From assembly GCA_037783545.1 (NCBI GenBank), contig JBBELK010000311.1, positions 620,001-684,000 on the forward strand: a DNA stretch of 64,000 nucleotides, read 5' to 3'. Position numbers and translations under genes: made by a program. The notes under the pieces were generated by a model. It had not been told where the DNA came from, searched no databases, and was given only the letters and a program-made list of their open reading frames with translations. Below, in pieces: positions 1 through 64,000 of the stretch. Numbering within the stretch: position 1 is the stretch's first letter; the number at the start of each line of letters is the position of its first letter. The DNA comes from Henricia sp. BOLD:AAB3569. Lineage: Eukaryota > Echinodermata > Asteroidea > Spinulosida > Echinasteridae.

Positions 1-324
1 ATCAGCTCTGTTGAACACTAAAAAGAAACATTTTTAAAAGAAAAGAATGTGAAATTTGATTTGCACCCTTAATTTACTTTGTGCACAAAAATGGCTTTAT
101 TACCAAATACATGTAAGAAACTGTGTAAAGTAAGGCATACGGGAGGAATAAAAATACAAAGCTTGCTTATTCATGAAACTTTACTGCTAAACCAAAGCGG
201 GAAAAGACCCTTTCTGTTTTAAGCATTAGATATAAATAAATTACAATTTTTTTTGTGAATTTACATGCACCACTTACATTTATGTGAATACATGCAGGTC
301 ACAAGTCTTGCAAATTTTCTACCA

Positions 325-535
325 CAGGTTTTATTATTATTATTTATTATTAGTTCTTTCTGGTATTCACACCAAGGATTCCTCAATAGTGCTCATTGCA
401 CTGTCACTCGCAAGCGTGAGGAAACCCTTGAAGAATTAGAATTAGAAATGGCCAGAGACACCGGGGAATCTCCTTTTTTGCTCTTCACGAAAGAATGCTC
501 TGGGATCTTTAGAGTGCGTTATGCACCTATCAATC
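325..535 (-). mobile_element. SINE, 3' part (tRNA-derived family)
   Basis: Minus-strand copy of the SINE described at 19851-20180. It has an (ATT)n run and the block from ttctttctggtattcac to gctctgggatcttta. The tRNA-like head is absent; unrelated sequence starts near 536. Confidence 0.6.
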
Positions 536-1040
536 GCAAAAGTGCCTGGCGACAAGAGTGTCGGGCAAATCTGAAATAGGGGAGACAAGGCCATATTCCG
601 ATCGGTTGTGTGCATTAATTCCTCTGACAGCATTCCGGTCAAACGTAAATCGATAGCGCTGCCAGATTTGCGTCGCATTATACACCTCCAGCGGATTCTC
701 TCGGTCTCTAAACAATCTAGGCCGCCGCTAAATAGGAATATCTCGTCGTCTTCTAGTTCTGCGCCGTTGCAACACCATATTTACTCTAGTAATTTGCTTC
801 GCAAAGAACAAAATTTAAAAAATGGCAGCGTTAGCATGCCATTTGGCTGGCTAAGGGCTTTAAGTAAAAAACGACTGCTTAATTCTTTTATGAAATGCCA
901 TTGGCCGCTTAATGCGCCGCTTAATCAAAAATCGGGTGCTAACATGTTTTATGAAATTGGGCCCTGATAACATTTTCGAACATTTTTGGACAAATCTGAA
1001 CAAGCTCCATTAAATTAATGCATTTCAAACTTAGTTATTT

Positions 1041-1165
1041 TTAAGTTCTAGATTAGTAAAGTGTGACGTCAGATGTCAGAGTAAATGGGTAAAACATTCG
1101 CTTTTAATCTGAAACATCCATTGCTAAAGTTCAGGGAAACAGTTCACTGGTTTTAGTGCAGAGCC
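1041..1165. repeat. Fragment of TA-type MITE (GTGTGACGTCA family)
   Basis: The stretch starting agtaaagtgtgacgtcag and including ttcactggttttagtgcaga matches the complete 152-bp element at 36921-37072. Only the left part is recognisable. Confidence 0.5.
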
Positions 1166-1311
1166 TTGACATGCTCCTTTACGTGTAAGTGGTTGGAAAT
1201 TCACAAAACCTGTGACCTACAATCCTGGAAATAATGGTTCAGTCACCTCCCCAGCTCCCCCGCTCAATGTTGTTACTCCACGCTGGAGCACAGACCGCAC
1301 AGAAATCTAAC

Positions 1312-1340
1312 AACTCGCTGGGCCGGGGGCCCAGCGAGTT
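1312..1340. other. Perfect 13-bp GC-rich hairpin
   Basis: AACTCGCTGGGCC, a GGG loop, then its exact reverse complement. It lies in the intron downstream of the gene A PSI exon. There is no T-run after it and no partner repeat in the window. Confidence 0.6.
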
Positions 1341-1467
1341 TCGACCATGATTGTAGATTCAAAGTGGTAAATTCACAAAAAATGGTTGTAAGCCTCATTA
1401 ACAGTTTATTTCTGTTTTGTGAAAGGAACAGCCAAATTTATACCGATTTATGTACAGTAATACATAC

Positions 1468-1583
1468 CTGTTGTGTAGTGTGCACCATCCGCAGTACGGG
1501 TCGCCATCTTGTCCTCCAGCGTCACCAATACAAGAGTTGCAGCTTTTGTACTGGCTACAGTTCTCTACCCTCAATCTTAAAAA
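1468..1583 (-). CDS. Gene A exon: PSI domain 1, first half
   Basis: 116 bp, phase 0 to 2: [20 protein letters not shown], then [14 protein letters not shown]. Acceptor catgtacag|TTTTTAAG, donor ACAG|GTATGT. The next exon, expected to continue RC....C as in gene B, is not found between 1 and 1467 and must lie to the left of the window. Confidence 0.87.
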
Positions 1584-2304
1584 CTGTACATGTTTGGTAA
1601 AATAATGGGAGGGAGAAAACAAGCTAAAAAATTTTTTTGTGTAAACGTACAGACAATCGCATACACGTGCATGTAGCCAGTTTTGGCCTTAAAATAAAAA
1701 TGATAATGGTAAGCAATATTGACTTTTCTTGTTTGGCCTATATTTTCAATATTGGACATAAGCTGTTCTGGTTTTAAGGGATCGAAATAAGCATGCACAT
1801 TTTGCCACATTTCTATGGAATTAATTCACTCCGGCGGTCCTAAAATTCACTTATTCATACTGGGTACATGTGTAACATCATGGAGGAAGGTGGGTTAGCA
1901 AAAAAAAAAACACGAGCCAAATCCTTTTTTATTAGTATTTGGCCGCCAAGGAACTTTGTGTTTTTTGGAGCAATTACAAAGTCGAGCCTTCCGGCTTGAC
2001 ACACAATTCCTTATGAGGATAATGTTACATATCATATGGCAGGTTCCTTTGTTTATCACTGGAGTGCAGGACAAACAATATTTAAGCCTTGCGTACATGT
2101 ACATGTGCACATTCGATAAAAATATGTTTCTGAAATCATTTCAGGGAAAATGACAAATCAAACTGGACGTTCAGCAATTAATTATAAATGCCCGACGCCA
2201 TAGGAAGACTTGACAAATTTCTTTTTAATTGTCAAATTTAATTATGCACAGATGCAGATAAGCTACGAAGTGCACTGATGTAAACAAGATGGTGATTCAG
2301 GAAA

Positions 2305-4795
2305 ACCTTGTTTAAGAGCCAGATTCTGTAAGATTCAACCAGGGGGTGATATATCACCGTTCAATATTCCATCAAATTTTTTTTTGTAGGTAGATATATC
2401 ATACAAACTGACAAAAATCACGTTTTTTATCCGAGGACATGCTCCGGTAAAAAACTACAGCCCTTTTTAGGGTAGGGGTCCGAAGGGCCTAATAAGTGCC
2501 AAAGTCAAAATCTTGACTTTGTCCTCTGAATATCTTGGTGCGCCCTCAAAAAGCCTCCTTGATCTTATGGGTATATAAATACCGGTATATGGGTGGAGTT
2601 GTTCCGAAAAACGTTATAATTTTCGAGGCTAATTGAGGGCGCTACCCATAGGTGGCGCTTCAAATCGCAACTTTTTGCATTTTAGACCATGTTTGAGGCC
2701 CTCCAAGTTCCTGCGCCCTCATAAAGCCTTGCTTGTTCATGTTTATTTGGACACATGGGGACCTTTTCTTTCCAAAAAAACATAAATGGCAGAGGCTTAG
2801 TGAGGGCGCTTGTGAATAGAGGGCGCTTTTTGCCGTAAGAACGCGATTTGGGGCAATTTTCGTCAGGCTATATCTCAGTGCGCCCTCTATGGAATTCAGT
2901 GAAACTTGTTTTATTGTGTTCCTCTATATCCCCACTATTCATAATAAAAATAACTAGGAGGCCTTTTGTCTCATTGACCCTTTATGTGCAAATTCATGCA
3001 CACCAGATCACCACTTTTTGAAAAACAACACTTGGTTCTCGTACACACCTATAGGTGGCAACAATCATTTGGGAGATTTATTTGAGCATTTTCAGAGCAT
3101 AAAAAGCATAACAATTTATTAAAATCAGCAACAATTTATTGAAATATACCCAAACTTTAAAGAAAACAATGAACAAGGCACCTTTAGTGCTGAAAAAAAA
3201 GGCCTGAATGGCCAGCAACTAAGTGAATGACATGCTTGCTCAGAAAGGACACGGTGGTCAAAAGGTTCTCATGACAGCCCCTAAATTAGAGTTAGCACAT
3301 ACGTTATGTACATACCACATAAAATGTGGACCGACTTTCAAAACTATAACTGAAGGTATTTTTAAATTTCTGACAGGCTCTTCTTATTTGCTTCCTGAAA
3401 GAAAAGTGCATCACTGAAAATGTTATCCTATTTAACTCCAATAAATATGTATGATTGGGAATTCTGTGTCATTCCAACCCAAGCCTAAGCCTGTAATGCA
3501 TACAATGTATCCCCATTTAATGTAATCTTTGCAGCCACAATCATACATCAGCCCAATCATACACCTGTACATCTTTATTGGAGTAAAATAGGATAACATT
3601 TTCAGTGATGCACTTTTCTTTCAGGAAGCAGATGTGGACATTACTTCTTTTCTAAGAAGAGCCGGTCAGAAATTTAAAAATACATTTTCGTGGAGAGCTT
3701 CTGTAGGCATACATGTAAGCACGTTGACTGTCAACTTTTGTTGTGAGAATGCCTTGGCAAGAACTTTTGGACAAGTATAACCTTCAGTTATAGTTTTTAA
3801 AGTCGGTCCACATTTTCAGTTGGTTATGAACTACATGTACATGTATGTGCTAACTCTGAGCAAGCATGTCATTCACTTAGTTGCTGGCCATTCAGGCCTT
3901 TTTTTCAGCACTAAAGGTGCCTTGTTCATTGTTTTCTTTAAAGTTTGGGTATATTTCAATAAATTGTTGCTGATTTTAATAAATTGTTATGCTTTTTATG
4001 CTCTGAAAATGCTCAAATAAATCTCCCAAATGATTGTTGCCACATATAAGTGTGTACGAGAACCAAGTGTTGTTTTTCAAAAAGTGGTGATCTGGTGTGC
4101 ATGAATTTGCACATAAAGGGTCAATGAGACAAAAAGCCTCCTAGTTATTTTCATTATGAATAGTGGGGATATAGAGGAACACAATCAAACAAGTTTCACT
4201 GAATTCCATAGAGGGCGCACTGAGATATAGCCTGACGAAAATTGCCCAAAATCGCGTTCTTACGGCAAAAAGCGCCCTCTATTCACAAGCGCCCTCACTA
4301 AGCCTCTGCCATTTATGTTTTTTTGGAAAGAAAAGGTCCCCATGTGTCCAAATAAACATGAACAAGCAAGGCTTTATGAGGGCGCAGGAACTGGGAGGGC
4401 CTCAAACATGGTCTAAAATGCAAAAAGTTGCAATTTGAAGCGCCACCTATGGGTAGCGCCCTCAATTAGCCTCGAAAATTATAACGTTTTTCGGAACAAC
4501 TCCACCCATATATTTATATACCATAAGATCAAGGAGGCTTTTTGAGGGCGCACCAAGATATTCAGAGGACAAAGTCAAGATTTTGACTTTGGCACTTATT
4601 AGGCCCTTCGGACCCCTACCCTAAAAAGGGCTGTAGTTTTCTACCGGAGCAGGTCCTCAGTAAAAAACGTGATTTTTGTCAGTTTGTATGATATATCTAC
4701 CCACAAAAAAAAATTGGATGGAATACTGAACGGTGATATATCACCCCCTTGTATAAATTGGTCCATAGTTACAGAATCTGGCTCTTAAGGTTTAA
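2305..4795. mobile_element. 2.5 kb foldback (inverted-repeat) element
   Basis: Two arms of about 1.15 kb are inverted copies: 2305-3455 and about 3555-4795, meeting at a short spacer near 3460-3555. Both arms contain gggtgatatatcaccg-type ends, tgcgccctc-rich blocks and an aatgttatcctattt motif near the centre. The right arm differs from the left by point changes and small indels (about 3630-3780 is the most divergent). I see no long open frame. Lies in a gene A intron. Confidence 0.7.
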
Positions 4796-4809
4796 AAGTG
4801 GGTTTCACT

Positions 4810-4960
4810 GGTCGTAAACATACATGTACGTTTAAAACCGGAGAGGGACCTGGAGGCTGATAATAGCCCAAGCCGAAGGCGCGGGCCATGTTTTAGCGTC
4901 CAGGCCCCTATCCGGTTTCAAATGGATTGTTTAAGACCGGTCAAACCCACTTTTATTTCC
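4810..4960. repeat. Dispersed repeat with ACCGGTC/AAACCGG ends
   Basis: Contains tacgtttaaaaccggagag, ggcccaagc-like and aaggcgcgggccat blocks that recur at 29885-29990. Its two ends are loosely inverted (gggtttcactggtc / gaccggtcaaaccc), as in a MITE. Confidence 0.45.
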
Positions 4961-5814
4961 ATTCATAAATACTTTTTTGTATAAATCGCTAAAACTCACC
5001 AAAATTAGCTTGTCGTTGCATTAACTTTTTGTTGTTTGTTTACTGCTAGCTGTGCGTCGATGTTTGTTCGATCGCGCACTTTACGCTATATTGCAGGTAA
5101 TGTGTACGCGCATGCACACGATCGGGTAGATGTCACAGTGCACATTTTGCTGTCGGGAACGTGCAGTTTCTGTGTGCGTGTTCCATACGCTTTTACTAGG
5201 GCGCAGGCAGAAATGCGAGCCAGTCAGTTTTAATCACTGGTCATTATCATTCATTTAAAACTGCCCACATGATGTGTTCTCAGCCAATGAGGATGCGTAA
5301 ACTGTCTAAGGTAATTCCTATTAAACTAGATCATGTGTTCTTTTAACGTGTACATACTGGTACATACTATGTACATGTATCTGTATTTTATCATCCAACT
5401 ATTGTTTGAGCTTTGAAGCATACGTGTATTCTGGGCTTTTTGCTTTGCACCTTATGTGAGTAACATTAAATTTTTCAGCATTCCCACTACAACTACACTT
5501 TGACTTCAGTTGCACTTGCGGCACATTTCAGGTTTGGACATCACAAATTTAGTTGTAAAGAGCAAGATTTAATGTTACTTTTGTTTAAAAATTTTTGATT
5601 GAAAAGCAAAACTTATGCCTAACAGGGCCTGCTACCCTGCCAAAAGTGGCTGGGGATGGTACAGGTACACTTAAAGGCAGTATATACATGATTGGTAACT
5701 TTAAAGGTCAGATATATTCACAGATTTACACCTGACTTACACAATATAAACATGATGACCATAGAAAACCTTCCCTGAAATGGTTTTGTCTAAAGTGCTA
5801 TATTCTTTCATGAG

Positions 5815-6025
5815 ACGAAAATTCAATTCGCCCCAAAACCATTTCGCCCAAGTGCCATTTCGCCCCCAAACCACTTCGCCTGAGTGACATTTCGCCCCAA
5901 ATCACTTCGTCCAAACACTACATCGTCCAAATGCCACTTCGCCCCCAAACCACTTCGTGCACAGGCCGTGGTTCAGGGCAAAATGGTTCAGGGCGAAGTG
6001 GTTTTGGGACGAAATGACTGCAAAC
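5815..6025. repeat. TTCGCCC minisatellite with a terminal inverted segment
   Basis: About ten degenerate 15-18 bp units of the form caaaccacttcgccc. At 5970-6015 the same unit appears inverted (gggcgaagtggttttggg), so the array can fold back. The sequence is noncoding in all frames I inspected. Confidence 0.6.
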
Positions 6026-6666
6026 CCTTTTTTTGACTGTTTTCTCAAGTTGGTTTATATCATGCATACCTTCAATCACACAGGGGAATAAAACTATTTG
6101 TAACAGTTTACCAATCATGTATACTATCTTTAAACCAGAGGATCACAGCCATGTTGCCATTATTATTGCTGCCATCAGGGAATCGTCAGAATCATCTTGC
6201 TTTGGCGGGCTGCCTATCAGCACTTGGATTGCAACATTTCCCCAACAGCTTCCCAATTTTCGCATGGGTCAATGAGGCAATTGGGATTGAGTGTCTTGCA
6301 TGTGAGTCTTTCCATGGTAAAGGGGGCATTTTGGCAACACAGACTACATTTTTAAAGTTGGCCTAAAATCTACCGTAACACAAGTGTCCGTCCTGGTTAC
6401 AAGCATACATATTGGAAATTTGTACACAAGGTTTTTAGAAAGGCATGTTGTCACACTATTTGTAACCCTTTTGGGGCCTAAGTTATCTCTTCAAAACAAC
6501 TTAAACTTATTTGTTTTATTTTTGAGACCAGACAAAGGTATTTCCTCGAAAATATGGTTTGTGTTGCCAAAATGCCTCCTTTACTGTGGAAAGACCCATA
6601 CAGTATGCACCTGCAAACAAGCCCTTCCGATACTGTCATCCTGTGAGGCAGAAGAGGGTAACGTAC

Positions 6667-6795
6667 CTGTTGTTCTGTGAGTATGTTTATAAGCTTCATC
6701 TGTTCGTTGAGGCTGATATCTGTTAGTACTGGGCTGGGTCTAGCCAGCTGAACAGTCTCGTAATGTCTGGCAGCTGTACCATTCTCAATGTGAAC
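6667..6795 (-). CDS. Gene A exon: end of Sema domain
   Basis: 129 bp, phase 0-0, 43 residues [20 protein letters not shown] ... ILTEQQ. Acceptor attgccctcag, donor CAG|GTACGT. Same length, phase and near-identical sequence as gene B exon 61448-61576. Confidence 0.87.
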
Positions 6796-7647
6796 CTGAG
6801 GGCAATACACATGTGGAATCTAAAGGCGTGCTGCTGTTTGTTGGACATAAAATAATGTGCACATTCGTTTGCAGTGACAACACAATGCTACAAACCATTC
6901 CGGTATTAAACTAAGGGCTTCATCGACGTACATGTATATCTGCCATACACGTAGCTACGATGTGGCCAGTGCCTTAATACATGCATTACATGATGATGCC
7001 GAGGCGTCAAATGATGTCGTCACTTCAAACAATTTGCAATTTGCGTTTATTGTAATGGTGGTTTCACACCGAGCCTTTTGGCGCGTAATTGCGAAGCGCT
7101 TTGCTTTAAGAAAAAGTAACGTGGTGGAATTTGAAGTGAAACGATACAATGAAAATCAATGAATTATAAAAACCACTTTCCATCCGAGCTAATACTGTGG
7201 TTTTCAGTGTGTTGTTTTACCCCAAATTTGTTCCACGAAGAATTACAATGTATGTAGCTTACAAATGTAGATGGAAAGTGTTTCTATAATTCAGTGATTT
7301 TTAGTGCATCATTTCACTAAAAATTTCCTCCACATCACTTTTTTCTCAAGGCTCGGTGTGAATTCACGTGTGCAAAGAGCTTGTTGCACGTGTCAAAGGT
7401 GCATACATGTAGTCCATTATGTGCAGTTTATGCATGTAAGCATCTCAATTAATTGTTAATCAACCTATTGACTGTGTTCAGCGACTTGGTTTATCACAGT
7501 AAGATGACTGTAAGCCATGCAGACAAGCCCATCAGGAGGCTGTTTCCATGTATTTATAAGGCACACATCTAACTTTTCATTTTTGCCGCAGTACAATAAG
7601 GTGTGTGTTAGTACATGTACATGTTAATTTTGTCTTAAAAATCTCAC

Positions 7648-7848
7648 CTTCAGCAATGTACCCTGTGATGTGCCAATGAAAGCGACTGTGTGATTCATCT
7701 CAATGCTGGTCACTATTGATGACATGCGAGTTCCTTCCAGCTGAAGCAATGGGATTGCTGGAACTCCATCAGAGTCACTGCCTCTGGCGTACGTGTATGC
7801 ACCATTCGGTACGCACAGCAATGCTCTGTAATCTGCCTCTGCAGGGTC
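7648..7848 (-). CDS. Gene A exon: Sema domain, penultimate part
   Basis: 201 bp, phase 0-0: DPAEADYRALLCVPNGAYTY, then ARGSDSDG and [18 protein letters not shown]. Acceptor cctttttgcag, donor AAG|GTGAGA. Counterpart of 62619-62819 in gene B; even the intron sequence upstream of its acceptor (7850-8130) is alignable with 62825-63090. Confidence 0.88.
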
Positions 7849-10000
7849 CTGCAAAAAGGAAACAAGTGGATCCTCAAGTTCAGCAATTACATGTACACAA
7901 AAAATGTTTCACTTAACCTTGTACATCAATTCTATTAACCTTTTGAGACAGTGTCCCTGTAACATCCGAGACGTTTTTACCCTATTTTTAGATTTATGAA
8001 CTTCATGAGTCAATACTATTCAGAAATACCAGTACATGTAAATGTACATTGTTTTTGTAGTTGAATGAAATTTAAAATGTCCATTTACAACAAAATATAG
8101 GAGTAACACTCAACTAAATGGAATTGTTAGCAAATGTACCCATGTACATTAGGTGCAGTCCTTCTGATTTGACAGGCGCGATCGCGCTCGCGCGCCATCG
8201 CGCACGTAAAAGCTTCCTTACGAGTGCGAACATTTTCGCCCGTGAATACCTAAAATCGCTCGCCTTGGAAAACAAGTCTAGCATAATATTTTATTGTGTG
8301 TGAAATAAAGTTTACCGTCTATTGATGAAAAAAACAAAACTTCCGATTATTCTTCGGACTCCCAAAATCAAAATATAGCACGCGCACGAAACATGTTTTC
8401 CGATGCCTAGTCGACATCACGGCTCATCATTGCATGCGTCACGGGCGTGTGGTGTGTACATGTAGCTAGCCTTGCAACCGGTATTGTTCCAGTGCGTGCA
8501 AAGCAAAAAGGGCAAAAGGGCAAAAATGCAAGCAAATGCACGTAAATACAAGTAAGAGCAAGTTACATGTTCATGTGCAGAGACCAAATGGCCCAGCGAA
8601 CCCATACCGATCGCGGTTTTGTTAGCTTAACTATCACTGGCTAGAGACCATAAAATGCAAAAACACAGCTTTTGGAACTCGCCCAAATCACTTAACGAGA
8701 TAAATAAAGATAGACGTTTATCTCTAAATTGCTCAAAATCTAGAACATGTACCATTTTTACAATGCCAGTCCTATTTCCTTTTTTTTCTTCTTGAGTGTA
8801 CATGTACATGTAGGCCCTCAGTGATGATGTCTAAGCGATGACCATGCCCCTCGGCTTCCGCCTTGGGGCCTATAATCTGGCTGATCGGCAGTTTGATTAT
8901 TTTTGCATGTTTCTAAGCTCTCTGATATATTAATAACCAATCCCTTGTCTCCTTTTAAAAGAAATTAAAATTGAGACTCATCTTTAACCTACAAATTCGC
9001 TCTTTGCTGGAAAATGTCAAAATCCTGCCGCTGCGGGCAGCAAACAGACTTGGCCAATATCGTGATGTCATTTTACGGACTCCATTCCATCCTGGAAAAG
9101 CAAAGTTCTGGCTCAGCAACAAGTTGCAGCTGAAATCAGTTTATGCCAATTCAACAGTCTGGTGCCACACACGTGTGAGAAGGAACATGTGTTATTCCCC
9201 TTGTAGACCGGCAGCCCAGAGGGTTTTGGTTAAACGAACGAGGTACCAACAACCGAGGGCAGGAACATTTAGGAAGTGACCTAGTATTTGCAGATCTGGG
9301 CGTCTGCCGGGGTCCCTCTGCTGCGTTTGACCCCTGGGGATCCCCAAAGGGGGCAAAAAATTGCGCTGGATCAAACATTCGAGGTACCACATGAAACTAA
9401 GTTTAGATGAAAGAGCACATCACACAGAGTACGGAATGGCCCTCGCCAGACGAATTTTCTGCTGCAAAAGTCCTGCCAGACGCCAGCCAAAATCTCATTC
9501 CATATAATAAATGCAAGATACAACGGCCGTCGACAAACGAGTCCATTTGTTTTAAACGGGTAGCTTTGACAGACGGCTGTTCTGTGTTTCATCCGGCGTA
9601 AAACTTGGAGCGCTGTGATTGACTATGTTGAGTGGAGTTCTCGAGTACTGGGTTGGCACAAAAATTGGACACAGTATCCATACCAAAATAATATCTTTCT
9701 TAATTCAGCTTTTGTCCATTTGTTTGCTAATTCACTGAAGAAGAGGCAAGAACTGGGTGAGATTATGTATACAGAGCAAGATCTTTTTGATTGGTCACCA
9801 TGGGTTACAATGTATAGTACGTTAGTACCTACCTTAATACTCAATGTACGTGTAAATGAAGTGTAAACTGTATCATTTTCCACCATTAAAATTGCATCGG
9901 CGAAAATAAAATTGACGCGCGTCGATGTGAGAAAAAGCGACGTAAATAGAATATTGTAATACACAAAATCAAGTTGTTTATGTGGTATCAGAGCATCCTT

Positions 10001-10385
10001 TCACTCCAAATTCCCTCCAAACCGCCTTCTATGAAAGCGACGCGCGTCGAATTTACACACAAAAAGGCTGTGTGAATATTCACCCTCAGTATTGATGATA
10101 ATTGGCCGTTTGAACATGCCCCGGGAAACATGCCTATAAAATAAGATGAATTGGAGATGCACACTGATTTTTTTCGCGTGTTCTGTATGCAAATTTAACG
10201 CGCGTTGCTTGACGAAAATGCGGGATGAAAGGAATTTGGAGTGCGGCATGGAATGAATTACAAAAGTTACGTAGATGAATTGGATATGCACACTGAACTT
10301 TATTCACGTGTTCTGCATGCAAATTTGACGCGCGCTGCTTGAAGAAAATACGGCCAGGAATTTGGAGTGAAGCGACGCACAAGAA
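10001..10385. repeat. Internal imperfect repeats with GACGCGCGTCG motifs
   Basis: Two similar blocks (near 10138-10250 and 10270-10380) share agatgaattgga, gatgcacactgat/aact and gcaaatttaacgcgcgttgc-like runs. They are about 130 bp apart in tandem. Confidence 0.45.
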
Positions 10386-10876
10386 TGTCCTGTTATTCTA
10401 GGATTTTTAGTGAGATGGATCATACAAATTCTCTGCGTGTAGCATTATTTTTGTCAAATTTACCCGCTTTTGAAGCCCGGCGCACACTTTTGCGATTTAC
10501 CGGCCAATCGGCCTGTACATAACCGGAAAGGTTTGCGCTGAAACTTCGGGCCGATCTGACCGTATACATGAACCGGGACAAATCAAAAATGTTTGTTAGA
10601 TTTTTCTGTATCATCCGATGGTTTGGTAATAATCACAGATCTACACAAAAATGTGCCAAGCACAGAATTTATTTACTTTTGTAAAATGAGTTACCAGCCA
10701 ATTTATTATAATAGCCTATATGGCAAATTGGGTTTTTAGAAACAATTTAGCAAAATATTAAACAAACCAAAACAAATCACATACGATTCTGGCTGGCGGG
10801 CCATTTTAGCGAAATGAAGCAAATACATTTTGTGCTCGGCAAAATTTGGTGCTAAACAGCGCCATGAAATTGGCTC

Positions 10877-11122
10877 CAGGGGCCAATTTCATAAAGCAAT
10901 TAAGCAAAAAAAATTGCTTAATCAAAAATTTGTTTGCTTTATAAAAATGAGTCAATAGTTTAAATTGCACGTCAACTTGTGTTTTTCACAAGAATATCTG
11001 CTATTCTTGCAAAAAACACAAGTTGACGTAAAATTGTGATTATTAACCCATTTTTATAAAGCAAACAAATTTTTGATTAAGCAAATTTTTTTGCTTAACT
11101 GCTTTATGAAATTGGCCCCTGG
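10877..11122. mobile_element. Palindromic MITE (GGGGCCAATTTCAT ends)
   Basis: Terminal inverted repeats caggggccaatttcataaag / ctttatgaaattggcccctg. The palindrome continues inward (caagttgacgt). It seems inserted in a related, older element (10655-10876) that ends gcgccatgaaattggct. Relatives at 13760-13995 and 54462-54702. Confidence 0.7.
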
Positions 11123-12060
11123 TCACCAAAAAGCTCAACACTGGCGCATACAATACGCGTTAAACGTCAGGCGTCGCACACCAACTTTGACGTGCAAAGA
11201 TTAATTTGAAGACCTGCGTGTATTAATTCAGGACGCGCCTCGTTAGCCCGCGCCGCAATAGAAGCACCTCTGTTTACAGCGCTCCAACATTGACGCTAGA
11301 TGAAACACAGAACAGCAGTCTGTCAAAGCTACCCGTTCAAAACAAATGGACTCGTTTGACGACGGCCGTTGTATCTTGCATTTATTATATAGAATGAGAT
11401 TTTGGCGGGCGTCTGGCGGGACTTTTGCAGCAGAAAATTCGTCTGGCGAGGGCCATTCCGTACTCTGTGTGATGTGCTCTATCATCTAAACTTAGTTTCA
11501 TGTGGTACCTCGAATGTTTGACCCAGCGCAATTTTTGGCCCCCTTTGGGGATCCCCAGGGGTCAAACGCAGCAGAGGGACCCCGGCAGACGGCCATATCT
11601 GCAAATACTAGGTCACTTCCTAAATGTTCCTGCCCTCGGTTGTTGGTACCGGTACCTCGTTTGTTTAACCAAAACCCTCTGGGCTGCCGGTCTATTGCTA
11701 CCATACAAGTAGTTTCACAAAAACTGGCTACAATACGTGCATGCATGGATCTTCCCGCTTGGATAGCATAAATACTTCACTCGCCGTTTCGGTCAGAAAA
11801 GCAGGCTTTTAAAATGAAATTTCAAAATTGCATTATTATCTAATACGGTACCCCTGAACCTAAAAATTACTTTGGACAGAATTGGCCAAAAACAGTAAAA
11901 GAAAGGAGAAACGACGACCTCGACTGGCCTACCGTACCAGTCAGTGTTCCGTTGCCGACTTTTGCCATCATTTTTTAAAGACTTTTTCTTTAATAGGTCA
12001 AAATTTTCTCCCTCGGTTACTGTGGGAAATTCACTGAATGCAACTACACACATGTAATAC

Positions 12061-13035
12061 AGGGCTGCCAACACTCATGCATTGAGCGTGAGACTCACGC
12101 ATTTTACTTCTTTCTCACGCTCTCACGCACGCATGACATTTTCTCACACTTAAAAAAAGTACCCTCTCAAAAAAAGAAGTAATGGCGATCGATCTTTTTC
12201 GGTACCTACAAAATGTGTACCAATCGCATCCGCTAGTGTCGATGCAAGTAAGGGCGCCTTCTGTTGACAGCTCCAACTAATCATGTGGCCGGGTGCTTTT
12301 CTTTTCGCGCAATCAGTATGGCTTCTCTCGAAGGGAGTATGGGTACCCAACTCATTTAGTCATCAATCCGAACAGAAGAAAGGTGAATGTCATCAATCAT
12401 GCATGGCGCGCTGGATCTACCGGTATGGAGTTGGCTTTTTTTTTCATCGCAACAAATATTCCGTTGTGCATTGCAAGGATCGCGGCATGAATTAGTTGCA
12501 AGGAAAATTGAGGTGTAAGTGGACATCGTCGGAAAAATAGTGGGCAAAACAATTTGAGAAACAAAAAGAGTTGAGAAAAGTTTTTGTGTACAAAACTGGC
12601 TGAAAATAAGTATTTTTTAAGTCTAACCAAAACACAATTCCTATCAAATCTAAACTCACTGATAATTTAATAGTGAAAGACATTTTAGGTGAGAAAAGCT
12701 AATGGTCAACTGAATATCTCAATTCTTACCCATAAACACTTTCACCTCCAAGAAGATTCACCTGAGCTGAAAAGGGAATTGGGTTTTGATGAATGAAAAC
12801 TTTTGGGTTTGAGACTGAACTAATGGAACTAGAGGGATAAAAATATCTATGCCAGAGGCACTTTTATGCGCCAGATTGAACCATTTCTACCTAAAAAATG
12901 CAAAAGCTCCGTATCGTGGGGGAAACCCCCCTCCCACACCCTCCATCCTTCCCTCGGTTGCGATTGTCCCTCGGCCGGCCCCGCGCACTCACTCACAAAA
13001 TCTTACTCTAACTTTGACTCAATGTTGGCAGCCCT
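12061..13035. mobile_element. TIR element with AGGGCTGCCAACA ends
   Basis: Begins AGGGCTGCCAACACT and ends AATGTTGGCAGCCCT, followed inward by clustered ctcacgc words on both sides. Total 975 bp. No clear target duplication. The open frames inside (up to about 149 codons) show no recognisable domain. Confidence 0.5.
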
Positions 13036-13189
13036 GCATACTAGTACATCACTGTCTTCATGTAATGAATGTTGTGAAAAAAGGAAGAAAAAAACCCTGC
13101 TATCTTCATAAAAAAAAAACCCCGAAAAACACTACAACACTTGAGTCACTGCACAATGCGGCGCCAGCAAGAAACAGCCATGGGGCCAA

Positions 13190-13745
13190 TTTAAAGGGCC
13201 CCTTATTTAGGATTTTTATCAATGAAATCTATGCTTTAAAACCACTCTACTCAGTTAAAGTCATAAAAATCCTATTTGGAGCTTGCTTTGGGGGTTAAAA
13301 CAAAGGTTTTTAGTTTTTATGCTAATGCAAATATGCATATTCATGACCAAGGTCACTATGCCACAAGAGGCAAACACAGGAAAATCACATTCAACTGTGC
13401 ACAAAAGATTCCACTTTTTTCTCAATTTTCCTGAAACTTTTGTAATCCATGGCTGTTTGAGTTTGTTTTACATGTTGCCTGCTGTAAGCCATGACAAAAC
13501 TGGGGGTAGAAACTGCAGCAATTTGCCACAAGTCCAACTTGAAGTCTTATGTTTTTTCTTAACTTTTCCCTTCGGTCTTCCTTATGTGATGCACTCCAAA
13601 CAGCGCCCTCTGTCTGTGATTTATTGCAGTGAAATCTTCAAAGTTGAAAAAGGCCACCTTTTATTGATTTTACATCCAAACGAACAATAGTATGTCTTGC
13701 TGAACAAGTAATCCATCATTATGAAGCAAAGCTTAGGCACAAAGT
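13190..13745. repeat. Dispersed repeat, copy 1
   Basis: Shares atttttatcaatgaaatcta, gcaaacacaggaaaatc and acgttt-like blocks, in the same order and orientation, with 17872-18345. A 135-codon open frame spans it here but not in the other copy, so I do not call a gene. Confidence 0.5.
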
Positions 13746-13754
13746 TGTTTAGCA

Positions 13755-13996
13755 TGTCACAGGCCCTTTAATGGCACTGTTTAGCACAAAAATTTGCTTA
13801 GCACAGAATTTCTTTGCTTTATTTTGCAAAACTGGGTTGCCAGCCAAAATCGTATGTGATGTGTATTTCCTGATATTTTGCTCCTGTTCCTAAAAATACA
13901 ATTTGACGTACAATTTTGGCTGGTAACAGAGCAAAGAAATTCTGTGCTAAACTAATTTGTGCTAATAAACAGCACCATGACCATGAAATTGGCCCA
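13755..13996. mobile_element. MITE of the AATTTCATGG...TGCTTAGCACA family
   Basis: Inverted ends: ttgcttagcacagaatttct near the left, agaaattctgtgctaa on the right, closing with catgaaattggccc. Same family as 54462-54702. Confidence 0.6.
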
Positions 13997-14290
13997 TGAT
14001 CGGTTGGTTGAGTCCGTAAAATGAATTCTGATGATTTTCTGAGGGCAAACTTTTCAGCCAGATGGCTGTTGTTCAGATTTCAATTGCTTCGAGTTTGGGC
14101 TGGAAAAGGAGTTAAAAAGTGCTCTTTTTTACCACATTGTTTTCTTGGCATAATGGGATACACACATTGTGTACATGTACAGTATTTAATAGTATAAAAT
14201 GTTTTTTAAGGAAAATTCTGTCTCCATCTTTAACATGCTGTGTCAATGAATACTACATGTACAAGTTAAGACGCATGTAAACAAACTTAC

Positions 14291-15367
14291 AATTTCACTG
14301 CATTTGCTGCCTTGCAGATAAGGTACTTGAAAAGCAGATCCCCCATGGACGCAGTTCCTCACAGCTGTCTCAAATGCATTCACAATGTCAGCCATACTGA
14401 ATGCACACAGAGCTGAGCTATCGCTAGGCGCATTGGTGGAGCCAACATTCTTTGCAAAGACTGCAAACAGCATCGGTGCTCCTGGATCAATTCCTAGTGA
14501 TTCTGCTAAGGCTGGTCCCGCTGTTCCAAAGTAAGCAGCTTGAGCTAGGTTGTACAGGTTGGGTCCGTTGCCACACTGTAGGGTGATCTCTGTGTAGGAA
14601 TCTAAATTACTACTGGTCTGGCAAACGCGAACCACTTTGGAGACAAATACTGGGTCTCGTGTAGCCGGCTCCCATTGCTGTGCAGTGATGAAATATGTGA
14701 AGTTATTTGAAGTAAAGCCGTATACATAATTGATGTCAAATGGATTATCTAGGTACATAGTTCTACTAAAAGTAATGACTGATGAACTGTCTGCAAAAAG
14801 CAATCTTTTTTCTGGCGTTTTTAGATCTCGTCTTGCAATTGGTGCAACTGCCGTGTCTGAAGTACTATATGTGGTTGCTACATAAAGCCAGTCCCTATTT
14901 GCAGGTCCAGAGGCCAGAAGACTGACGGTGGTTTTGTCTCTGCCTGGAGACACCCTAATCTCACCCCTTGGTGGGGTTATCGTCAGTTCCTCCAGGTGTC
15001 TCTGCTGACAAGTCCCTTTACTGTCACTCCCACAGGTGATCAGTGTATTTCTAGTGGGGTCCACGAAGAGAACTTTGTTGTAGTTGAGACACTCATTCTG
15101 ATCACTTGTACAATCTTCCTCCGTGCTTACATTTGCTTGAAGCAGTAACTGGTCATTCAGCCGGTAGAGTGAATTCACAGCTCCGATGTATATGTTGGAA
15201 TTGTTTAAAAGCACATGATTCAGCTTAGAGTTGGAATCTGGATCTGGGTTTTGGAATGCTGCAATCTGATAGGCTGAAAGTTGGCCGGTCCGTTGCGCAA
15301 CAGCTGTCTTGCACAGTGTACTGAGAGCCAGTACTAGGAGCAACATTGTTTGGATCTGTCCATCCAT
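14291..15367 (-). CDS. Gene A first coding exon: signal peptide and most of the Sema domain
   Basis: 1077 bp (359 codons), phase 0 at its donor ATT|GTAAGT. The spliced exon probably begins at 15445 after the acceptor ctcttttacttgcag, so 15368-15445 is 5' UTR and an upstream non-coding exon is expected. Start chosen at MDGQIQT (G at -3 and +4); a signal peptide MLLLVLALSTLCKTAVAQ follows. The plexin/MET-type Sema start is clear: LNHVLLNNSNIYIGAVNSLY, EDCTSDQNEC, later NNFTYFITAQQWE and FVSKVVRVCQ. It ends VHGGSAFQVPYLQGSKCSEI. An in-frame longer start inside the pyrimidine tract of the acceptor is rejected. Gene A is the tandem paralogue of gene B; whether it also carries a kinase is not visible. 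Confidence 0.88.
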
Positions 15368-15445
15368 TGCTAGTGCACGCAACCCAACACGAACACCAAT
15401 GAAGTACTTGTCACTGATATGGTCAATGCATCTGTTATCGTCACT

Positions 15446-16413
15446 CTGCAAGTAAAAGAGAAAAAACAAATAAATAAATAAAAAGTGTACATAATAAAGA
15501 ATTTTACAAACTTGTCAAATGTTAGACATTAACAGTGAATGCAGCAATGCATCCTTTAATGTACATAATCACTGATCGATATGGTTGGCAACTGGCATAC
15601 CGGTACATGTACATGTGTACAATGTAGTACATGTTAGTTTGCCGATTAGAGCTTTTACACTGGGGAAACTCTCAGTTCATGTTGAGTTAGCATGCGACGG
15701 TTTTTAAAATTTTAAATTCAACCCCGAGATTGGTTTTGCTCAGAAAATGTTGAACCCAAGGCGAAAGGCTCACACCTTGAAGAAAAATACGCGCAGTGAA
15801 TTGCGGGGGAACCGTAAGGCACGCATTGTTCAAAGTGATAACACAATGAGCATCATCACATAACGCATATGTACCGGTAGTTCAAGCACTGGGACCAATA
15901 GGCCTACATGTACGTATTTGTGACATCAGGAATTGCACCACATTACCACAAATATTTGCAACATTTGATGGAAAGATCACCTCACTGGAAATATACTGTT
16001 ATGACAGTCTTTCTGACCCTTCAAATATTAATGCCAATATTTGTTAATGTTAGGTATAGGGGTAGAGTACAATGTAGCTCTTTGGAGCTTACAATGGGCC
16101 GAGACTAAAAATGGCAACCTTGCACACTAATTAAATTCCAACCACTGTCATCAGCTCAAATGCAGTTACTGTTACATGTAATGATCAAGAGCACAGGTTT
16201 ATTACCATGCACGGACACCCAGGATTTTCATTGTTATGACATATAAACCATGCAAAAATGTAACCGTAGTTTGATGATAAAAACGCAAAATTAGGAGGGA
16301 AAGTGTCATGAATTTACTGAGGAAAAACTTAAATTTTTTAAAGTTGTCTCATACGTGTACGTTTATTGTATGGGGTCCCAGTCTGTGCATGGTAATCTTT
16401 CCCAAGAGCACAA
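15446..16413. other. Upstream region of gene A; no gene seen
   Basis: It should hold the gene A promoter and a 5' non-coding exon, because the first coding exon is entered through a splice acceptor. I could not identify the exon, a TATA box or a start site with confidence. The sequence contains several tacatgtaca palindromes. Confidence 0.4.
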
Positions 16414-16417
16414 TTAA

Positions 16418-16520
16418 AGGCACAGGCTCGTCAATGCACGCGTGAGGTCAATTTCGTGCCACGAAATACGCAGCTCTATACTAAAGTCATGGAGCTGCCC
16501 GCACTGACGAGCCTCTGCCT
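16418..16520. mobile_element. 103-bp TTAA-flanked MITE (AGGCACAGGCTCGTC family)
   Basis: Flanked by TTAA on both sides (16414-16417, 16521-16524). The left end is AGGCACAGGCTCGTC; the right end GACGAGCCTCTGCCT is its near-perfect inverse. TTAA duplications are typical of piggyBac-mobilised elements. A 63-bp relative is at 31759-31821. Confidence 0.7.
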
Positions 16521-16904
16521 TTAAAGCTCCAGTACTTCATCTTGTCATCTTTGACAATTATTGTACATTGAGGAGGCAGCCGTCACTTCGTATGGCATTT
16601 TTGACACAATTTTCTGTCATAATAAATGGCAGTTTGTGAACCAAATGTTTAGTTTGCTGATTTGATACTACAATGTAGAAAATCACCCCCTTCACCAACA
16701 AGTGTGGCAAAAAAACCACCCTATTTATTTTTTTTTGCCACATAAAGTTGTTTCTTGAAAAATTGTAAAATTGCAAAACGTTTTCATTTTGATTTAACAT
16801 ATTTAAATATTGATAAAGAACATTTATCGAATAAAAAACAAACTTTCTGTAAACTTAGTTTTTAAAATTGTTGGATGAGGGCGTTTTGATAAAGTGAGAG
16901 CAAC

Positions 16905-17612
16905 CCATCTTCCTTTCGCAAGGGTCTTTCCTGCACTCGTACCTTGCTTGCCAAGAACCCTTGCTGCATCGACTGGGTCTGAGCTGTATTGAGGAATATA
17001 TATGAATATTGATTAGCCAGTGACAATGATCGCAACTGACCAATCACACGCAGCGCATGTTTCTCGGTCATCGCATGCAGTGCCGATAGGCCCGATATAC
17101 TAAAGCGCGACATTCAAAATGCATCATAGCTAGGACGCTGTTGCCAACAGCAAGAGCCAATCACGCGCCTCGCTCCGTTAAGGTGGTAGCGTCCACTTTT
17201 ACTAGGGGGTGGGGTCCAATGTTTAAATAAACAGTCATCGTAAAGGCGTTTTTTAATAGGCCTATCTTTATTCAGAGATTCTGCGTTTAGCTTTTAGCGA
17301 AATATAGTAAGTCTTCCTTCAGTTACGAACATTTATACTGCGTGCAAGATAAAATGATATACATGTACATAAAAGATCTCCCCCACACAAATTGTGGTAA
17401 TTGCGGCTACGATGTCGCGAGATAAACAACACGCGAGATGATTGTTCGAAACGGCTCATTAAAAGGTCAAAAGATACAGGTCAAAAGATATCTTGTCTCT
17501 CATTGGTTGAACAGCCCTAGTTCTGTAATACAGCTCAGACCCAGTCGATGCAGCAAGGGTTCTTGGCAAGCAAGGTACGAGTGCAGGAAAGACCCTTGCG
17601 AAAGGAAGATGG
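16905..17612. repeat. Near-perfect 85-bp inverted repeat pair
   Basis: 16905-16990 and 17529-17612 are inverted copies (ccatcttcctttcgcaaggg / cccttgcgaaaggaagatgg) separated by about 540 bp. Probably the ends of one element. No open frame of note lies between. Confidence 0.6.
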
Positions 17613-17871
17613 AACAACCAGGCACAATTGTACATGTAGGTTTGATGACAGCACAGAATTCTTCACTTTCTAATGGAGGTGCAGTTTAGAAAGTCACATA
17701 CATGTACGCTGTTGTTGCTACGTGGTGCATGCCGTTGCCTAGCAATGTACAGCCTGGTTGCTTTATACTTAAGCAGTAACGGGGTGCTTACTGTAGTAGA
17801 TAAGCGCCATCATAGTCGCGGCGTGGTTAAGCATGTGCGCGCTAGGAAACGGCTATTGTTGCGTCCCTGAA

Positions 17872-18345
17872 ATGGTATTTTTATCAATGAAATCTACATG
17901 TACAGTGTGTATGCTATGCAAACTACATGTACGCCATTAATTTACAGTCATAAAAACCCTACATGTACTTGGAAGTTGATTTAGGGGTTAAAATCAAGGT
18001 TTTATGCTAATAAAAATTACATATTCATAAGCAAAGTTGTGATGTCACATTAGGCAAACACAGGAAAATCTCATTAAACTGTACACACAAGATTTCAGTA
18101 TTTTCATCAACTTACTGATACTTTTGTAACCTACATGTACATGTATGGTTGTTTGGGTTTGTTTTAAATGTTTTACTGTTGTAGGCCATGTATACATGTG
18201 AGGCTGGAAACTGCAGCAATTTCTGTTTTTCTGCTGTGTGTTCCTAAAGTGAGTTTCTGTAAAGAAATTTTCAAAGTTTAAAAACGCCACCTTTTATTGA
18301 TGGGGCATTAAAATGAACAGTTACTAGTACGTCTTTCTAAACAAG
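17872..18345. repeat. Dispersed repeat, copy 2
   Basis: Second copy of the repeat at 13190-13745, direct orientation, more diverged and with tacatgta insertions. Confidence 0.5.
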
Positions 18346-18488
18346 TAATCCTTCATACATGTATGCAGCAAAAAATGTGTATATATTTACATTTAGCATT
18401 TCAGGGGCCCTTTTAAGCAAAGTTTGGCTCTGCAGTTACCCTAAGGCACGTTTTCAGTTGTTTACCATTAATCGGCCGTATACATGTA

Positions 18489-18490
18489 CA

Positions 18491-18521
<31 letters not shown>

Positions 18522-18886
18522 TCTTTCTGGTATTCATACATGTACCAAGGATTCCTCAATAGTGCTCATTGCACTGTCACTCGCAAGCGTGAGGAAACCC
18601 ATGAAGAATTAGAATTAGAAATGGCCAGAGACACCGGGGATGATCCCCCTTGCTCTTCACGAAAGAATGCTCTGGGATCTTTAAAGTGCGTTTCCATTAC
18701 CTAACACACTGGACCAACGGCTTTACATCCCTTCCGAAGGATGAAGCAAGTGTGGTTGAGTGCTTTGCCCAAGGGCACAGGTACCGTAGCCGTGGGGAAG
18801 TTCGAACCTGCAACCCCAAGTTTTCACCTATAGATGATTGCGAGTCAATGACCTAAACCGCTCGGCCACGGTACCCCGCATGTATA
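18489..18886 (-). mobile_element. tRNA-derived SINE, full length, minus strand
   Basis: Reading the minus strand: a tRNA-like head with A box (ccgtggccgagcggtttagg) and B box (ggttcgaac), then the body with gggcaaagcactcaaccac, then an (AAT)n tail, which is the 18489-18525 (ATT)n run on the plus strand. Same family as 19851-20180. Confidence 0.7.
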
Positions 18887-18889
18887 CAT

Positions 18890-19845
18890 GTATGTAAGCA
18901 GCACCATGAAATTTTCCCCTGCTGTGTGCATCACAAAAAAATCAGTCTGGTCAACATGGTCAAGTGGATACAAAGTGTGCGTGTGTAGCGACTTGGACAT
19001 TCATGACGTCATCAGCAGCGCAGTCTTGGCACTATGATTGGTCAAATCCGTAAACAAAGTTTACAAACTTAGATGGACCACGGCGTGAAATTGCACTGTA
19101 AATGTGTTTTTGTAGTTCTAGCAGAGAGGGTTTTTTTATGACGTATTTTGATATTTTTGGTAATTCTCAGTATAGTTGCATTGGGTCTTTCCACGCTAAT
19201 GGGCCTAATTGAAAAATAAGTCAATAATTCCTTTTAGATTTCTTCAGTTTATCTCAAACTTAAAGAAATTCCCTTGTACTGTTCCCAGGAGATAACTTTT
19301 GCCAAAAATGTAAGAAAATGCTGGGCCACAACATACATTTCTGTTACACCAATACTGTTCAGTTCCACAATGAATTCTTGACTTTTTTGAAGTTGCGCAT
19401 CATGAAAAATAAGCTCTAAAACATCAAAACATTGTTCAATTCAAACTTTTGTAATAGATAATAAAAATAAAGCATACTTTCTAAGGATATATGCATTTTT
19501 AAACGATAACGATTTTTAAAAATTTACATTAGGGCGCAGCAAGATGTTTGTTTGATAGTGAGATTACTGGTCCAAAAAAGGATAGTTCGTGTTGCGAGAC
19601 AAGTTTGTGAAATCGATGACAGTTTTGGGAGATTGGTGTTTGTGTTTGTGCCAAATTTCATTAAAGAAATTTCAAGAAAACATGTAATTTACTCGTTTTT
19701 AGCCCACAAAAAATGATGTTCTTTGTGAACATCATCGAGTGCGTAGTCTTCATTCCAGGCGTAAATGTGTGCTATTACACACAGACAAAGATGTTGCGCG
19801 CCCTCATGTGTGCTACGTACATGTACATGTACTACTGGGTACCGT
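18890..19845. other. No gene seen
   Basis: AT-rich intergenic DNA between two oppositely oriented SINEs. No open frame with a recognisable domain. Confidence 0.4.
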
Positions 19846-20180
19846 GGCCGGGTGGTTAGGGCCATTGACTCGCAATCATGGGTGAAAACTTGGAGTTGCG
19901 GGTTCGAATCCGGCTGCAGTACCTGTGCTCTTGGGCAAGGCACTCAACCACACTTGCTCAATCCTTCGGAAGGGATGTAAAGCCGTTAGTCCAGTGTGTT
20001 AGGTAATGGTAAAGCACTCTAAAGATCCCACAGCATTCTTTCGTAAAGAGCAAGGGGATCCCCCGGTGTCTCTGGCCATTTCTAATTCTAATTCTTCATA
20101 GGTTTCCTCACGCTTACGAGTGACAGTGCAATGAGCACTATTGAGGAATCCTTGGTATGAATACCAGAAAGAAATAATAA
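19846..20180 (+). mobile_element. tRNA-derived SINE, plus strand
   Basis: Head: gggtaccgtggccgggtggt (A box) and ggttcgaatcc (perfect B box), with a long variable region as in class II tRNAs. Body: cttgggcaaggcactcaacc and the block ending ggtatgaataccagaaagaa. Tail (aataata). About 330 bp; Pol III transcription is inferred from the boxes. Confidence 0.75.
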
Positions 20181-20186
20181 TAACTA

Positions 20187-23100
20187 GAAATGTGTTCGTT
20201 GAAAACGAACACATGGCTGTTCCCCTCCTTTTTATAAACATATATGGTGTTCGGGATGACCTTTGTTAGTGATCGTATATGAATAAATCACGATCGTAGG
20301 TCAAACGGTTGAGTTTTTATCTATTTTTAAATATTGAATATTATTACATGCCCCTTTAATCTGACATGTAGGGAAAGTCAAAGGTGTTGCTATATGTTTG
20401 GATACCCCACCCTAGTCGAAGTGTAACACAGTTGACCCCATCGTGGTATATTGTACCCCTTTCAAATGGCAAGGCAAAATCTGTTTGACCAATAGGAAAC
20501 GAGGTCAAAGGTCAAGCCATGTGCGCATCTTAAAGACATTTGTTAATGATCGTATATGCAGAAGGAATCAAATTCGTAGGTCAAACGGTAGATTTTATAT
20601 TGATTTTTGAATATTTAATTACGTAATCATCTTGTCGCTAGAGGGCGCTATTTCGTACGATGACGTCATTACTTATATTTTTGGAAAGCTTAAGGGCCTC
20701 TGATAATAACACCATTGACCCCATCTCAATACCTCCTACCACTTTCAAACTAAGGGCCACTTCCGGTTTCGACCGGAAGTGAGCAAGGTCAAAGGTCACA
20801 AAAATATTTTTTAGATACCCCACCCTAGTCGAAGTGTAACACAAGTGACTTTGTCCAAATATCTTGCACCACTTTCAAATGGAAAGGCAAAATCTGTTTG
20901 ACCAATAGGAAACGAGGTCAAAGGTCAAGGGGTGTGCGCATCTCAAAGACCTTTGTTAGTCATCGTATATGCCGAAGGAATCAAGATCGTAGGTCAAACG
21001 GTTGATTTTTTATTGATTTTTGAATATTTAATTTATTAAACTTCATACCCCTTTAATCTGACACGTGATGACGTCATCATGACGTCATTAGTACTGTGCA
21101 CAACTTCACATAGTGACCAATGTCCATGTGAAGTTTGAAGTCAATCATCAATGTGCAAGTGCCCGAAATAGCGTCTGAAAAAAATGGAAGAAGGAAAATA
21201 AAAAAAACTAGAAATGTGTTCGTTGAAAACGAACACATGGCTGTTCCCCTCCTTTTTATAAACATATGTGGTGTTCGGGATGACCTTTGTTAGTGATTGT
21301 ATATGAAGAAATCACGATCGTATGTCAAACGGTTGAGTTTTTATCGATTTTTAAATATTGAATATTATTACATGCCACTTTAATCTGACATGTAGGGAAG
21401 GTCAAAGGTGTTGCTATATGTTTGGATACCCCACCCTAGTCGAAGTGTAACACAGTTGACCCCATCGTGATATATTGTACCCCTTTCAAATGGCAAGGCA
21501 AAATCTGTTTGACCAATAGGAAACGAGGTCAAAGGTCAAGCCATGTGCGCATCTTAAAGACATTTGTTAGTGATCGTATATGCAGAAGGAATCAAATTTG
21601 TAGGTCAAACGGTAGATTTTTTATTGATTTTTGAATATTTAATTACGTAATCATCTTGTCGCTAGAGGGCGCTATTTCCTACGATGACGTCATCACTTAT
21701 ATTTTTGGAAAGCTTAAGGGCCTCTGGTAATAACACCATTGACCCCATCTCAATACCTCCTTTCACTTTCAAACTAAGGGCCACTTCCGGTTTCGACCGG
21801 AAGTGAGCAAGGTCAAAGGTCACGGCCATATTTTTTGGATACACCACCCTAGGTCCAAGTGTAATACAGTTGACCACATCCAGATATCTTGTACCACTTT
21901 CAAATGGCAAGGCAAAATCTGTTAGACCAATAGGAAACGAGGTCAAAGGTCAAGCCCTGTGCGCATCTTAAAGACATTTGTTAGTGATCGTATATGCCAC
22001 AGGAATCAAGATCGTAGGTCAAACAGTTGATTTTTTATTGATTTTTGAATATTTAATTACGTAATCATCTTGTCGGTAGAGGGCGCTATTTCGTACGATG
22101 ACGTCATCACTTATATTTTTGGAAAGCTTAAGGGCCTCTGGTAATAACACCATTGACCCCATCTCAATACCTCCTTTCACTTTCAAACTAAGGGCCACTT
22201 CCGGTTTCGACCGGAAGTGAGCAAGGTCAAAGGTCACCAACATATTTTTTAGATACCCCACACTAGTCGAAGTGTAACACAAGTGACTTTGTCCAAATAT
22301 CTTGCACCACTTTCAAATGGCAAGGCAAAATCTGTTTGACCAATAGGAAACGAGGTCAAAGGTCAAGGCGTGTGCGCATCTTAAAGACTTTGGTTAGTCA
22401 TCGTATATGGCGAAGGAATCAAGATCGTAGGTCAAACGGTTGATTTTTTATTGATTTTTGAATATTTAATTTATTAAACTTCATGCGCCTTTAATCTGAC
22501 ACGTGATGACGTCATCATTACGTCATTAGTACTGTGCACTAATTCACATAGTGACCAATGTCCATGTGAAGTTTGAAGTCAATCATCAATGTGCAAGTGT
22601 CCGAAATAGCGTCTGAAAAAAGTGGAAGAAGGAAAAGAATAAAAAAAAAAAAAAAAATCGTAACGAAAACAAAGGCTGTTCCGACCCGAATCGGAACAGC
22701 CAACTAGACCTGTGTTCGTTCTTGACAACGAACACATGGCTGTTCCCCTCCTTTTTATAAACATATATGGTGTTCGGGATGACCTTTGTTAGAGATCGTA
22801 TATGAAGAAATCACGATCGTATGTCAAACGGTCGAGTTTTTATCGATTTTTAAATATCGAATTTTATTACATGCCCCTTTAATCTGACATGTAGGGAAGG
22901 TCAATGGTGTTGATATATGTTTGGATACCCCACCCTAGTCGAAGTGTAACACAGTTGACCCCATCGTGATATATTGTACCCCTTTCAAATGGCAAGGCAA
23001 AATCTGTTTGACCAATAGGAAACGAGGTCAAAGGTCAAGCCATGTGCGCATCTTAAAGACATTTGTTAGTGATCGTATATGCAGAAGGAATCAATTTCGT

Positions 23101-25770
23101 AGGTCAAACGGTAGGTTTTGTATTGATTTTTAAATATTTAATTACGTAATCATCTTGTCGCTAGAGGGCGCTATTTCGTACGATGACGTCATCTCTTATA
23201 TTTTTGGAAAGCTTAAGGGCCTCTGATAATAACACCATTGACCCTATCTCAATACCTCCTACCACTTTCAAACTAAGGGCCACTTCCGGTTTCGACCGGA
23301 AATGAGCAAGGTCAAAGGTCACGACCATATTTTTTGGATACACCACCCTAGGTCTAAGTGTAATACAGTTGACCACATCCAGATATCTTGTACCACTTTC
23401 AAATGGCAAGGCAAAATCTGTTTGACCAATAGGAAACGAGGTCCAAGGTCAAGGGGTGTGCGCATCTCAAAGACCCTTGTTAATCATCGTATATGGCGAA
23501 GGAATCAAGATCGTAGGTCAAACGGTTGATTTTGTATTGATTTTCCAATATTTCATTACGTAATCATCTTGTCGCTAGAGGGCGCTATTTCGTACGATGA
23601 CGTCATCACTTATATTTTTGGAAAGCTTAAGGGCCTCTGGTAATAACACCATTGACCCCATCTCAATACCTCCTTTCACTTTCAAACTAAGGGCCACTTC
23701 CGGTTTCGACCGGAAGTGAGCAAGGTCAAAGGTCACCAACATATTTTTTACATACCCCACCCTAGTCGAAGTGTAACACAAGTGACTTTGTCCAAATATC
23801 TTGCACCACTTTCAAATGGCAAGGCAAAATCTGTTTGACCAATAGGAAACGAGGTCCAAGGTCAAGGGGTGTGCGCATCTCAAAGACACTTGTTAATCAT
23901 CGTATATGGCGAAGGAATCAAGATCGTAGGTCAAACGGTTGATTTTGTATTGATTTTCCAATATTTCATTACGTAATCATCTTGTCGCTAGAGGGCGCTA
24001 TTTCGTACGATGACGTCATCACTTATATTTTTGGAAAGCTTAAGGGCCTCTGGTAATAACACCATTGACCCCATCTCAATACCTCCTTTCACTTTCAAAC
24101 TAAGGGCCACTTCCGGTTTCGACCGGAAGTGAGCAAGGTCAAAGGTCACGACCATATTTTTTAGATACCCCACCCTAGTCGAAGTGTAACACAAGTGACT
24201 TTGTCCAAATATCTTGCACCACTTTCAAATGGCAAGGCAAAATCTGTTTGACCAATAGGAAACGAGGTCAAAGGTCAAGGCGTGTGCGCATCTTAAAGAC
24301 TTTTGTTAGTCATCGTATATGGCGAAGGAATCAAGATCGTAGGTGAAACGGTTGAATTTTTATTGATTTTTGAATATTTAATTTATTAAACTTCATACCC
24401 CTTTAATCTGACACGTGATGACGTCATCATGACGTCATTAGTACTGTGCACAACTTCACATAGTGACCAATGTCCATGTGAAGTTTGAAGTCAATCATCA
24501 ATGTGCAAGTGTCCGAAATAGCGTCTGAAAAAAGTGGAAGAAGGAAAAGAATAAAAAAAAAACTAGACCTGTGTTCGTTCTTGACAACGAACACATGGCT
24601 GTTCCCCTCCTTTTTATAAACATATATGGTGTTCGGGATGACCTTTGTTAGTGATCGTATATGAAGAAATCACGATCGTAGGTCAAACGGTTGAGTTTTT
24701 ATCGATTTTTAAATATTGAATATTATTACATGCCCCTTTAATCTGATATGTAGGGAAGGTCAAAGGTGTTGCTATATGTTTGGATACCCCACCCTAGTCG
24801 AAGTGTATCACAGTTGACCCCATCGTGATATATTGTACCCCTTTCAAATGGAAAGGCAAAATCTGTTTGACCAATAGGAAACGAGGTCAAAGGTCAAGGG
24901 GTGTGCGCATCTCAAAGACCCTTGTTAATCATCGTATATGGCGAAGGAATCAAGATCGTAGGTCAAACGGTTGATTTTTTATTGATTCTCCAATATTTCA
25001 TTACGTAATCATCTTGTCGCTAGAGGGCGCTATTTCGTACGATGACGTCATCACTTATATTTTTGGAAAGCTTAAGGGCCTCTGATAATAACACCATTGA
25101 CCCCATCTCAATACCTCCTACCACTTTTAAACTAAGGGCCACTTCCGGTTTCGACCGGAAGTGAGCAAGGTCAAAGGTCACGACCAAATTTTTTGGATAC
25201 ACCACCCTAGGTCGAAGTGTAATACAGTTTACCACATGCAAATATCTTATACCACTTTCAAATGGCAAGGCAAAATCTGTTTGACCAATAGGAAACGAGG
25301 TCAAAGGTCAATGGGTGTGCGCATCTCAAAGACCCTTGTTAATCATCGTATATGGCGAAGGAATCAAGATCGTAGGTCAAACGGTTGATTTTTTAATGAT
25401 TTTTGAATATTTAATTTATTAAACTTCATGCCCCTTTAATCTGACACGTGATGACGTCATCATGACGTCATTAGTACTGTGCACAACTTTACATAGTGAC
25501 CAATGTCCATGTGAAGTTTGAAGTCAATCATGAATGTGCAAGTGCCCCAAAAAGCGTCTGAAAAAAGTGGAAGAAGAAAAAGAAAAAAAACAAAAATCTT
25601 AACGAAAACAAAGGCTGTTCCGACCGTATCGGAACAGCCAATAAAAAATCGTAACGAAAACAAAGGCTGTTCCGACCCGAATCGGAACAGCCAAAAAAAA
25701 AAAAACAAAAAAAAATCTTAACGAAAACAAAGGCTGTTCCCAACCGTGTTGGAACAGCCAATAATAATAA
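20187..25770. repeat. Four-unit tandem array of a complex non-autonomous element
   Basis: Four head-to-tail units start near 20187, 21208, 22705 and 24563. Each starts with a header hairpin (gtgttcgtt...aacgaacac, then atggctgttcccctcc) and ends with a trailer (cacgtgatgacgtcatcatg ... gcgtctgaaaaaa). Between lie one to three copies of a 413-417 bp internal repeat (starts gtcgctagagggcgctattt), so units are 1.0-1.9 kb. Some units end in the hairpin ggctgttccg...cggaacagcc, followed by aactag. A 3' hairpin plus CTAG and internal tandem repeats recall Helitron/Helentron derivatives; that class is an inference. A lone trailer is at 51475-51783. Short minus-strand frames recur in each internal repeat. 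Confidence 0.75.
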
Positions 25771-25774
25771 TACT

Positions 25775-25900
25775 GTTGTAGTCGAGTACATTTTTGTGAG
25801 TACGAGTACAAGGAAATGTTTTTTTATGAGTACGAGTACTTTTTTATGAGTACAAGTACGAGTACATTTTCATGAGTACGAGTGCGAGTACGAGTATTTT
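25775..25900. repeat. GAGTAC minisatellite
   Basis: Irregular repeats of gtacgagtac with T-runs between them, next to the three hairpin copies that close the 20-25.8 kb array. Confidence 0.6.
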
Positions 25901-27340
25901 TTTCCCACAAATAATTATGGGTATGTGTCGGTTCCTTGAGTTGTTTTTATGAGACTAGTATGAAGTTTTCCGGTTAGAAACATACAGACGTACATTGCAG
26001 AATTCCAGCTGGCAAGTTTTAAATTAAACTGTACATAAAAAAGTATGCATACATGTACATGTAGAGCTGCGTAACACATTTTTGCAGTTAAAGGAGCGTG
26101 TTCAGATCACAAAAATTGACGCCACCCCTCTCCACGTGCCTCATTTGTGTTAAGTTATGATACACTGCATGTTGTATTTTTCTCATAAGCATTCTGAAAT
26201 TGTATGCTATTTTCCAGAATATTGTAAAAAAAACAATGTGTCCACATTTGTATCAAGATAATTCACCCCGGCCGTCCCAGGGTAATTTATCCCTGAACAA
26301 ATCACCTGATCTTACTACAAAAAAAAAACACCATCAATGTTTCGTATGGGCCAATTTGTCCAGAGAATAAATCTACATGTGTAGGCGCCCTGCTTCTTCC
26401 ACATCCAATGTGAAGATTGAATTGCATTTGTGTATCCGCAAAGTTTCACGACACACCATGTTAACTTTAGTATAATTCACATTGAAACATCCAAGCAGAT
26501 CTTATTACTTTTTGAGAAACAGAGGACTTTGTTTAGCTTCAGTTTGACAAAAATTCCAAAGACTTTCAGGTAGAGTGCAGCATGCACTCAAGTCCATTGT
26601 GCATACAACATACACAACATTCGTCACTCTACGAAGGGTCCCTTCGCAGACGTTAGGTGGAACGCTGCCCTTGTCTGGTTCCCAGACCTAAAGTTTCCGA
26701 TTATTTGATCACCGCTACCAACCGTTTACCATTACCAACTCAACTCGCACCAACTCGACCACTGTGCGTACTCAATGCACACCGGTCGAGTTGGTTTAAC
26801 GGCGAGTTGGGATACGGGAACCCGTCTAATAGTTTACATGCATGAGTTTACCCCTAGGGGTGCACCCAAGTAAATAGGCAGAGATCCGTGCGCCGAGCTC
26901 ATGAATAATTTGTATGCCCTCAAATTCTTTTATATTAGAGAGAATTGCGAGCTGAATGAGTGTGGTCTTGTGTAGAATATGACTACATTGTATCGCCGCG
27001 ATGTAGGTTTTTTTTTTTCTTCCAACTACAAACATTTTAGACACTGTAGCTCCTAAAAGTGGCCCTATTTTGCCCAGTAGTATGTGCCTTTGTTCCAAAA
27101 TGGACGCTGGTCCGTTTAGCAATTTTCACTGTTGCAGGGATAGTTTTGTTTCAAGTGGAAATTAGGGAATAAAAATGACGGATTACCCTCATAAAATTGA
27201 ACAGAATTGAAAAGATGAGACTTCAATTAGTATTTTGGTTGTTGTCCTGAGAAGCTGAGAGAGTTGTGAGTATTTTTAAATGATTTTTGAAAATGGGGCA
27301 TTTAGCATTGGTTTCTATGGGAGCCCTATTTACTGGTGTG
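25900..27340. other. No gene seen
   Basis: Intergenic. 26087-26115 matches the left end (TTAAAGGAGCGTG) of the element at 32728-33085 without its right end. 26700-26830 has an inverted accaactcgac / gtcgagttgg pair. Confidence 0.4.
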
Positions 27341-27418
27341 CAACCCTAGAACTATGGGGGATACCATCCCCCATAGCTGATTTCGTTTTTTACCAATATG
27401 GCGGCGCCTGAAGTTTAA

Positions 27419-27702
27419 GATCGGACAGAAAAGTTTTTGGCTAGCGCAATAATCCGCTGCCCAATCGCCACAAAACTCTCTTAAAATAATGTTGAAAATC
27501 CGGCTTTTACCGAATGCCTGAATCATGCATGTTGACGCATCGCACATGTACCCGTTGATTTTCAACATAATTTTAAGATAATTTAATGGACAAATAGTAC
27601 CGAAATTCCGTAGATACACGCAAGATGTGTGTCTCAAGAGCTATCAGACGGAGTTTGGTGGCAGCGGATTATTGCGCTAGCCAAAAACGTTTCTGTCCGA
27701 TC
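27419..27702. mobile_element. 284-bp palindromic MITE, TTAA-flanked, nested
   Basis: Begins GATCGGACAGAAAAG, ends TTTCTGTCCGATC; inverted ends run about 45 bp (tttttggctagcgcaataat). TTAA at 27415-27418 and 27703-27706. The host's right end shows the uninterrupted form (aagtttaaagat), so the insertion is exact with TTAA duplication. Confidence 0.75.
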
Positions 27703-27857
27703 TTAAAGATGTTATGCCGTGGAGAGATGAAATTACCAAAATTACACATTAAACCATTAAATACATAGGAAATTCCACGGAATCGTGACGTCACTTTACG
27801 GACGCGTCCTGCCGACGGCTGTTTCTTGTTTCTACAACGTGGCGTTTTGCAACACCA

Positions 27858-28060
27858 TGTCGACAAGTGACTCCAGTGTTGACGTTTTTTCCGATGAAGA
27901 TAGCGATGTTTTTTTCTTGCTCATCGCATCGAATTTCCTACGGTTGAACCGTATCAGTTTGAGCTGGAATTAATCGAGGAAGAAATCCGAGAACAACGCG
28001 AATCCGGTCATGCCGGTGTTCCAATCGACGACCGAAGTCGGCAACAGGACACTGCCTCGG
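27858..28060 (+). pseudogene. Frameshifted coding-like fragment inside the transposon
   Basis: Plus strand: MSTSDSSVDVFSDEDSDV, then a frame change at a run of seven T, then AHRIEFPTVEPYQFELE and LIEEEIREQRESGHAGV. The acidic serine-rich start plus a PYxFE motif is reminiscent of small transposon-linked proteins, but I do not recognise the family. It could be a captured host exon or a relic of the element's own gene. Confidence 0.35.
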
Positions 28061-29394
28061 TACTGCCTCGTCTTTCTTTTTTTTTCTCTCAACTTTTTCT
28101 CAACCCTTTTTCGTCAATAATTATTTTGTCCGTGGAGGTTTTCATGGCAAATGTACCTTGTTTGTTTGAGCCGATTGCCTAATTTTTTAGACCATGTAGG
28201 CCTAAATGTGGAATTTATATTCATCCTTTTCTGGCGCGGCCGAAACTGCAAGTCCGTGCCGTGTAAAACTTTCCATCACGGTACGTTGTTGAGGCGAAAA
28301 CCAAACCCTAAAATCTCTGTTTGATGTAAAAACTTAGACCTGTTCTTTCCTCTTCATTTGATACTTGTGGATGTTAAATTTAATCCCAACACAGAACATT
28401 TATCAAGCAGTATTTTGGGGGAGTTTTGTGATGTGACTGTGTCAAGAATGCAATTCACAAAGCACTCGGTACGGTACTGATGAATGTGCACAGTGAGGTG
28501 TCCGTTCGCTGCTCCTAAAAAATAATCCCGGCCATAGCGGTGGGATCAAGACCAAACACAGGTTTCCTCTCACACAATGTGTGCGGCACCAGACTATTGT
28601 ATTGGCGCGGAGTGATATCGTGCGCCAGCCGGAACTATTTTTTATGGGCTAAAAACATGTCCGTAAAATGACATCACGAATTGGGCCAAATCTGTTTGCT
28701 GCCCGCAGCGGCGGGATTTCGACAGTTTCCAGAAAAGAGGAAAATCATGGGTTGGAAATAAGCCTAAATTTTCACTTTTTTAATTAATATAAAATGTAAA
28801 ACGAAATAAGATATCAATAATTAATATATCAAAGAATAAAAAAATGCAAAAATAAATATAATTCATCTCTCCACAGCATATTATCTTTAAACTTCAGGCG
28901 CCGCAATATTGGTAAAAAACGAAATCAGCTATTGGGGATACATGTAGGTATCCCCCATAGTTCTAGGGGTAGCATGAGTTCACAAATTTTATGACCTCGG
29001 CGAGGCAGATCTTCCCAAGATTTGGTCGAGATTGGAAGTTTTGTGCGAAAATTTTAATTTGGTGCTTGAACTTTCTTAGTGGTTGCTACTGAAATACAAC
29101 AGACAAGTAAATTAAATAGTCCCATTCTGTGGTCAAATACTACCGGTACGCGGGCTCTGTATGCTTGGCCACAGGGACGTATATAGACCTTTCGCGAACA
29201 ACTCCGATCACGAGTGCTTTTAAACTAGGCCTACACAGTTTCAGAAGCCGTAACTCACACTATATTACCTTTAGTACCCTAAAAAGATGTGCATTAGGTA
29301 GGCAGTAGGGTATCGTACGATGTCTACTTTCCGAGAAAATACAGCGGGAATTCCACCCAACTTTCGCCTTTTTCGAGCAGTACTCCATGCATCG

Positions 29395-29525
29395 AACTGC
29401 ACACACTGCCAAGGTGCCGCAGCCGGATTCGAACCCGCAACCCCAATAGTTTTCACCCATGGTCATGATTGATGGTCATGGTGGTTGCGAGTCAATGACC
29501 CAAACCACTCGGCCACGGTACCCCA
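29395..29525 (-). mobile_element. SINE, tRNA-like head only
   Basis: Minus-strand head of the 19846-20180 SINE family: ggggtaccgtggccgagtgg, with B box gggttcgaatcc. The body is missing. Confidence 0.6.
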
Positions 29526-29529
29526 AATT

Positions 29530-30640
29530 AGTCTAAGTTTTAATCAAAGCTAAAGAAACATAAGTCATACCATGGAGGAAGTGTCATACCCATCCAGTTC
29601 GTCCTCAAATCAACATTCGGTTTCTTTCAATTTTTCATGCAAAATGTGGAGAGTACGAATTTTGTTCGGACAAGATGCGATGCACGCAGAACTTAACTAC
29701 GTGTACTATACCATACTCAGTCACTAGTGTACTCGCGGTCGATATATGCGCGCGCTTGGTAAACTTCCGTGTTTGGGCTATTCCACTTTGTTCAGAGGTA
29801 CATAATTCTGATAAACTTATTTGGACTACTCCACTAGCACTTTATGATATCCGGGTTTGTGGTTTGTTATTTAGGGATTAAAAGTGGGCTTGAACGGTCT
29901 GTACGTTTAAAACCGGATAGGGGCCTGGACGCTGATAACGGCCCAAGCCAAAGGCGCGGGCCATTATCAAGACCTGCCAAACCCTTTTTTTTGTGTAAAT
30001 CGGTAAAACTCACCCTTGAAAACAAAACCTTTAACAAAAAAAGTAATCTTATTCGTACATTGTACGTTTATTAACGTTTTAAAACTGTAGGGGAAAACGT
30101 TATCGGATTGTTACAGAACAAGACATTTCGAGTCACACTTGTACTTCCGGAGACCAGTCAGGGAAAGGCAACGGGGTTTTAACGCCTGGGACGATGGTTG
30201 AATGGTTTGAATGGTTGAATGATTAAATGGTTTATTAACCTCTGCGACCCCAGCATGGGGTATGAAAGCCAGCTTAAAATACAAAACTGTTTAGCTAAGT
30301 AACTATAAAACAAATAAAATTAAAAATAGAACATTAATTATCAGAACTAGAAACTAAAATAAAATACAATTTAAACATGAGCTTAAAATAAAATAATAAA
30401 AAATAAAAGACTTTAAATAGTGGAAGCTAAATGCAAACTACATGTAAGAGAGGGAGGTTTAGATGCACGTAAAACGCGAACGTAAACGTGAAATACTTTG
30501 AGCACCTTTTTCATCATTCTTAGGAAATCTTAGAACAGATGGAAACGAAAAACACACATCTGTGACTTTCGAGGCGAGATAACTTTTTGCTGTGACCAAG
30601 ATTCGAACCCGAGTTCTTAGACTTGTGATATGACCAGTGC
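29530..30640. other. Intergenic; fragment of a dispersed repeat, no gene
   Basis: 29885-29990 repeats the 4810-4960 element (tacgtttaaaaccggatag, aaaggcgcgggccat). 30195-30240 has imperfect tggttgaatgg repeats. Nothing coding recognised. Confidence 0.4.
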
Positions 30641-30644
30641 TGAA

Positions 30645-31240
30645 AGCATTAATTAATCTAAACCTTCCTAATATTTTAGTTGTCACTTTAACGTACCGCG
30701 CTTGTAAGCGCCCAAAACGTCAATAAATGAAAAGGGCATCTTAAATTCTACCGATTCAATGAATAAAATTGAGAAAAAAATTGTCCGATTTTGTCACAAA
30801 CAAATAAAAATGTCTGACCTTTTGTTTCCGGTTTGCAAGTAGCCTACCCATTTACGAGTTGCCAGGCTCAGGCTAAGCGCATCTCCGCAGAAATATTAAC
30901 GCGGCTAAATATATCTCGTTCCATCACTTACACGAAAGTTGCCAACGTTCGCCACTGGTTTCAGTGCTTTTGTGCACTCGTCTATGGAAAGCCGGGTATC
31001 TGTTGTTGGCAAACGTTGCAAACGTTTGCAATGTTCGCAGCCCAGAGTTGAACGTCTGCTTGAACGCTCACTTTAATTCTGGGCAGGACAGAAAATCGCA
31101 AATTAAAGTCGTCTGAAGCCGACTCAAGTGGTTTTGAAAACGGCTATAATGCAATGTATTCGCGTCAAATACACGCGCAAAAAAATATCCGTGCCACTTT
31201 CGGACTACCGGCGATGCGCTGCGTGGTTTTTATATTACGT
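30645..31240. repeat. Dispersed repeat, copy 1
   Basis: Blocks gtaagcgcc, gggcatcttaaatt, acaaataaaaatgt and gcgatgcgctgcgtggtttt occur here and, in the same order, at 32515-33365. The second copy is interrupted by the TTAA element at 32728-33085. Confidence 0.55.
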
Positions 31241-31544
31241 CCAGGGTTACCAGTTTATCTCAGAGACGGGTAATAAATGGGAATAAATGGGAATTTCGAA
31301 AGTGGACACCGAATCGGTAAGTGAAACTGCTAATTTTGACGTGCATGGCGTCAAAATGGTACCGAAAAAAGTCCTATTTGTGGTCTCCGGAAGTCGATGA
31401 ATCTGTTCTAGAGGTCAGCTTACATGGTCTATTGCCATGACATTTTTGTTTGCAATTAACATTTTCACATTGCTCCGAACGGTTGCTGAGAAGTGCGCCA
31501 CCAACGCTCTGGGAATGGATTATGGGTCTTAAAGGGAACACCGG

Positions 31545-31758
31545 CTTACTGTTTACATAATGTAGCAATATAGCATCCTTGAGAATAATATTTCGATGGT
31601 TGTTGTGAAAAACAATTATCAAAATGTCACGTAATTAACTAGAGAGACAAATGTTTACATTTGACTTACTGTTTACATAATGTAGCAATATAGCATCCTT
31701 GACAATAATATTTCGATGGTTGTTGTGAACAACAATTATCAAAATGTCACGTAATTAA
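31545..31758. repeat. 120-bp tandem duplication
   Basis: Copy 1 starts at 31545 and copy 2 at 31665, both with cttactgtttacataatgta. They differ at only a couple of bases. Copy 2 is split by the MITE at 31759-31821 and resumes at 31822. Confidence 0.75.
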
Positions 31759-31821
31759 AGGCACAGGCTCGTCCGCAATGCACACATTTGGCGGGCGCGC
31801 ATTGCTGACGAGCCTGTGCCT
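31759..31821. mobile_element. 63-bp MITE with perfect 15-bp TIRs and TTAA target
   Basis: AGGCACAGGCTCGTC at the left, exact inverse GACGAGCCTGTGCCT at the right. TTAA at 31755-31758 and 31822-31825. The tandem copy upstream has a single TTAA (31635-31638) in the same context (gtaattaactagagagac), proving the boundaries and TTAA duplication. A one-ended relative is near 35395-35443. Confidence 0.85.
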
Positions 31822-32317
31822 TTAACTAGAGAGACAAATGTTGAGCTATACGCTTTACCAGCCGTCGCGATGTATTATGTATCAAGTGTTTGTAAATAAA
31901 GGTGGCGTTCGATATGGGTCGACACGTGTTTATCCTCGATTCCTTGTTTTCCCCGACTCATCACACCTTGCATGATCCCTCAGGTCAGCGCTGACTCGAG
32001 GAAGCACATCGAACGCAACGTTTTGGTGTCTTTAGCGCCCTTAATAGGCCTATGCTGTTTTTTTCCTTGTATATTTATCGCCGCGAACGCGAAGCGAAGA
32101 CACGTAAATCTGAGAGATTTTCTCGTCCATATCAACACCCAGAAACCCTTCTTTATGAAATCTGTTGGCAGATTTGTGTACATATTGGAAAATACGGATG
32201 TATATATAGTGTTCGTAGGACACTATTTTCCAACAAGAGAAACCAACCGCGATGACAAAACCAACTCGCACTTCGCGCTGGTTTCTACGGCTGGAAATAC
32301 AACTAACTCACAAGACC

Positions 32318-32362
32318 ACGTGACTTTTTGGAACCAGAATCTGGTTCCGAAAAGTCACGTGA
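32318..32362. other. Long hairpin CACGTGACTTTTTGG...
   Basis: cacgtgactttttggaacca / tggttccgaaaagtcacgtg with one mismatch and a tiny loop. Probably a remnant of a palindromic element. Confidence 0.55.
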
Positions 32363-32514
32363 CCTAGGATTTTTGAAAAATGCTCCAAAACGGCCAAATT
32401 TGACGGCGGCGTTTCAGGATATATCCAATTTACTCTGGTAAGCGCTTCAGAATAATGTATGGGTCTATTTCGAGCCCAAAATAGCCCAACAAAGCGGGTG
32501 TGTCGCTTTTGAAT

Positions 32515-33365
32515 GATCACTTTACCGTACCGCGTTTGTAAGCGCCGAGACGCCAATAAATGGAAAAGGCATCTTAAATTTTACCGATTTAATAAAGAAA
32601 ATAAAGAAAATATTGTCTGAACTTATCAAAAACAAATAAAAATGTTTGACCTTTCGTTTCCGGTTTGCAAGTACCTTTACGAAGTGAGAGGCTCAGCGGC
32701 TTTCCCCATAGAACTTTCATTGTTTAAAGGAGCGTGACCAGAGTTTCTGGAAAATAGTTTTCGATGTAACTTACCAATATTATCAAGTAACTCCCATACA
32801 CACCTCCCATGTCCCAAAAACCCGAAAACATTCCCAATTTCCAGTAAAAAATTTAACAAAACTATCGAGTATGCTTTCAGCGGATAAACGTTGATACTGG
32901 AAAATTAGTTTACAAATAATCGGTGGATTTTCGACGATATCCTCGGAAATATGCGGCCTAGAAGCGCGGGAGTTTCAGTTTCGTAATCAGAAAAATATAA
33001 CGGATGTTATGATATAAAAATCTCATGACCCATAAGGTAAGTCCCCGGGAGTTATGGGTAAAAAACGGGATCTGGTCACACTCCTTTAATGTTTAATTTA
33101 ATTTAATTCGTGTTTAATTTATTTTTATTTTTTCCCACTGAAACTGTATAAAGTGCTGTTTCTCTGCCTGTAAAGTACGATGGTGTGAATGTAATATGTA
33201 TACAAAATTAAAAAAATAAATCTGCGGGTAGGGGTTAAAAGGGCATTAGCGCCTAGCGCACACCCCCTCCGCCCCCACAAAGTACTTTTGAAAACGGCCA
33301 TAATGTACCGTAAATGATTGTGCCACTTGCAAACCAGCGATGCGCTGCGTGGTTTTACGGCGCTC
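32515..33365. repeat. Dispersed repeat, copy 2, interrupted
   Basis: Second copy of 30645-31240; the 358-bp TTAA element sits inside. Confidence 0.5.
32728..33085. mobile_element. 358-bp TTAA-flanked element (AGGAGCGTGACCAGA ends)
   Basis: TTAA at 32724-32727 and 33086-33089. The left end aggagcgtgaccaga and right end tctggtcacactcct are inverted with one mismatch. No coding capacity. Confidence 0.7.
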
Positions 33366-33404
33366 TTTGAGTGCTATGCCACTAAGTCTTGTTCAAGGTA
33401 ATTT

Positions 33405-33625
33405 ATCTCACTAAGTTGACTTACAATGTAGTATAACGTGGATTAAGTCGACTTGGCAAGATGTGTGTTGCCAAGTCGACTTCCTAATTTAATAAGTCGA
33501 CTTGGGGAGATAATTTATGTTGCAAATGTCGACTTTCTGAAATCAATAAGTCTGTTAACAGATCTGTTACACTAACACTAACACGATTTCCCGAGATACC
33601 GAGTTAACAGATCTGTTATACACTA
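33405..33625. repeat. AAGTCGACTT palindrome cluster and GTTAACAGATCTGTTA repeats
   Basis: Three to four aagtcgactt palindromes or near-palindromes lie in 33425-33535, with gagataattta at both ends in inverted form. Then gttaacagatctgtta occurs twice (about 33546 and 33603), each followed by cactaacac. Confidence 0.55.
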
Positions 33626-33682
33626 ACACTTTCACGTAACAGACATAGAAATACGCCCTCACTGCAATTTGCGTTTCTGCAT

Positions 33683-34435
33683 ATAGCCTTGTCCAAGTCT
33701 ATGGCATGAGCGACCTCTCGCGATAAACTGTAGCCAGCGACTATAGGCTGGTTACCGGAATATGTTTGGTCTGAATTCCAGACTTGCACGCGCGAGGCTA
33801 GATTGGTTCCCGATCCCTATAGATTGGTTCGCTTATTGCGAAAATATGAATATGTGGACGGGAACCAGTCTAGCGCGAGGCTAAATCATAGCCTTGTAGT
33901 TGTAGCTGTACACGATGTGTTATGTGTTTCTTTATATCTGCGTTGGAAATCGACGCAATTACTTATGCGAAACCCGAGTGGTTATAAATATTCATATCTT
34001 ACATAACATCCAATCAGAGCTCACTATTTTGACCCTCGGGTCAAATAGTGCGTGTGACCGGTTTGTAAGCATACTAGTAAACGTTTGTCCGTCGTACATA
34101 AATATACAGTATGTATAATGCGACATCAACACGTAGTGTTACAACTGAGGAAATCAACGGTCGTTTGAATTATGCAGCCGACAAATTGCATAATAATGAC
34201 TTTCACGAAGACCAGAAGATAGCCCTCACATATGACGTGTCTGTGAACTTGCCAAGTGTCTGTGAACTTGCCATACGTACGAAAAATCTGCTATTTTTCA
34301 AACAGAACCGTATTGTTCTGTCAAAAAACCGTTAACCAATGAGCTTTTACGTCTCGGCGCTCTCTTTGAAAAATTAGCATAAAGGTCCACGCCCATAAAA
34401 CACGTCGAGTACAGAAAGAACAAGGCTATGATTTA
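33683..34435. mobile_element. hAT-like element, incomplete relative of 42886-43758
   Basis: Left end TAGCCTTGTCCAAG matches that element's TIR. The interior shares ttggaaatcgacgcaatta, ttataaatattcatatctta and tacaactgaggaaatcaacg. The right end is not preserved. Confidence 0.6.
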
Positions 34436-34439
34436 GCCT

Positions 34440-35570
34440 CGCGCGTGTAAGTCTGGATATCAGACCAATAACTAGACTGGTTCCCGCTCCACATATTCCA
34501 CATACAACGACTGAATATGAGGACCGGCTACTGTCGTGTTGAAAATAGCACTTTAAGCATTACGTCATGCATTTAATTTAAGGAGCACATGACCGTTAAT
34601 TTTCAAAGCGCGCTGCGCGCTATATGGCATGTGTGTACAACAATTTGAAAGGGGTTATTCCTTATTTGACCAATACAAATTTAATATATTAACCTTAAGA
34701 TATTAAATATGCCCCTTTTAATATACATGTAGGCTAGCATCAACAAGAGAATTCAAACCTTGTCTGCATCACCCAGTGAGCTCCTACGGTTACCGTAACT
34801 ATAGCCACTGCGTAGTTTTAAATCCGTGGCATCACCATAAATACACACGCAGCGGCACGCGTACGTGCACGCGACGTCAATTCAAATTCTCAAAACACAG
34901 ACGAATTATACCCGACGATTAACGGTAACGTCCAGACGACCGGACGTGCATTCGGGTAACTTCGGGAACCTTCGGAAAAAGGAGGAATTCCTCCTGTTTT
35001 ACAATTGCGGAATTGGCGGCTGTCGGACGCGATATTTTTGTCCGTACCACATATTCGCTATGGGGCTTCATCGAGGTGTCTGATTGGTGCATCGTAAATG
35101 AATATTCATTTTTCTATATAGCGCCTTCAAGAGTTAAAGGATATAAGAAAGAAAATTGAAGGGTTTGTCGAGTCGTTTGGTAGACTATTGAGGAAAGAGT
35201 GTGGTATGATGTGGGGTTATGTTGAGGTAGTTATCGACAAAACACATCAGTATGCAACATATGCATAGGGGTTAAACCAATCAGAAGCAATGTTCGCTAA
35301 ACAGCGGTACGGAAAAAAATATATCGCCTGCCGGACCTTAAATTCAGTCTAGTCAAACACGCAGCTCCATGCCTTCGCTATGGAGCTGCGTATTGCGTGG
35401 CACACATTTGGCGGGCGCGCATTGCCGACGAGCCTGTGCCTTTAAGCAGCGCCATGAAATTGATCCCAGACAAGAGGGCTGCCCTAAAGGGTCCCCAAAA
35501 TCGAGATAGATCAGCTCATGGTTCAACCTTATGAAGCCTATTGAGCTCGTGCCAATGACGTCATTTTGGG
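34440..35570. other. No gene seen; MITE fragments
   Basis: Includes a one-ended AGGCACAGGCTCGTC relative ending at 35443 (gacgagcctgtgcctttaa) and a ggagctgcgt hairpin at 35360-35395. Confidence 0.4.
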
Positions 35571-35596
35571 AGTAAAACAATGCCGCGTCGTTGTGG

Positions 35597-35720
35597 AAGC
35601 AATGTGCGTGCGCGTTGTGTGTGTCCATAGCGCGCGTAACGCGCTATGCTGAGGCTCCCATTGGTGAACTAAACCGCGTTACGCCAACCAGAGACGCACA
35701 CAACGCGCACGCACAATGAC
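35597..35720. mobile_element. Short TIR element, GTGCGTGCGCGTTGTGTG ends
   Basis: aatgtgcgtgcgcgttgtgt on the left and acacaacgcgcacgcacaat on the right, about 120 bp overall. Confidence 0.5.
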
Positions 35721-35726
35721 TCGGCA

Positions 35727-36242
35727 GTAGGGGCGTTCGAGACGCTTACACCGGGTAACGGGGGGTAGTACACCGGGGAAGCCCCCAGAAGATGCAAAAC
35801 GAACGACACAGGGTCTCGCTTTGAATTCTTGGAACACGTGGTCAAAGGTTGTTGCCGGGTGGCGCTTTATAAACGCCGTTATCGTTTGACTCAGGATGAA
35901 AAATGAAGCCGGCGCCACGCAAACATAGAAGCCCTAAAGTACCGAAATAAACTTAGTCAATGCCCACAGACATCTACTGATTCAGCAATGTATTTACGGC
36001 CCTATTCCCTCCTATTCCGTGTCATAAATAAGTGTTTTTCTTTGTACTCACGTCGCGATTCCAAACTGTCCGCCATGTTTTACTACTCGCGGTTACAAGA
36101 CGACGTCATTACACCAGAGACCCAGCCGCGAGCTCGGGTAGTGGTGGCTGCCACCGGAGCAGACTCGTATAGCACGTAATGGCTAAAAGAACGCTCCGGT
36201 GTAAGTTGGCGTTACCCGGTGTCAGCATCTGGAACGCCCCTA
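35727..36242. mobile_element. 516-bp TIR element, TAGGGGCGTTC ends
   Basis: taggggcgttcgagacgctt on the left; the right end ...catctggaacgcccctag is inverted, with acaccgggtaacg / cgttacccggtgt continuing the repeat. No gene inside. Confidence 0.6.
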
Positions 36243-36743
36243 GTATTTGACTCCCAAAATGGCATATTCGCACGTGTTCGAAAGGGGTCAATATACTGGA
36301 AATTTGTCACAATCCCAGGTATTATATACACTGGTACACTTTCTGTAGTGACGTTGTGCCTAGCTGCCACATGCTCCCAATGACCCACCTCGAAAATAGA
36401 GCTAGATCAATTCGTATTTGGCCGGATGAAAGCTGTCGTTGTTCACAATACATTGGACTATACTTTCAGTATAGGTTTCATGGAAGTGCCTCGAGGACCG
36501 ATCTAGCTAAGTTTTTTGTCTTTCTTTTTTTTTCTTGGGAGGGGTTGGCTTTCCCATGGTCCTCTTGACCACACTATTACTACTATGCGCCTGGCAGACG
36601 TCCGTTTGCTTATGCCACGCTCATTAATCAGCTATATACACATTACTGTACACATATAAATAGGTTACCATTTCAGCTAGACCGAACTCCATGGGCTACC
36701 GGTCTCCGACTGGGAACACGTCGTATGGCTCGATCCACAGAAG

Positions 36744-38378
36744 TATAACAAGTACATGTATATGTATAACGTTCATGCATAACCTGCGTATTTTATTGGA
36801 AATTGTTACCACTAGCACACAGGGTGGTCCAAAAAGTACAGTTATATTTACTATAATTTCGTGTAGTAATTTACTGTACGTTTTATCATCAAACTGTCTC
36901 CAATCGTAAGCAATAGACTACTAAAGTGTGACGTCAGTTGCCATGGTAATTGTGTCTAAACATTCGCTGGTAATCTGAAACGTCCATTGCTAAAGCGTAG
37001 GGGAAAGTTCACTGGTTTTAGTGTAGACCCTGTAACCATGGCAACACACAAAGGGTGACGTTTTTACTTTAGTACTCTATTTCTACCTCCAGTTGTTTTC
37101 AAAATTGATCCAGTATTTCTGTGTAAAATATTTCTAAATAATTACTGTACGTTTTCTCATCAAACTGTCTCCAATCGTAAGCAATTCGTACCACCAGTTG
37201 TTTTCAAAATTTAGCAAGTCTTTCTGTGTAAAATATTTCTGTTTAACTATGGCAATGTATACAAAATTGTACTCTTGATTAATTTTATTGGCCATTACAA
37301 TATATTGAAACAAATTGCCAGCTCGAACCCTGACGAAATCAACCGCAACGTCCTTGCGTTTTATGTCACGGGAAAGAGTTCAGAAATGTTTTAAAATAGG
37401 CCTACAACATTGTACAAAAATAAAATGCCCTCTCGAGTCCAAGCGCAAAAACTGCCAATCATTCGAGGCGACTTACATGATGCGATGCGAAGTTAAACAC
37501 AAATTAAGTGATTTTATTTTTTTTATTTTTTAGGACAGATTATGGTTTGAAAAGTGCACTTTCATTTACTACTTTTATTACAAATTTTGCTGTGCTGACG
37601 ATTCTCTGCAAAACAGAGAAACCATCTGGAAGTGCTTTCCCTGCCTTTAATGAACAACCAACACGCAAAAAGAAGCCCGTGCAGACAGTTTCTATGTAGT
37701 TTAGTATCTAACAGAAATTATTTTATAACAAGTACATGTATAACGTTCATGCATAACCTGCGTATTTTATTGGAAATTGTTACCACCAGCACACAGGGTG
37801 GTAAAAAAGTACTGTTATATTTACTATAATTATGTTTAGTAATTTACTCATCAAGCTGTCTCTAATCGTAAGCAATTCGCACAATTGTTTTCAAAATTTA
37901 TCAAGTCTGTCTGTGTAAAATATTTCTGTTTATCTATAGCAATATAATGTATCCGAAATTGTACTCTTTATTAATTTTATTGTATTTAAAAAATTGCCAG
38001 CTCGAACCCTGACGATATCAACAGCAACGTCATTGCATTTTATGTCGCGGGAAAGAGTGCAGAAATGCTTTAAAATAAAATATTGTACAAATATAACAAA
38101 ATATTTCCTCTCGAGTCCAAACGCAAAAACTGCCAATCATGGCGACTTACAGGATGCTAAGTTAAACGAAAATGAGGTGATATTTTCTTAATTTTTTAGG
38201 ACAGATAATGGTTTGAAAAGTGCACTTTCATTTTACTACTTGTATTACAAACTTTGCTGTGCTGACGATTCTCTGCAAAACAAAGAAACCATCTGCAAGT
38301 GCTTTCCCTGCCTGTTATGAACAACCAACACGCAAAAAGAAGCCCGTGCAGACGATTTCTACGTAGTTTAGTATCTAA
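36744..38378. repeat. Two tandem copies of a 0.65-1.0 kb repeat
   Basis: Copy 1 (36744-37715) and copy 2 (37722-38378) share acgttcatgcataacctgcg, tcaaactgtctccaatcgta, aattgccagctcgaaccctg and gacgattctctgcaaaac. Copy 1 is longer because of a 152-bp MITE and a local duplication of the tcatcaaactgtctcc block. Confidence 0.7.
36921..37072. mobile_element. 152-bp TA-flanked MITE
   Basis: CTAAAGTGTGACGTCA on the left, TGACGTTTTTACTTTAG on the right, with TA on both sides (36919-36920, 37073-37074), as in Tc1/mariner-type elements. Missing from the tandem copy. Confidence 0.65.
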
Positions 38379-38467
38379 CAAAAAGTATTTAACAGACTTA
38401 GCAAAATATACAGCCTATTAAGGACATTGATTAAAAAACATATTGGCACATTGAAGTGTTTATTTAA

Positions 38468-38700
38468 TTCCAACAAATGTGTGTTCGAATCGCGGTCCCG
38501 TCTGTATGTGGTGCGTAGGCCCTCTATATATGCTTGGGCAAGACACTTAGCCATATGTTGCGCTTCTTCATCTCCATCAAGGAGTAAACGCAACGGGAGA
38601 TACCTATGAGCGCTTGTGTCAGGCTGCTGGGCAGTTGTGCCCAGTTTCCAGGTTTGTAGAGCGCCGTGATGTCCTGCACTAGGGTTTTTGTGCGCTACAT
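38468..38700 (+). mobile_element. SINE-like fragment
   Basis: gtgttcgaatcgcggtccc (B-box-like) followed by gcttgggcaagacacttagc, the conserved SINE body seen elsewhere in the window as gggcaaggcactcaacc. Confidence 0.4.
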
Positions 38701-38704
38701 TATA

Positions 38705-38930
38705 TTACTGTAAAAGCCAATATTTTTGCGTACAGATATTTTCGCGCATTTCAACATCACTGACATTTTCGCGAGGAGTTATTTTCGCGGATGGAAATGA
38801 TGTTTTGTTTCAGGGATCGCCACAATTGTTGCAAACAATATTTTCGCGGGTTGTTATTTTCGCGGGCTCTGTCTGGTGCGCGAAATGCGCGAAAATAAAA
38901 CCACCGCGAATATTTCAGCTTTTACAGTAT
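38705..38930. mobile_element. MITE with TACTGTAAAAGC ends and TTTTCGCG repeats
   Basis: Inverted ends tactgtaaaagc / gcttttacagta. The interior has repeated attttcgcg words. About 225 bp. Confidence 0.65.
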
Positions 38931-38934
38931 ATCA

Positions 38935-40430
38935 CCCCCCGACACTATTACTACACTACATGTATTATCAGTATCAGTCGTCTGAGTATGCTATAATTTG
39001 ACAATTATTCATTTTACGTTGATATAATCGTGGACATATGAAGTTAGTGTATATTCAGGTTATATTCTAAATTAATACATAACTTATGTCACAAAATGTT
39101 CTGTGTATAATAGTATACTATGGCAGCAAATGTTCAGGCATGTATATGTGGCACTTTCCTTGTTATTTAGGGGGGAAAAAGGGGGCAAGATGTCAAAAGT
39201 TGTCCAAAAGTAGATTTTCTTTAAAATGCTTTGTTCTGTTGTTTCGTTCTTTTCCGACAAAGATACATGTACGCTTTGTGGTTGCGTATGTATAGGAAAG
39301 TTTTGCTGCCGTGTCCTCACTGTCCTGTTTTAAACAGCTATAGTAACCCCCATCCACATTTTAAAAAGTTTTTCTGTTTGAGGTGTATGTCATTTTTACA
39401 ACTCCGTCAAAACGTGTTTTCCGCCATAACGCGACTTTTTTAAACGCAGTTCAGAAATGAAATGATTGAGGTCACTTGGTTTGTTTACAAACATGATTGT
39501 GACGTCATCCTGAGAAGAACACAAAACTGTGTAGCCTGTGTATTATTCAATGAAAAATATACGGAGCGTATGTTCATCATGCCTATTTTGTCCTTGTACA
39601 TGTAATTAACATTTCAAACGTGGAAAATAACTTTCTATAACATCATGACAACAGTTAATCATCTTTTTTGTGGAAAAAAATGATGAAATTGTGGCTCACA
39701 ATTAATGGGGCTCTTTTAAAGTAAATTCCAGTGCATTGCGGCGTGGTTTTTACACGGTACGACAGATACACAGCAGTCCGTATAGGAACCGTTTTCGCGA
39801 CCACAATCAGAATCATGTTTCTAACACAGTTGCTGGTTCAACCAATGGATGGCTTTGGTTGTTGGCAACCGGCCAAAGCCGTCCATTAGCTGAACCAGTC
39901 TATTACGCCAGAAAGATGTTCCTGTTGTGGTCGCGAAAACAGTAACAAATAAATGTTGTGCACATTTACTTTAATAGCGGCGAGGCATAATTTCGATGTA
40001 CTTATTTCGTATCCGAAATTCAAGAGATTCGAGGATGGTGCAGTGTAAAAAAAAAAACGTTCGAATCGAGAGACGCGTTTTAAACCATACTTTTGCACAC
40101 ACTAAAGGTACGTGCGTAGATGGTATGCACAGTCCATTTTGGTCTCTTGCCGAGTACGTAGTGTTTAAAATTCTGCCATAGTACACATCACACGCCCGTC
40201 ACGGTCGGCCGGTACATAGAAATTTTATGTGCGACTTATTTTTTTCTCTCTCTCTCTTGGAAAGCAGAAAGTCGATAAGTTTCTGCTCTTTTTTTTCATG
40301 GTGCCTGGTAAAACATACAAGCACACAGCTACTGGGAATATCCCTGGCCTTTTGCACGAAACAAATCTTCAAACAAAAGCATTTAACAGACGGTTTTCGG
40401 AGTTTTTGCGTGTAAACATATGGAGCTGCT
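38935..40430. other. Downstream flank of gene B; a MITE, no gene
   Basis: 39785-39945 is a palindromic element (gttttcgcgaccacaa / ttgtggtcgcgaaaac; ggctttggttgttggcaacc at the centre). The rest is unannotated. Confidence 0.45.
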
Positions 40431-40437
40431 GATCGTG

Positions 40438-40443
40438 TTTATT
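40438..40443 (-). promoter_or_regulatory. Candidate polyadenylation signal of gene B
   Basis: AATAAA on the minus strand, about 177 bp past the TGA of gene B. It is the first such hexamer I see downstream. Use is inferred, not shown. Confidence 0.45.
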
Positions 40444-40619
40444 TCTCTTTTTCCAGATTGCGTCACGGGGTCACGTGCACTTTTGGTTTCGATTTATCTA
40501 CTTAAAAGGGGCAATTTGAAATAAACTGCGGTATAAGCCGGCTAGAAGGATAGGTTGACTGTCGAAAAAGATGCAAATGCTGAATTTTTCTTCAATGGGG
40601 ATTCTAGCTGTTTAAGCAT

Positions 40620-40965
40620 TCAGTTGGAAAAATAAGACTGGGTTATTTTCTGTCGCTCATCAACATCCACTGTTTCATCCTTTTCTTGACCCCATCCGAT
40701 GACTTCCATTGGAATGTGGTGGCTGTCGCCCTTGGTTGCACATTCCACAGTAGGCTGGAGATAACTAGGCTCGTTGCAGTAAGCGGCTCCAGAGATCGAT
40801 GCTGGGCCGTCAACCTCACTCGATGCATTCCAACCCCCGGGTTTTACTCCTGGAGACGAGTCATCATCCAACACAGCGACCAGACGGTCAAGCTCCTCAA
40901 CTATCTCTCCGAAAGAGCATCGCATCTTCGGCGAATCCATCCAGCACTGCTGCATGATTTCAGAT
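40620..40965 (-). CDS. Gene B terminal exon: end of kinase and C-tail with stop
   Basis: 346 bp, entered in phase 2, ending at TGA (40620-40622). [20 protein letters not shown] is the last kinase helix (CW..P..R.SF). About 80 tail residues follow. [15 protein letters not shown] contains YCNE (YxN, a GRB2-type SH2 motif) and YLQP (YxxP/YxxQ-like). This echoes the bidentate docking site of MET, but the exact MET motif YVxV is absent. Family knowledge plus inference for the docking roles. Confidence 0.9.
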
Positions 40966-43900
40966 CTGAACAAAAATATCAAAAAATAAGACATATTATG
41001 CTACAAGGTTTATTATAATTTTCATTGCAAAATGCACGTACGACAGTATTGGTGTCCCTAATCCGACTGTCAGAAGATTCCTGGCAGATACAGGCATTTA
41101 TTTTTCATCCATTCCCGAATTTAAGCCTAATCGCCGCGATTACAGCGATTTGTCAGTAAATCAAGGAATAGTTTTTGGCTGCCTTGTGATGATTCTCTCA
41201 TCAGTTCGCTCGGTGCAAGATCGTAACAGTTTGGATAGCCCTGACGATTGTCGGGGTAATTCAGGAACAAATTGTTGTATTCGTAACCAATGATGGATAT
41301 TCCTACATAAGCTACCAATTTATTTTACTTTAAAAATAAAGAGGACTGCAGGGTCGAGTTTGGTCGCAATGTTTAATGACAGCCTTGCACATTTTAACGT
41401 ACTGAACGCGCCCTTGCAACCCGTTATCATCCACAGGGGCAAGGACAAAGAAAGCGGTTTAATCGCACCCAGCATATAGCGCAGCACTGTTGCATCCTCG
41501 TTGCCAACCCGTTGCTACTTTTAACAGAACGAAGCACAGCATGTAATGTGTACAGGTAGCCTATTCTTTACGTACAGTTTCGGTGGAGATAATCCTGGCG
41601 GATCCATGCGTCTCCCTTGCTGGAGAAAATCGTAGACGTCCCTGTTACGAACCCCTGGATATGGCTGTCGACCTCCGGAAAACAGCTCCCACAGAAGAAC
41701 ACCGTACGACCACTGGGGAAATATTTCTCATAAATTGGCATTTTTTCTGTTCATGAATGCTGCAAATTAATTTTAATCAGTAGGGAAAAATTGTGAAACA
41801 TTCTTCTTCCATAGTGAGCCTCCATGCAACAACCTAGAGAACAGAATGCATGTAACTGTTTTGAGTGTGACAATATTTGGGGTGTTATGGCCGAGCGGTC
41901 TAGTGCGTCGAACTTAAGTTCCTGTGCTAGTACTAGAATTTAGGTTCGATTCCTGGCCGTGACGGGTTGTGGCACCTGTGCCCTTGAGCAAGGTACTCAA
42001 CCACACTTGCTCCCATTCCTGTAATTGGCGGTCCCTCCGCTGTTGGATGTGGTATATAAATAAAATAAAATAAATAAAATAAAATCAGTTGCGTCGGCGA
42101 GAGCAGTCCTAAACAAAAAAGTATCGTTCCTCCTGGTGACAGTGTTGGTTGAAACCACGATCTTATACAGGGAGACCAGAGGGAGTACACTTAAATGCAT
42201 CTTATCAGAGGTTTTGGGTTCGAAATCCAATGAGAGCCATTTGATTTTTCTTTCACCCCACATTGTGTATTTGTGAAAGTGACAACAAAAACAATGTTGT
42301 GCATTTTTCTTAACTCCTTGGCACCAGACGATGGCAACATAGTCGCAGCCTGGCAGTTGAACTTACCTACATGTGTAACAGAACACCGTGTGACTGTTGG
42401 ACCAATTTCCGGCAAGATAAACCCATCCGCAAGGGGTTAAGCATGATTCAGCCCCATGCAGATTGGGCGATTTTTAGTGCCACGAAAAGCTATGCAAAAT
42501 TCGATAAAACGGTCCAAAAGTATAACATGTTACTCAAATGTTTCTTCAAAATGTTGTTAGTAATGTCTTTTCATGGCAAGACTAACTTGCACAAGCCTTC
42601 TTAAAATTTCGCTGAGGCAATTCCACCATAAGTGCCAAATGGTGTGCCTGATGTACCTCTCTGACTGGGCTCGTGCACCCCGATCGAGGGCCGTTTGAAA
42701 GTGTGGCTCCAGAAGTCAGTTTAACCCACGCAGGTTCAATCAGGTTGAAAGCCGAACAAAATGGGTTTTCTGCAGAGAGCCCTTAACCACAACATTCTCC
42801 CATAAACAGGAAATGTCACACTTCATTGCTGTGGGAATCACTTTAGTTCTTTTTGGGTAAAGTATACAAAAATTCAAGGCACGTCTAGCCTTGTCCAAGG
42901 CTAAGAAATTGTGTGAATCCGTGAATAATTTGCCTGTATGCTATTCATATGTATGCTATGCGCGGTGAATTGTATTCAACTGCCAAATAGTCTGGTTACC
43001 ATAATATCTTGGTCTGAATCCTGACTTCACGGACGAGGCTGGATCATAGCCTTGTTTTTTATGTACTTGATTTCTTATTTGTTTCTTTATAACTGCGTTG
43101 GAAATCCGACGCAATTACTTTTGCGAAACCCGAGTGCTTATAAATATTCATATCTTACATAATATCCAATCAGAGCTCACTACTCGGGTCAAATGGTGCG
43201 TACGTGACCGGTTAGCAAGCATAAACGTTTGTACGTCGTACATTTTATGTAGGCCTGTCTGCAGGTGGTCTGATGCAATTATGGCGACATCACACGTAGT
43301 GTTACAACTGAGGAAATCAACGGTAGTTTGAATTATGCAGCCTACAAATTGCAAATTGATGACTTTCACGAAGACCAGAAGATATCCCTCACATATTTTC
43401 TGTGAAGGTATGACGTATTTGTGAACTTACCAACTAGGTATAGGCTACGTACGGAAAATCTGCTATTTTTCAAACGGCACCGTATTGCTCTGTCAAAACA
43501 ACGGTTAACCAATGAGCTTTTACGTCTCGGTGCTCTCTTTGAAAAAATTAGCATAAGAGTCCCCGCCCATAAAACACATAAAGAACAAGGCTATGATCCA
43601 GCCTCGTCCGTGAAGTCAGGATTCAGACCAAGATATTACGGTGACCAGACTATTTGGCAGTTGGCTACAATTCACCGCGTGGTGGCGCACTTTTGCTGCA
43701 TAGCATACCGGCAAATTCTTCACGGATTCACACAATTTAATAGCCTTGGACAAGGCTAGGCACGTCTCGCTTCATTTGAGAGTTCTAACTTTGTACTTTA
43801 ACTCACCACGTCTGTTTTCATGTTATACACCTTTCGTTCCATTGACTCCGGTGCCATCCACTTCACTGGCAGTTTGGCCTGCTTGTCTCCACTTGTGTAA

Positions 43901-46900
43901 TAATCCGACTCATCCAGATCCCGAGATAATCCAAAATCCGCTATCTTTGCTGTCTCTTTATCATCGATCCTTGTATTCAATGGGAGAAAACCGATAAATG
44001 TGATCTGCGACAAACTTTATTGTTTCTTGAATAACAAGATTTGGCGAATTTAGCGTTTGGGCTTTTCTAGGGCTACTGTACAGTTTTCTCTCGCGCGAAA
44101 CAAACTGACCAATCCAGCGAGTCTTTAATATTGTCTTTATTTGAACAATTTTAGGTTACAGTTGTAGAAATCAAACCAAATGTGTGAAAATAACAGTCCT
44201 TACATGCAGTTTCTTGCTGCTAAATCCCTGTGGACGAAATTTCGATCAGAAAGGTACTTCATTCCGCGAGCTATGTGCAGGGCAAACGTCACAAGCTGTC
44301 GCACTCTCGGATTCTACAGTGGGATTATGTCAATATTTGCAGGAACATCAGTTACATAAAACTGACATTATCCTAAATCAAGAAGTATATAATATTTAAT
44401 ATTTAATTTAATATTTATATGTATTTAATGTTAATGTTTATATATTGCAAGTACATGTAAAAATTGTATTACCCAACAAAAGGGAAATGATAAATCATAA
44501 TGCAAATTTCAGTTGAATTTACTTATCTCTTCAAGTAAAGTCATTTTAAAACGAAATAAGAAGCGAACTTCACAAGCTTATTATTTACCTGTTTTCGTTT
44601 CACTATATAGGACTTGAGATCACCGTTTGCCATAAAGGGAAGAACAATCAGGGGCTGACCGTCGGGGTCAAAAGTCAGACCGAACAGTCCGAGTACGTTG
44701 GGATGATCGAAGTTTTTCATCATTAACCCTTCCTCAAGAAATTTTATGACGTTGCGTGAATCACTTGCATCTGAAATTAACAAATAATACATTCCATTTT
44801 GTTTCCGTACAAAGATTTAATCAGTCATAAATAGCTGAACATTTAAGACAAGAATCAAAGATCCCTTTCCATCCTCTGGATGTTTAAAGAAAGATATAAA
44901 GAGAGTTGAATATAGTGTGGGTACACTTCTAGAACTTTACTATATAGAACCTTGTATTGTCTTGACGGCCACTTGACGCTCAGATCCAGATGACGCCGCG
45001 TTCATAGTCGCCTGGTATACTATCCCAAAAGCACCTGGGTTTATTGAATGAAACAGAAACGAATAGCTCTAAAAAAAAAAACAGTGGTAAAATGTGCATA
45101 TTTCTGGCCAGTATGGAATGTGCTCGGAAAACACCTAGTTTTTTGGAGAACCTATAATAGGAGAGCAACAATTTCAAATGCAAAAAAAAAAATAGCACCA
45201 GGTGCAAAAACGCTCATGGCTCTATTGTTCTCTCCCTTGTTCTACATGTATATAGAGAAGAAACACGGAAGAGTTTAGTGACTTCAAGTTATATTATAGG
45301 CTTAACTGTACGATACGACGGAGGGCAAAACAATAACAAGAAACAACTGATACGCACCCTGCCCAAGGACTTTCCCCATGTCCAGCTGACTGAATTTGAT
45401 CTGCAGGTCGCCTGGCACAATGCTTATATTGGCATTCAAAGCAACAGTCTTCCCAGGAATGACCGGTGGACGTTGTTCATCTGTACTGCCAAGCGATCGC
45501 CGTCTCCTTTCTGCAGGAGCTTGTTGGTCTATAAGAAACAAACACGCCGGAGATTAAAGTGCATCCATATAGCGACACACCCGAACAGTGAACGCTTCCG
45601 AGCGTTCGCTCCTGTAAAACTCATCATCGCCAATTATAATATATTTATAACGGAATGGATCTTGGTATTTCGCATTACGTGTTAAAAGTGAACAGTTAGT
45701 CCTGTGAAAAAAATGTGGCATCGTACTATACCTTCATGAAGTTGTCGTATCAGAGATAAGAGGCGCTCGTTGTATGTCCTCACAAGTTGCTTCTGCTTAT
45801 TGTATTTGAACGCGAAGACCACTAGGAGAGCCAGCAAGGGAACCCCAACTATTGGAACGACGGTTGCCAGGAGGATAGTCAAAATGTTGCTGGGATAAAT
45901 CACCTTTCCGGCGGTAAACGTTTGGTCGGTATACCAGTGAACCTGCAACGACAGGGAAAACAGTTGCCTCAATTTATTTATCTGAAGAAAAAAAACGAGA
46001 GGTAAATTAACTGGGGAAATCGCAATTGTTTGCCTGTGACAGTTTTCTATTATTAACCTGGTGATATCTCAGCAGTGTGCAAAAAGCATATTAATTAAGT
46101 TAGAATGGTTCAGGAGCGTATATCAAAAGAATGTCAATAAAGTAATGAGGGAATAATCTTACAACAGCTGATGGTCGTATGCTCGTATCGGGTTTGCCGT
46201 GTGCATCCAAGCCAGGTGGTTCATTCTCCGGAAGCACACAACTAATGAGAGTGCTAAAAAAGTTTTTAATCGTACAATTCTCGCTGCCAACCTTCACGTA
46301 TATCTCCGTTTCATCCAATGCATCATCGAGCCTCTTACCCTGTCACAGACAAAAAAGAGACGGAAACTTTATTTTACCGTTAACCTGAAAATCAATCAAA
46401 AGGAGGCACAAACTCAAAAACACGACAATCAGGCAGCGACAGTTGGCCGTACAGGCACTGCATTCACGTCACAGTTTGAGCATGCAAGGTAGGCTTGCTA
46501 CCGGGTTAGGTACTATTATTGAATCTGCCTATACTATACACAACCATACCACAGTCAACCTGGGATGGCTGCTAAGTTGATAGATAGTAATATACTTGGG
46601 CAGTATGAGAGACGTAGATCGCTCTTTTAGTAGCGTATATATTTTTTAAGGGTATAAAAAAAGTACGTACGGTGCATCATACTTACTGTGATTTGTAGAT
46701 TGTTCCCGGAGTTACTAATTTCAAACTGGCCATTATCAAACGTGTTGAATTCTGGATCCTGACAATAACTAAAGTCACCGATTGAAAGCTCAAAGTCATC
46801 CATAACGAAGCCCGGAGTGAATGTATTTGTCTCGTTTATTGGAGGAGACCTACACTCCATGGACGAGTCGCTTTCTATACTACATGCCTGTTACCAAGAG

Positions 46901-49900
46901 AAAATACATGCTGGTAAAAAGTCAAGTTAATATTTGGCAACATTCTAAAACCTTGACATTGCCGTACGCGAGGCGAAAATCCATGGCTGTAGTGCGCAGC
47001 GTGAAAGGTGGGCTGACTTTGCAGTACATTTACATGTAACTATGCAGCAAAAGTAATACACGATCAAAGGGCGGGAAATCCTTTGTCCATATTTCAGTGG
47101 TGGCATTAAGATTCCACAGGAAATTCCACATGGTGTACAACCAAAACATGAGTAGCAGGCTCACTGCTACCAGTCTGTGAATGAGACGCGGGAAAAAATA
47201 TGCTTGTCAGTGAGACTAGCAAAATAACTACTTACCACTTCATCAGATGTCTCTTGGCCATTTCGAACAAAGATTCTTGCTACTTGCACAGATGAAAAAC
47301 CAGTACCGTTAACTCTCAGTGTCCTGCCGCCACTATATGACAGAATGATATATTAAAATGAAAAGAGGTACACGACAGTCGGGCGAACATTGGGACTCGG
47401 GGCATTTGTCTGAACAGAAGTAGAGCCTACGGAGAAGCCTCTTCTCATGAAGCACTTGCAATAAATATATTCACCAGCTGATTTTGCAGTACATGTACTG
47501 TATATTTAACAAAATTTATTTAACAAATAAAGCCTCTTCTCATAAAGCACTTACAATAAATATATTCACCAGCTGATTTTGCACTAATATATTTAACCAA
47601 ATTTATCTGCACCCGGTGCCGCTTACCTTTGATAACTTTTACGAGGTTGTACATCCAATACAGAGGGGTTTTCCTTAAAAGTAAACAATTCTGCTGATGT
47701 TCTTATAGCTCCGTCGAATATCACTGAAATTGACCCGGTATTGTCTTGTATTGACATTCCAGTGCGGCATTGGAGAGAGGAAATGCTGTGTATGCAAGAA
47801 AGATAGAATGTCCCAAAGATTTCATACCTGTATAAAAGGCCAGTGGTCAATTTGCGGCTTCAGGGGTCGATTTCACCAAACTCTTCGTAAGTTAAGGTCA
47901 ATAATAAGGCTTGCGATGGATTCTAGGGCTGCGATGGATCGTGGCTACGATAGGTGCTGCGGTGGATTTCACCAAACCTATCGTAAGCGTGATGCGTTCG
48001 ATTATCGATTAAGGATATTTGCATATTTACTCTGAGGCTGTTTGCTGTGCTAAATTATGTTTTTAATAAAACGGTCGTTGGCTACACGAGTTCAAAAGGT
48101 CCCCGTGTCCGTTCTGACAGTTGAAGTCAGAAGTATAAATACATGTACACCACTACCATCGTCATCACCCAAAATGGTAAACAGGTCTACCCGAACTATT
48201 GCAAGGTTACAAGCTACACCCAACACAAAAAGCTATATAGTTCCCGCCTAATACCTTTTGATGCAACTCAAAAACTATTTTATTGATTTTTGTCATTTAA
48301 AAAGCGACGTGTGAGTGGTTTCCTTTGGCCAGTACAAACCGTTTTAACTAGTAAGAAATCACGCATTTTATGGAATTTTGCGCCAAAACAGAAGTTGCAC
48401 TTTTGTCAATATGTTCAATTTAACACACTAAAAAACTGTTTTCTGGCCATTACCCCTTCACATAACTTCAGTTAAGTAACAGAGTGCTTATCTGCAAGAA
48501 CTGGTTGATAATGAGTGGGTCCGCCATCTTTTGCAATCACCTCAAGACATTATTTGCGCATGCTGTTTATCAAACTTCGAATGCGCTGCTGATAAGTTTG
48601 CCCAGACCTTCTGTAAAATGTGTACTTGTAAATCCTGCAAAGAAGCGTCGCCATTCACTTATTTTTGGCCTTCCGCTTAATGTCGTCCTAGAGGTTCTCT
48701 ATAGGATTGCAGTGGTGACTTGGATTTACATGTGTATATCTTTTTCAATGTCTTTTCTTCCTGTACAAGACTTTGTCATGCAAGTCAACATCACTGCAGA
48801 TGCACTGTCATGTGGTATTACATAATCACACTATAAAATAAATGTCTTGCAGATAGGCACTTTGTTACTTAACAGAAGTTACGACCAGGGGTAACAATGG
48901 CCAGAAAACATTTATTTCAGTGACAAGAGTGAACAATATTGATAAAAGTGCAACTTCTGTTTTGGCGCAAAATGTCATAAAATGCGTGATTTCTTTGTGA
49001 AAACGGTGTTAACTGGTCGATGCACACGTCGCTTTTTGAATGACAAAAATCAATAAAATAGTTTTTGAGTTACCTCAAAAAGTATTAGACAGGAACTAAC
49101 CTTTTGTGTTGGGTGTATGTTTTAATATAAGTACTGCATGCACGTGAGGAATTCCACAAAATCAAGAATTTAGTAAAGACTGTTACAAAAATGGAGTAAG
49201 CACACCAGTTTTAACACTTGGCTGCATACAGTTGTATTTATACTTCTGACTTCAACTGTACGTTTCCCTTTAATAAATATGAAAAGACTGAATGCGTGCA
49301 AATTGTACTCACCTGCTCTGGATAATATGGCATGCAACATTCGTTCCGACAACAGCTCGAATGTTTCTCCCCGTGTTCAGATCACTTCCTGTAACATTGA
49401 TCAGGGTTCCACCAGCTTCAATTCCCATAAGGGGACTGAAACCGCCAATCGTGGGATTCTAGGGTAATAGAGAATGATGTGCTTTAAAACTAAACCAATT
49501 CACCACACGTTCATGCGAAAATACGAACACTATCAATCTTTATAAGTACATCTGCAGCCCGTCCCATGCTGGCAGAGGAAAGATTTCCGGAAATTGTAAA
49601 ACTTTTGCTTTGGTACACATTTCACAACTTATACGCACATGTCATTATGAAGGGACTCAATATTGAGGTACATATTCACATTAAAATTCATGACTTTCTC
49701 TTTTCCACAAATATACAGTCAGATATCCATTAAAATCTATATAAGAAACGGAGGCCGTTCGCGCATAACCGGGCCTTCTCATTACCATATTTATAGCCAC
49801 CTTCATTTGCATACTTTTTGGCACTATTTGCATAACTATTTGCATACCTTTGGGCACATTTGCGTGGTTTGGGCCATCTCATTTGCATGATTTTGGGCAC

Positions 49901-52900
49901 CGTAATTTGCATGATTTTGGGCACTTCTACATGAGTTTTTGCGCATGCACACAGATAAAAGCTGCGGTCGCGTGACTCGCGTCACGTTCCTAAGTTGCGC
50001 ACACGCGATTAGCGGTAGTGTAAGCAAAGCCCCATTCACGATGCGCGCGCTGTATTGGCACGCGTACGCCAGAAGGATGAACGAACTTATTTGCTGGGCG
50101 TATTGGTATTTCTAAGTACAATAGACCTTTATCACGGTGCGTCCATCTTTGTCTTGTTCCCCACTGCATAGTACGTGTACGTGTCAGGCATGATCAGTGC
50201 GTGTGCGTGTCTGCGCAATAGTGTGATAGCGCGTGGTCTTCCGTTGTTGTTTTGAGAGAATCAATGTCCGCGCTGCGCGTTTTCTCGATCGCACCGCGCG
50301 CATGTCATTGTGATGCACACAATGAACATTTTCATTTCGGCAAGCCTCGCTTTGGTTACGTTCATTTTAATAGGGGAAAAGGGAAAATGGCCGCACCGTG
50401 ATGAAAGTCCATATAGAGGTTTCGCAAACACATACTTCCCCCAGTGAAATTGCTAATGCATTTAATGTCTATTTTCAAAGCAACTTTTCCCCACAGCAAT
50501 CCCCTTACAATCCTCCTCCGGACAACGACGCCTGTAAATCACACCCTGGTATTAAAACGCTACAGAATCTTCAAGTTCATCAGTCAGATGTTCTGAGGGC
50601 CATCGACAATCTTAATGCTTCAAAACCACCTGGATTGGATGGAATTTCCCCCAAAATACTCAAACTTGCTGGGTTTTCAATTGTTCCAATTTTAAACGGA
50701 ATATTTAATCTCAGTCTCTCTACAGGTACAGTTCCACACAGTTGGAAAATGGCAAATGTTGTTCCCCTCTTCAAAAACGGCAACAAATCTCTCATTTCTA
50801 ACTACATGTGTACAGACCAATTTCTCTCACCTCTGTTCCCTGCAAAATGCTTGAAGGTTTAATTTCAAAGAAATTACTTGACCATTCATCTCTCTATAAC
50901 ATCATCCCCGAATCACAGCATGGATTTCAACCTAATCATTCTTGTATCACTAAATTAACCACTCTCTTTAATACATGGTCACAGGCACTGGATGTTTCCA
51001 AACCGCCTAGGATTGACGCCATCTTCCTTGACTGGTCAAAAGCATTTGACAGGTGTGACCATGAAATTCTTCAAAATAGGCTACACAGATACGGCATATG
51101 TGGAAATCTGCTCTCCTGGATCGGCAGCTTCCTCTTTAACAGACAGCAACGGGTTCTCTTTTCAGGGGCCAAATCTAACTGGGTACCGGTTACTTCGGGC
51201 GTACCTCAAGGCTCTGTTCTTGGCCCAGAACTTATTTGCTGGGCGTATTGGTATTTCTAAGTACAATAGACCTTTATCACGGTGCGTCCATCTTTGTCTT
51301 GTTCCCCACTGCATAGTACGTGTACGTGTCAGGCATGATCAGTGCGTGTGCGTGTCTGCGCAATAGTGTGATAGCGCGTGGTCTTCCGTTGTTGTTTTGA
51401 GAGAATCAATGTCCGCGCTGCGCGTTTTCTCGATCGCACCGCGCGCATGTCATTGTGATGCGATGTCATTGTGATGGCGAAGGAATCAAGATCGTAGGTC
51501 AAACGGTTGATTTTTTAATGATTTTTGAATATTTAATTTATTAAACTTCATGCCCCTTTAATCTGACACGTGATGACGTCATCATGACGTCATTAGTACT
51601 GTGCACAACTTCACATAGTGACCAATGTCCATGTGAAGTTTGAAGTCAATCATGAATGTGCAAGTGCCCGAAAAAGCGTCTGAAAAAAGTGAAAGAAGTA
51701 AAAGAATAAAAAAAAAAAAAAAAAAAGGAATAAAAATCGTAACGAAAACAAAGGCTGTTCCGACCCGAATCGGAACAGCCAATAATTAAATGTACAGATG
51801 ATAGTGTTGTTTTACAGAATGATCTCAACTCAATTACAAAGTGGTGTGCGGAGAACCATATGCAGTTGAACTCGGATAAATGTAAAGTTATGCACATATC
51901 TCGCTCTAGGAAACAATGTTTAACTCAATACTTTCTTTCTGACTCTGTCCCTATACAGGTTATCACTTTCTACAAATACCTTGGTATCATCCTTTCTAAT
52001 GACCTAACCTGGAACAAACATGTAAATATGATCCGTGCCAAATGCTCCAAATTAGCTGGTTTTATTCGCCGAACTGTTAAATCCCGAAATGCCGAAGTTC
52101 TTCTTAAACTGTTTTTCTTCCCTCTGTAGACCTGTTCTAGAATATGGATCACCAGTATGGCTACCGCACCAGAAAAACCACATCCAGTGTCTTGAAGCTG
52201 TTCAACGTCGCTTCACAAAATCTATGCCTTCCCTATAACATTGCTACTTCACTCTCCTATGAAGAACGCCTGAAGAAACTCAACTTCCCCCCTCTCTACA
52301 ATAGACTAATTTATTTGAGTGTTTCTTTTGTGGTTAAATGTCTGTATAAACATAACAACATCCCTTCTTCTTTTCTCCCACAGCCAAACACCAGGAAAAA
52401 CGGACGTCTTGCTCTTCAAGCACCAATACAACCGTACTAACTGTGCAAAATTATCTTTGTTTAACTCTCTTCCCTGTGATCTTCGAGATCTCTGTCTGGA
52501 ACCCTCTTCTAAATGCTTCCTAAATGCCCTACGTGATTACCTTCTCAACCAAGACCCCATTTCACACTCTTTTTGGAATGTACCAATCCTGCAAATTTTC
52601 ATTATTTCATAATAAAAAAAACAGGTAAATACATTTACAAATATATTTTTTTCCTTTCAGATGACTTATCCAAGATTTATGATTTGTATATTTATAATTT
52701 GCAATTACTACTTTGACTTTTGTTAATTGTTAATAATTATAATAAATCCAGACATGTACATTAGTTTTTAATTTGTGTAAATACCATATACTTATATATT
52801 TATGTTTAATTGTTTTGTCATCCAATCAGTTTGGAGAGCCCCCTGACAGAAACTAGTTTCTTTTAGGCAATCCTGCGGGAGCTAATTGGATGTAGTTTTT

Positions 52901-55900
52901 GTTTTTTATGTTAATTTGCAGTTTTGATATTTTGTTGTGTTGTTTTTTTTTCTCTTTATTATTTATTATGTTTATTATCTGTCTGTAGTTCTGTGACATT
53001 AAGTGTATATATATCCCGGAAAATGAAATAAATACTAAATACTAAATACAAGGTGACGAATACGGTTACGAATACGGATATGATATCGGTAACCGTTCAT
53101 GTCCATGCGCACACTTAACGGGGTTTCGGTGTGAAACACGTACATTTCGGTGTGAATGTACGTGTACATATCTGCTCTGTGCTTGGTTTTGTTTTCAACA
53201 GATTTTCCTAGCTTTCACGTGAGCATCACACATTAAATTTGATTTATATTCACGGATACTACATCAAATAGAAACAAAATGCATACAACTTATTAATCCA
53301 TCATAGATAAAGCGAAAAATCTGCATAACCGATATCCGTTTTTATGCTACGCGTAAGAAGGCCGATAACCGTAGTCAACGCGTGACGGTTATGCGTCACA
53401 CAAAGCGCGTAAAATCATGACGTATCCGTATCGGTATTCGTGACGGTGCGAAACCTCTCTAATTTAGCGTGACTTTCCGCAATTTTCCTCCGGATTATGC
53501 AGTTTGTTGATGTGTAGGGTATTTCTAAGCCCGTCATTGCCAGAGATTAGGACACACGGAACCTTGTTTGCACATCGGCTTCCAGCACAAGGTAGGAAAT
53601 TTGAAAACCTTCCTTATAAAGTTTGTGCCATGTTTTTTGAAACTACATATCCCGGACTCTGTCCGCTATGTAGTATGCGGTAAGGAGTCCATACCGTCGC
53701 GACGACGTTCGAAATTGTCTTTAATAAACCTTGCATTATCGCGGCAGATTCCATTTTGTTGAGAGATTGCTTCAATTAACCTCGGTTACAAGTTTAAAGT
53801 ATAATTTCAGCCTAATAAGGCCGAATTTCGCGCCGCACTGATAAAAAAGCAAGATGGTCGTTTTTCAATTTTTTTTTCTCCGGATATGTTAATTTTGACG
53901 TCATGGGGTCAAACAAATTTACATAAATGTTTAATATTACACACGCGTACGCGTTCAAAACCGATCCAAGCCGGTTACGGTGATGTGCCATTCAATAACA
54001 CACTGGTTTCTCATATTATTGTTAATAACAATCTGTGCATGTACACCACTACCATCATCACCCAAAATAGTAAACAGGACTACCATAACCATTGCAAGAT
54101 GTGCAGCTATGTTTTTAAGTACTGCATGCACGTGAGGAATTCCACGAAGTAAAGACCGTTACAAAAATGTTGACAACGCGAGTTTAATTGAAATGTCCAT
54201 AACGTTATACCGTATATGTGAAGCTGACATGACCAGAGCTGGTCAACTCATCACCATCTGGAGGGGAGACTGGAGCTACAGAGATCGTAATGGGCTGTGG
54301 TGTTCCAGGGTCCATTGGAGCGGTCCGGCAACGTACACTGGAAAAAACATTGATGGGAACTAATTATGGTTAGTAAGTCCAAGTACAGTTGAACCTGATT
54401 AAAATTACTGCACCTTTATTGTACTTATACCAGAAAAAATATGTCCCAATCTTATTAACACGGGGCCAATTTCATGGCGTTGCTTAGCACAAAAATATGC
54501 TCAGCACAGGATTTGTTTGTTTTATTTTGCAAAAATGGATTGCCAGCAAAAATCGTAAGTGATGTGTATTGAAAGGTATTCTCCTACTCTTGCGAATAAC
54601 ATAAGTTGGGGAATATTTTTGGCTTGTAATCCATTTTATAAGGCAAATAAATCCTGTGCTAAGCAAATGTTTGTGCTTAGCAGCGCCATGAAATTGGCCC
54701 CAGGGCATAGTTTGGCCTGTAAATGTTTAGTGCATGTAAAAGCTTAAAAGGTAGATTTGCAATAACTAAAATAGGAAAGGTCCACGGTATTGAAATAATC
54801 ATAAGAAAGGTACAGAAAGCTAGCAATTAATCACTTAAGTAAAATTAGAGCACCAGATTGTTAGCAGTTTAAAGAAAACAAGTTTCTGTCTCATTTTTTG
54901 GGATAATTGCCAGACTACAAGAAGAACCTGACTTTTCCCCTGCTCACCACTACGCATAATATTAAACTTGACTATAGCGCTTCGTTTTTTTAATGGGGAG
55001 GGGGGGTTGGAGTTAGATTCAGATTAGGCCACTGCTGAAACAATGTTAAATACCTTTTTCCAGTAACATATTGGTCCCCGAGTCCAGTCAAGTCACAGGA
55101 CTGCTGACCCACCATCACACTGCGTATATCCTGAAACCTCCGTCCGATATTCGTCCCGATGATTTCAATGGTGGTGTTTCCTTCCATTGGTCCAGTGGGA
55201 GGATCCACCTGATGCCGTATTTAACAATAAATTAGGCATTATTTACTCAATATTTATTAAAACAACCGAGGAACAATTACCTGCCGTTTCGTCTTTCAAT
55301 ATTTTAAAATCTGAAAGCAACGTTGACGTGCATGGTTTATTGCATTGTTACAGATTAATGTAACAATCGGCGGATTTTACTTGACCAAGATTCACTGGCT
55401 TCAACAAATTTGATGATAGTCTAAATCAAATACTTGCATTTTAAAACAAAATATCAGTTTCTAAAAACGAGAAGCAGGCCTTACCGTTTCCAGATGAGGA
55501 GCAGGACACGGATCACTGGAATCCAGAGACCCAGCGTTACACACAGAATCCTCCTTGAACGCACACCGGCTGCCGCACCACCGACACCCAAGCTCGGGTC
55601 TTACCGTTTCACTGGACAGACAACGACTGCAGTCTTGACGATCAACATCACATTTATAAAGTGTGACTGCAAAGTACACAATCAGAAAGTTTCAATAAAC
55701 ACATAACACTGGCTAAACAATTTAAACGCAATATAACTAGTATGGTGGCTACCAAACATGGGATACGAAATAACTCTATACACCTCTGGTATAATAATAA
55801 GACCGGCGGTATAGTTAGCCTACATTAGCTGCGCTATGAGGCACAATGGCATGCTCAATATTTTCCTTTCAGGAGCCCAATATTTCTCTTATGAAGTATG

Positions 55901-58900
55901 GTTGCGCAACTGCTTATAATAACAATATTATTTGATATGATGAAATAACGAAATGTAGGATGAGGAAAAAATAACATGGTGCAAATATATTGCATTCGCT
56001 ACTCATTGTTCGGCTATAAACATTTAAAGAAAATACAGTAAATTATATAGATAATATATAGTGTGGCAAATGTACATGTATAACCTCGTTGTATAGCCAG
56101 CAGTCATCGATTTTCAACGTGTGACTTACCTATGAAGTTATGAATATCGTCCAGCTGTCTGTTGCCATTCCAAACCACCTTCAATAACGCATCAAACGTC
56201 TGCTCTGTGGCGCCATATGTGTACTTTGAAAGGAAGGAAAAGACAGAATCCAATAGGAGCTTATAATGTATCGATACATTTCATTAGTCTAAGAATGCTT
56301 CAAAGTATTCATCAGTTTACGGTGCTCATTAATGACAAAAACACGAATTTATCCAGTCAATCCTCAACGTACCAATCGACTGTCACACTGGATAACATCA
56401 TTGGGCATCAATGTTGCTGTAGTGGTTTGTTCATCACCATCCACACTCAGGGAACATTGGTACTGCTTTGTAAACCGAAAATAAAAGGAACGATTTATTA
56501 CATGCACTAATTATGTCTATGTGTGTATAGTTAATAAATGTGCCTAAGTAAGTCTATTTGCTCCCCAACAAAACTTACCAAAAACATTTTATGTGTGAAA
56601 TAGGAGAAAAAAAACTTGGAGATCCAAACACGTGTTAAGTGAATTTATCTATAATGTCTATAATGTGTCATTACCATTTACCAATCCTTTATTGTACCAA
56701 TAATTGTTTTACCATTTCCAATTGGAATAATGCTTGTACCATTTCCTCTCTAAAAATTTAAACCTTGTGAGGTATAGCACAACATAACTCACGAACGTGT
56801 TTGTCTTGGATCAGTACAAAATATGACAAACATCTGTGCAATGTTTTACCTGACTTGGGTAGAGCAAGTTGACGGCGTTGACGGAGATAATGCTAGGGAT
56901 GCCAACCGGCACAAGCACCTCCCTCGTCTGGGGTTGCAACTGTGGACAGAAGGACTGTCCTCGCATAATGGACGCATCGGGATTCTGCAAATGTGCACAA
57001 AGTGGAAGTTTATTCAGCAAGTTGTGACCTGTGCTTATTTCCCGAAACTTCGCATGCTTCATGTTATTGATTCATTGTTGATAAGACAAGCCAAGCCAGG
57101 CGCTAACATCCAAAGGGGGTGGATGTGGGGGTGGGGGTGGGCTCAAAACCCATCCCTGCTCTATCTGACACCAACAAATCAATGTAATGCATTTTCTGTG
57201 TATCCCCCTATCCTCAACGAGCTGACATACGAAATCTGACTGGCAAAACCCCTCCCATGGTGGCAAAACCTCTCCCTAAATTACTGGATCCGCCCCAGAC
57301 TAAACATTTTATACACCGCAATACAGTCAATATTTTCACTATTCCATTGCATGAATCCTTGAAAGAAGCGATGACGTCTTTGAATTACATTATCTCCTGT
57401 GACGATGTAGCTATCTCCCTGACTGCACTCTTCACTTCTGTGGGTGCACCTGTTGTCGTACACACACCAATCACAATCCCAGTTGCTTGTAACACACGGT
57501 GTACACCTTCGATAAAGGTAAAAGAAATGCTTATACAGCTCCATATCACGAATCTCTTAAAGAACTGTTCCATATTTTCCACACTGACACCGCTTATAAT
57601 ATGGCAAAAACTAAAACACACAGTACATTTAAATATCTCAACATTTCAAGTTTACGAATGAGATAATGAAAAGAACGGTGCGTCTTTATTTGAATCATGA
57701 CAGTTGATTTGAATCGTCAAAGCTTGTTTATGGAGAGTTACACCTTTTTGGGCACCAGACACACCACTTAAAAGTCCAAAAGGAAGGAAATTGTCCCATT
57801 GTTGCAAACACACCTATTGGTCGAAAACAACGCGCGCAGTTCGCCTCTAAGTGCGCGCGGTCGTACATGTATGCAAAGTATCCCTCATATTTTTTGTGAA
57901 AAACCGTGACCATCAGAATTATGTGTCTACATCTTAAAGACATGTTTAATTGAAAGACTTACGAGGAGTGTCTGGAACAGTCATAGAAGTTGAAAATTAC
58001 AGATACAAAGTTGATGTCAGTCTCGGACGAAAACACACTCAACCGCATCCCAACGTGGTCTTCTGCAAAACAGTTAGAAAACAGCAAGTTGTCAAATGGC
58101 AAAGAGTATATTTAATTTCACCCTTGAGTTCAGCGGAAGAAATTGATAAAAAGGAAAACTGTGATGCATTTCTAACAACATATAATCACATCATGCACAT
58201 CATAATGAATGACAACAATTGTAAAGGTAAATTACCTATTGGTGGAATTGATGGTCTGTCCCCCGTATCTGGAGTCCTACACTGTATAGTGTTGCTGTTG
58301 GTCGTTCCTGCAGACCGTGGTAGATCATCGAATTGACAGCTGTAGGATTCTCCGTCCTTAAGGTTCGGAAGCTGGTCTACTGTCAGTGTGATCTGTTGGT
58401 AAATGATTGAAAATCGATCACTGTACTCAAAGTGTCTTTATACACAGAGGCAATCGTTTCTATCCTTTCCACCAATATGGGTAAAGCGGTACTATAGGTC
58501 ATCGGAAATTAGAAGAGTCCGTATTTTATATTATGGTGCCGATAAATTATTTAGATACGAAAACAGAATTTATTCCGATAGAAATAAAATTACGTTAAAA
58601 TTGGTGAAAGCGTCAGTATTACGTGTATAAACTACGATATTCAAACATTGCTTGTGTATGTAATAGGAAGGTCACAATAATCTGCCTTTTTCTATGTTAC
58701 TTTTTATGAAAACTGGCAGACTACGGTGTAGTTCTTTGATTGACGCGTCATCAAGTGAAGACGATGTACGCTACCATTTGGGATGGATCTGTTATTGCCA
58801 AGTTCTTGGGGTCTGTCTGATTGATGTCCACGCATTGTGCAGCATCGTATGGTAACCAGCGACTTGATACAGAAGCCAACGGACACTCACTGTGTCTGGT

Positions 58901-61900
58901 ACACCTGTATGGCAAAAAGCAACGAATCGGTAGAGAGTTAACTTATGTAGCCTATAATAGGTTCATAGATTTTTTTTCTTTTTATAGACACAACATTTGG
59001 TTCGGTGGGATTGGAGTTTAAACGCAATTTTGTATTTTGCCTGACTTTACACATGTTTGGTGCGAAATCCGTTGCCTCCAAGATAATCAGGTTAGATCGC
59101 TATGAACTGCCGGCCCCTTTCCCATTATACATAATTGAACGGGAATGCACATGAAAACATACACACGTTAAGTGACCTGTCACGACGAAATGAGCGTAAA
59201 GTCGCACTCCGCTGTTTCCTACATAATGACGGGTTAAAAGTCAAAATTTAAGAAGGTCGTTTTTCAGGGTTTTCTAATGTTTAGAAATCAAATTTCATTT
59301 GATTCCAATTTTAGCGTCATTCAACAATTAAAAACATCATTTTCAGACCAATTTTGACGATAGCTTTCTTCGTAACCCGTAGAAAATTTTGTTTTAAGAT
59401 TTGTAAGATTTGTTTGAAGACTACCACTTCTCCAAGCGTGTTGTGTTAGGGGAATAGTTTTACCTTATGTGTTATATATCATTGCAAAGCTCTTTTTATG
59501 CTGAATTTAAAAATACCAACATCCAATTTTTCAAAATTCCGACTTTACGCTCATTTCGTCGTGACAGGTCACATATTATTGCCGTGATGTTGTATAGGCC
59601 CACGTGCAGCATGTTGTCTTAATACCTCTTTTGTAGTGTGCACCATCCGCAGTACGGGTCGCCATCTTGTCCTCCAGCATCACCAATACAAGAGTTGCAG
59701 CTTTTGTACTGGTTACAGTTCTCTACCCTCAATCTTAAAAACTACCAAAACAATGACATTTAACCATGCAACACGGAGAGAAGAATTGGGTCCATAGGGA
59801 AAACCTGATGGTGTATACCAACTGTGCCTTATAGCTCAGCTGGTAGAGCATCTACCTAGTGAGCCAGAGGTCTCGGGTTCGAATCCTGATAAGGCCCTTA
59901 CCGGTACGTTTCATTTAAATGATGATCAGGCACCATATCAGATGTTGTGTTCAACATTTGTTCCTAACAGAATAGCTACCTTTCAGTGCAATGTATTTTT
60001 AAGTTAACAAACATTACGCTGATATAATTTGCATATCAAAATTACAATTGGACACACTGTATACGACATTTCCGTTTTTAAAGTTTGTAGAACGCTTAAT
60101 GTGTGTCACAAAAAGTGGAAAGTTTCAGTACGTCTGGTGGGTATAGAACTGTTACAGTACTCATTACCCAGAAAGATAATTTTAACGGAGCTCCTGTTCG
60201 GGCAGCGCGTGATTGCATTAACCCAGTCTAGAATAGCACCCAACATCACCAGACCTAAAATATCAATTGGTTGTTTTTATTGCAAGTGCTTTGGTCACAA
60301 TTTTTGAATGCAAACACTCGCCGTTCTCAAACATGCAGAATATGTGCAACACTTAAAATACATTCTTAAAGACGACTGATGCAAGCCACTTAACGATTAA
60401 ACCTATATACTTAACACAGACCTATTTTGTGTGCATTTATGTTGTAAATTAAATAACACTACATGTATTTTCAAAAAGTAAAAGCTTGTACCAATTGAAA
60501 TAGTTCGTACCTCGCACAAATAAATGCCAACAACACACGAAGTCGATCAGTTATCACGAGTGAAAAAAATATTACTGAATTATATTTTTATATGAAAATG
60601 TATAGATGAGAAGCCTTCAGGATCTGAAGGACATCCAGAAAAGAAAGGTAAAGAGGAAGAAACTAAAAGGGACTTTTTTCCTTTCAAAAGACCTGTCAAC
60701 CTAATTGATACAAATTTGATTCAGGAAAACAAATGCCAGAACTCAAATCGGAAAAAAATGTGAACTGGATGGAAGGCTCTTCACTTGTGGAGTTGGTTTT
60801 TTCTAAACAATGACAATTTTTATACACATCTCAATCGGCTTATAATCACCATTGTGTGTCACAAATAGGCCTGTACCCGGTACGATATGTCAATTATCTT
60901 ACTCAAGTTATCGACCGTTGTACAATTGTTTAAAAAAAAAAATTCTTCGTTACGTAATGTCGTGGGTTTTTTAAAGACTACCATTCAGGCTCAGAAGTTT
61001 GTCACTGTAGCAGTGTATATCCGCTACTTGAGACTGTCGCTTGAGACTTGTGATCGATTTCCCGTAACTGGCATGTCAAGATACAGAAGCATTACGACAT
61101 ATATAACTTTTCTATTTTTTCATTGAATAGAAAGATTTAGCCGTTTGATTCTCTAAAAAATAATTGTGCTTGTTGCACGATAGTGACCACAGAACATTTG
61201 GCCAAAGTGTGTGCTTTTGAACCATGTGTTCAAAAGCAAATTTTGAATCCAATGTTGTTGTTGTTGTTTTTTTTTTACATCAATGTTTTTAGTTTAGAGG
61301 CTCGTGTAAATTATTTCTCGACGCGTGTTGGGTTTATAGTGCATCGAAATATTGCTGCGCACACCGTGTGTAAGCGATTGGAAAAAAAACTGTAAGGTGA
61401 AATTGACTCTTAAACTCTTCGGACAACAGATATATGAAGGAAATTACCTGTTGTTCTGTGAGTATGTTTATATGCTGCATCTGTTCGTTGAGGCTGATAT
61501 CCGTTAGTACTGGGCTGGGTCTAGCTAGCGGAACAGTCTCGTAATGTCTGGCAGCTGTACCATTCTCAATGTGAACCTGAGTTTAATGCAATAGACACAA
61601 TTATTCTGGTCATGCTTAAAAATACCTCATGCAGGAATAAATATAAAAGGCACATTGGGAATGGGTATTTTTTTGGTTCAGATTGAACACTGATTTTGGT
61701 AAATTAATATATTGGAATCGATAGCTTATTCAATTCTAAGATATACTCGGAAATGTTGCATAAGTTCTTAAATAAATATATGATAAAATTACTGCATAAA
61801 TTAGTAATGCACAAAATTAAGGCGCGAGCGGTCCGTGCGTAAGCGAAACGGCAGAGGACGCTGCGTACATGTGTGAATGGTTATCTTGTGCACTGAATTT

Positions 61901-62819
61901 GTTTAAAGAGAAAATGTGATTTTTCTACAGAAAGCAACATTTGCGACAAAAGTGGAAAGTATATCTTAGAATTAAATAAGCTATACATGTGAGTCATTCC
62001 ATAAATACGGGATCCAGTGTCCCCCTTACGTCATGACACTTCCGGAGTTGATTTTTATACATAACCTCAGCATAATCGAACAACACCTTTGCCTGTTAAT
62101 ATTACCCAAAATATGACGAGAATGATTCAATAAACTGGTGCGATCTTCTATAAATGCAAGTGTGACATTTTGAAATTTATATTGAAGAATTATTGAAATT
62201 TCGCTCATAATATATTTGAATTTATAAGGTACTGGTTCTACAGGTGGGTAAAACCAGAAGCTACCTTTTCCAGAAAGAACCTGGTCAAAAAGACTTTAAA
62301 TGCAAGCGTAAGAATTTAAAAATGCCTTGGTGTCTCCACTTACGTCGGTAAACAACTTTCTTAAATATTTTCAAAACATGACCAAGACATGTCTAAATGT
62401 TTGGAAAATGTTTCAAATATCATACACTATTCAGAAATTGCACGGATATTTCTTCAAAATATTTTGGTAACTTGAAATGGCCATTTTTACAAATGCATCA
62501 AAATGTCACACGTTGGCCCCGTATTAAATCCGTGTTCAATCTGAACGAGAAACAAAAAATACCTGAGAAGGTTACGTGTTAATCGGTTACAAATGGAAAT
62601 GTTCAATATAAATCTCACCTTCAGCAATGCACCCTGTGATGTGCCAATGAAAGCGATTGTGTGATTCATCTCAATGCTGGTCACTATTGACGACATGCGA
62701 GTTCCTTCCAGCTGAAGCAATGGGGTTGCTGTAACTCCATCAGAGTCACTGCCTCTTGCATACTTGTATGCACCACTCGTGTCGCACTGCAATGCTCTGT
62801 AATCTACATATGCAGGGTG
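40620..62819 (-). CDS. Gene B: plexin-ectodomain receptor with MET-type tyrosine kinase (26 exons, 5' end outside window)
   Basis: Joined exon model of a single-pass cell-surface receptor tyrosine kinase, about 1305 residues inside the window. Counting from the first visible exon: rest of Sema 1-110, PSI1 about 114-170, IPT1, PSI2 about 273-317, IPT2, PSI3 about 424-484, IPT3-IPT6 about 485-838, membrane helix about 858-883, juxtamembrane, kinase about 960-1230, C-tail to 1305. All 26 exons have GT-AG borders and compatible phases, and no stop interrupts the joined frame, which is strong evidence for one transcript. The first coding exon (about 359 residues in paralogue A) must lie beyond 64000. 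By family knowledge the Sema/PSI/IPT region binds a semaphorin- or scatter-factor-like ligand and the kinase autophosphorylates in trans; the ligand is not inferable. Vertebrate MET/RON has one PSI and four IPTs; this gene has three PSIs and six IPTs as in plexins, but no plexin GAP domain. Exon coordinates follow as separate entries. Confidence 0.9.
41576..41712 (-). CDS. Gene B exon: kinase C-lobe
   Basis: 137 bp, phase 0 to 2: [20 protein letters not shown], then [20 protein letters not shown]. With the previous exon it forms [17 protein letters not shown]......LQ.GRR is the usual C-lobe pattern. The preceding 2.1 kb intron holds the hAT-like element at 42886-43758. Acceptor tttccccag, donor AACT|GTACG. 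Confidence 0.9.
41880..42090 (+). mobile_element. tRNA-Leu-like SINE in a gene B intron
   Basis: ggtgttatggccgagcggtc (A box) and aggttcgattcctgg (B box), class II tRNA-like. Then cttgagcaaggtactcaacc, and a tail of (aaata)n at 42055-42088. Different subfamily from the 19846 SINE. Confidence 0.65.
42886..43758. mobile_element. 873-bp hAT-like non-autonomous element
   Basis: An exact 8-bp duplication ggcacgtc (42878-42885 and 43759-43766) flanks ends TAGCCTTGTCCAAGGCTA. Long inverted ends (about 170 bp) include ttgtgtgaatccgtgaa and gcctcgtccgtgaagtcagg. No transposase. An 8-bp duplication is typical of hAT elements. It lies in the intron between the DFG exon and the next kinase exon of gene B. 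Confidence 0.8.
43807..43969 (-). CDS. Gene B exon: kinase DFG, activation loop, APE
   Basis: 163 bp, phase 2 to 0: [20 protein letters not shown], then [20 protein letters not shown] and [17 protein letters not shown] is intact, and the twin tyrosines sit where MET has Y1234/Y1235. [11 protein letters not shown] keeps a canonical APE, where human MET has ALE. Donor GTG|GTGAGT. Confidence 0.93.
44204..44313 (-). CDS. Gene B exon: kinase catalytic loop (HRDLAARN)
   Basis: 110 bp, phase 0 to 2, short enough to escape ORF calling. It reads [20 protein letters not shown], then [17 protein letters not shown]. It holds the catalytic aspartate of HRD; ARN is typical of receptor tyrosine kinases, and RNCM is shared with MET. 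Acceptor ccactgtag, donor CAT|GTAAGG. Confidence 0.92.
44589..44770 (-). CDS. Gene B exon: kinase N-lobe, alpha-C helix and hinge
   Basis: 182 bp, phase 1 to 0: [20 protein letters not shown], then [20 protein letters not shown] and [30 protein letters not shown]......PL.VLP.M..GDL is diagnostic of the MET/RON kinase group. It contains the alpha-C glutamate and a leucine gatekeeper. Acceptor taatttcag, donor CAG|GTAAAT. Confidence 0.92.
44951..45034 (-). CDS. Gene B exon: kinase glycine loop and VAVK lysine
   Basis: 84 bp, phase 1-1, missed by ORF searches because it is short. It reads [20 protein letters not shown], then QVAVKTIQ. With the previous exon this completes GxGxFGxV, and VAVK supplies the ATP-binding lysine. 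Acceptor aaacccag, donor CAAG|GTTCTA. Confidence 0.88.
45358..45528 (-). CDS. Gene B exon: juxtamembrane and start of kinase
   Basis: 171 bp, phase 1-1: [19 protein letters not shown], later [20 protein letters not shown] and MGKVLGQG. It ends inside the glycine-rich loop. The run just before the loop resembles the MET segment ALNPELV...VVIG...L. No DYR-type Cbl site (MET Y1003) is visible. RRRRS may be a basophilic phosphosite. Donor CAGG|GTGCGT. Confidence 0.87.
45732..45942 (-). CDS. Gene B exon: transmembrane helix and inner juxtamembrane
   Basis: 211 bp, phase 0 to 1. About 19 extracellular residues ([19 protein letters not shown]) precede the hydrophobic helix [25 protein letters not shown], with the basic stop-transfer KYNKQKQ next. 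Then [17 protein letters not shown] reads like the short amphipathic stretch that follows plexin membrane helices. Donor GAAG|GTATAG. Confidence 0.88.
46163..46339 (-). CDS. Gene B exon: IPT6 (last extracellular IPT)
   Basis: 177 bp, phase 0-0: [20 protein letters not shown], then [22 protein letters not shown]......E..V.VG...C........ISC..P is the membrane-proximal IPT pattern. Acceptor tctgtgacag, donor GTT|GTAAGA. Confidence 0.86.
46687..46887 (-). CDS. Gene B exon: IPT5 end and IPT6 start
   Basis: 201 bp, phase 0-0: [20 protein letters not shown], then [20 protein letters not shown] and [20 protein letters not shown]...GFVMD.........Y..DP.F matches plexin IPT5/6, where GFVMDNV is conserved. 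Acceptor ttggtaacag, donor ACA|GTAAGT. Confidence 0.87.
47236..47332 (-). CDS. Gene B exon: IPT5, part 1
   Basis: 97 bp, phase 2 to 0: [20 protein letters not shown], then [20 protein letters not shown].......R is the plexin/MET IPT signature. Acceptor tgtcatatag, donor GTG|GTAAGT. Confidence 0.86.
47437..47625. repeat. Two 95-bp tandem repeats
   Basis: Units start gcctcttctcat at 47437 and 47532 and share aataaatatattcaccagct. Intronic. Confidence 0.7.
47627..47785 (-). CDS. Gene B exon: IPT4, part 2, into IPT5
   Basis: 159 bp, phase 2-2: [20 protein letters not shown], then VIFDGAIR and [23 protein letters not shown]....G.I.V..D.......F.F..NP.V..V.P ends one IPT and begins the next. Donor AAAG|GTAAGC. 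Confidence 0.85.
48118..49258. mobile_element. Tc1-like MITE interrupted by another palindrome
   Basis: Outer ends cagttgaagtcagaagtata / tatacttctgacttcaactg, TA on the right (49259-49260; the left reads GA). The terminal CAGTTGAAGTC is very close to the terminal repeat of salmonid-type Tc1 elements. Interrupted by 48217-49115. A fragment of the same element is at about 54035-54180. Confidence 0.65.
48217..49115. mobile_element. 899-bp palindromic TA-flanked element
   Basis: Ends CACCCAACACAAAA / TTTTGTGTTGGGTG, flanked by TA (48215-48216, 49116-49117). Arms of about 290 bp (tttattgatttttgtcattt, aacagaagttgcacttttgt) enclose about 320 bp. The related sequence at 54110 (cagctatgttttt) is the uninterrupted site. 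Confidence 0.75.
49313..49458 (-). CDS. Gene B exon: IPT4, part 1
   Basis: 146 bp, phase 0 to 2: [20 protein letters not shown], then [18 protein letters not shown] and [13 protein letters not shown]...GGT.I.VTG..L is a textbook IPT start. Acceptor attaccctag, donor CAG|GTGAGT. Confidence 0.88.
49800..49925. repeat. Short repeats with five ATTTGCAT octamers
   Basis: Octamer ATTTGCAT starts near 49804, 49825, 49838, 49881 and 49905, usually followed by tttgggcac. Intronic. Whether POU factors bind is unknown. Confidence 0.55.
50083..50316. repeat. 234-bp direct repeat, copy 1
   Basis: Reads identical to 51228-51461 by eye over its full length (gaacttatttgctgggcg ... gtcattgtgatgc). 50122-50408 also looks like a MITE, with inverted agacctttatcacggtgcg / cgcaccgtgatgaaagtcc ends. 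Confidence 0.75.
50398..51227 (+). pseudogene. LINE reverse transcriptase, 5' part (frameshifted)
   Basis: Plus strand, two frames switching near 50810. Frame 1: [20 protein letters not shown], then [14 protein letters not shown]. Frame 2: [20 protein letters not shown], then [25 protein letters not shown] (catalytic motif A) and [13 protein letters not shown] (motif B). Typical non-LTR (jockey/CR1-like) RT. The endonuclease and ORF1 are missing, so it is 5'-truncated. Dead: frameshifted and interrupted after motif B. Confidence 0.8.
51228..51788. repeat. Composite insert splitting the LINE
   Basis: 51228-51461 is the second copy of the 234-bp repeat. 51475-51783 is the trailer of the 20-25.8 kb array (ggcgaaggaatcaagatcgt to cggaacagccaataa), including its 3' hairpin. 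The LINE resumes right after with roughly 20 codons of RT lost. Confidence 0.75.
51789..53049 (+). pseudogene. LINE reverse transcriptase, 3' part and tail
   Basis: Resumes at catalytic motif C as [19 protein letters not shown], then [17 protein letters not shown] and [20 protein letters not shown] frameshift near 52128 leads to [15 protein letters not shown] and [20 protein letters not shown]. The 3' end carries aaatactaaatactaaatac at about 53030-53049, a short tandem tail as in CR1/L2-like LINEs. Confidence 0.75.
53050..53450. mobile_element. TIR element, GGTGACGAATACGG ends
   Basis: Left ggtgacgaatacggttacga; right cggtattcgtgacggtg, inverted. The interior has gataaccgtagtcaacgcgt. Abuts the LINE tail. 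Confidence 0.5.
54211..54337 (-). CDS. Gene B exon: IPT3, part 2
   Basis: 127 bp, phase 2 to 0: [20 protein letters not shown], later GHVSFTYT. This is the second sheet of an IPT domain, ending in the usual F.Y strand. A 4.75 kb intron carrying the LINE wreck follows. Acceptor gttttttccag, donor ACG|GTATAA. Confidence 0.85.
54462..54702. mobile_element. MITE of the GGGGCCAATTTCATGGCG family
   Basis: Ends ggggccaatttcatggcg / cgccatgaaattggcccc; gcttagcacaaa and ttgcttagcacag repeats inside. Same family as 13755-13996. Intron of gene B. Confidence 0.7.
55054..55208 (-). CDS. Gene B exon: IPT3, part 1
   Basis: 155 bp, phase 0 to 2: [20 protein letters not shown], then [17 protein letters not shown]. 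PxxGP..G.T.I.I.G.N.G..F.D...V.VG...C is the canonical plexin/MET IPT start. Donor AAAAAG|GTATTT. Confidence 0.88.
55485..55666 (-). CDS. Gene B exon: PSI domain 3
   Basis: 182 bp, phase 1 to 0: [20 protein letters not shown], later [18 protein letters not shown] and [14 protein letters not shown]...C..C.......C.WC...C matches plexin PSI3. The exon ends GAAACG|GTAAGG. An identical GAAACG|GTAAG sits 120 bp upstream inside the exon (boundary at 55605), also in phase 0, so an in-frame short form lacking 40 residues is possible. Confidence 0.88.
56130..56223 (-). CDS. Gene B exon: end of IPT2
   Basis: 94 bp, phase 0 to 1: [20 protein letters not shown], then [10 protein letters not shown]. The L.VVWNGN....D motif just before PSI3 is a plexin hallmark. 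Acceptor cctttcaaag, donor ATAG|GTAAGT. Confidence 0.86.
56373..56462 (-). CDS. Gene B exon: IPT2, part 2
   Basis: 90 bp, phase 0-0, 30 residues: [20 protein letters not shown], then DVIQCDSRL. It provides the Y.C....G......A......IQC strands of the IPT fold. Two adjacent AGs (aaag and aaagcag) are both in frame; I used the second. Donor TTG|GTACGT. Confidence 0.82.
56850..56984 (-). CDS. Gene B exon: IPT2, part 1
   Basis: 135 bp, phase 0-0: [19 protein letters not shown], then [15 protein letters not shown] and NLLYPSQ. Plexins show CP....P...I.VPVG....I.L...NL at this spot between PSI2 and PSI3. Acceptor catttgcag, donor CAG|GTAAAA. Confidence 0.86.
57389..57506 (-). CDS. Gene B exon: PSI domain 2
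   Basis: 118 bp, phase 2 to 0: [20 protein letters not shown], then [11 protein letters not shown]. The CxxC...CxWC.Y...CTH...C spacing is that of plexin PSI2. Donor is AAT|GTAATT, a weaker site, chosen because it ends in phase 0 and joins the next exon. Confidence 0.86.
57963..58062 (-). CDS. Gene B exon: end of IPT1 and first cysteine of PSI2
   Basis: 100 bp, phase 1 to 2: [17 protein letters not shown], then [16 protein letters not shown]. Plexins have the equivalent SV.F.FY.CS immediately before PSI2. Acceptor is ctgttttgcag, donor CTC|GTAAGT. The opposite strand carries a 128-codon open frame here that is only a shadow. Confidence 0.87.
58236..58392 (-). CDS. Gene B exon: IPT1 (plexin-type), part 1
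   Basis: 157 bp, phase 0 to 1: [19 protein letters not shown], then QFDDLPRSA and a later IQCRTP. This is the 'L..LP.L..G..Y.C.F ... I.C..P' pattern found between PSI1 and PSI2 of plexins. MET has no second PSI after it. Donor ATAG|GTAAT. Confidence 0.86.
58775..58904 (-). CDS. Gene B exon: PSI domain 1, second half, into IPT1
   Basis: 130 bp, too short to show as an independent reading frame. It completes an Arg codon (AG|G), then reads [16 protein letters not shown] and later [15 protein letters not shown]. In plexins the PSI1 tail runs RCxRxxxCxxA...RW...QCV in the same order, so the match is specific. Acceptor gccatacag, donor ATG|GTAGCG, phase 2 to 0. Confidence 0.87.
59172..59572. mobile_element. 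401-bp MITE, GTGACCTGTCACGACG ends
   Basis: gtgacctgtcacgacgaaat / atttcgtcgtgacaggtcac; the inverted ends run about 33 bp. Lies between the two PSI1 exons of gene B. Confidence 0.75.
59626..59741 (-). CDS. Gene B exon: PSI domain 1, first half
   Basis: 116 bp, phase 0 to 2. It encodes the cysteine-rich plexin/semaphorin/integrin start: [10 protein letters not shown], then [19 protein letters not shown]. The CGWC-T/V-L signature is typical of plexin PSI1. The paralogue exon 1468-1583 is nearly identical. Acceptor ttttggtag|TTTTTAAG sets the frame that joins the previous exon. Confidence 0.88.
59822..59897 (+). tRNA. tRNA-like sequence, probably a pseudogene or SINE head
   Basis: ctcagctggtagagc (A box) and gggttcgaatcc (B box). 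The acceptor strands gccttat/ataaggc pair, and the anticodon position would read AGT (Thr). The anticodon stem is badly mismatched, and with the standard offset the first acceptor pair fails. So a working tRNA is doubtful. Confidence 0.4.
59900..61447. other. Gene B intron; no gene seen
   Basis: AT-rich intron between the PSI1 and last Sema exons. No recognisable repeat or coding segment. Confidence 0.4.
61448..61576 (-). CDS. Gene B exon: end of Sema domain
   Basis: 129 bp, phase 0-0, 43 residues beginning [15 protein letters not shown] and ending NILTEQQ. It closes the Sema propeller. Paralogue exon at 6667-6795 differs at only three residues (Q to P, and KL to QH). Donor CAG|GTAATT. Confidence 0.87.
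62619..62819 (-). CDS. Gene B exon: Sema domain, penultimate part
   Basis: 201 bp, phase 0-0, 67 residues starting [12 protein letters not shown] and containing [25 protein letters not shown] and [15 protein letters not shown], the last blades of a Sema propeller. Acceptor is tttttgcag, donor AAG|GTGAG. It is the direct counterpart of gene A exon 7648-7848 (55 of 67 residues identical by eye); differences cluster in the first 25 residues. Confidence 0.88.
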
Positions 62820-62821
62820 CT

Positions 62822-63095
62822 GCAAAAAGGAAACAATTGGATCCTAAAGTTCAGCACTAATACATGTACACATAAAAACAGTTTATTTAACCATGCTTTT
62901 ACAGCAATTCTATTAACCCGAGAGACAGTGTCCCTATTACATCCGAGACGTTTTTACCCTATTTTTGGATTCATAAATTTCAGGAGTCAATACTATTTAG
63001 AAATACCAGTACATGTAGTTTAATGAAATAAAAAATTTCCATTATTTACAACAAAATTTAAGAGTAACAGTCAACTAAATGGAATTTTGAGTAAT
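62822..63095. repeat. Intronic segment shared with gene A (7850-8130)
   Basis: acatccgagacgttttta, accctattttt, aaataccagtacatgta and gagtaaca.tcaactaaatg occur in both, upstream of the same Sema exon. This marks the gene A/B duplication. Confidence 0.75.
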
Positions 63096-63099
63096 TTAT

Positions 63100-64000
63100 G
63101 TACACATGTAGGTGTGATTTTTCAGTGGTTTTCAACCAATATTCTTGAACCATATAATGCATTTTATATCTTTCCAAATTCAAATTACAATGATTGTGTA
63201 GGTCGTGTGTTAATGTCAAATTCAACAGACGATTACTTTTATGGTCGGGCTGATGAAATTACCTACATGTAAATTGGCAGCTATTTCGCAACCATCATTT
63301 TATTAAATAATCAAATATTGTCAAATTCCATAAAGACTGAAAACTCAAACATTTTCCCCAGGACTGGAAAAGCAACCGTTTGATGCAACATAATACTAAT
63401 AGATGACTTGCTGACCACTTACAAAATGTACAATGTACATGTAGGCCTATTGGCCATATTATAAAAATGAAGAAATATCACATTTTGTTTCCCAACTTTT
63501 TGGAATGACCTTGTGAGTGAGAACCTGTTATCAATGTAATATTATACAAATATTGACCGCAATAAGGGCCATGGTTAAGATTATAGGCCCAAGGAAGGAA
63601 AAGTTGTATATTTACAGCAAAAAATTGTAGCATGATCACCCGACACTTTAGTAGCACATTTCACCCGACATCGTTTACACTGCAGACAATTCTCTATTTT
63701 CTTAAGGACTTCATCATCTATGACCGACTACAAAACGACCTCGTCGAGATTCCGCCATTACCGTCCTGCTGAATGTTTACGTGAAGCGTGCAGTTGCATA
63801 TTTGGTGCACAGCTATGCTACATGTACACACGTTATGCGCGCGGAACCCGCTATATGACTATGCCCCTACTTTTAACCAATCAGATGACAGGAATCTATC
63901 TATGCACGAGGTATATAATCCAATATACATGTACCTCATGTGTAGACTCCTGTCATCTGTGTGGTTAAATGTGGGGGATTGAATTGACCCCATGCCTGTA
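63100..64000. other. Gene B first intron (part); no gene seen
   Basis: Should be intron leading to the missing first coding exon (signal peptide and main Sema part), expected beyond 64000. None of that exon's sequence is visible here. Confidence 0.45.

What the first reader, a model, noticed from the sequence alone, without database searches (positions are those of the whole stretch)
40620..62819. A full plexin ectodomain joined to a MET-type tyrosine kinase in one gene
Twenty-six minus-strand exons join without a stop or phase clash into Sema-PSI1-IPT1-PSI2-IPT2-PSI3-IPT3-6-TM-kinase. The outside is plexin in layout and detail: PSI1 CGWCTL, FYDCS before PSI2, VVWNGN before LYKC of PSI3, GFVMD in IPT5. 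The inside is MET/RON in detail ([39 protein letters not shown]). Vertebrate MET and RON lack PSI2, IPT2 and PSI3; plexins have a GAP domain, not a kinase. This could be the ancestral form from which MET was shortened, or a lineage-specific swap. I do not know of a description, but I could not search.
Basis: partly seen in the sequence, partly recalled or inferred. Interest (0 to 1): 0.92.

Follow-up and report, generated by a model that had tools for sequence, protein, structure and literature searches.

The report
Sea-star plexin head on MET kinase
This sea-star gene makes a cell-surface receptor with the outside of a plexin and the inside of a MET-type tyrosine kinase, a type described in 2019; what looks new is that one kinase tail carries several different plexin heads, each matching an ordinary plexin of the same animal.

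Summary
Twenty-six minus-strand exons (62819 to 40620) splice by GT-AG into one frame: end of Sema, PSI1, IPT1, PSI2, IPT2, PSI3, IPT3-6, membrane span, MET-type kinase. The window holds only the end of Sema; a 27th exon with start codon and the rest lies outside (C311:693819-692746). It is not an assembly join: nine of nine copies of this type keep the order.

The class is published: Met-LP kinases (PMC6374515, 2019). Relatives are annotated in Patiria, Acanthaster, Asterias and Amphiura.

New here, as far as my searches show: the 15 echinoderm Met-LP kinases tested form one clade (100/95), but 9 of 14 heads tested pair with a GAP-bearing plexin of the same species or genus, and one clade for heads is rejected. 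Here the head is 80-97% identical to a neighbouring plexin up to IPT3, then the match collapses at intron 13. A Met-LP on contig C84 carries a plexin-A-type head on the same tail. Best reading: one kinase tail, repeatedly re-headed by plexins. Ligand and signalling are inferred; no RNA evidence.

The parts
62619..62819 (-). Exon E1, Sema (late part)
   Evidence: Pfam Sema 28-93 of the window model
61448..61576 (-). Exon E2, end of Sema
59626..59741 (-). Exon E3, PSI1 (CGWCTL)
58775..58904 (-). Exon E4, end of PSI1, start of IPT1
58236..58392 (-). Exon E5, IPT1 (TIG_plexin)
57963..58062 (-). Exon E6, end of IPT1 (FYDCS)
57389..57506 (-). Exon E7, PSI2 (PSI_PlexinA-B)
56850..56984 (-). Exon E8, IPT2
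   Evidence: TIG_2
56373..56465 (-). Exon E9, IPT2
56130..56223 (-). Exon E10, IPT2 end (VVWNGN); phase-1 intron follows, where the contig C84 paralogue breaks
55485..55666 (-). Exon E11, PSI3
   Evidence: motif LYKC and position in the plexin-A4 alignment
55054..55208 (-). Exon E12, IPT3
54211..54337 (-). Exon E13, IPT3 end; last exon that matches neighbour plexin A closely (83%)
49459..54210 (-). Intron 13: closeness to plexin A ends here; holds a plus-strand retroelement
49313..49458 (-). Exon E14, IPT4; match to plexin A falls to 58%
47627..47785 (-). Exon E15, IPT4/IPT5
47236..47332 (-). Exon E16, IPT5
46687..46887 (-). Exon E17, IPT5 end (GFVMD), start of IPT6
46163..46339 (-). Exon E18, IPT6
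45732..45942 (-). Exon E19, membrane span and start of juxtamembrane; phase-1 intron follows, as in plexin A
45358..45528 (-). Exon E20, juxtamembrane and start of kinase
44951..45034 (-). Exon E21, glycine loop and VAVK
44589..44770 (-). Exon E22, kinase alpha-C helix ([11 protein letters not shown])
44204..44313 (-). Exon E23, catalytic loop (HRDLAARNC)
43807..43969 (-). Exon E24, DFG, activation-loop DYY, APE
41576..41712 (-). Exon E25, kinase C-lobe
40620..40965 (-). Exon E26, end of kinase and C-tail ([12 protein letters not shown]), stop
14291..15367 (-). First exon (signal peptide and most of Sema) of neighbour plexin gene A
   Evidence: plexin GAP exons of A at C311:587-564 kb
7648..7848 (-). 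Plexin A exon matching E1
6667..6795 (-). Plexin A exon matching E2
1468..1583 (-). Plexin A exon matching E3 (PSI1)

Best explanation
It is a Met-LP receptor tyrosine kinase of a sea star: a complete plexin ectodomain on a MET-family kinase, in one 27-exon gene. Shown: the gene structure in DNA; intact kinase motifs and a conserved tail; a neighbouring true plexin (gene A) with almost the same Sema-to-IPT3 head; one kinase clade with several different plexin heads. Inferred: recombination or gene conversion at introns, within mixed plexin/Met-LP clusters, repeatedly gives the same kinase tail the head of a local plexin. Inferred too: head-sharing means ligand-sharing, so one semaphorin would be read by a plexin (Rap-GAP output) and by a Met-LP (tyrosine-kinase output: ligand-bound dimer, phosphorylation of the DYY loop, tail tyrosines recruit SH2 adaptors).
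For: Structure. Same architecture in other sea stars and a brittle star. Identity to plexin A, aligned part of each exon: 80-97% in E0-E13, 58% in E14, 48% in E15, 46% in E18, no hit with E16, E17 or E19-E26; to the inverted Met-LP copy C 65-100% in all 27. Kinase tree: 15 of 15 echinoderm Met-LP rows one clade, 100/95. Head tree: 9 of 14 Met-LP heads lie in starred groups with a plexin of the same species or genus: this genome 100/100, Asterias 100/97, Amphiura 100/100, Patiria 98/95; one clade of 14 heads rejected, p 1e-4. Within this genome, first exons of four Met-LP groups pair with four different plexin groups, 100/99 or better. C84 Met-LP: head stretch 93.7% identical in DNA to a plexin on the same contig; collinear DNA homology to the window gene begins 23 bp before exon E11 and the phases fit. 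Kinase dN/dS 0.13 and tail 0.19 between B and C. A and B share 809 bp of upstream DNA at 95.3%, and 97-99% in the first 120 codons; B and C have 69% in the first 40 codons and 88-92% in the next 80.
Against: No transcript or protein evidence from this animal. The other species' Met-LPs are NCBI predictions that I did not check in DNA; P0003, P0008, P0018 and P0022 lack the first exon. The C84 chimera rests on one assembly; the C861 and C93:626k loci were not read through. Five of 14 heads (P0001, P0002, P0008, P0023, P0238) have no starred same-genus plexin partner, and P0001 (Patiria) and P0002 (Acanthaster) heads group together (94/86), so not every Met-LP was re-headed lately. Plexin donor versus Met-LP donor is not settled; the GAP tree only shows that A and Asterias P0021 are orthologous plexins. 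Nothing here tests ligand or signalling.
Confidence: 0.8

Rival explanations
1. Ancestral form: a bilaterian plexin-kinase with full ectodomain came first, and MET arose by losing PSI2, IPT2 and PSI3.
For: Echinoderm Met-LP kinases lie outside the Met+Lingula group (88/84, not starred), as an old lineage would. Met-LPs occur in echinoderms, Lingula and an unnamed transcript-like protein P0025. All true Met as one clade is not rejected (p 0.19).
Against: Heads nest inside echinoderm plexins, with one clade of heads rejected. Echinoderm plus Lingula Met-LP kinases as one clade: p 0.046, borderline. The TAM outgroup rows were not a clade, so the root is unsure.
Confidence: 0.1
2. Artefact: a plexin head gene and a kinase gene lie side by side, or were joined by the assembler, and do not make one protein.
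For: Intron 13 is 4752 bp and holds a retroelement. No RNA was seen.
Against: Nine of nine B-type copies (2 on C311, 7 on C93) have E0, then E11-E15 and E17-E19, then kinase exons E20, E25 and E26 in order. Phases fit at every junction. B and C are alignable in DNA on both sides of intron 13. Same architecture in annotated relatives.
Confidence: 0.04
3. Separate kinase captures: each lineage's plexin picked up the kinase once, independently, without later head exchange.
For: Junqueira Alves 2019 proposed two captures, from a Sema+PSI tree. Different breakpoints in different genes fit several events.
Against: A single kinase clade needs one kinase donor that is itself a Met-LP or a relative of it. 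In this genome the C84 gene shares PSI3 to tail with the window gene, in collinear DNA, but not the head, which looks like a head change on an existing Met-LP.
Confidence: 0.15

Closest known systems
Met-LP receptor tyrosine kinases (Junqueira Alves et al. 2019, PMC6374515)
   Same: Complete plexin ectodomain plus MET-like kinase; reported from the sea star Acanthaster (four genes, one beside a Plexin-B), an annelid and a mollusc.
   Different: Its tree rests on Sema+PSI and it proposes two origins; what I read (abstract, passages, section 11 part 1 of 2, sections 12 and 13) has no kinase tree and no head exchange. This assembly has about 12 loci with at least four head types.
MET / RON receptors
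   Same: MET-family kinase; activation-loop tyrosine pair; a tail with closely spaced tyrosines (MET side recalled).
   Different: MET lacks PSI2, IPT2 and PSI3. Sea-star true Met (P0276, P0306) is a separate gene whose kinase groups with hemichordate Met.
Echinoderm plexins with GAP (gene A, Asterias P0021, Amphiura P0139, Patiria P0122)
   Same: Ectodomain order; in this locus the first 14 exons and the phase-1 intron after the membrane exon.
   Different: Plexins end in a GAP domain; this gene ends in a kinase.

Membership tests
Met-LP RTK | Complete plexin ectodomain (Sema, PSI1-3, IPT1-6) | tested here: met
   Pfam and plexin-A4 alignment of the window part; Sema first exon outside the window
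Met-LP RTK | Membrane span and MET-type tyrosine kinase in the same reading frame | tested here: met
   Hydrophobic run in E19 seen by eye (no predictor run); kinase
Met-LP RTK | Made as one protein | not testable with these tools
   No RNA; the same exon order in 9 of 9 copies is indirect support
MET/RON RTK | Truncated ectodomain: Sema, one PSI, four IPT | tested here: not met
   TIG_2, TIG_plexin and PSI_PlexinA-B present; not found in one sea-star Met (P0276) and one lancelet Met (P0300)
MET/RON RTK | Kinase inside the Met clade | tested here: inconclusive
   Outside Met+Lingula at 88/84; grouping with echinoderm Met rejected, p 0.0017; root unsure
Plexin | Cytoplasmic GAP domain | tested here: not met
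   The five GAP hits on C311 all lie at 564-587 kb, in gene A; the window gene has kinase exons after its membrane exon
Plexin | Semaphorin binding | not testable with these tools
   No binding data; sequence only

The most novel reading that the evidence does not exclude
Sea stars (and brittle stars) run a head-swapping system: one MET-family kinase tail is repeatedly fitted, by recombination at introns, with the ligand-binding head of whichever plexin lies in the same cluster, so the animal keeps GAP and kinase versions of the same receptor head and can read one semaphorin in two ways.
Probability: 0.6. Interest if true: 0.75.

Novelty: new member of a known kind. Interest (0 to 1): 0.6.

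Why it matters
The 2019 paper left open what Met-LPs bind and concluded from Sema+PSI that they arose twice. If heads are exchanged with local plexins, trees of the head cannot count origins, and the ligand question becomes directly testable: express the plexin and the Met-LP with near-identical heads (A and B here, or the C84 pair) and ask whether the same semaphorin drives both. It would be a clear natural case of receptor output being changed while the ligand-binding part is kept.

Tried and rejected
Gene finding: the first exon chain (too strict) found five exons; looser settings found most but added false exons (for example 57275-57108 and 59963-59902), replaced by hand after reading the sequence. 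The first C84 chain missed head exons and was redone by hand; its start codon was not seen and probably lies just outside the fetched stretch.

Considered and dropped: 'MET shortened from Met-LP' as first choice (see rivals); an assembly join (see rivals); calling contig C311 a haplotype copy of C93 (the B/C pair resembles C93:352k/380k, but C311 has plexin A where C93 has another Met-LP), left open. Species: not identified. The head tree puts A, B and C with Patiria and Acanthaster Met-LPs (99/98) before Asterias, so a sea star on that side.

Results against a tidy story: P0001 and P0002 heads group together, and P0008, P0023 and P0238 have no starred same-genus plexin partner. B and C sit together inside the A-B-C head group (92/76), so no A-B pairing is shown over E1-E13; the E0 tree does not resolve A, B and C (80/40). 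Kinase one-clade test for echinoderm plus Lingula is borderline (0.046). One of the seven C93 B-type copies has a stop in its first exon. Before C84:439392 there are five short matches to B (99-292 bp), all to non-collinear non-coding places. For the C93:626k locus only three kinase exons (74, 80 and 60%, the last two with stops in the stretch) were listed and no last exon. Asterias plexin P0138 has a head grouping with P0136 but a GAP grouping with P0130: plexins may swap heads too, or a model is wrong.

Row choice: the kinase tree used 52 rows and the head tree 41, out of 315 proteins held; of 18 Patiria Met-LP proteins listed, six went into the head tree and five into the kinase tree. Rows with under half of a segment were left out (34 of 41 kept for E0, 40 of 41 for IPT4-6). 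Gene A is not in the IPT4-6 tree because only its head had been modelled. The AU groups follow the kinase/GAP label, set before the trees, except the six-row subfamily test.

Full report
WHAT IS THERE. On its minus strand 26 exons from 62819 to 40620 splice in frame, every internal junction AG/GT, into 1306 aa with one stop at the end. The gene's 5' end lies beyond the right end of the window: tblastn with the Patiria relative finds the missing Sema exon at C311:693762-692752; read out, it starts with ATG and a signal peptide at 693819 and ends at 692746 with a phase-0 donor that fits exon E1. The whole protein is 1664 aa. Pfam sees Sema, PSI, TIG_plexin (IPT1), PSI_PlexinA-B (PSI2), TIG_2 (IPT2), further TIG domains, and a tyrosine kinase. 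By sequence the nearest solved ectodomains are plexin-A chains, and, apart from a two-kinase EGFR construct, the nearest kinase chains are MET, then RON and MER.

IT IS A KNOWN CLASS. Protein search returns the same architecture in the sea stars Patiria miniata (53%), Acanthaster planci (53%) and Asterias rubens (52%), the brittle star Amphiura filiformis (41%) and the brachiopod Lingula (34%). Junqueira Alves et al. 2019 (PMC6374515; I read the abstract, passages, part 1 of 2 of section 11, and sections 12 and 13) named such proteins Met-LP, found four in A. planci beside one Met, noted that Plexin-B1 and Met-LP1 lie next to each other there, inferred from a Sema+PSI tree that Met-LPs arose twice, and left the ligand open. 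'Met-LP' with 'plexin' occurs in that paper alone in the held open-licence library. By their listings, the other eight literature searches gave no other description of the class and none of head exchange; two of them listed only part of the papers found (20 of 67; 10 of 158).

THE NEIGHBOURS. Gene A, a plexin with GAP exons at C311:587-564 kb, starts inside the window: its first four head exons are at 15367-14291, 7848-7648, 6795-6667 and 1583-1468. Gene C, a second Met-LP in the opposite direction, runs from 728469 to about 769050. Against A, the window gene B is 80-97% identical (aligned part of each exon) in E0-E13, then 58% (E14), 48% (E15), 46% (E18) and no hit with the other exons; against C it is 65-100% in all 27. 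In DNA, B and C align across introns from E1 to the 3' flank; B and A align mainly in exons from E2 on. At the 5' end the order reverses: B and A share 809 bp of upstream DNA at 95.3%, a further 1888 bp into E0 at 90.4%, and 97-99% in the first 120 codons, where B and C have 69% in the first 40 codons, 88-92% in the next 80, and no match in the flank next to the gene. Synonymous distance A-B is 0.095 in E0 but 0.273 in E1-E13; B-C is 0.199 and 0.121. So I infer at least two layers: an older sharing of the head up to IPT3, and a recent exchange at promoter and first exon.

MANY COPIES, SEVERAL HEADS. Searching the genome with the kinase, the first exon and E11-E19 gives nine B-type copies (two on C311, seven on C93). 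All nine have the first exon, E11-E15, E17-E19 and kinase exons E20, E25 and E26 in order; the short E16 was listed in five of nine. One C93 copy has a stop in its first exon. Further Met-LP loci: C84 (first exon 419.5 kb, kinase 447.8-451.7 kb), C861 (237 kb, 302-310 kb) and, less complete, C93 (626 kb, three kinase exons at 603-598 kb). That makes 12 loci in the assembly; haplotype copies are not excluded. In a tree of 31 first exons, the four groups of Met-LP pair with four different plexin groups: B-type with A (100/100), C84 with the C84 plexin (100/100), C861 with C861 plexins (100/100), C93:626k with the C34 plexin (100/99). That these first exons belong to plexins is inferred from GAP exons further on in the same contig and strand; only A was followed exon by exon. 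The other three Met-LP first exons are 33-40% identical to B's, while their listed kinase exons match B at 60-92%.

THE C84 CASE. The C84 Met-LP was read through: exons E0-E10 are plexin-A type (39-46% to the best plexin by segment, Patiria P0181 or, for E8-10, hedgehog P0165, where B is 23-40%), and from E11 on it is 78-91% identical to B. Its first 1242 bp match the C84 plexin at 93.7%. Collinear DNA homology to B begins at C84:439392, 23 bp before the E11 acceptor at 439415, and goes on to the end. The E10 and E11 phases fit. It could be an assembly error, but the head differs from the C84 plexin by 6%, more than allelic if the near-equal GAP scores of C84 and C1480 show allelic distance. 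C861 looks alike by positions only: first exon nearest C861 plexins, E11-E19 exons 59-79% to B.

OTHER SPECIES. Kinase tree, 52 rows: 15 of 15 echinoderm Met-LP kinases form one clade, 100/95, apart from true sea-star Met (P0276, P0306), which groups with hemichordate Met. Holding echinoderm Met-LP with echinoderm Met is rejected (p 0.0017); with Lingula Met-LP it is borderline (p 0.046). Head tree, E1-E13, 41 rows: 9 of 14 echinoderm Met-LP heads (B, C, P0003, P0004, P0010, P0016, P0017, P0018, P0022) lie in starred groups with a plexin of the same species or genus; starred branches force five label changes in asteroids and three in ophiuroids, and one clade is rejected for all 14 (p 1e-4) and for the 11 asteroid rows (p 2e-72). 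IPT4-6 tree: B, C, P0002, P0003 and P0008 form a clade without plexins (100/99), while P0001 goes with plexin P0021 (94/89). By segments, the switch from plexin-like to Met-LP-like falls after E13 in B, C and Asterias P0003, after E18 in Patiria P0004 and Amphiura P0018 and P0022, after E19 in Patiria P0001 (whose E17-E19 are closest to plexin P0021) and, in C84, at E10/E11. In gene A the membrane exon ends in phase 1, as E19 does, so kinase exons and GAP exons hang on the same kind of intron. The GAP tree puts A with Asterias P0021 (100/100): orthologous plexins whose heads nevertheless group with their own lineage's Met-LPs.

HOW IT MOST LIKELY WORKS. Shown: kinase motifs [21 protein letters not shown] and the DYY pair are intact; between B and C the kinase (dN/dS 0.13) and tail (0.19) are conserved while Sema E0 (0.61), IPT4-6 (0.68) and the membrane region (0.92) change faster. 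Inferred from plexin and MET biology (recalled): the Sema head binds a semaphorin, dimerises or clusters the receptor, the kinase phosphorylates its loop, and tail tyrosines ([12 protein letters not shown]; YxN is a Grb2-type motif, recalled) recruit adaptors. Because heads are shared with GAP-bearing plexins, the likeliest role is a kinase read-out of plexin ligands; the 2019 authors also thought semaphorin ligands conceivable.

LIMITS. No RNA. Other species' models are unchecked predictions. Taxon choice was mine. The direction of each exchange is open.

Noticed in passing
window 50802-52129 (+): Reverse transcriptase pieces (RVT_1, 7.9e-18 and 0.0008) inside intron 13, on the opposite strand.
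   Followed up: partly
window 59825-59897 (+): tRNA-like match (Rfam RF00005, 39 bits) in the intron between E2 and E3; gene or tRNA-derived repeat not decided.
   Followed up: no
G000:C93:212001-213071 (+): A first exon of the B type with no kinase, GAP or E11-E19 hit downstream on its strand before the next gene: perhaps an orphan or secreted head.
   Followed up: no
G000:C93:47622-48483 (-) and C93:273457-274530 (-): A broken first exon with stops, and a full-length one with a stop: decaying copies or errors.
   Followed up: no
G000:C311:699249-718150: Large inverted repeat between the head-to-head genes B and C (main arms 91.7-96.6%).
   Followed up: no
P0025 (1654 aa, 7538-base contig, source 'lgn', species unknown): An uninterrupted Met-LP-like protein (two PSI stretches, TIG_2, kinase) whose ectodomain is nearest plexin-A proteins and whose kinase is nearest sea-star, lancelet and mollusc Met: perhaps a further independent Met-LP, and transcript-like.
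   Followed up: partly
P0080, P0087, P0090, P0256, P0268, P0272, P0273, P0036: Met-type kinases in ticks, a spider, mites and a horseshoe crab group beside lophotrochozoan Met (100/99), against the 2019 statement that none are detectable in Ecdysozoa.
   Followed up: partly
P0271 (Branchiostoma belcheri): Predicted protein with integrin-type domains and a Met-like kinase (46% to the query); real fusion or bad model unknown.
   Followed up: no
P0003 (Asterias rubens): NCBI calls this Met-LP 'plexin-A4-like'. A 2026 proteome paper (PMC13409769, passages seen) reports 'plexin-A4' in A. rubens coelomocytes; whether that is this kinase could not be told without an accession.
   Followed up: partly
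P0138 with P0130 and P0136 (Asterias plexins): Head and GAP trees disagree for P0138, so plexins may exchange heads among themselves too, or the model is wrong.
   Followed up: no
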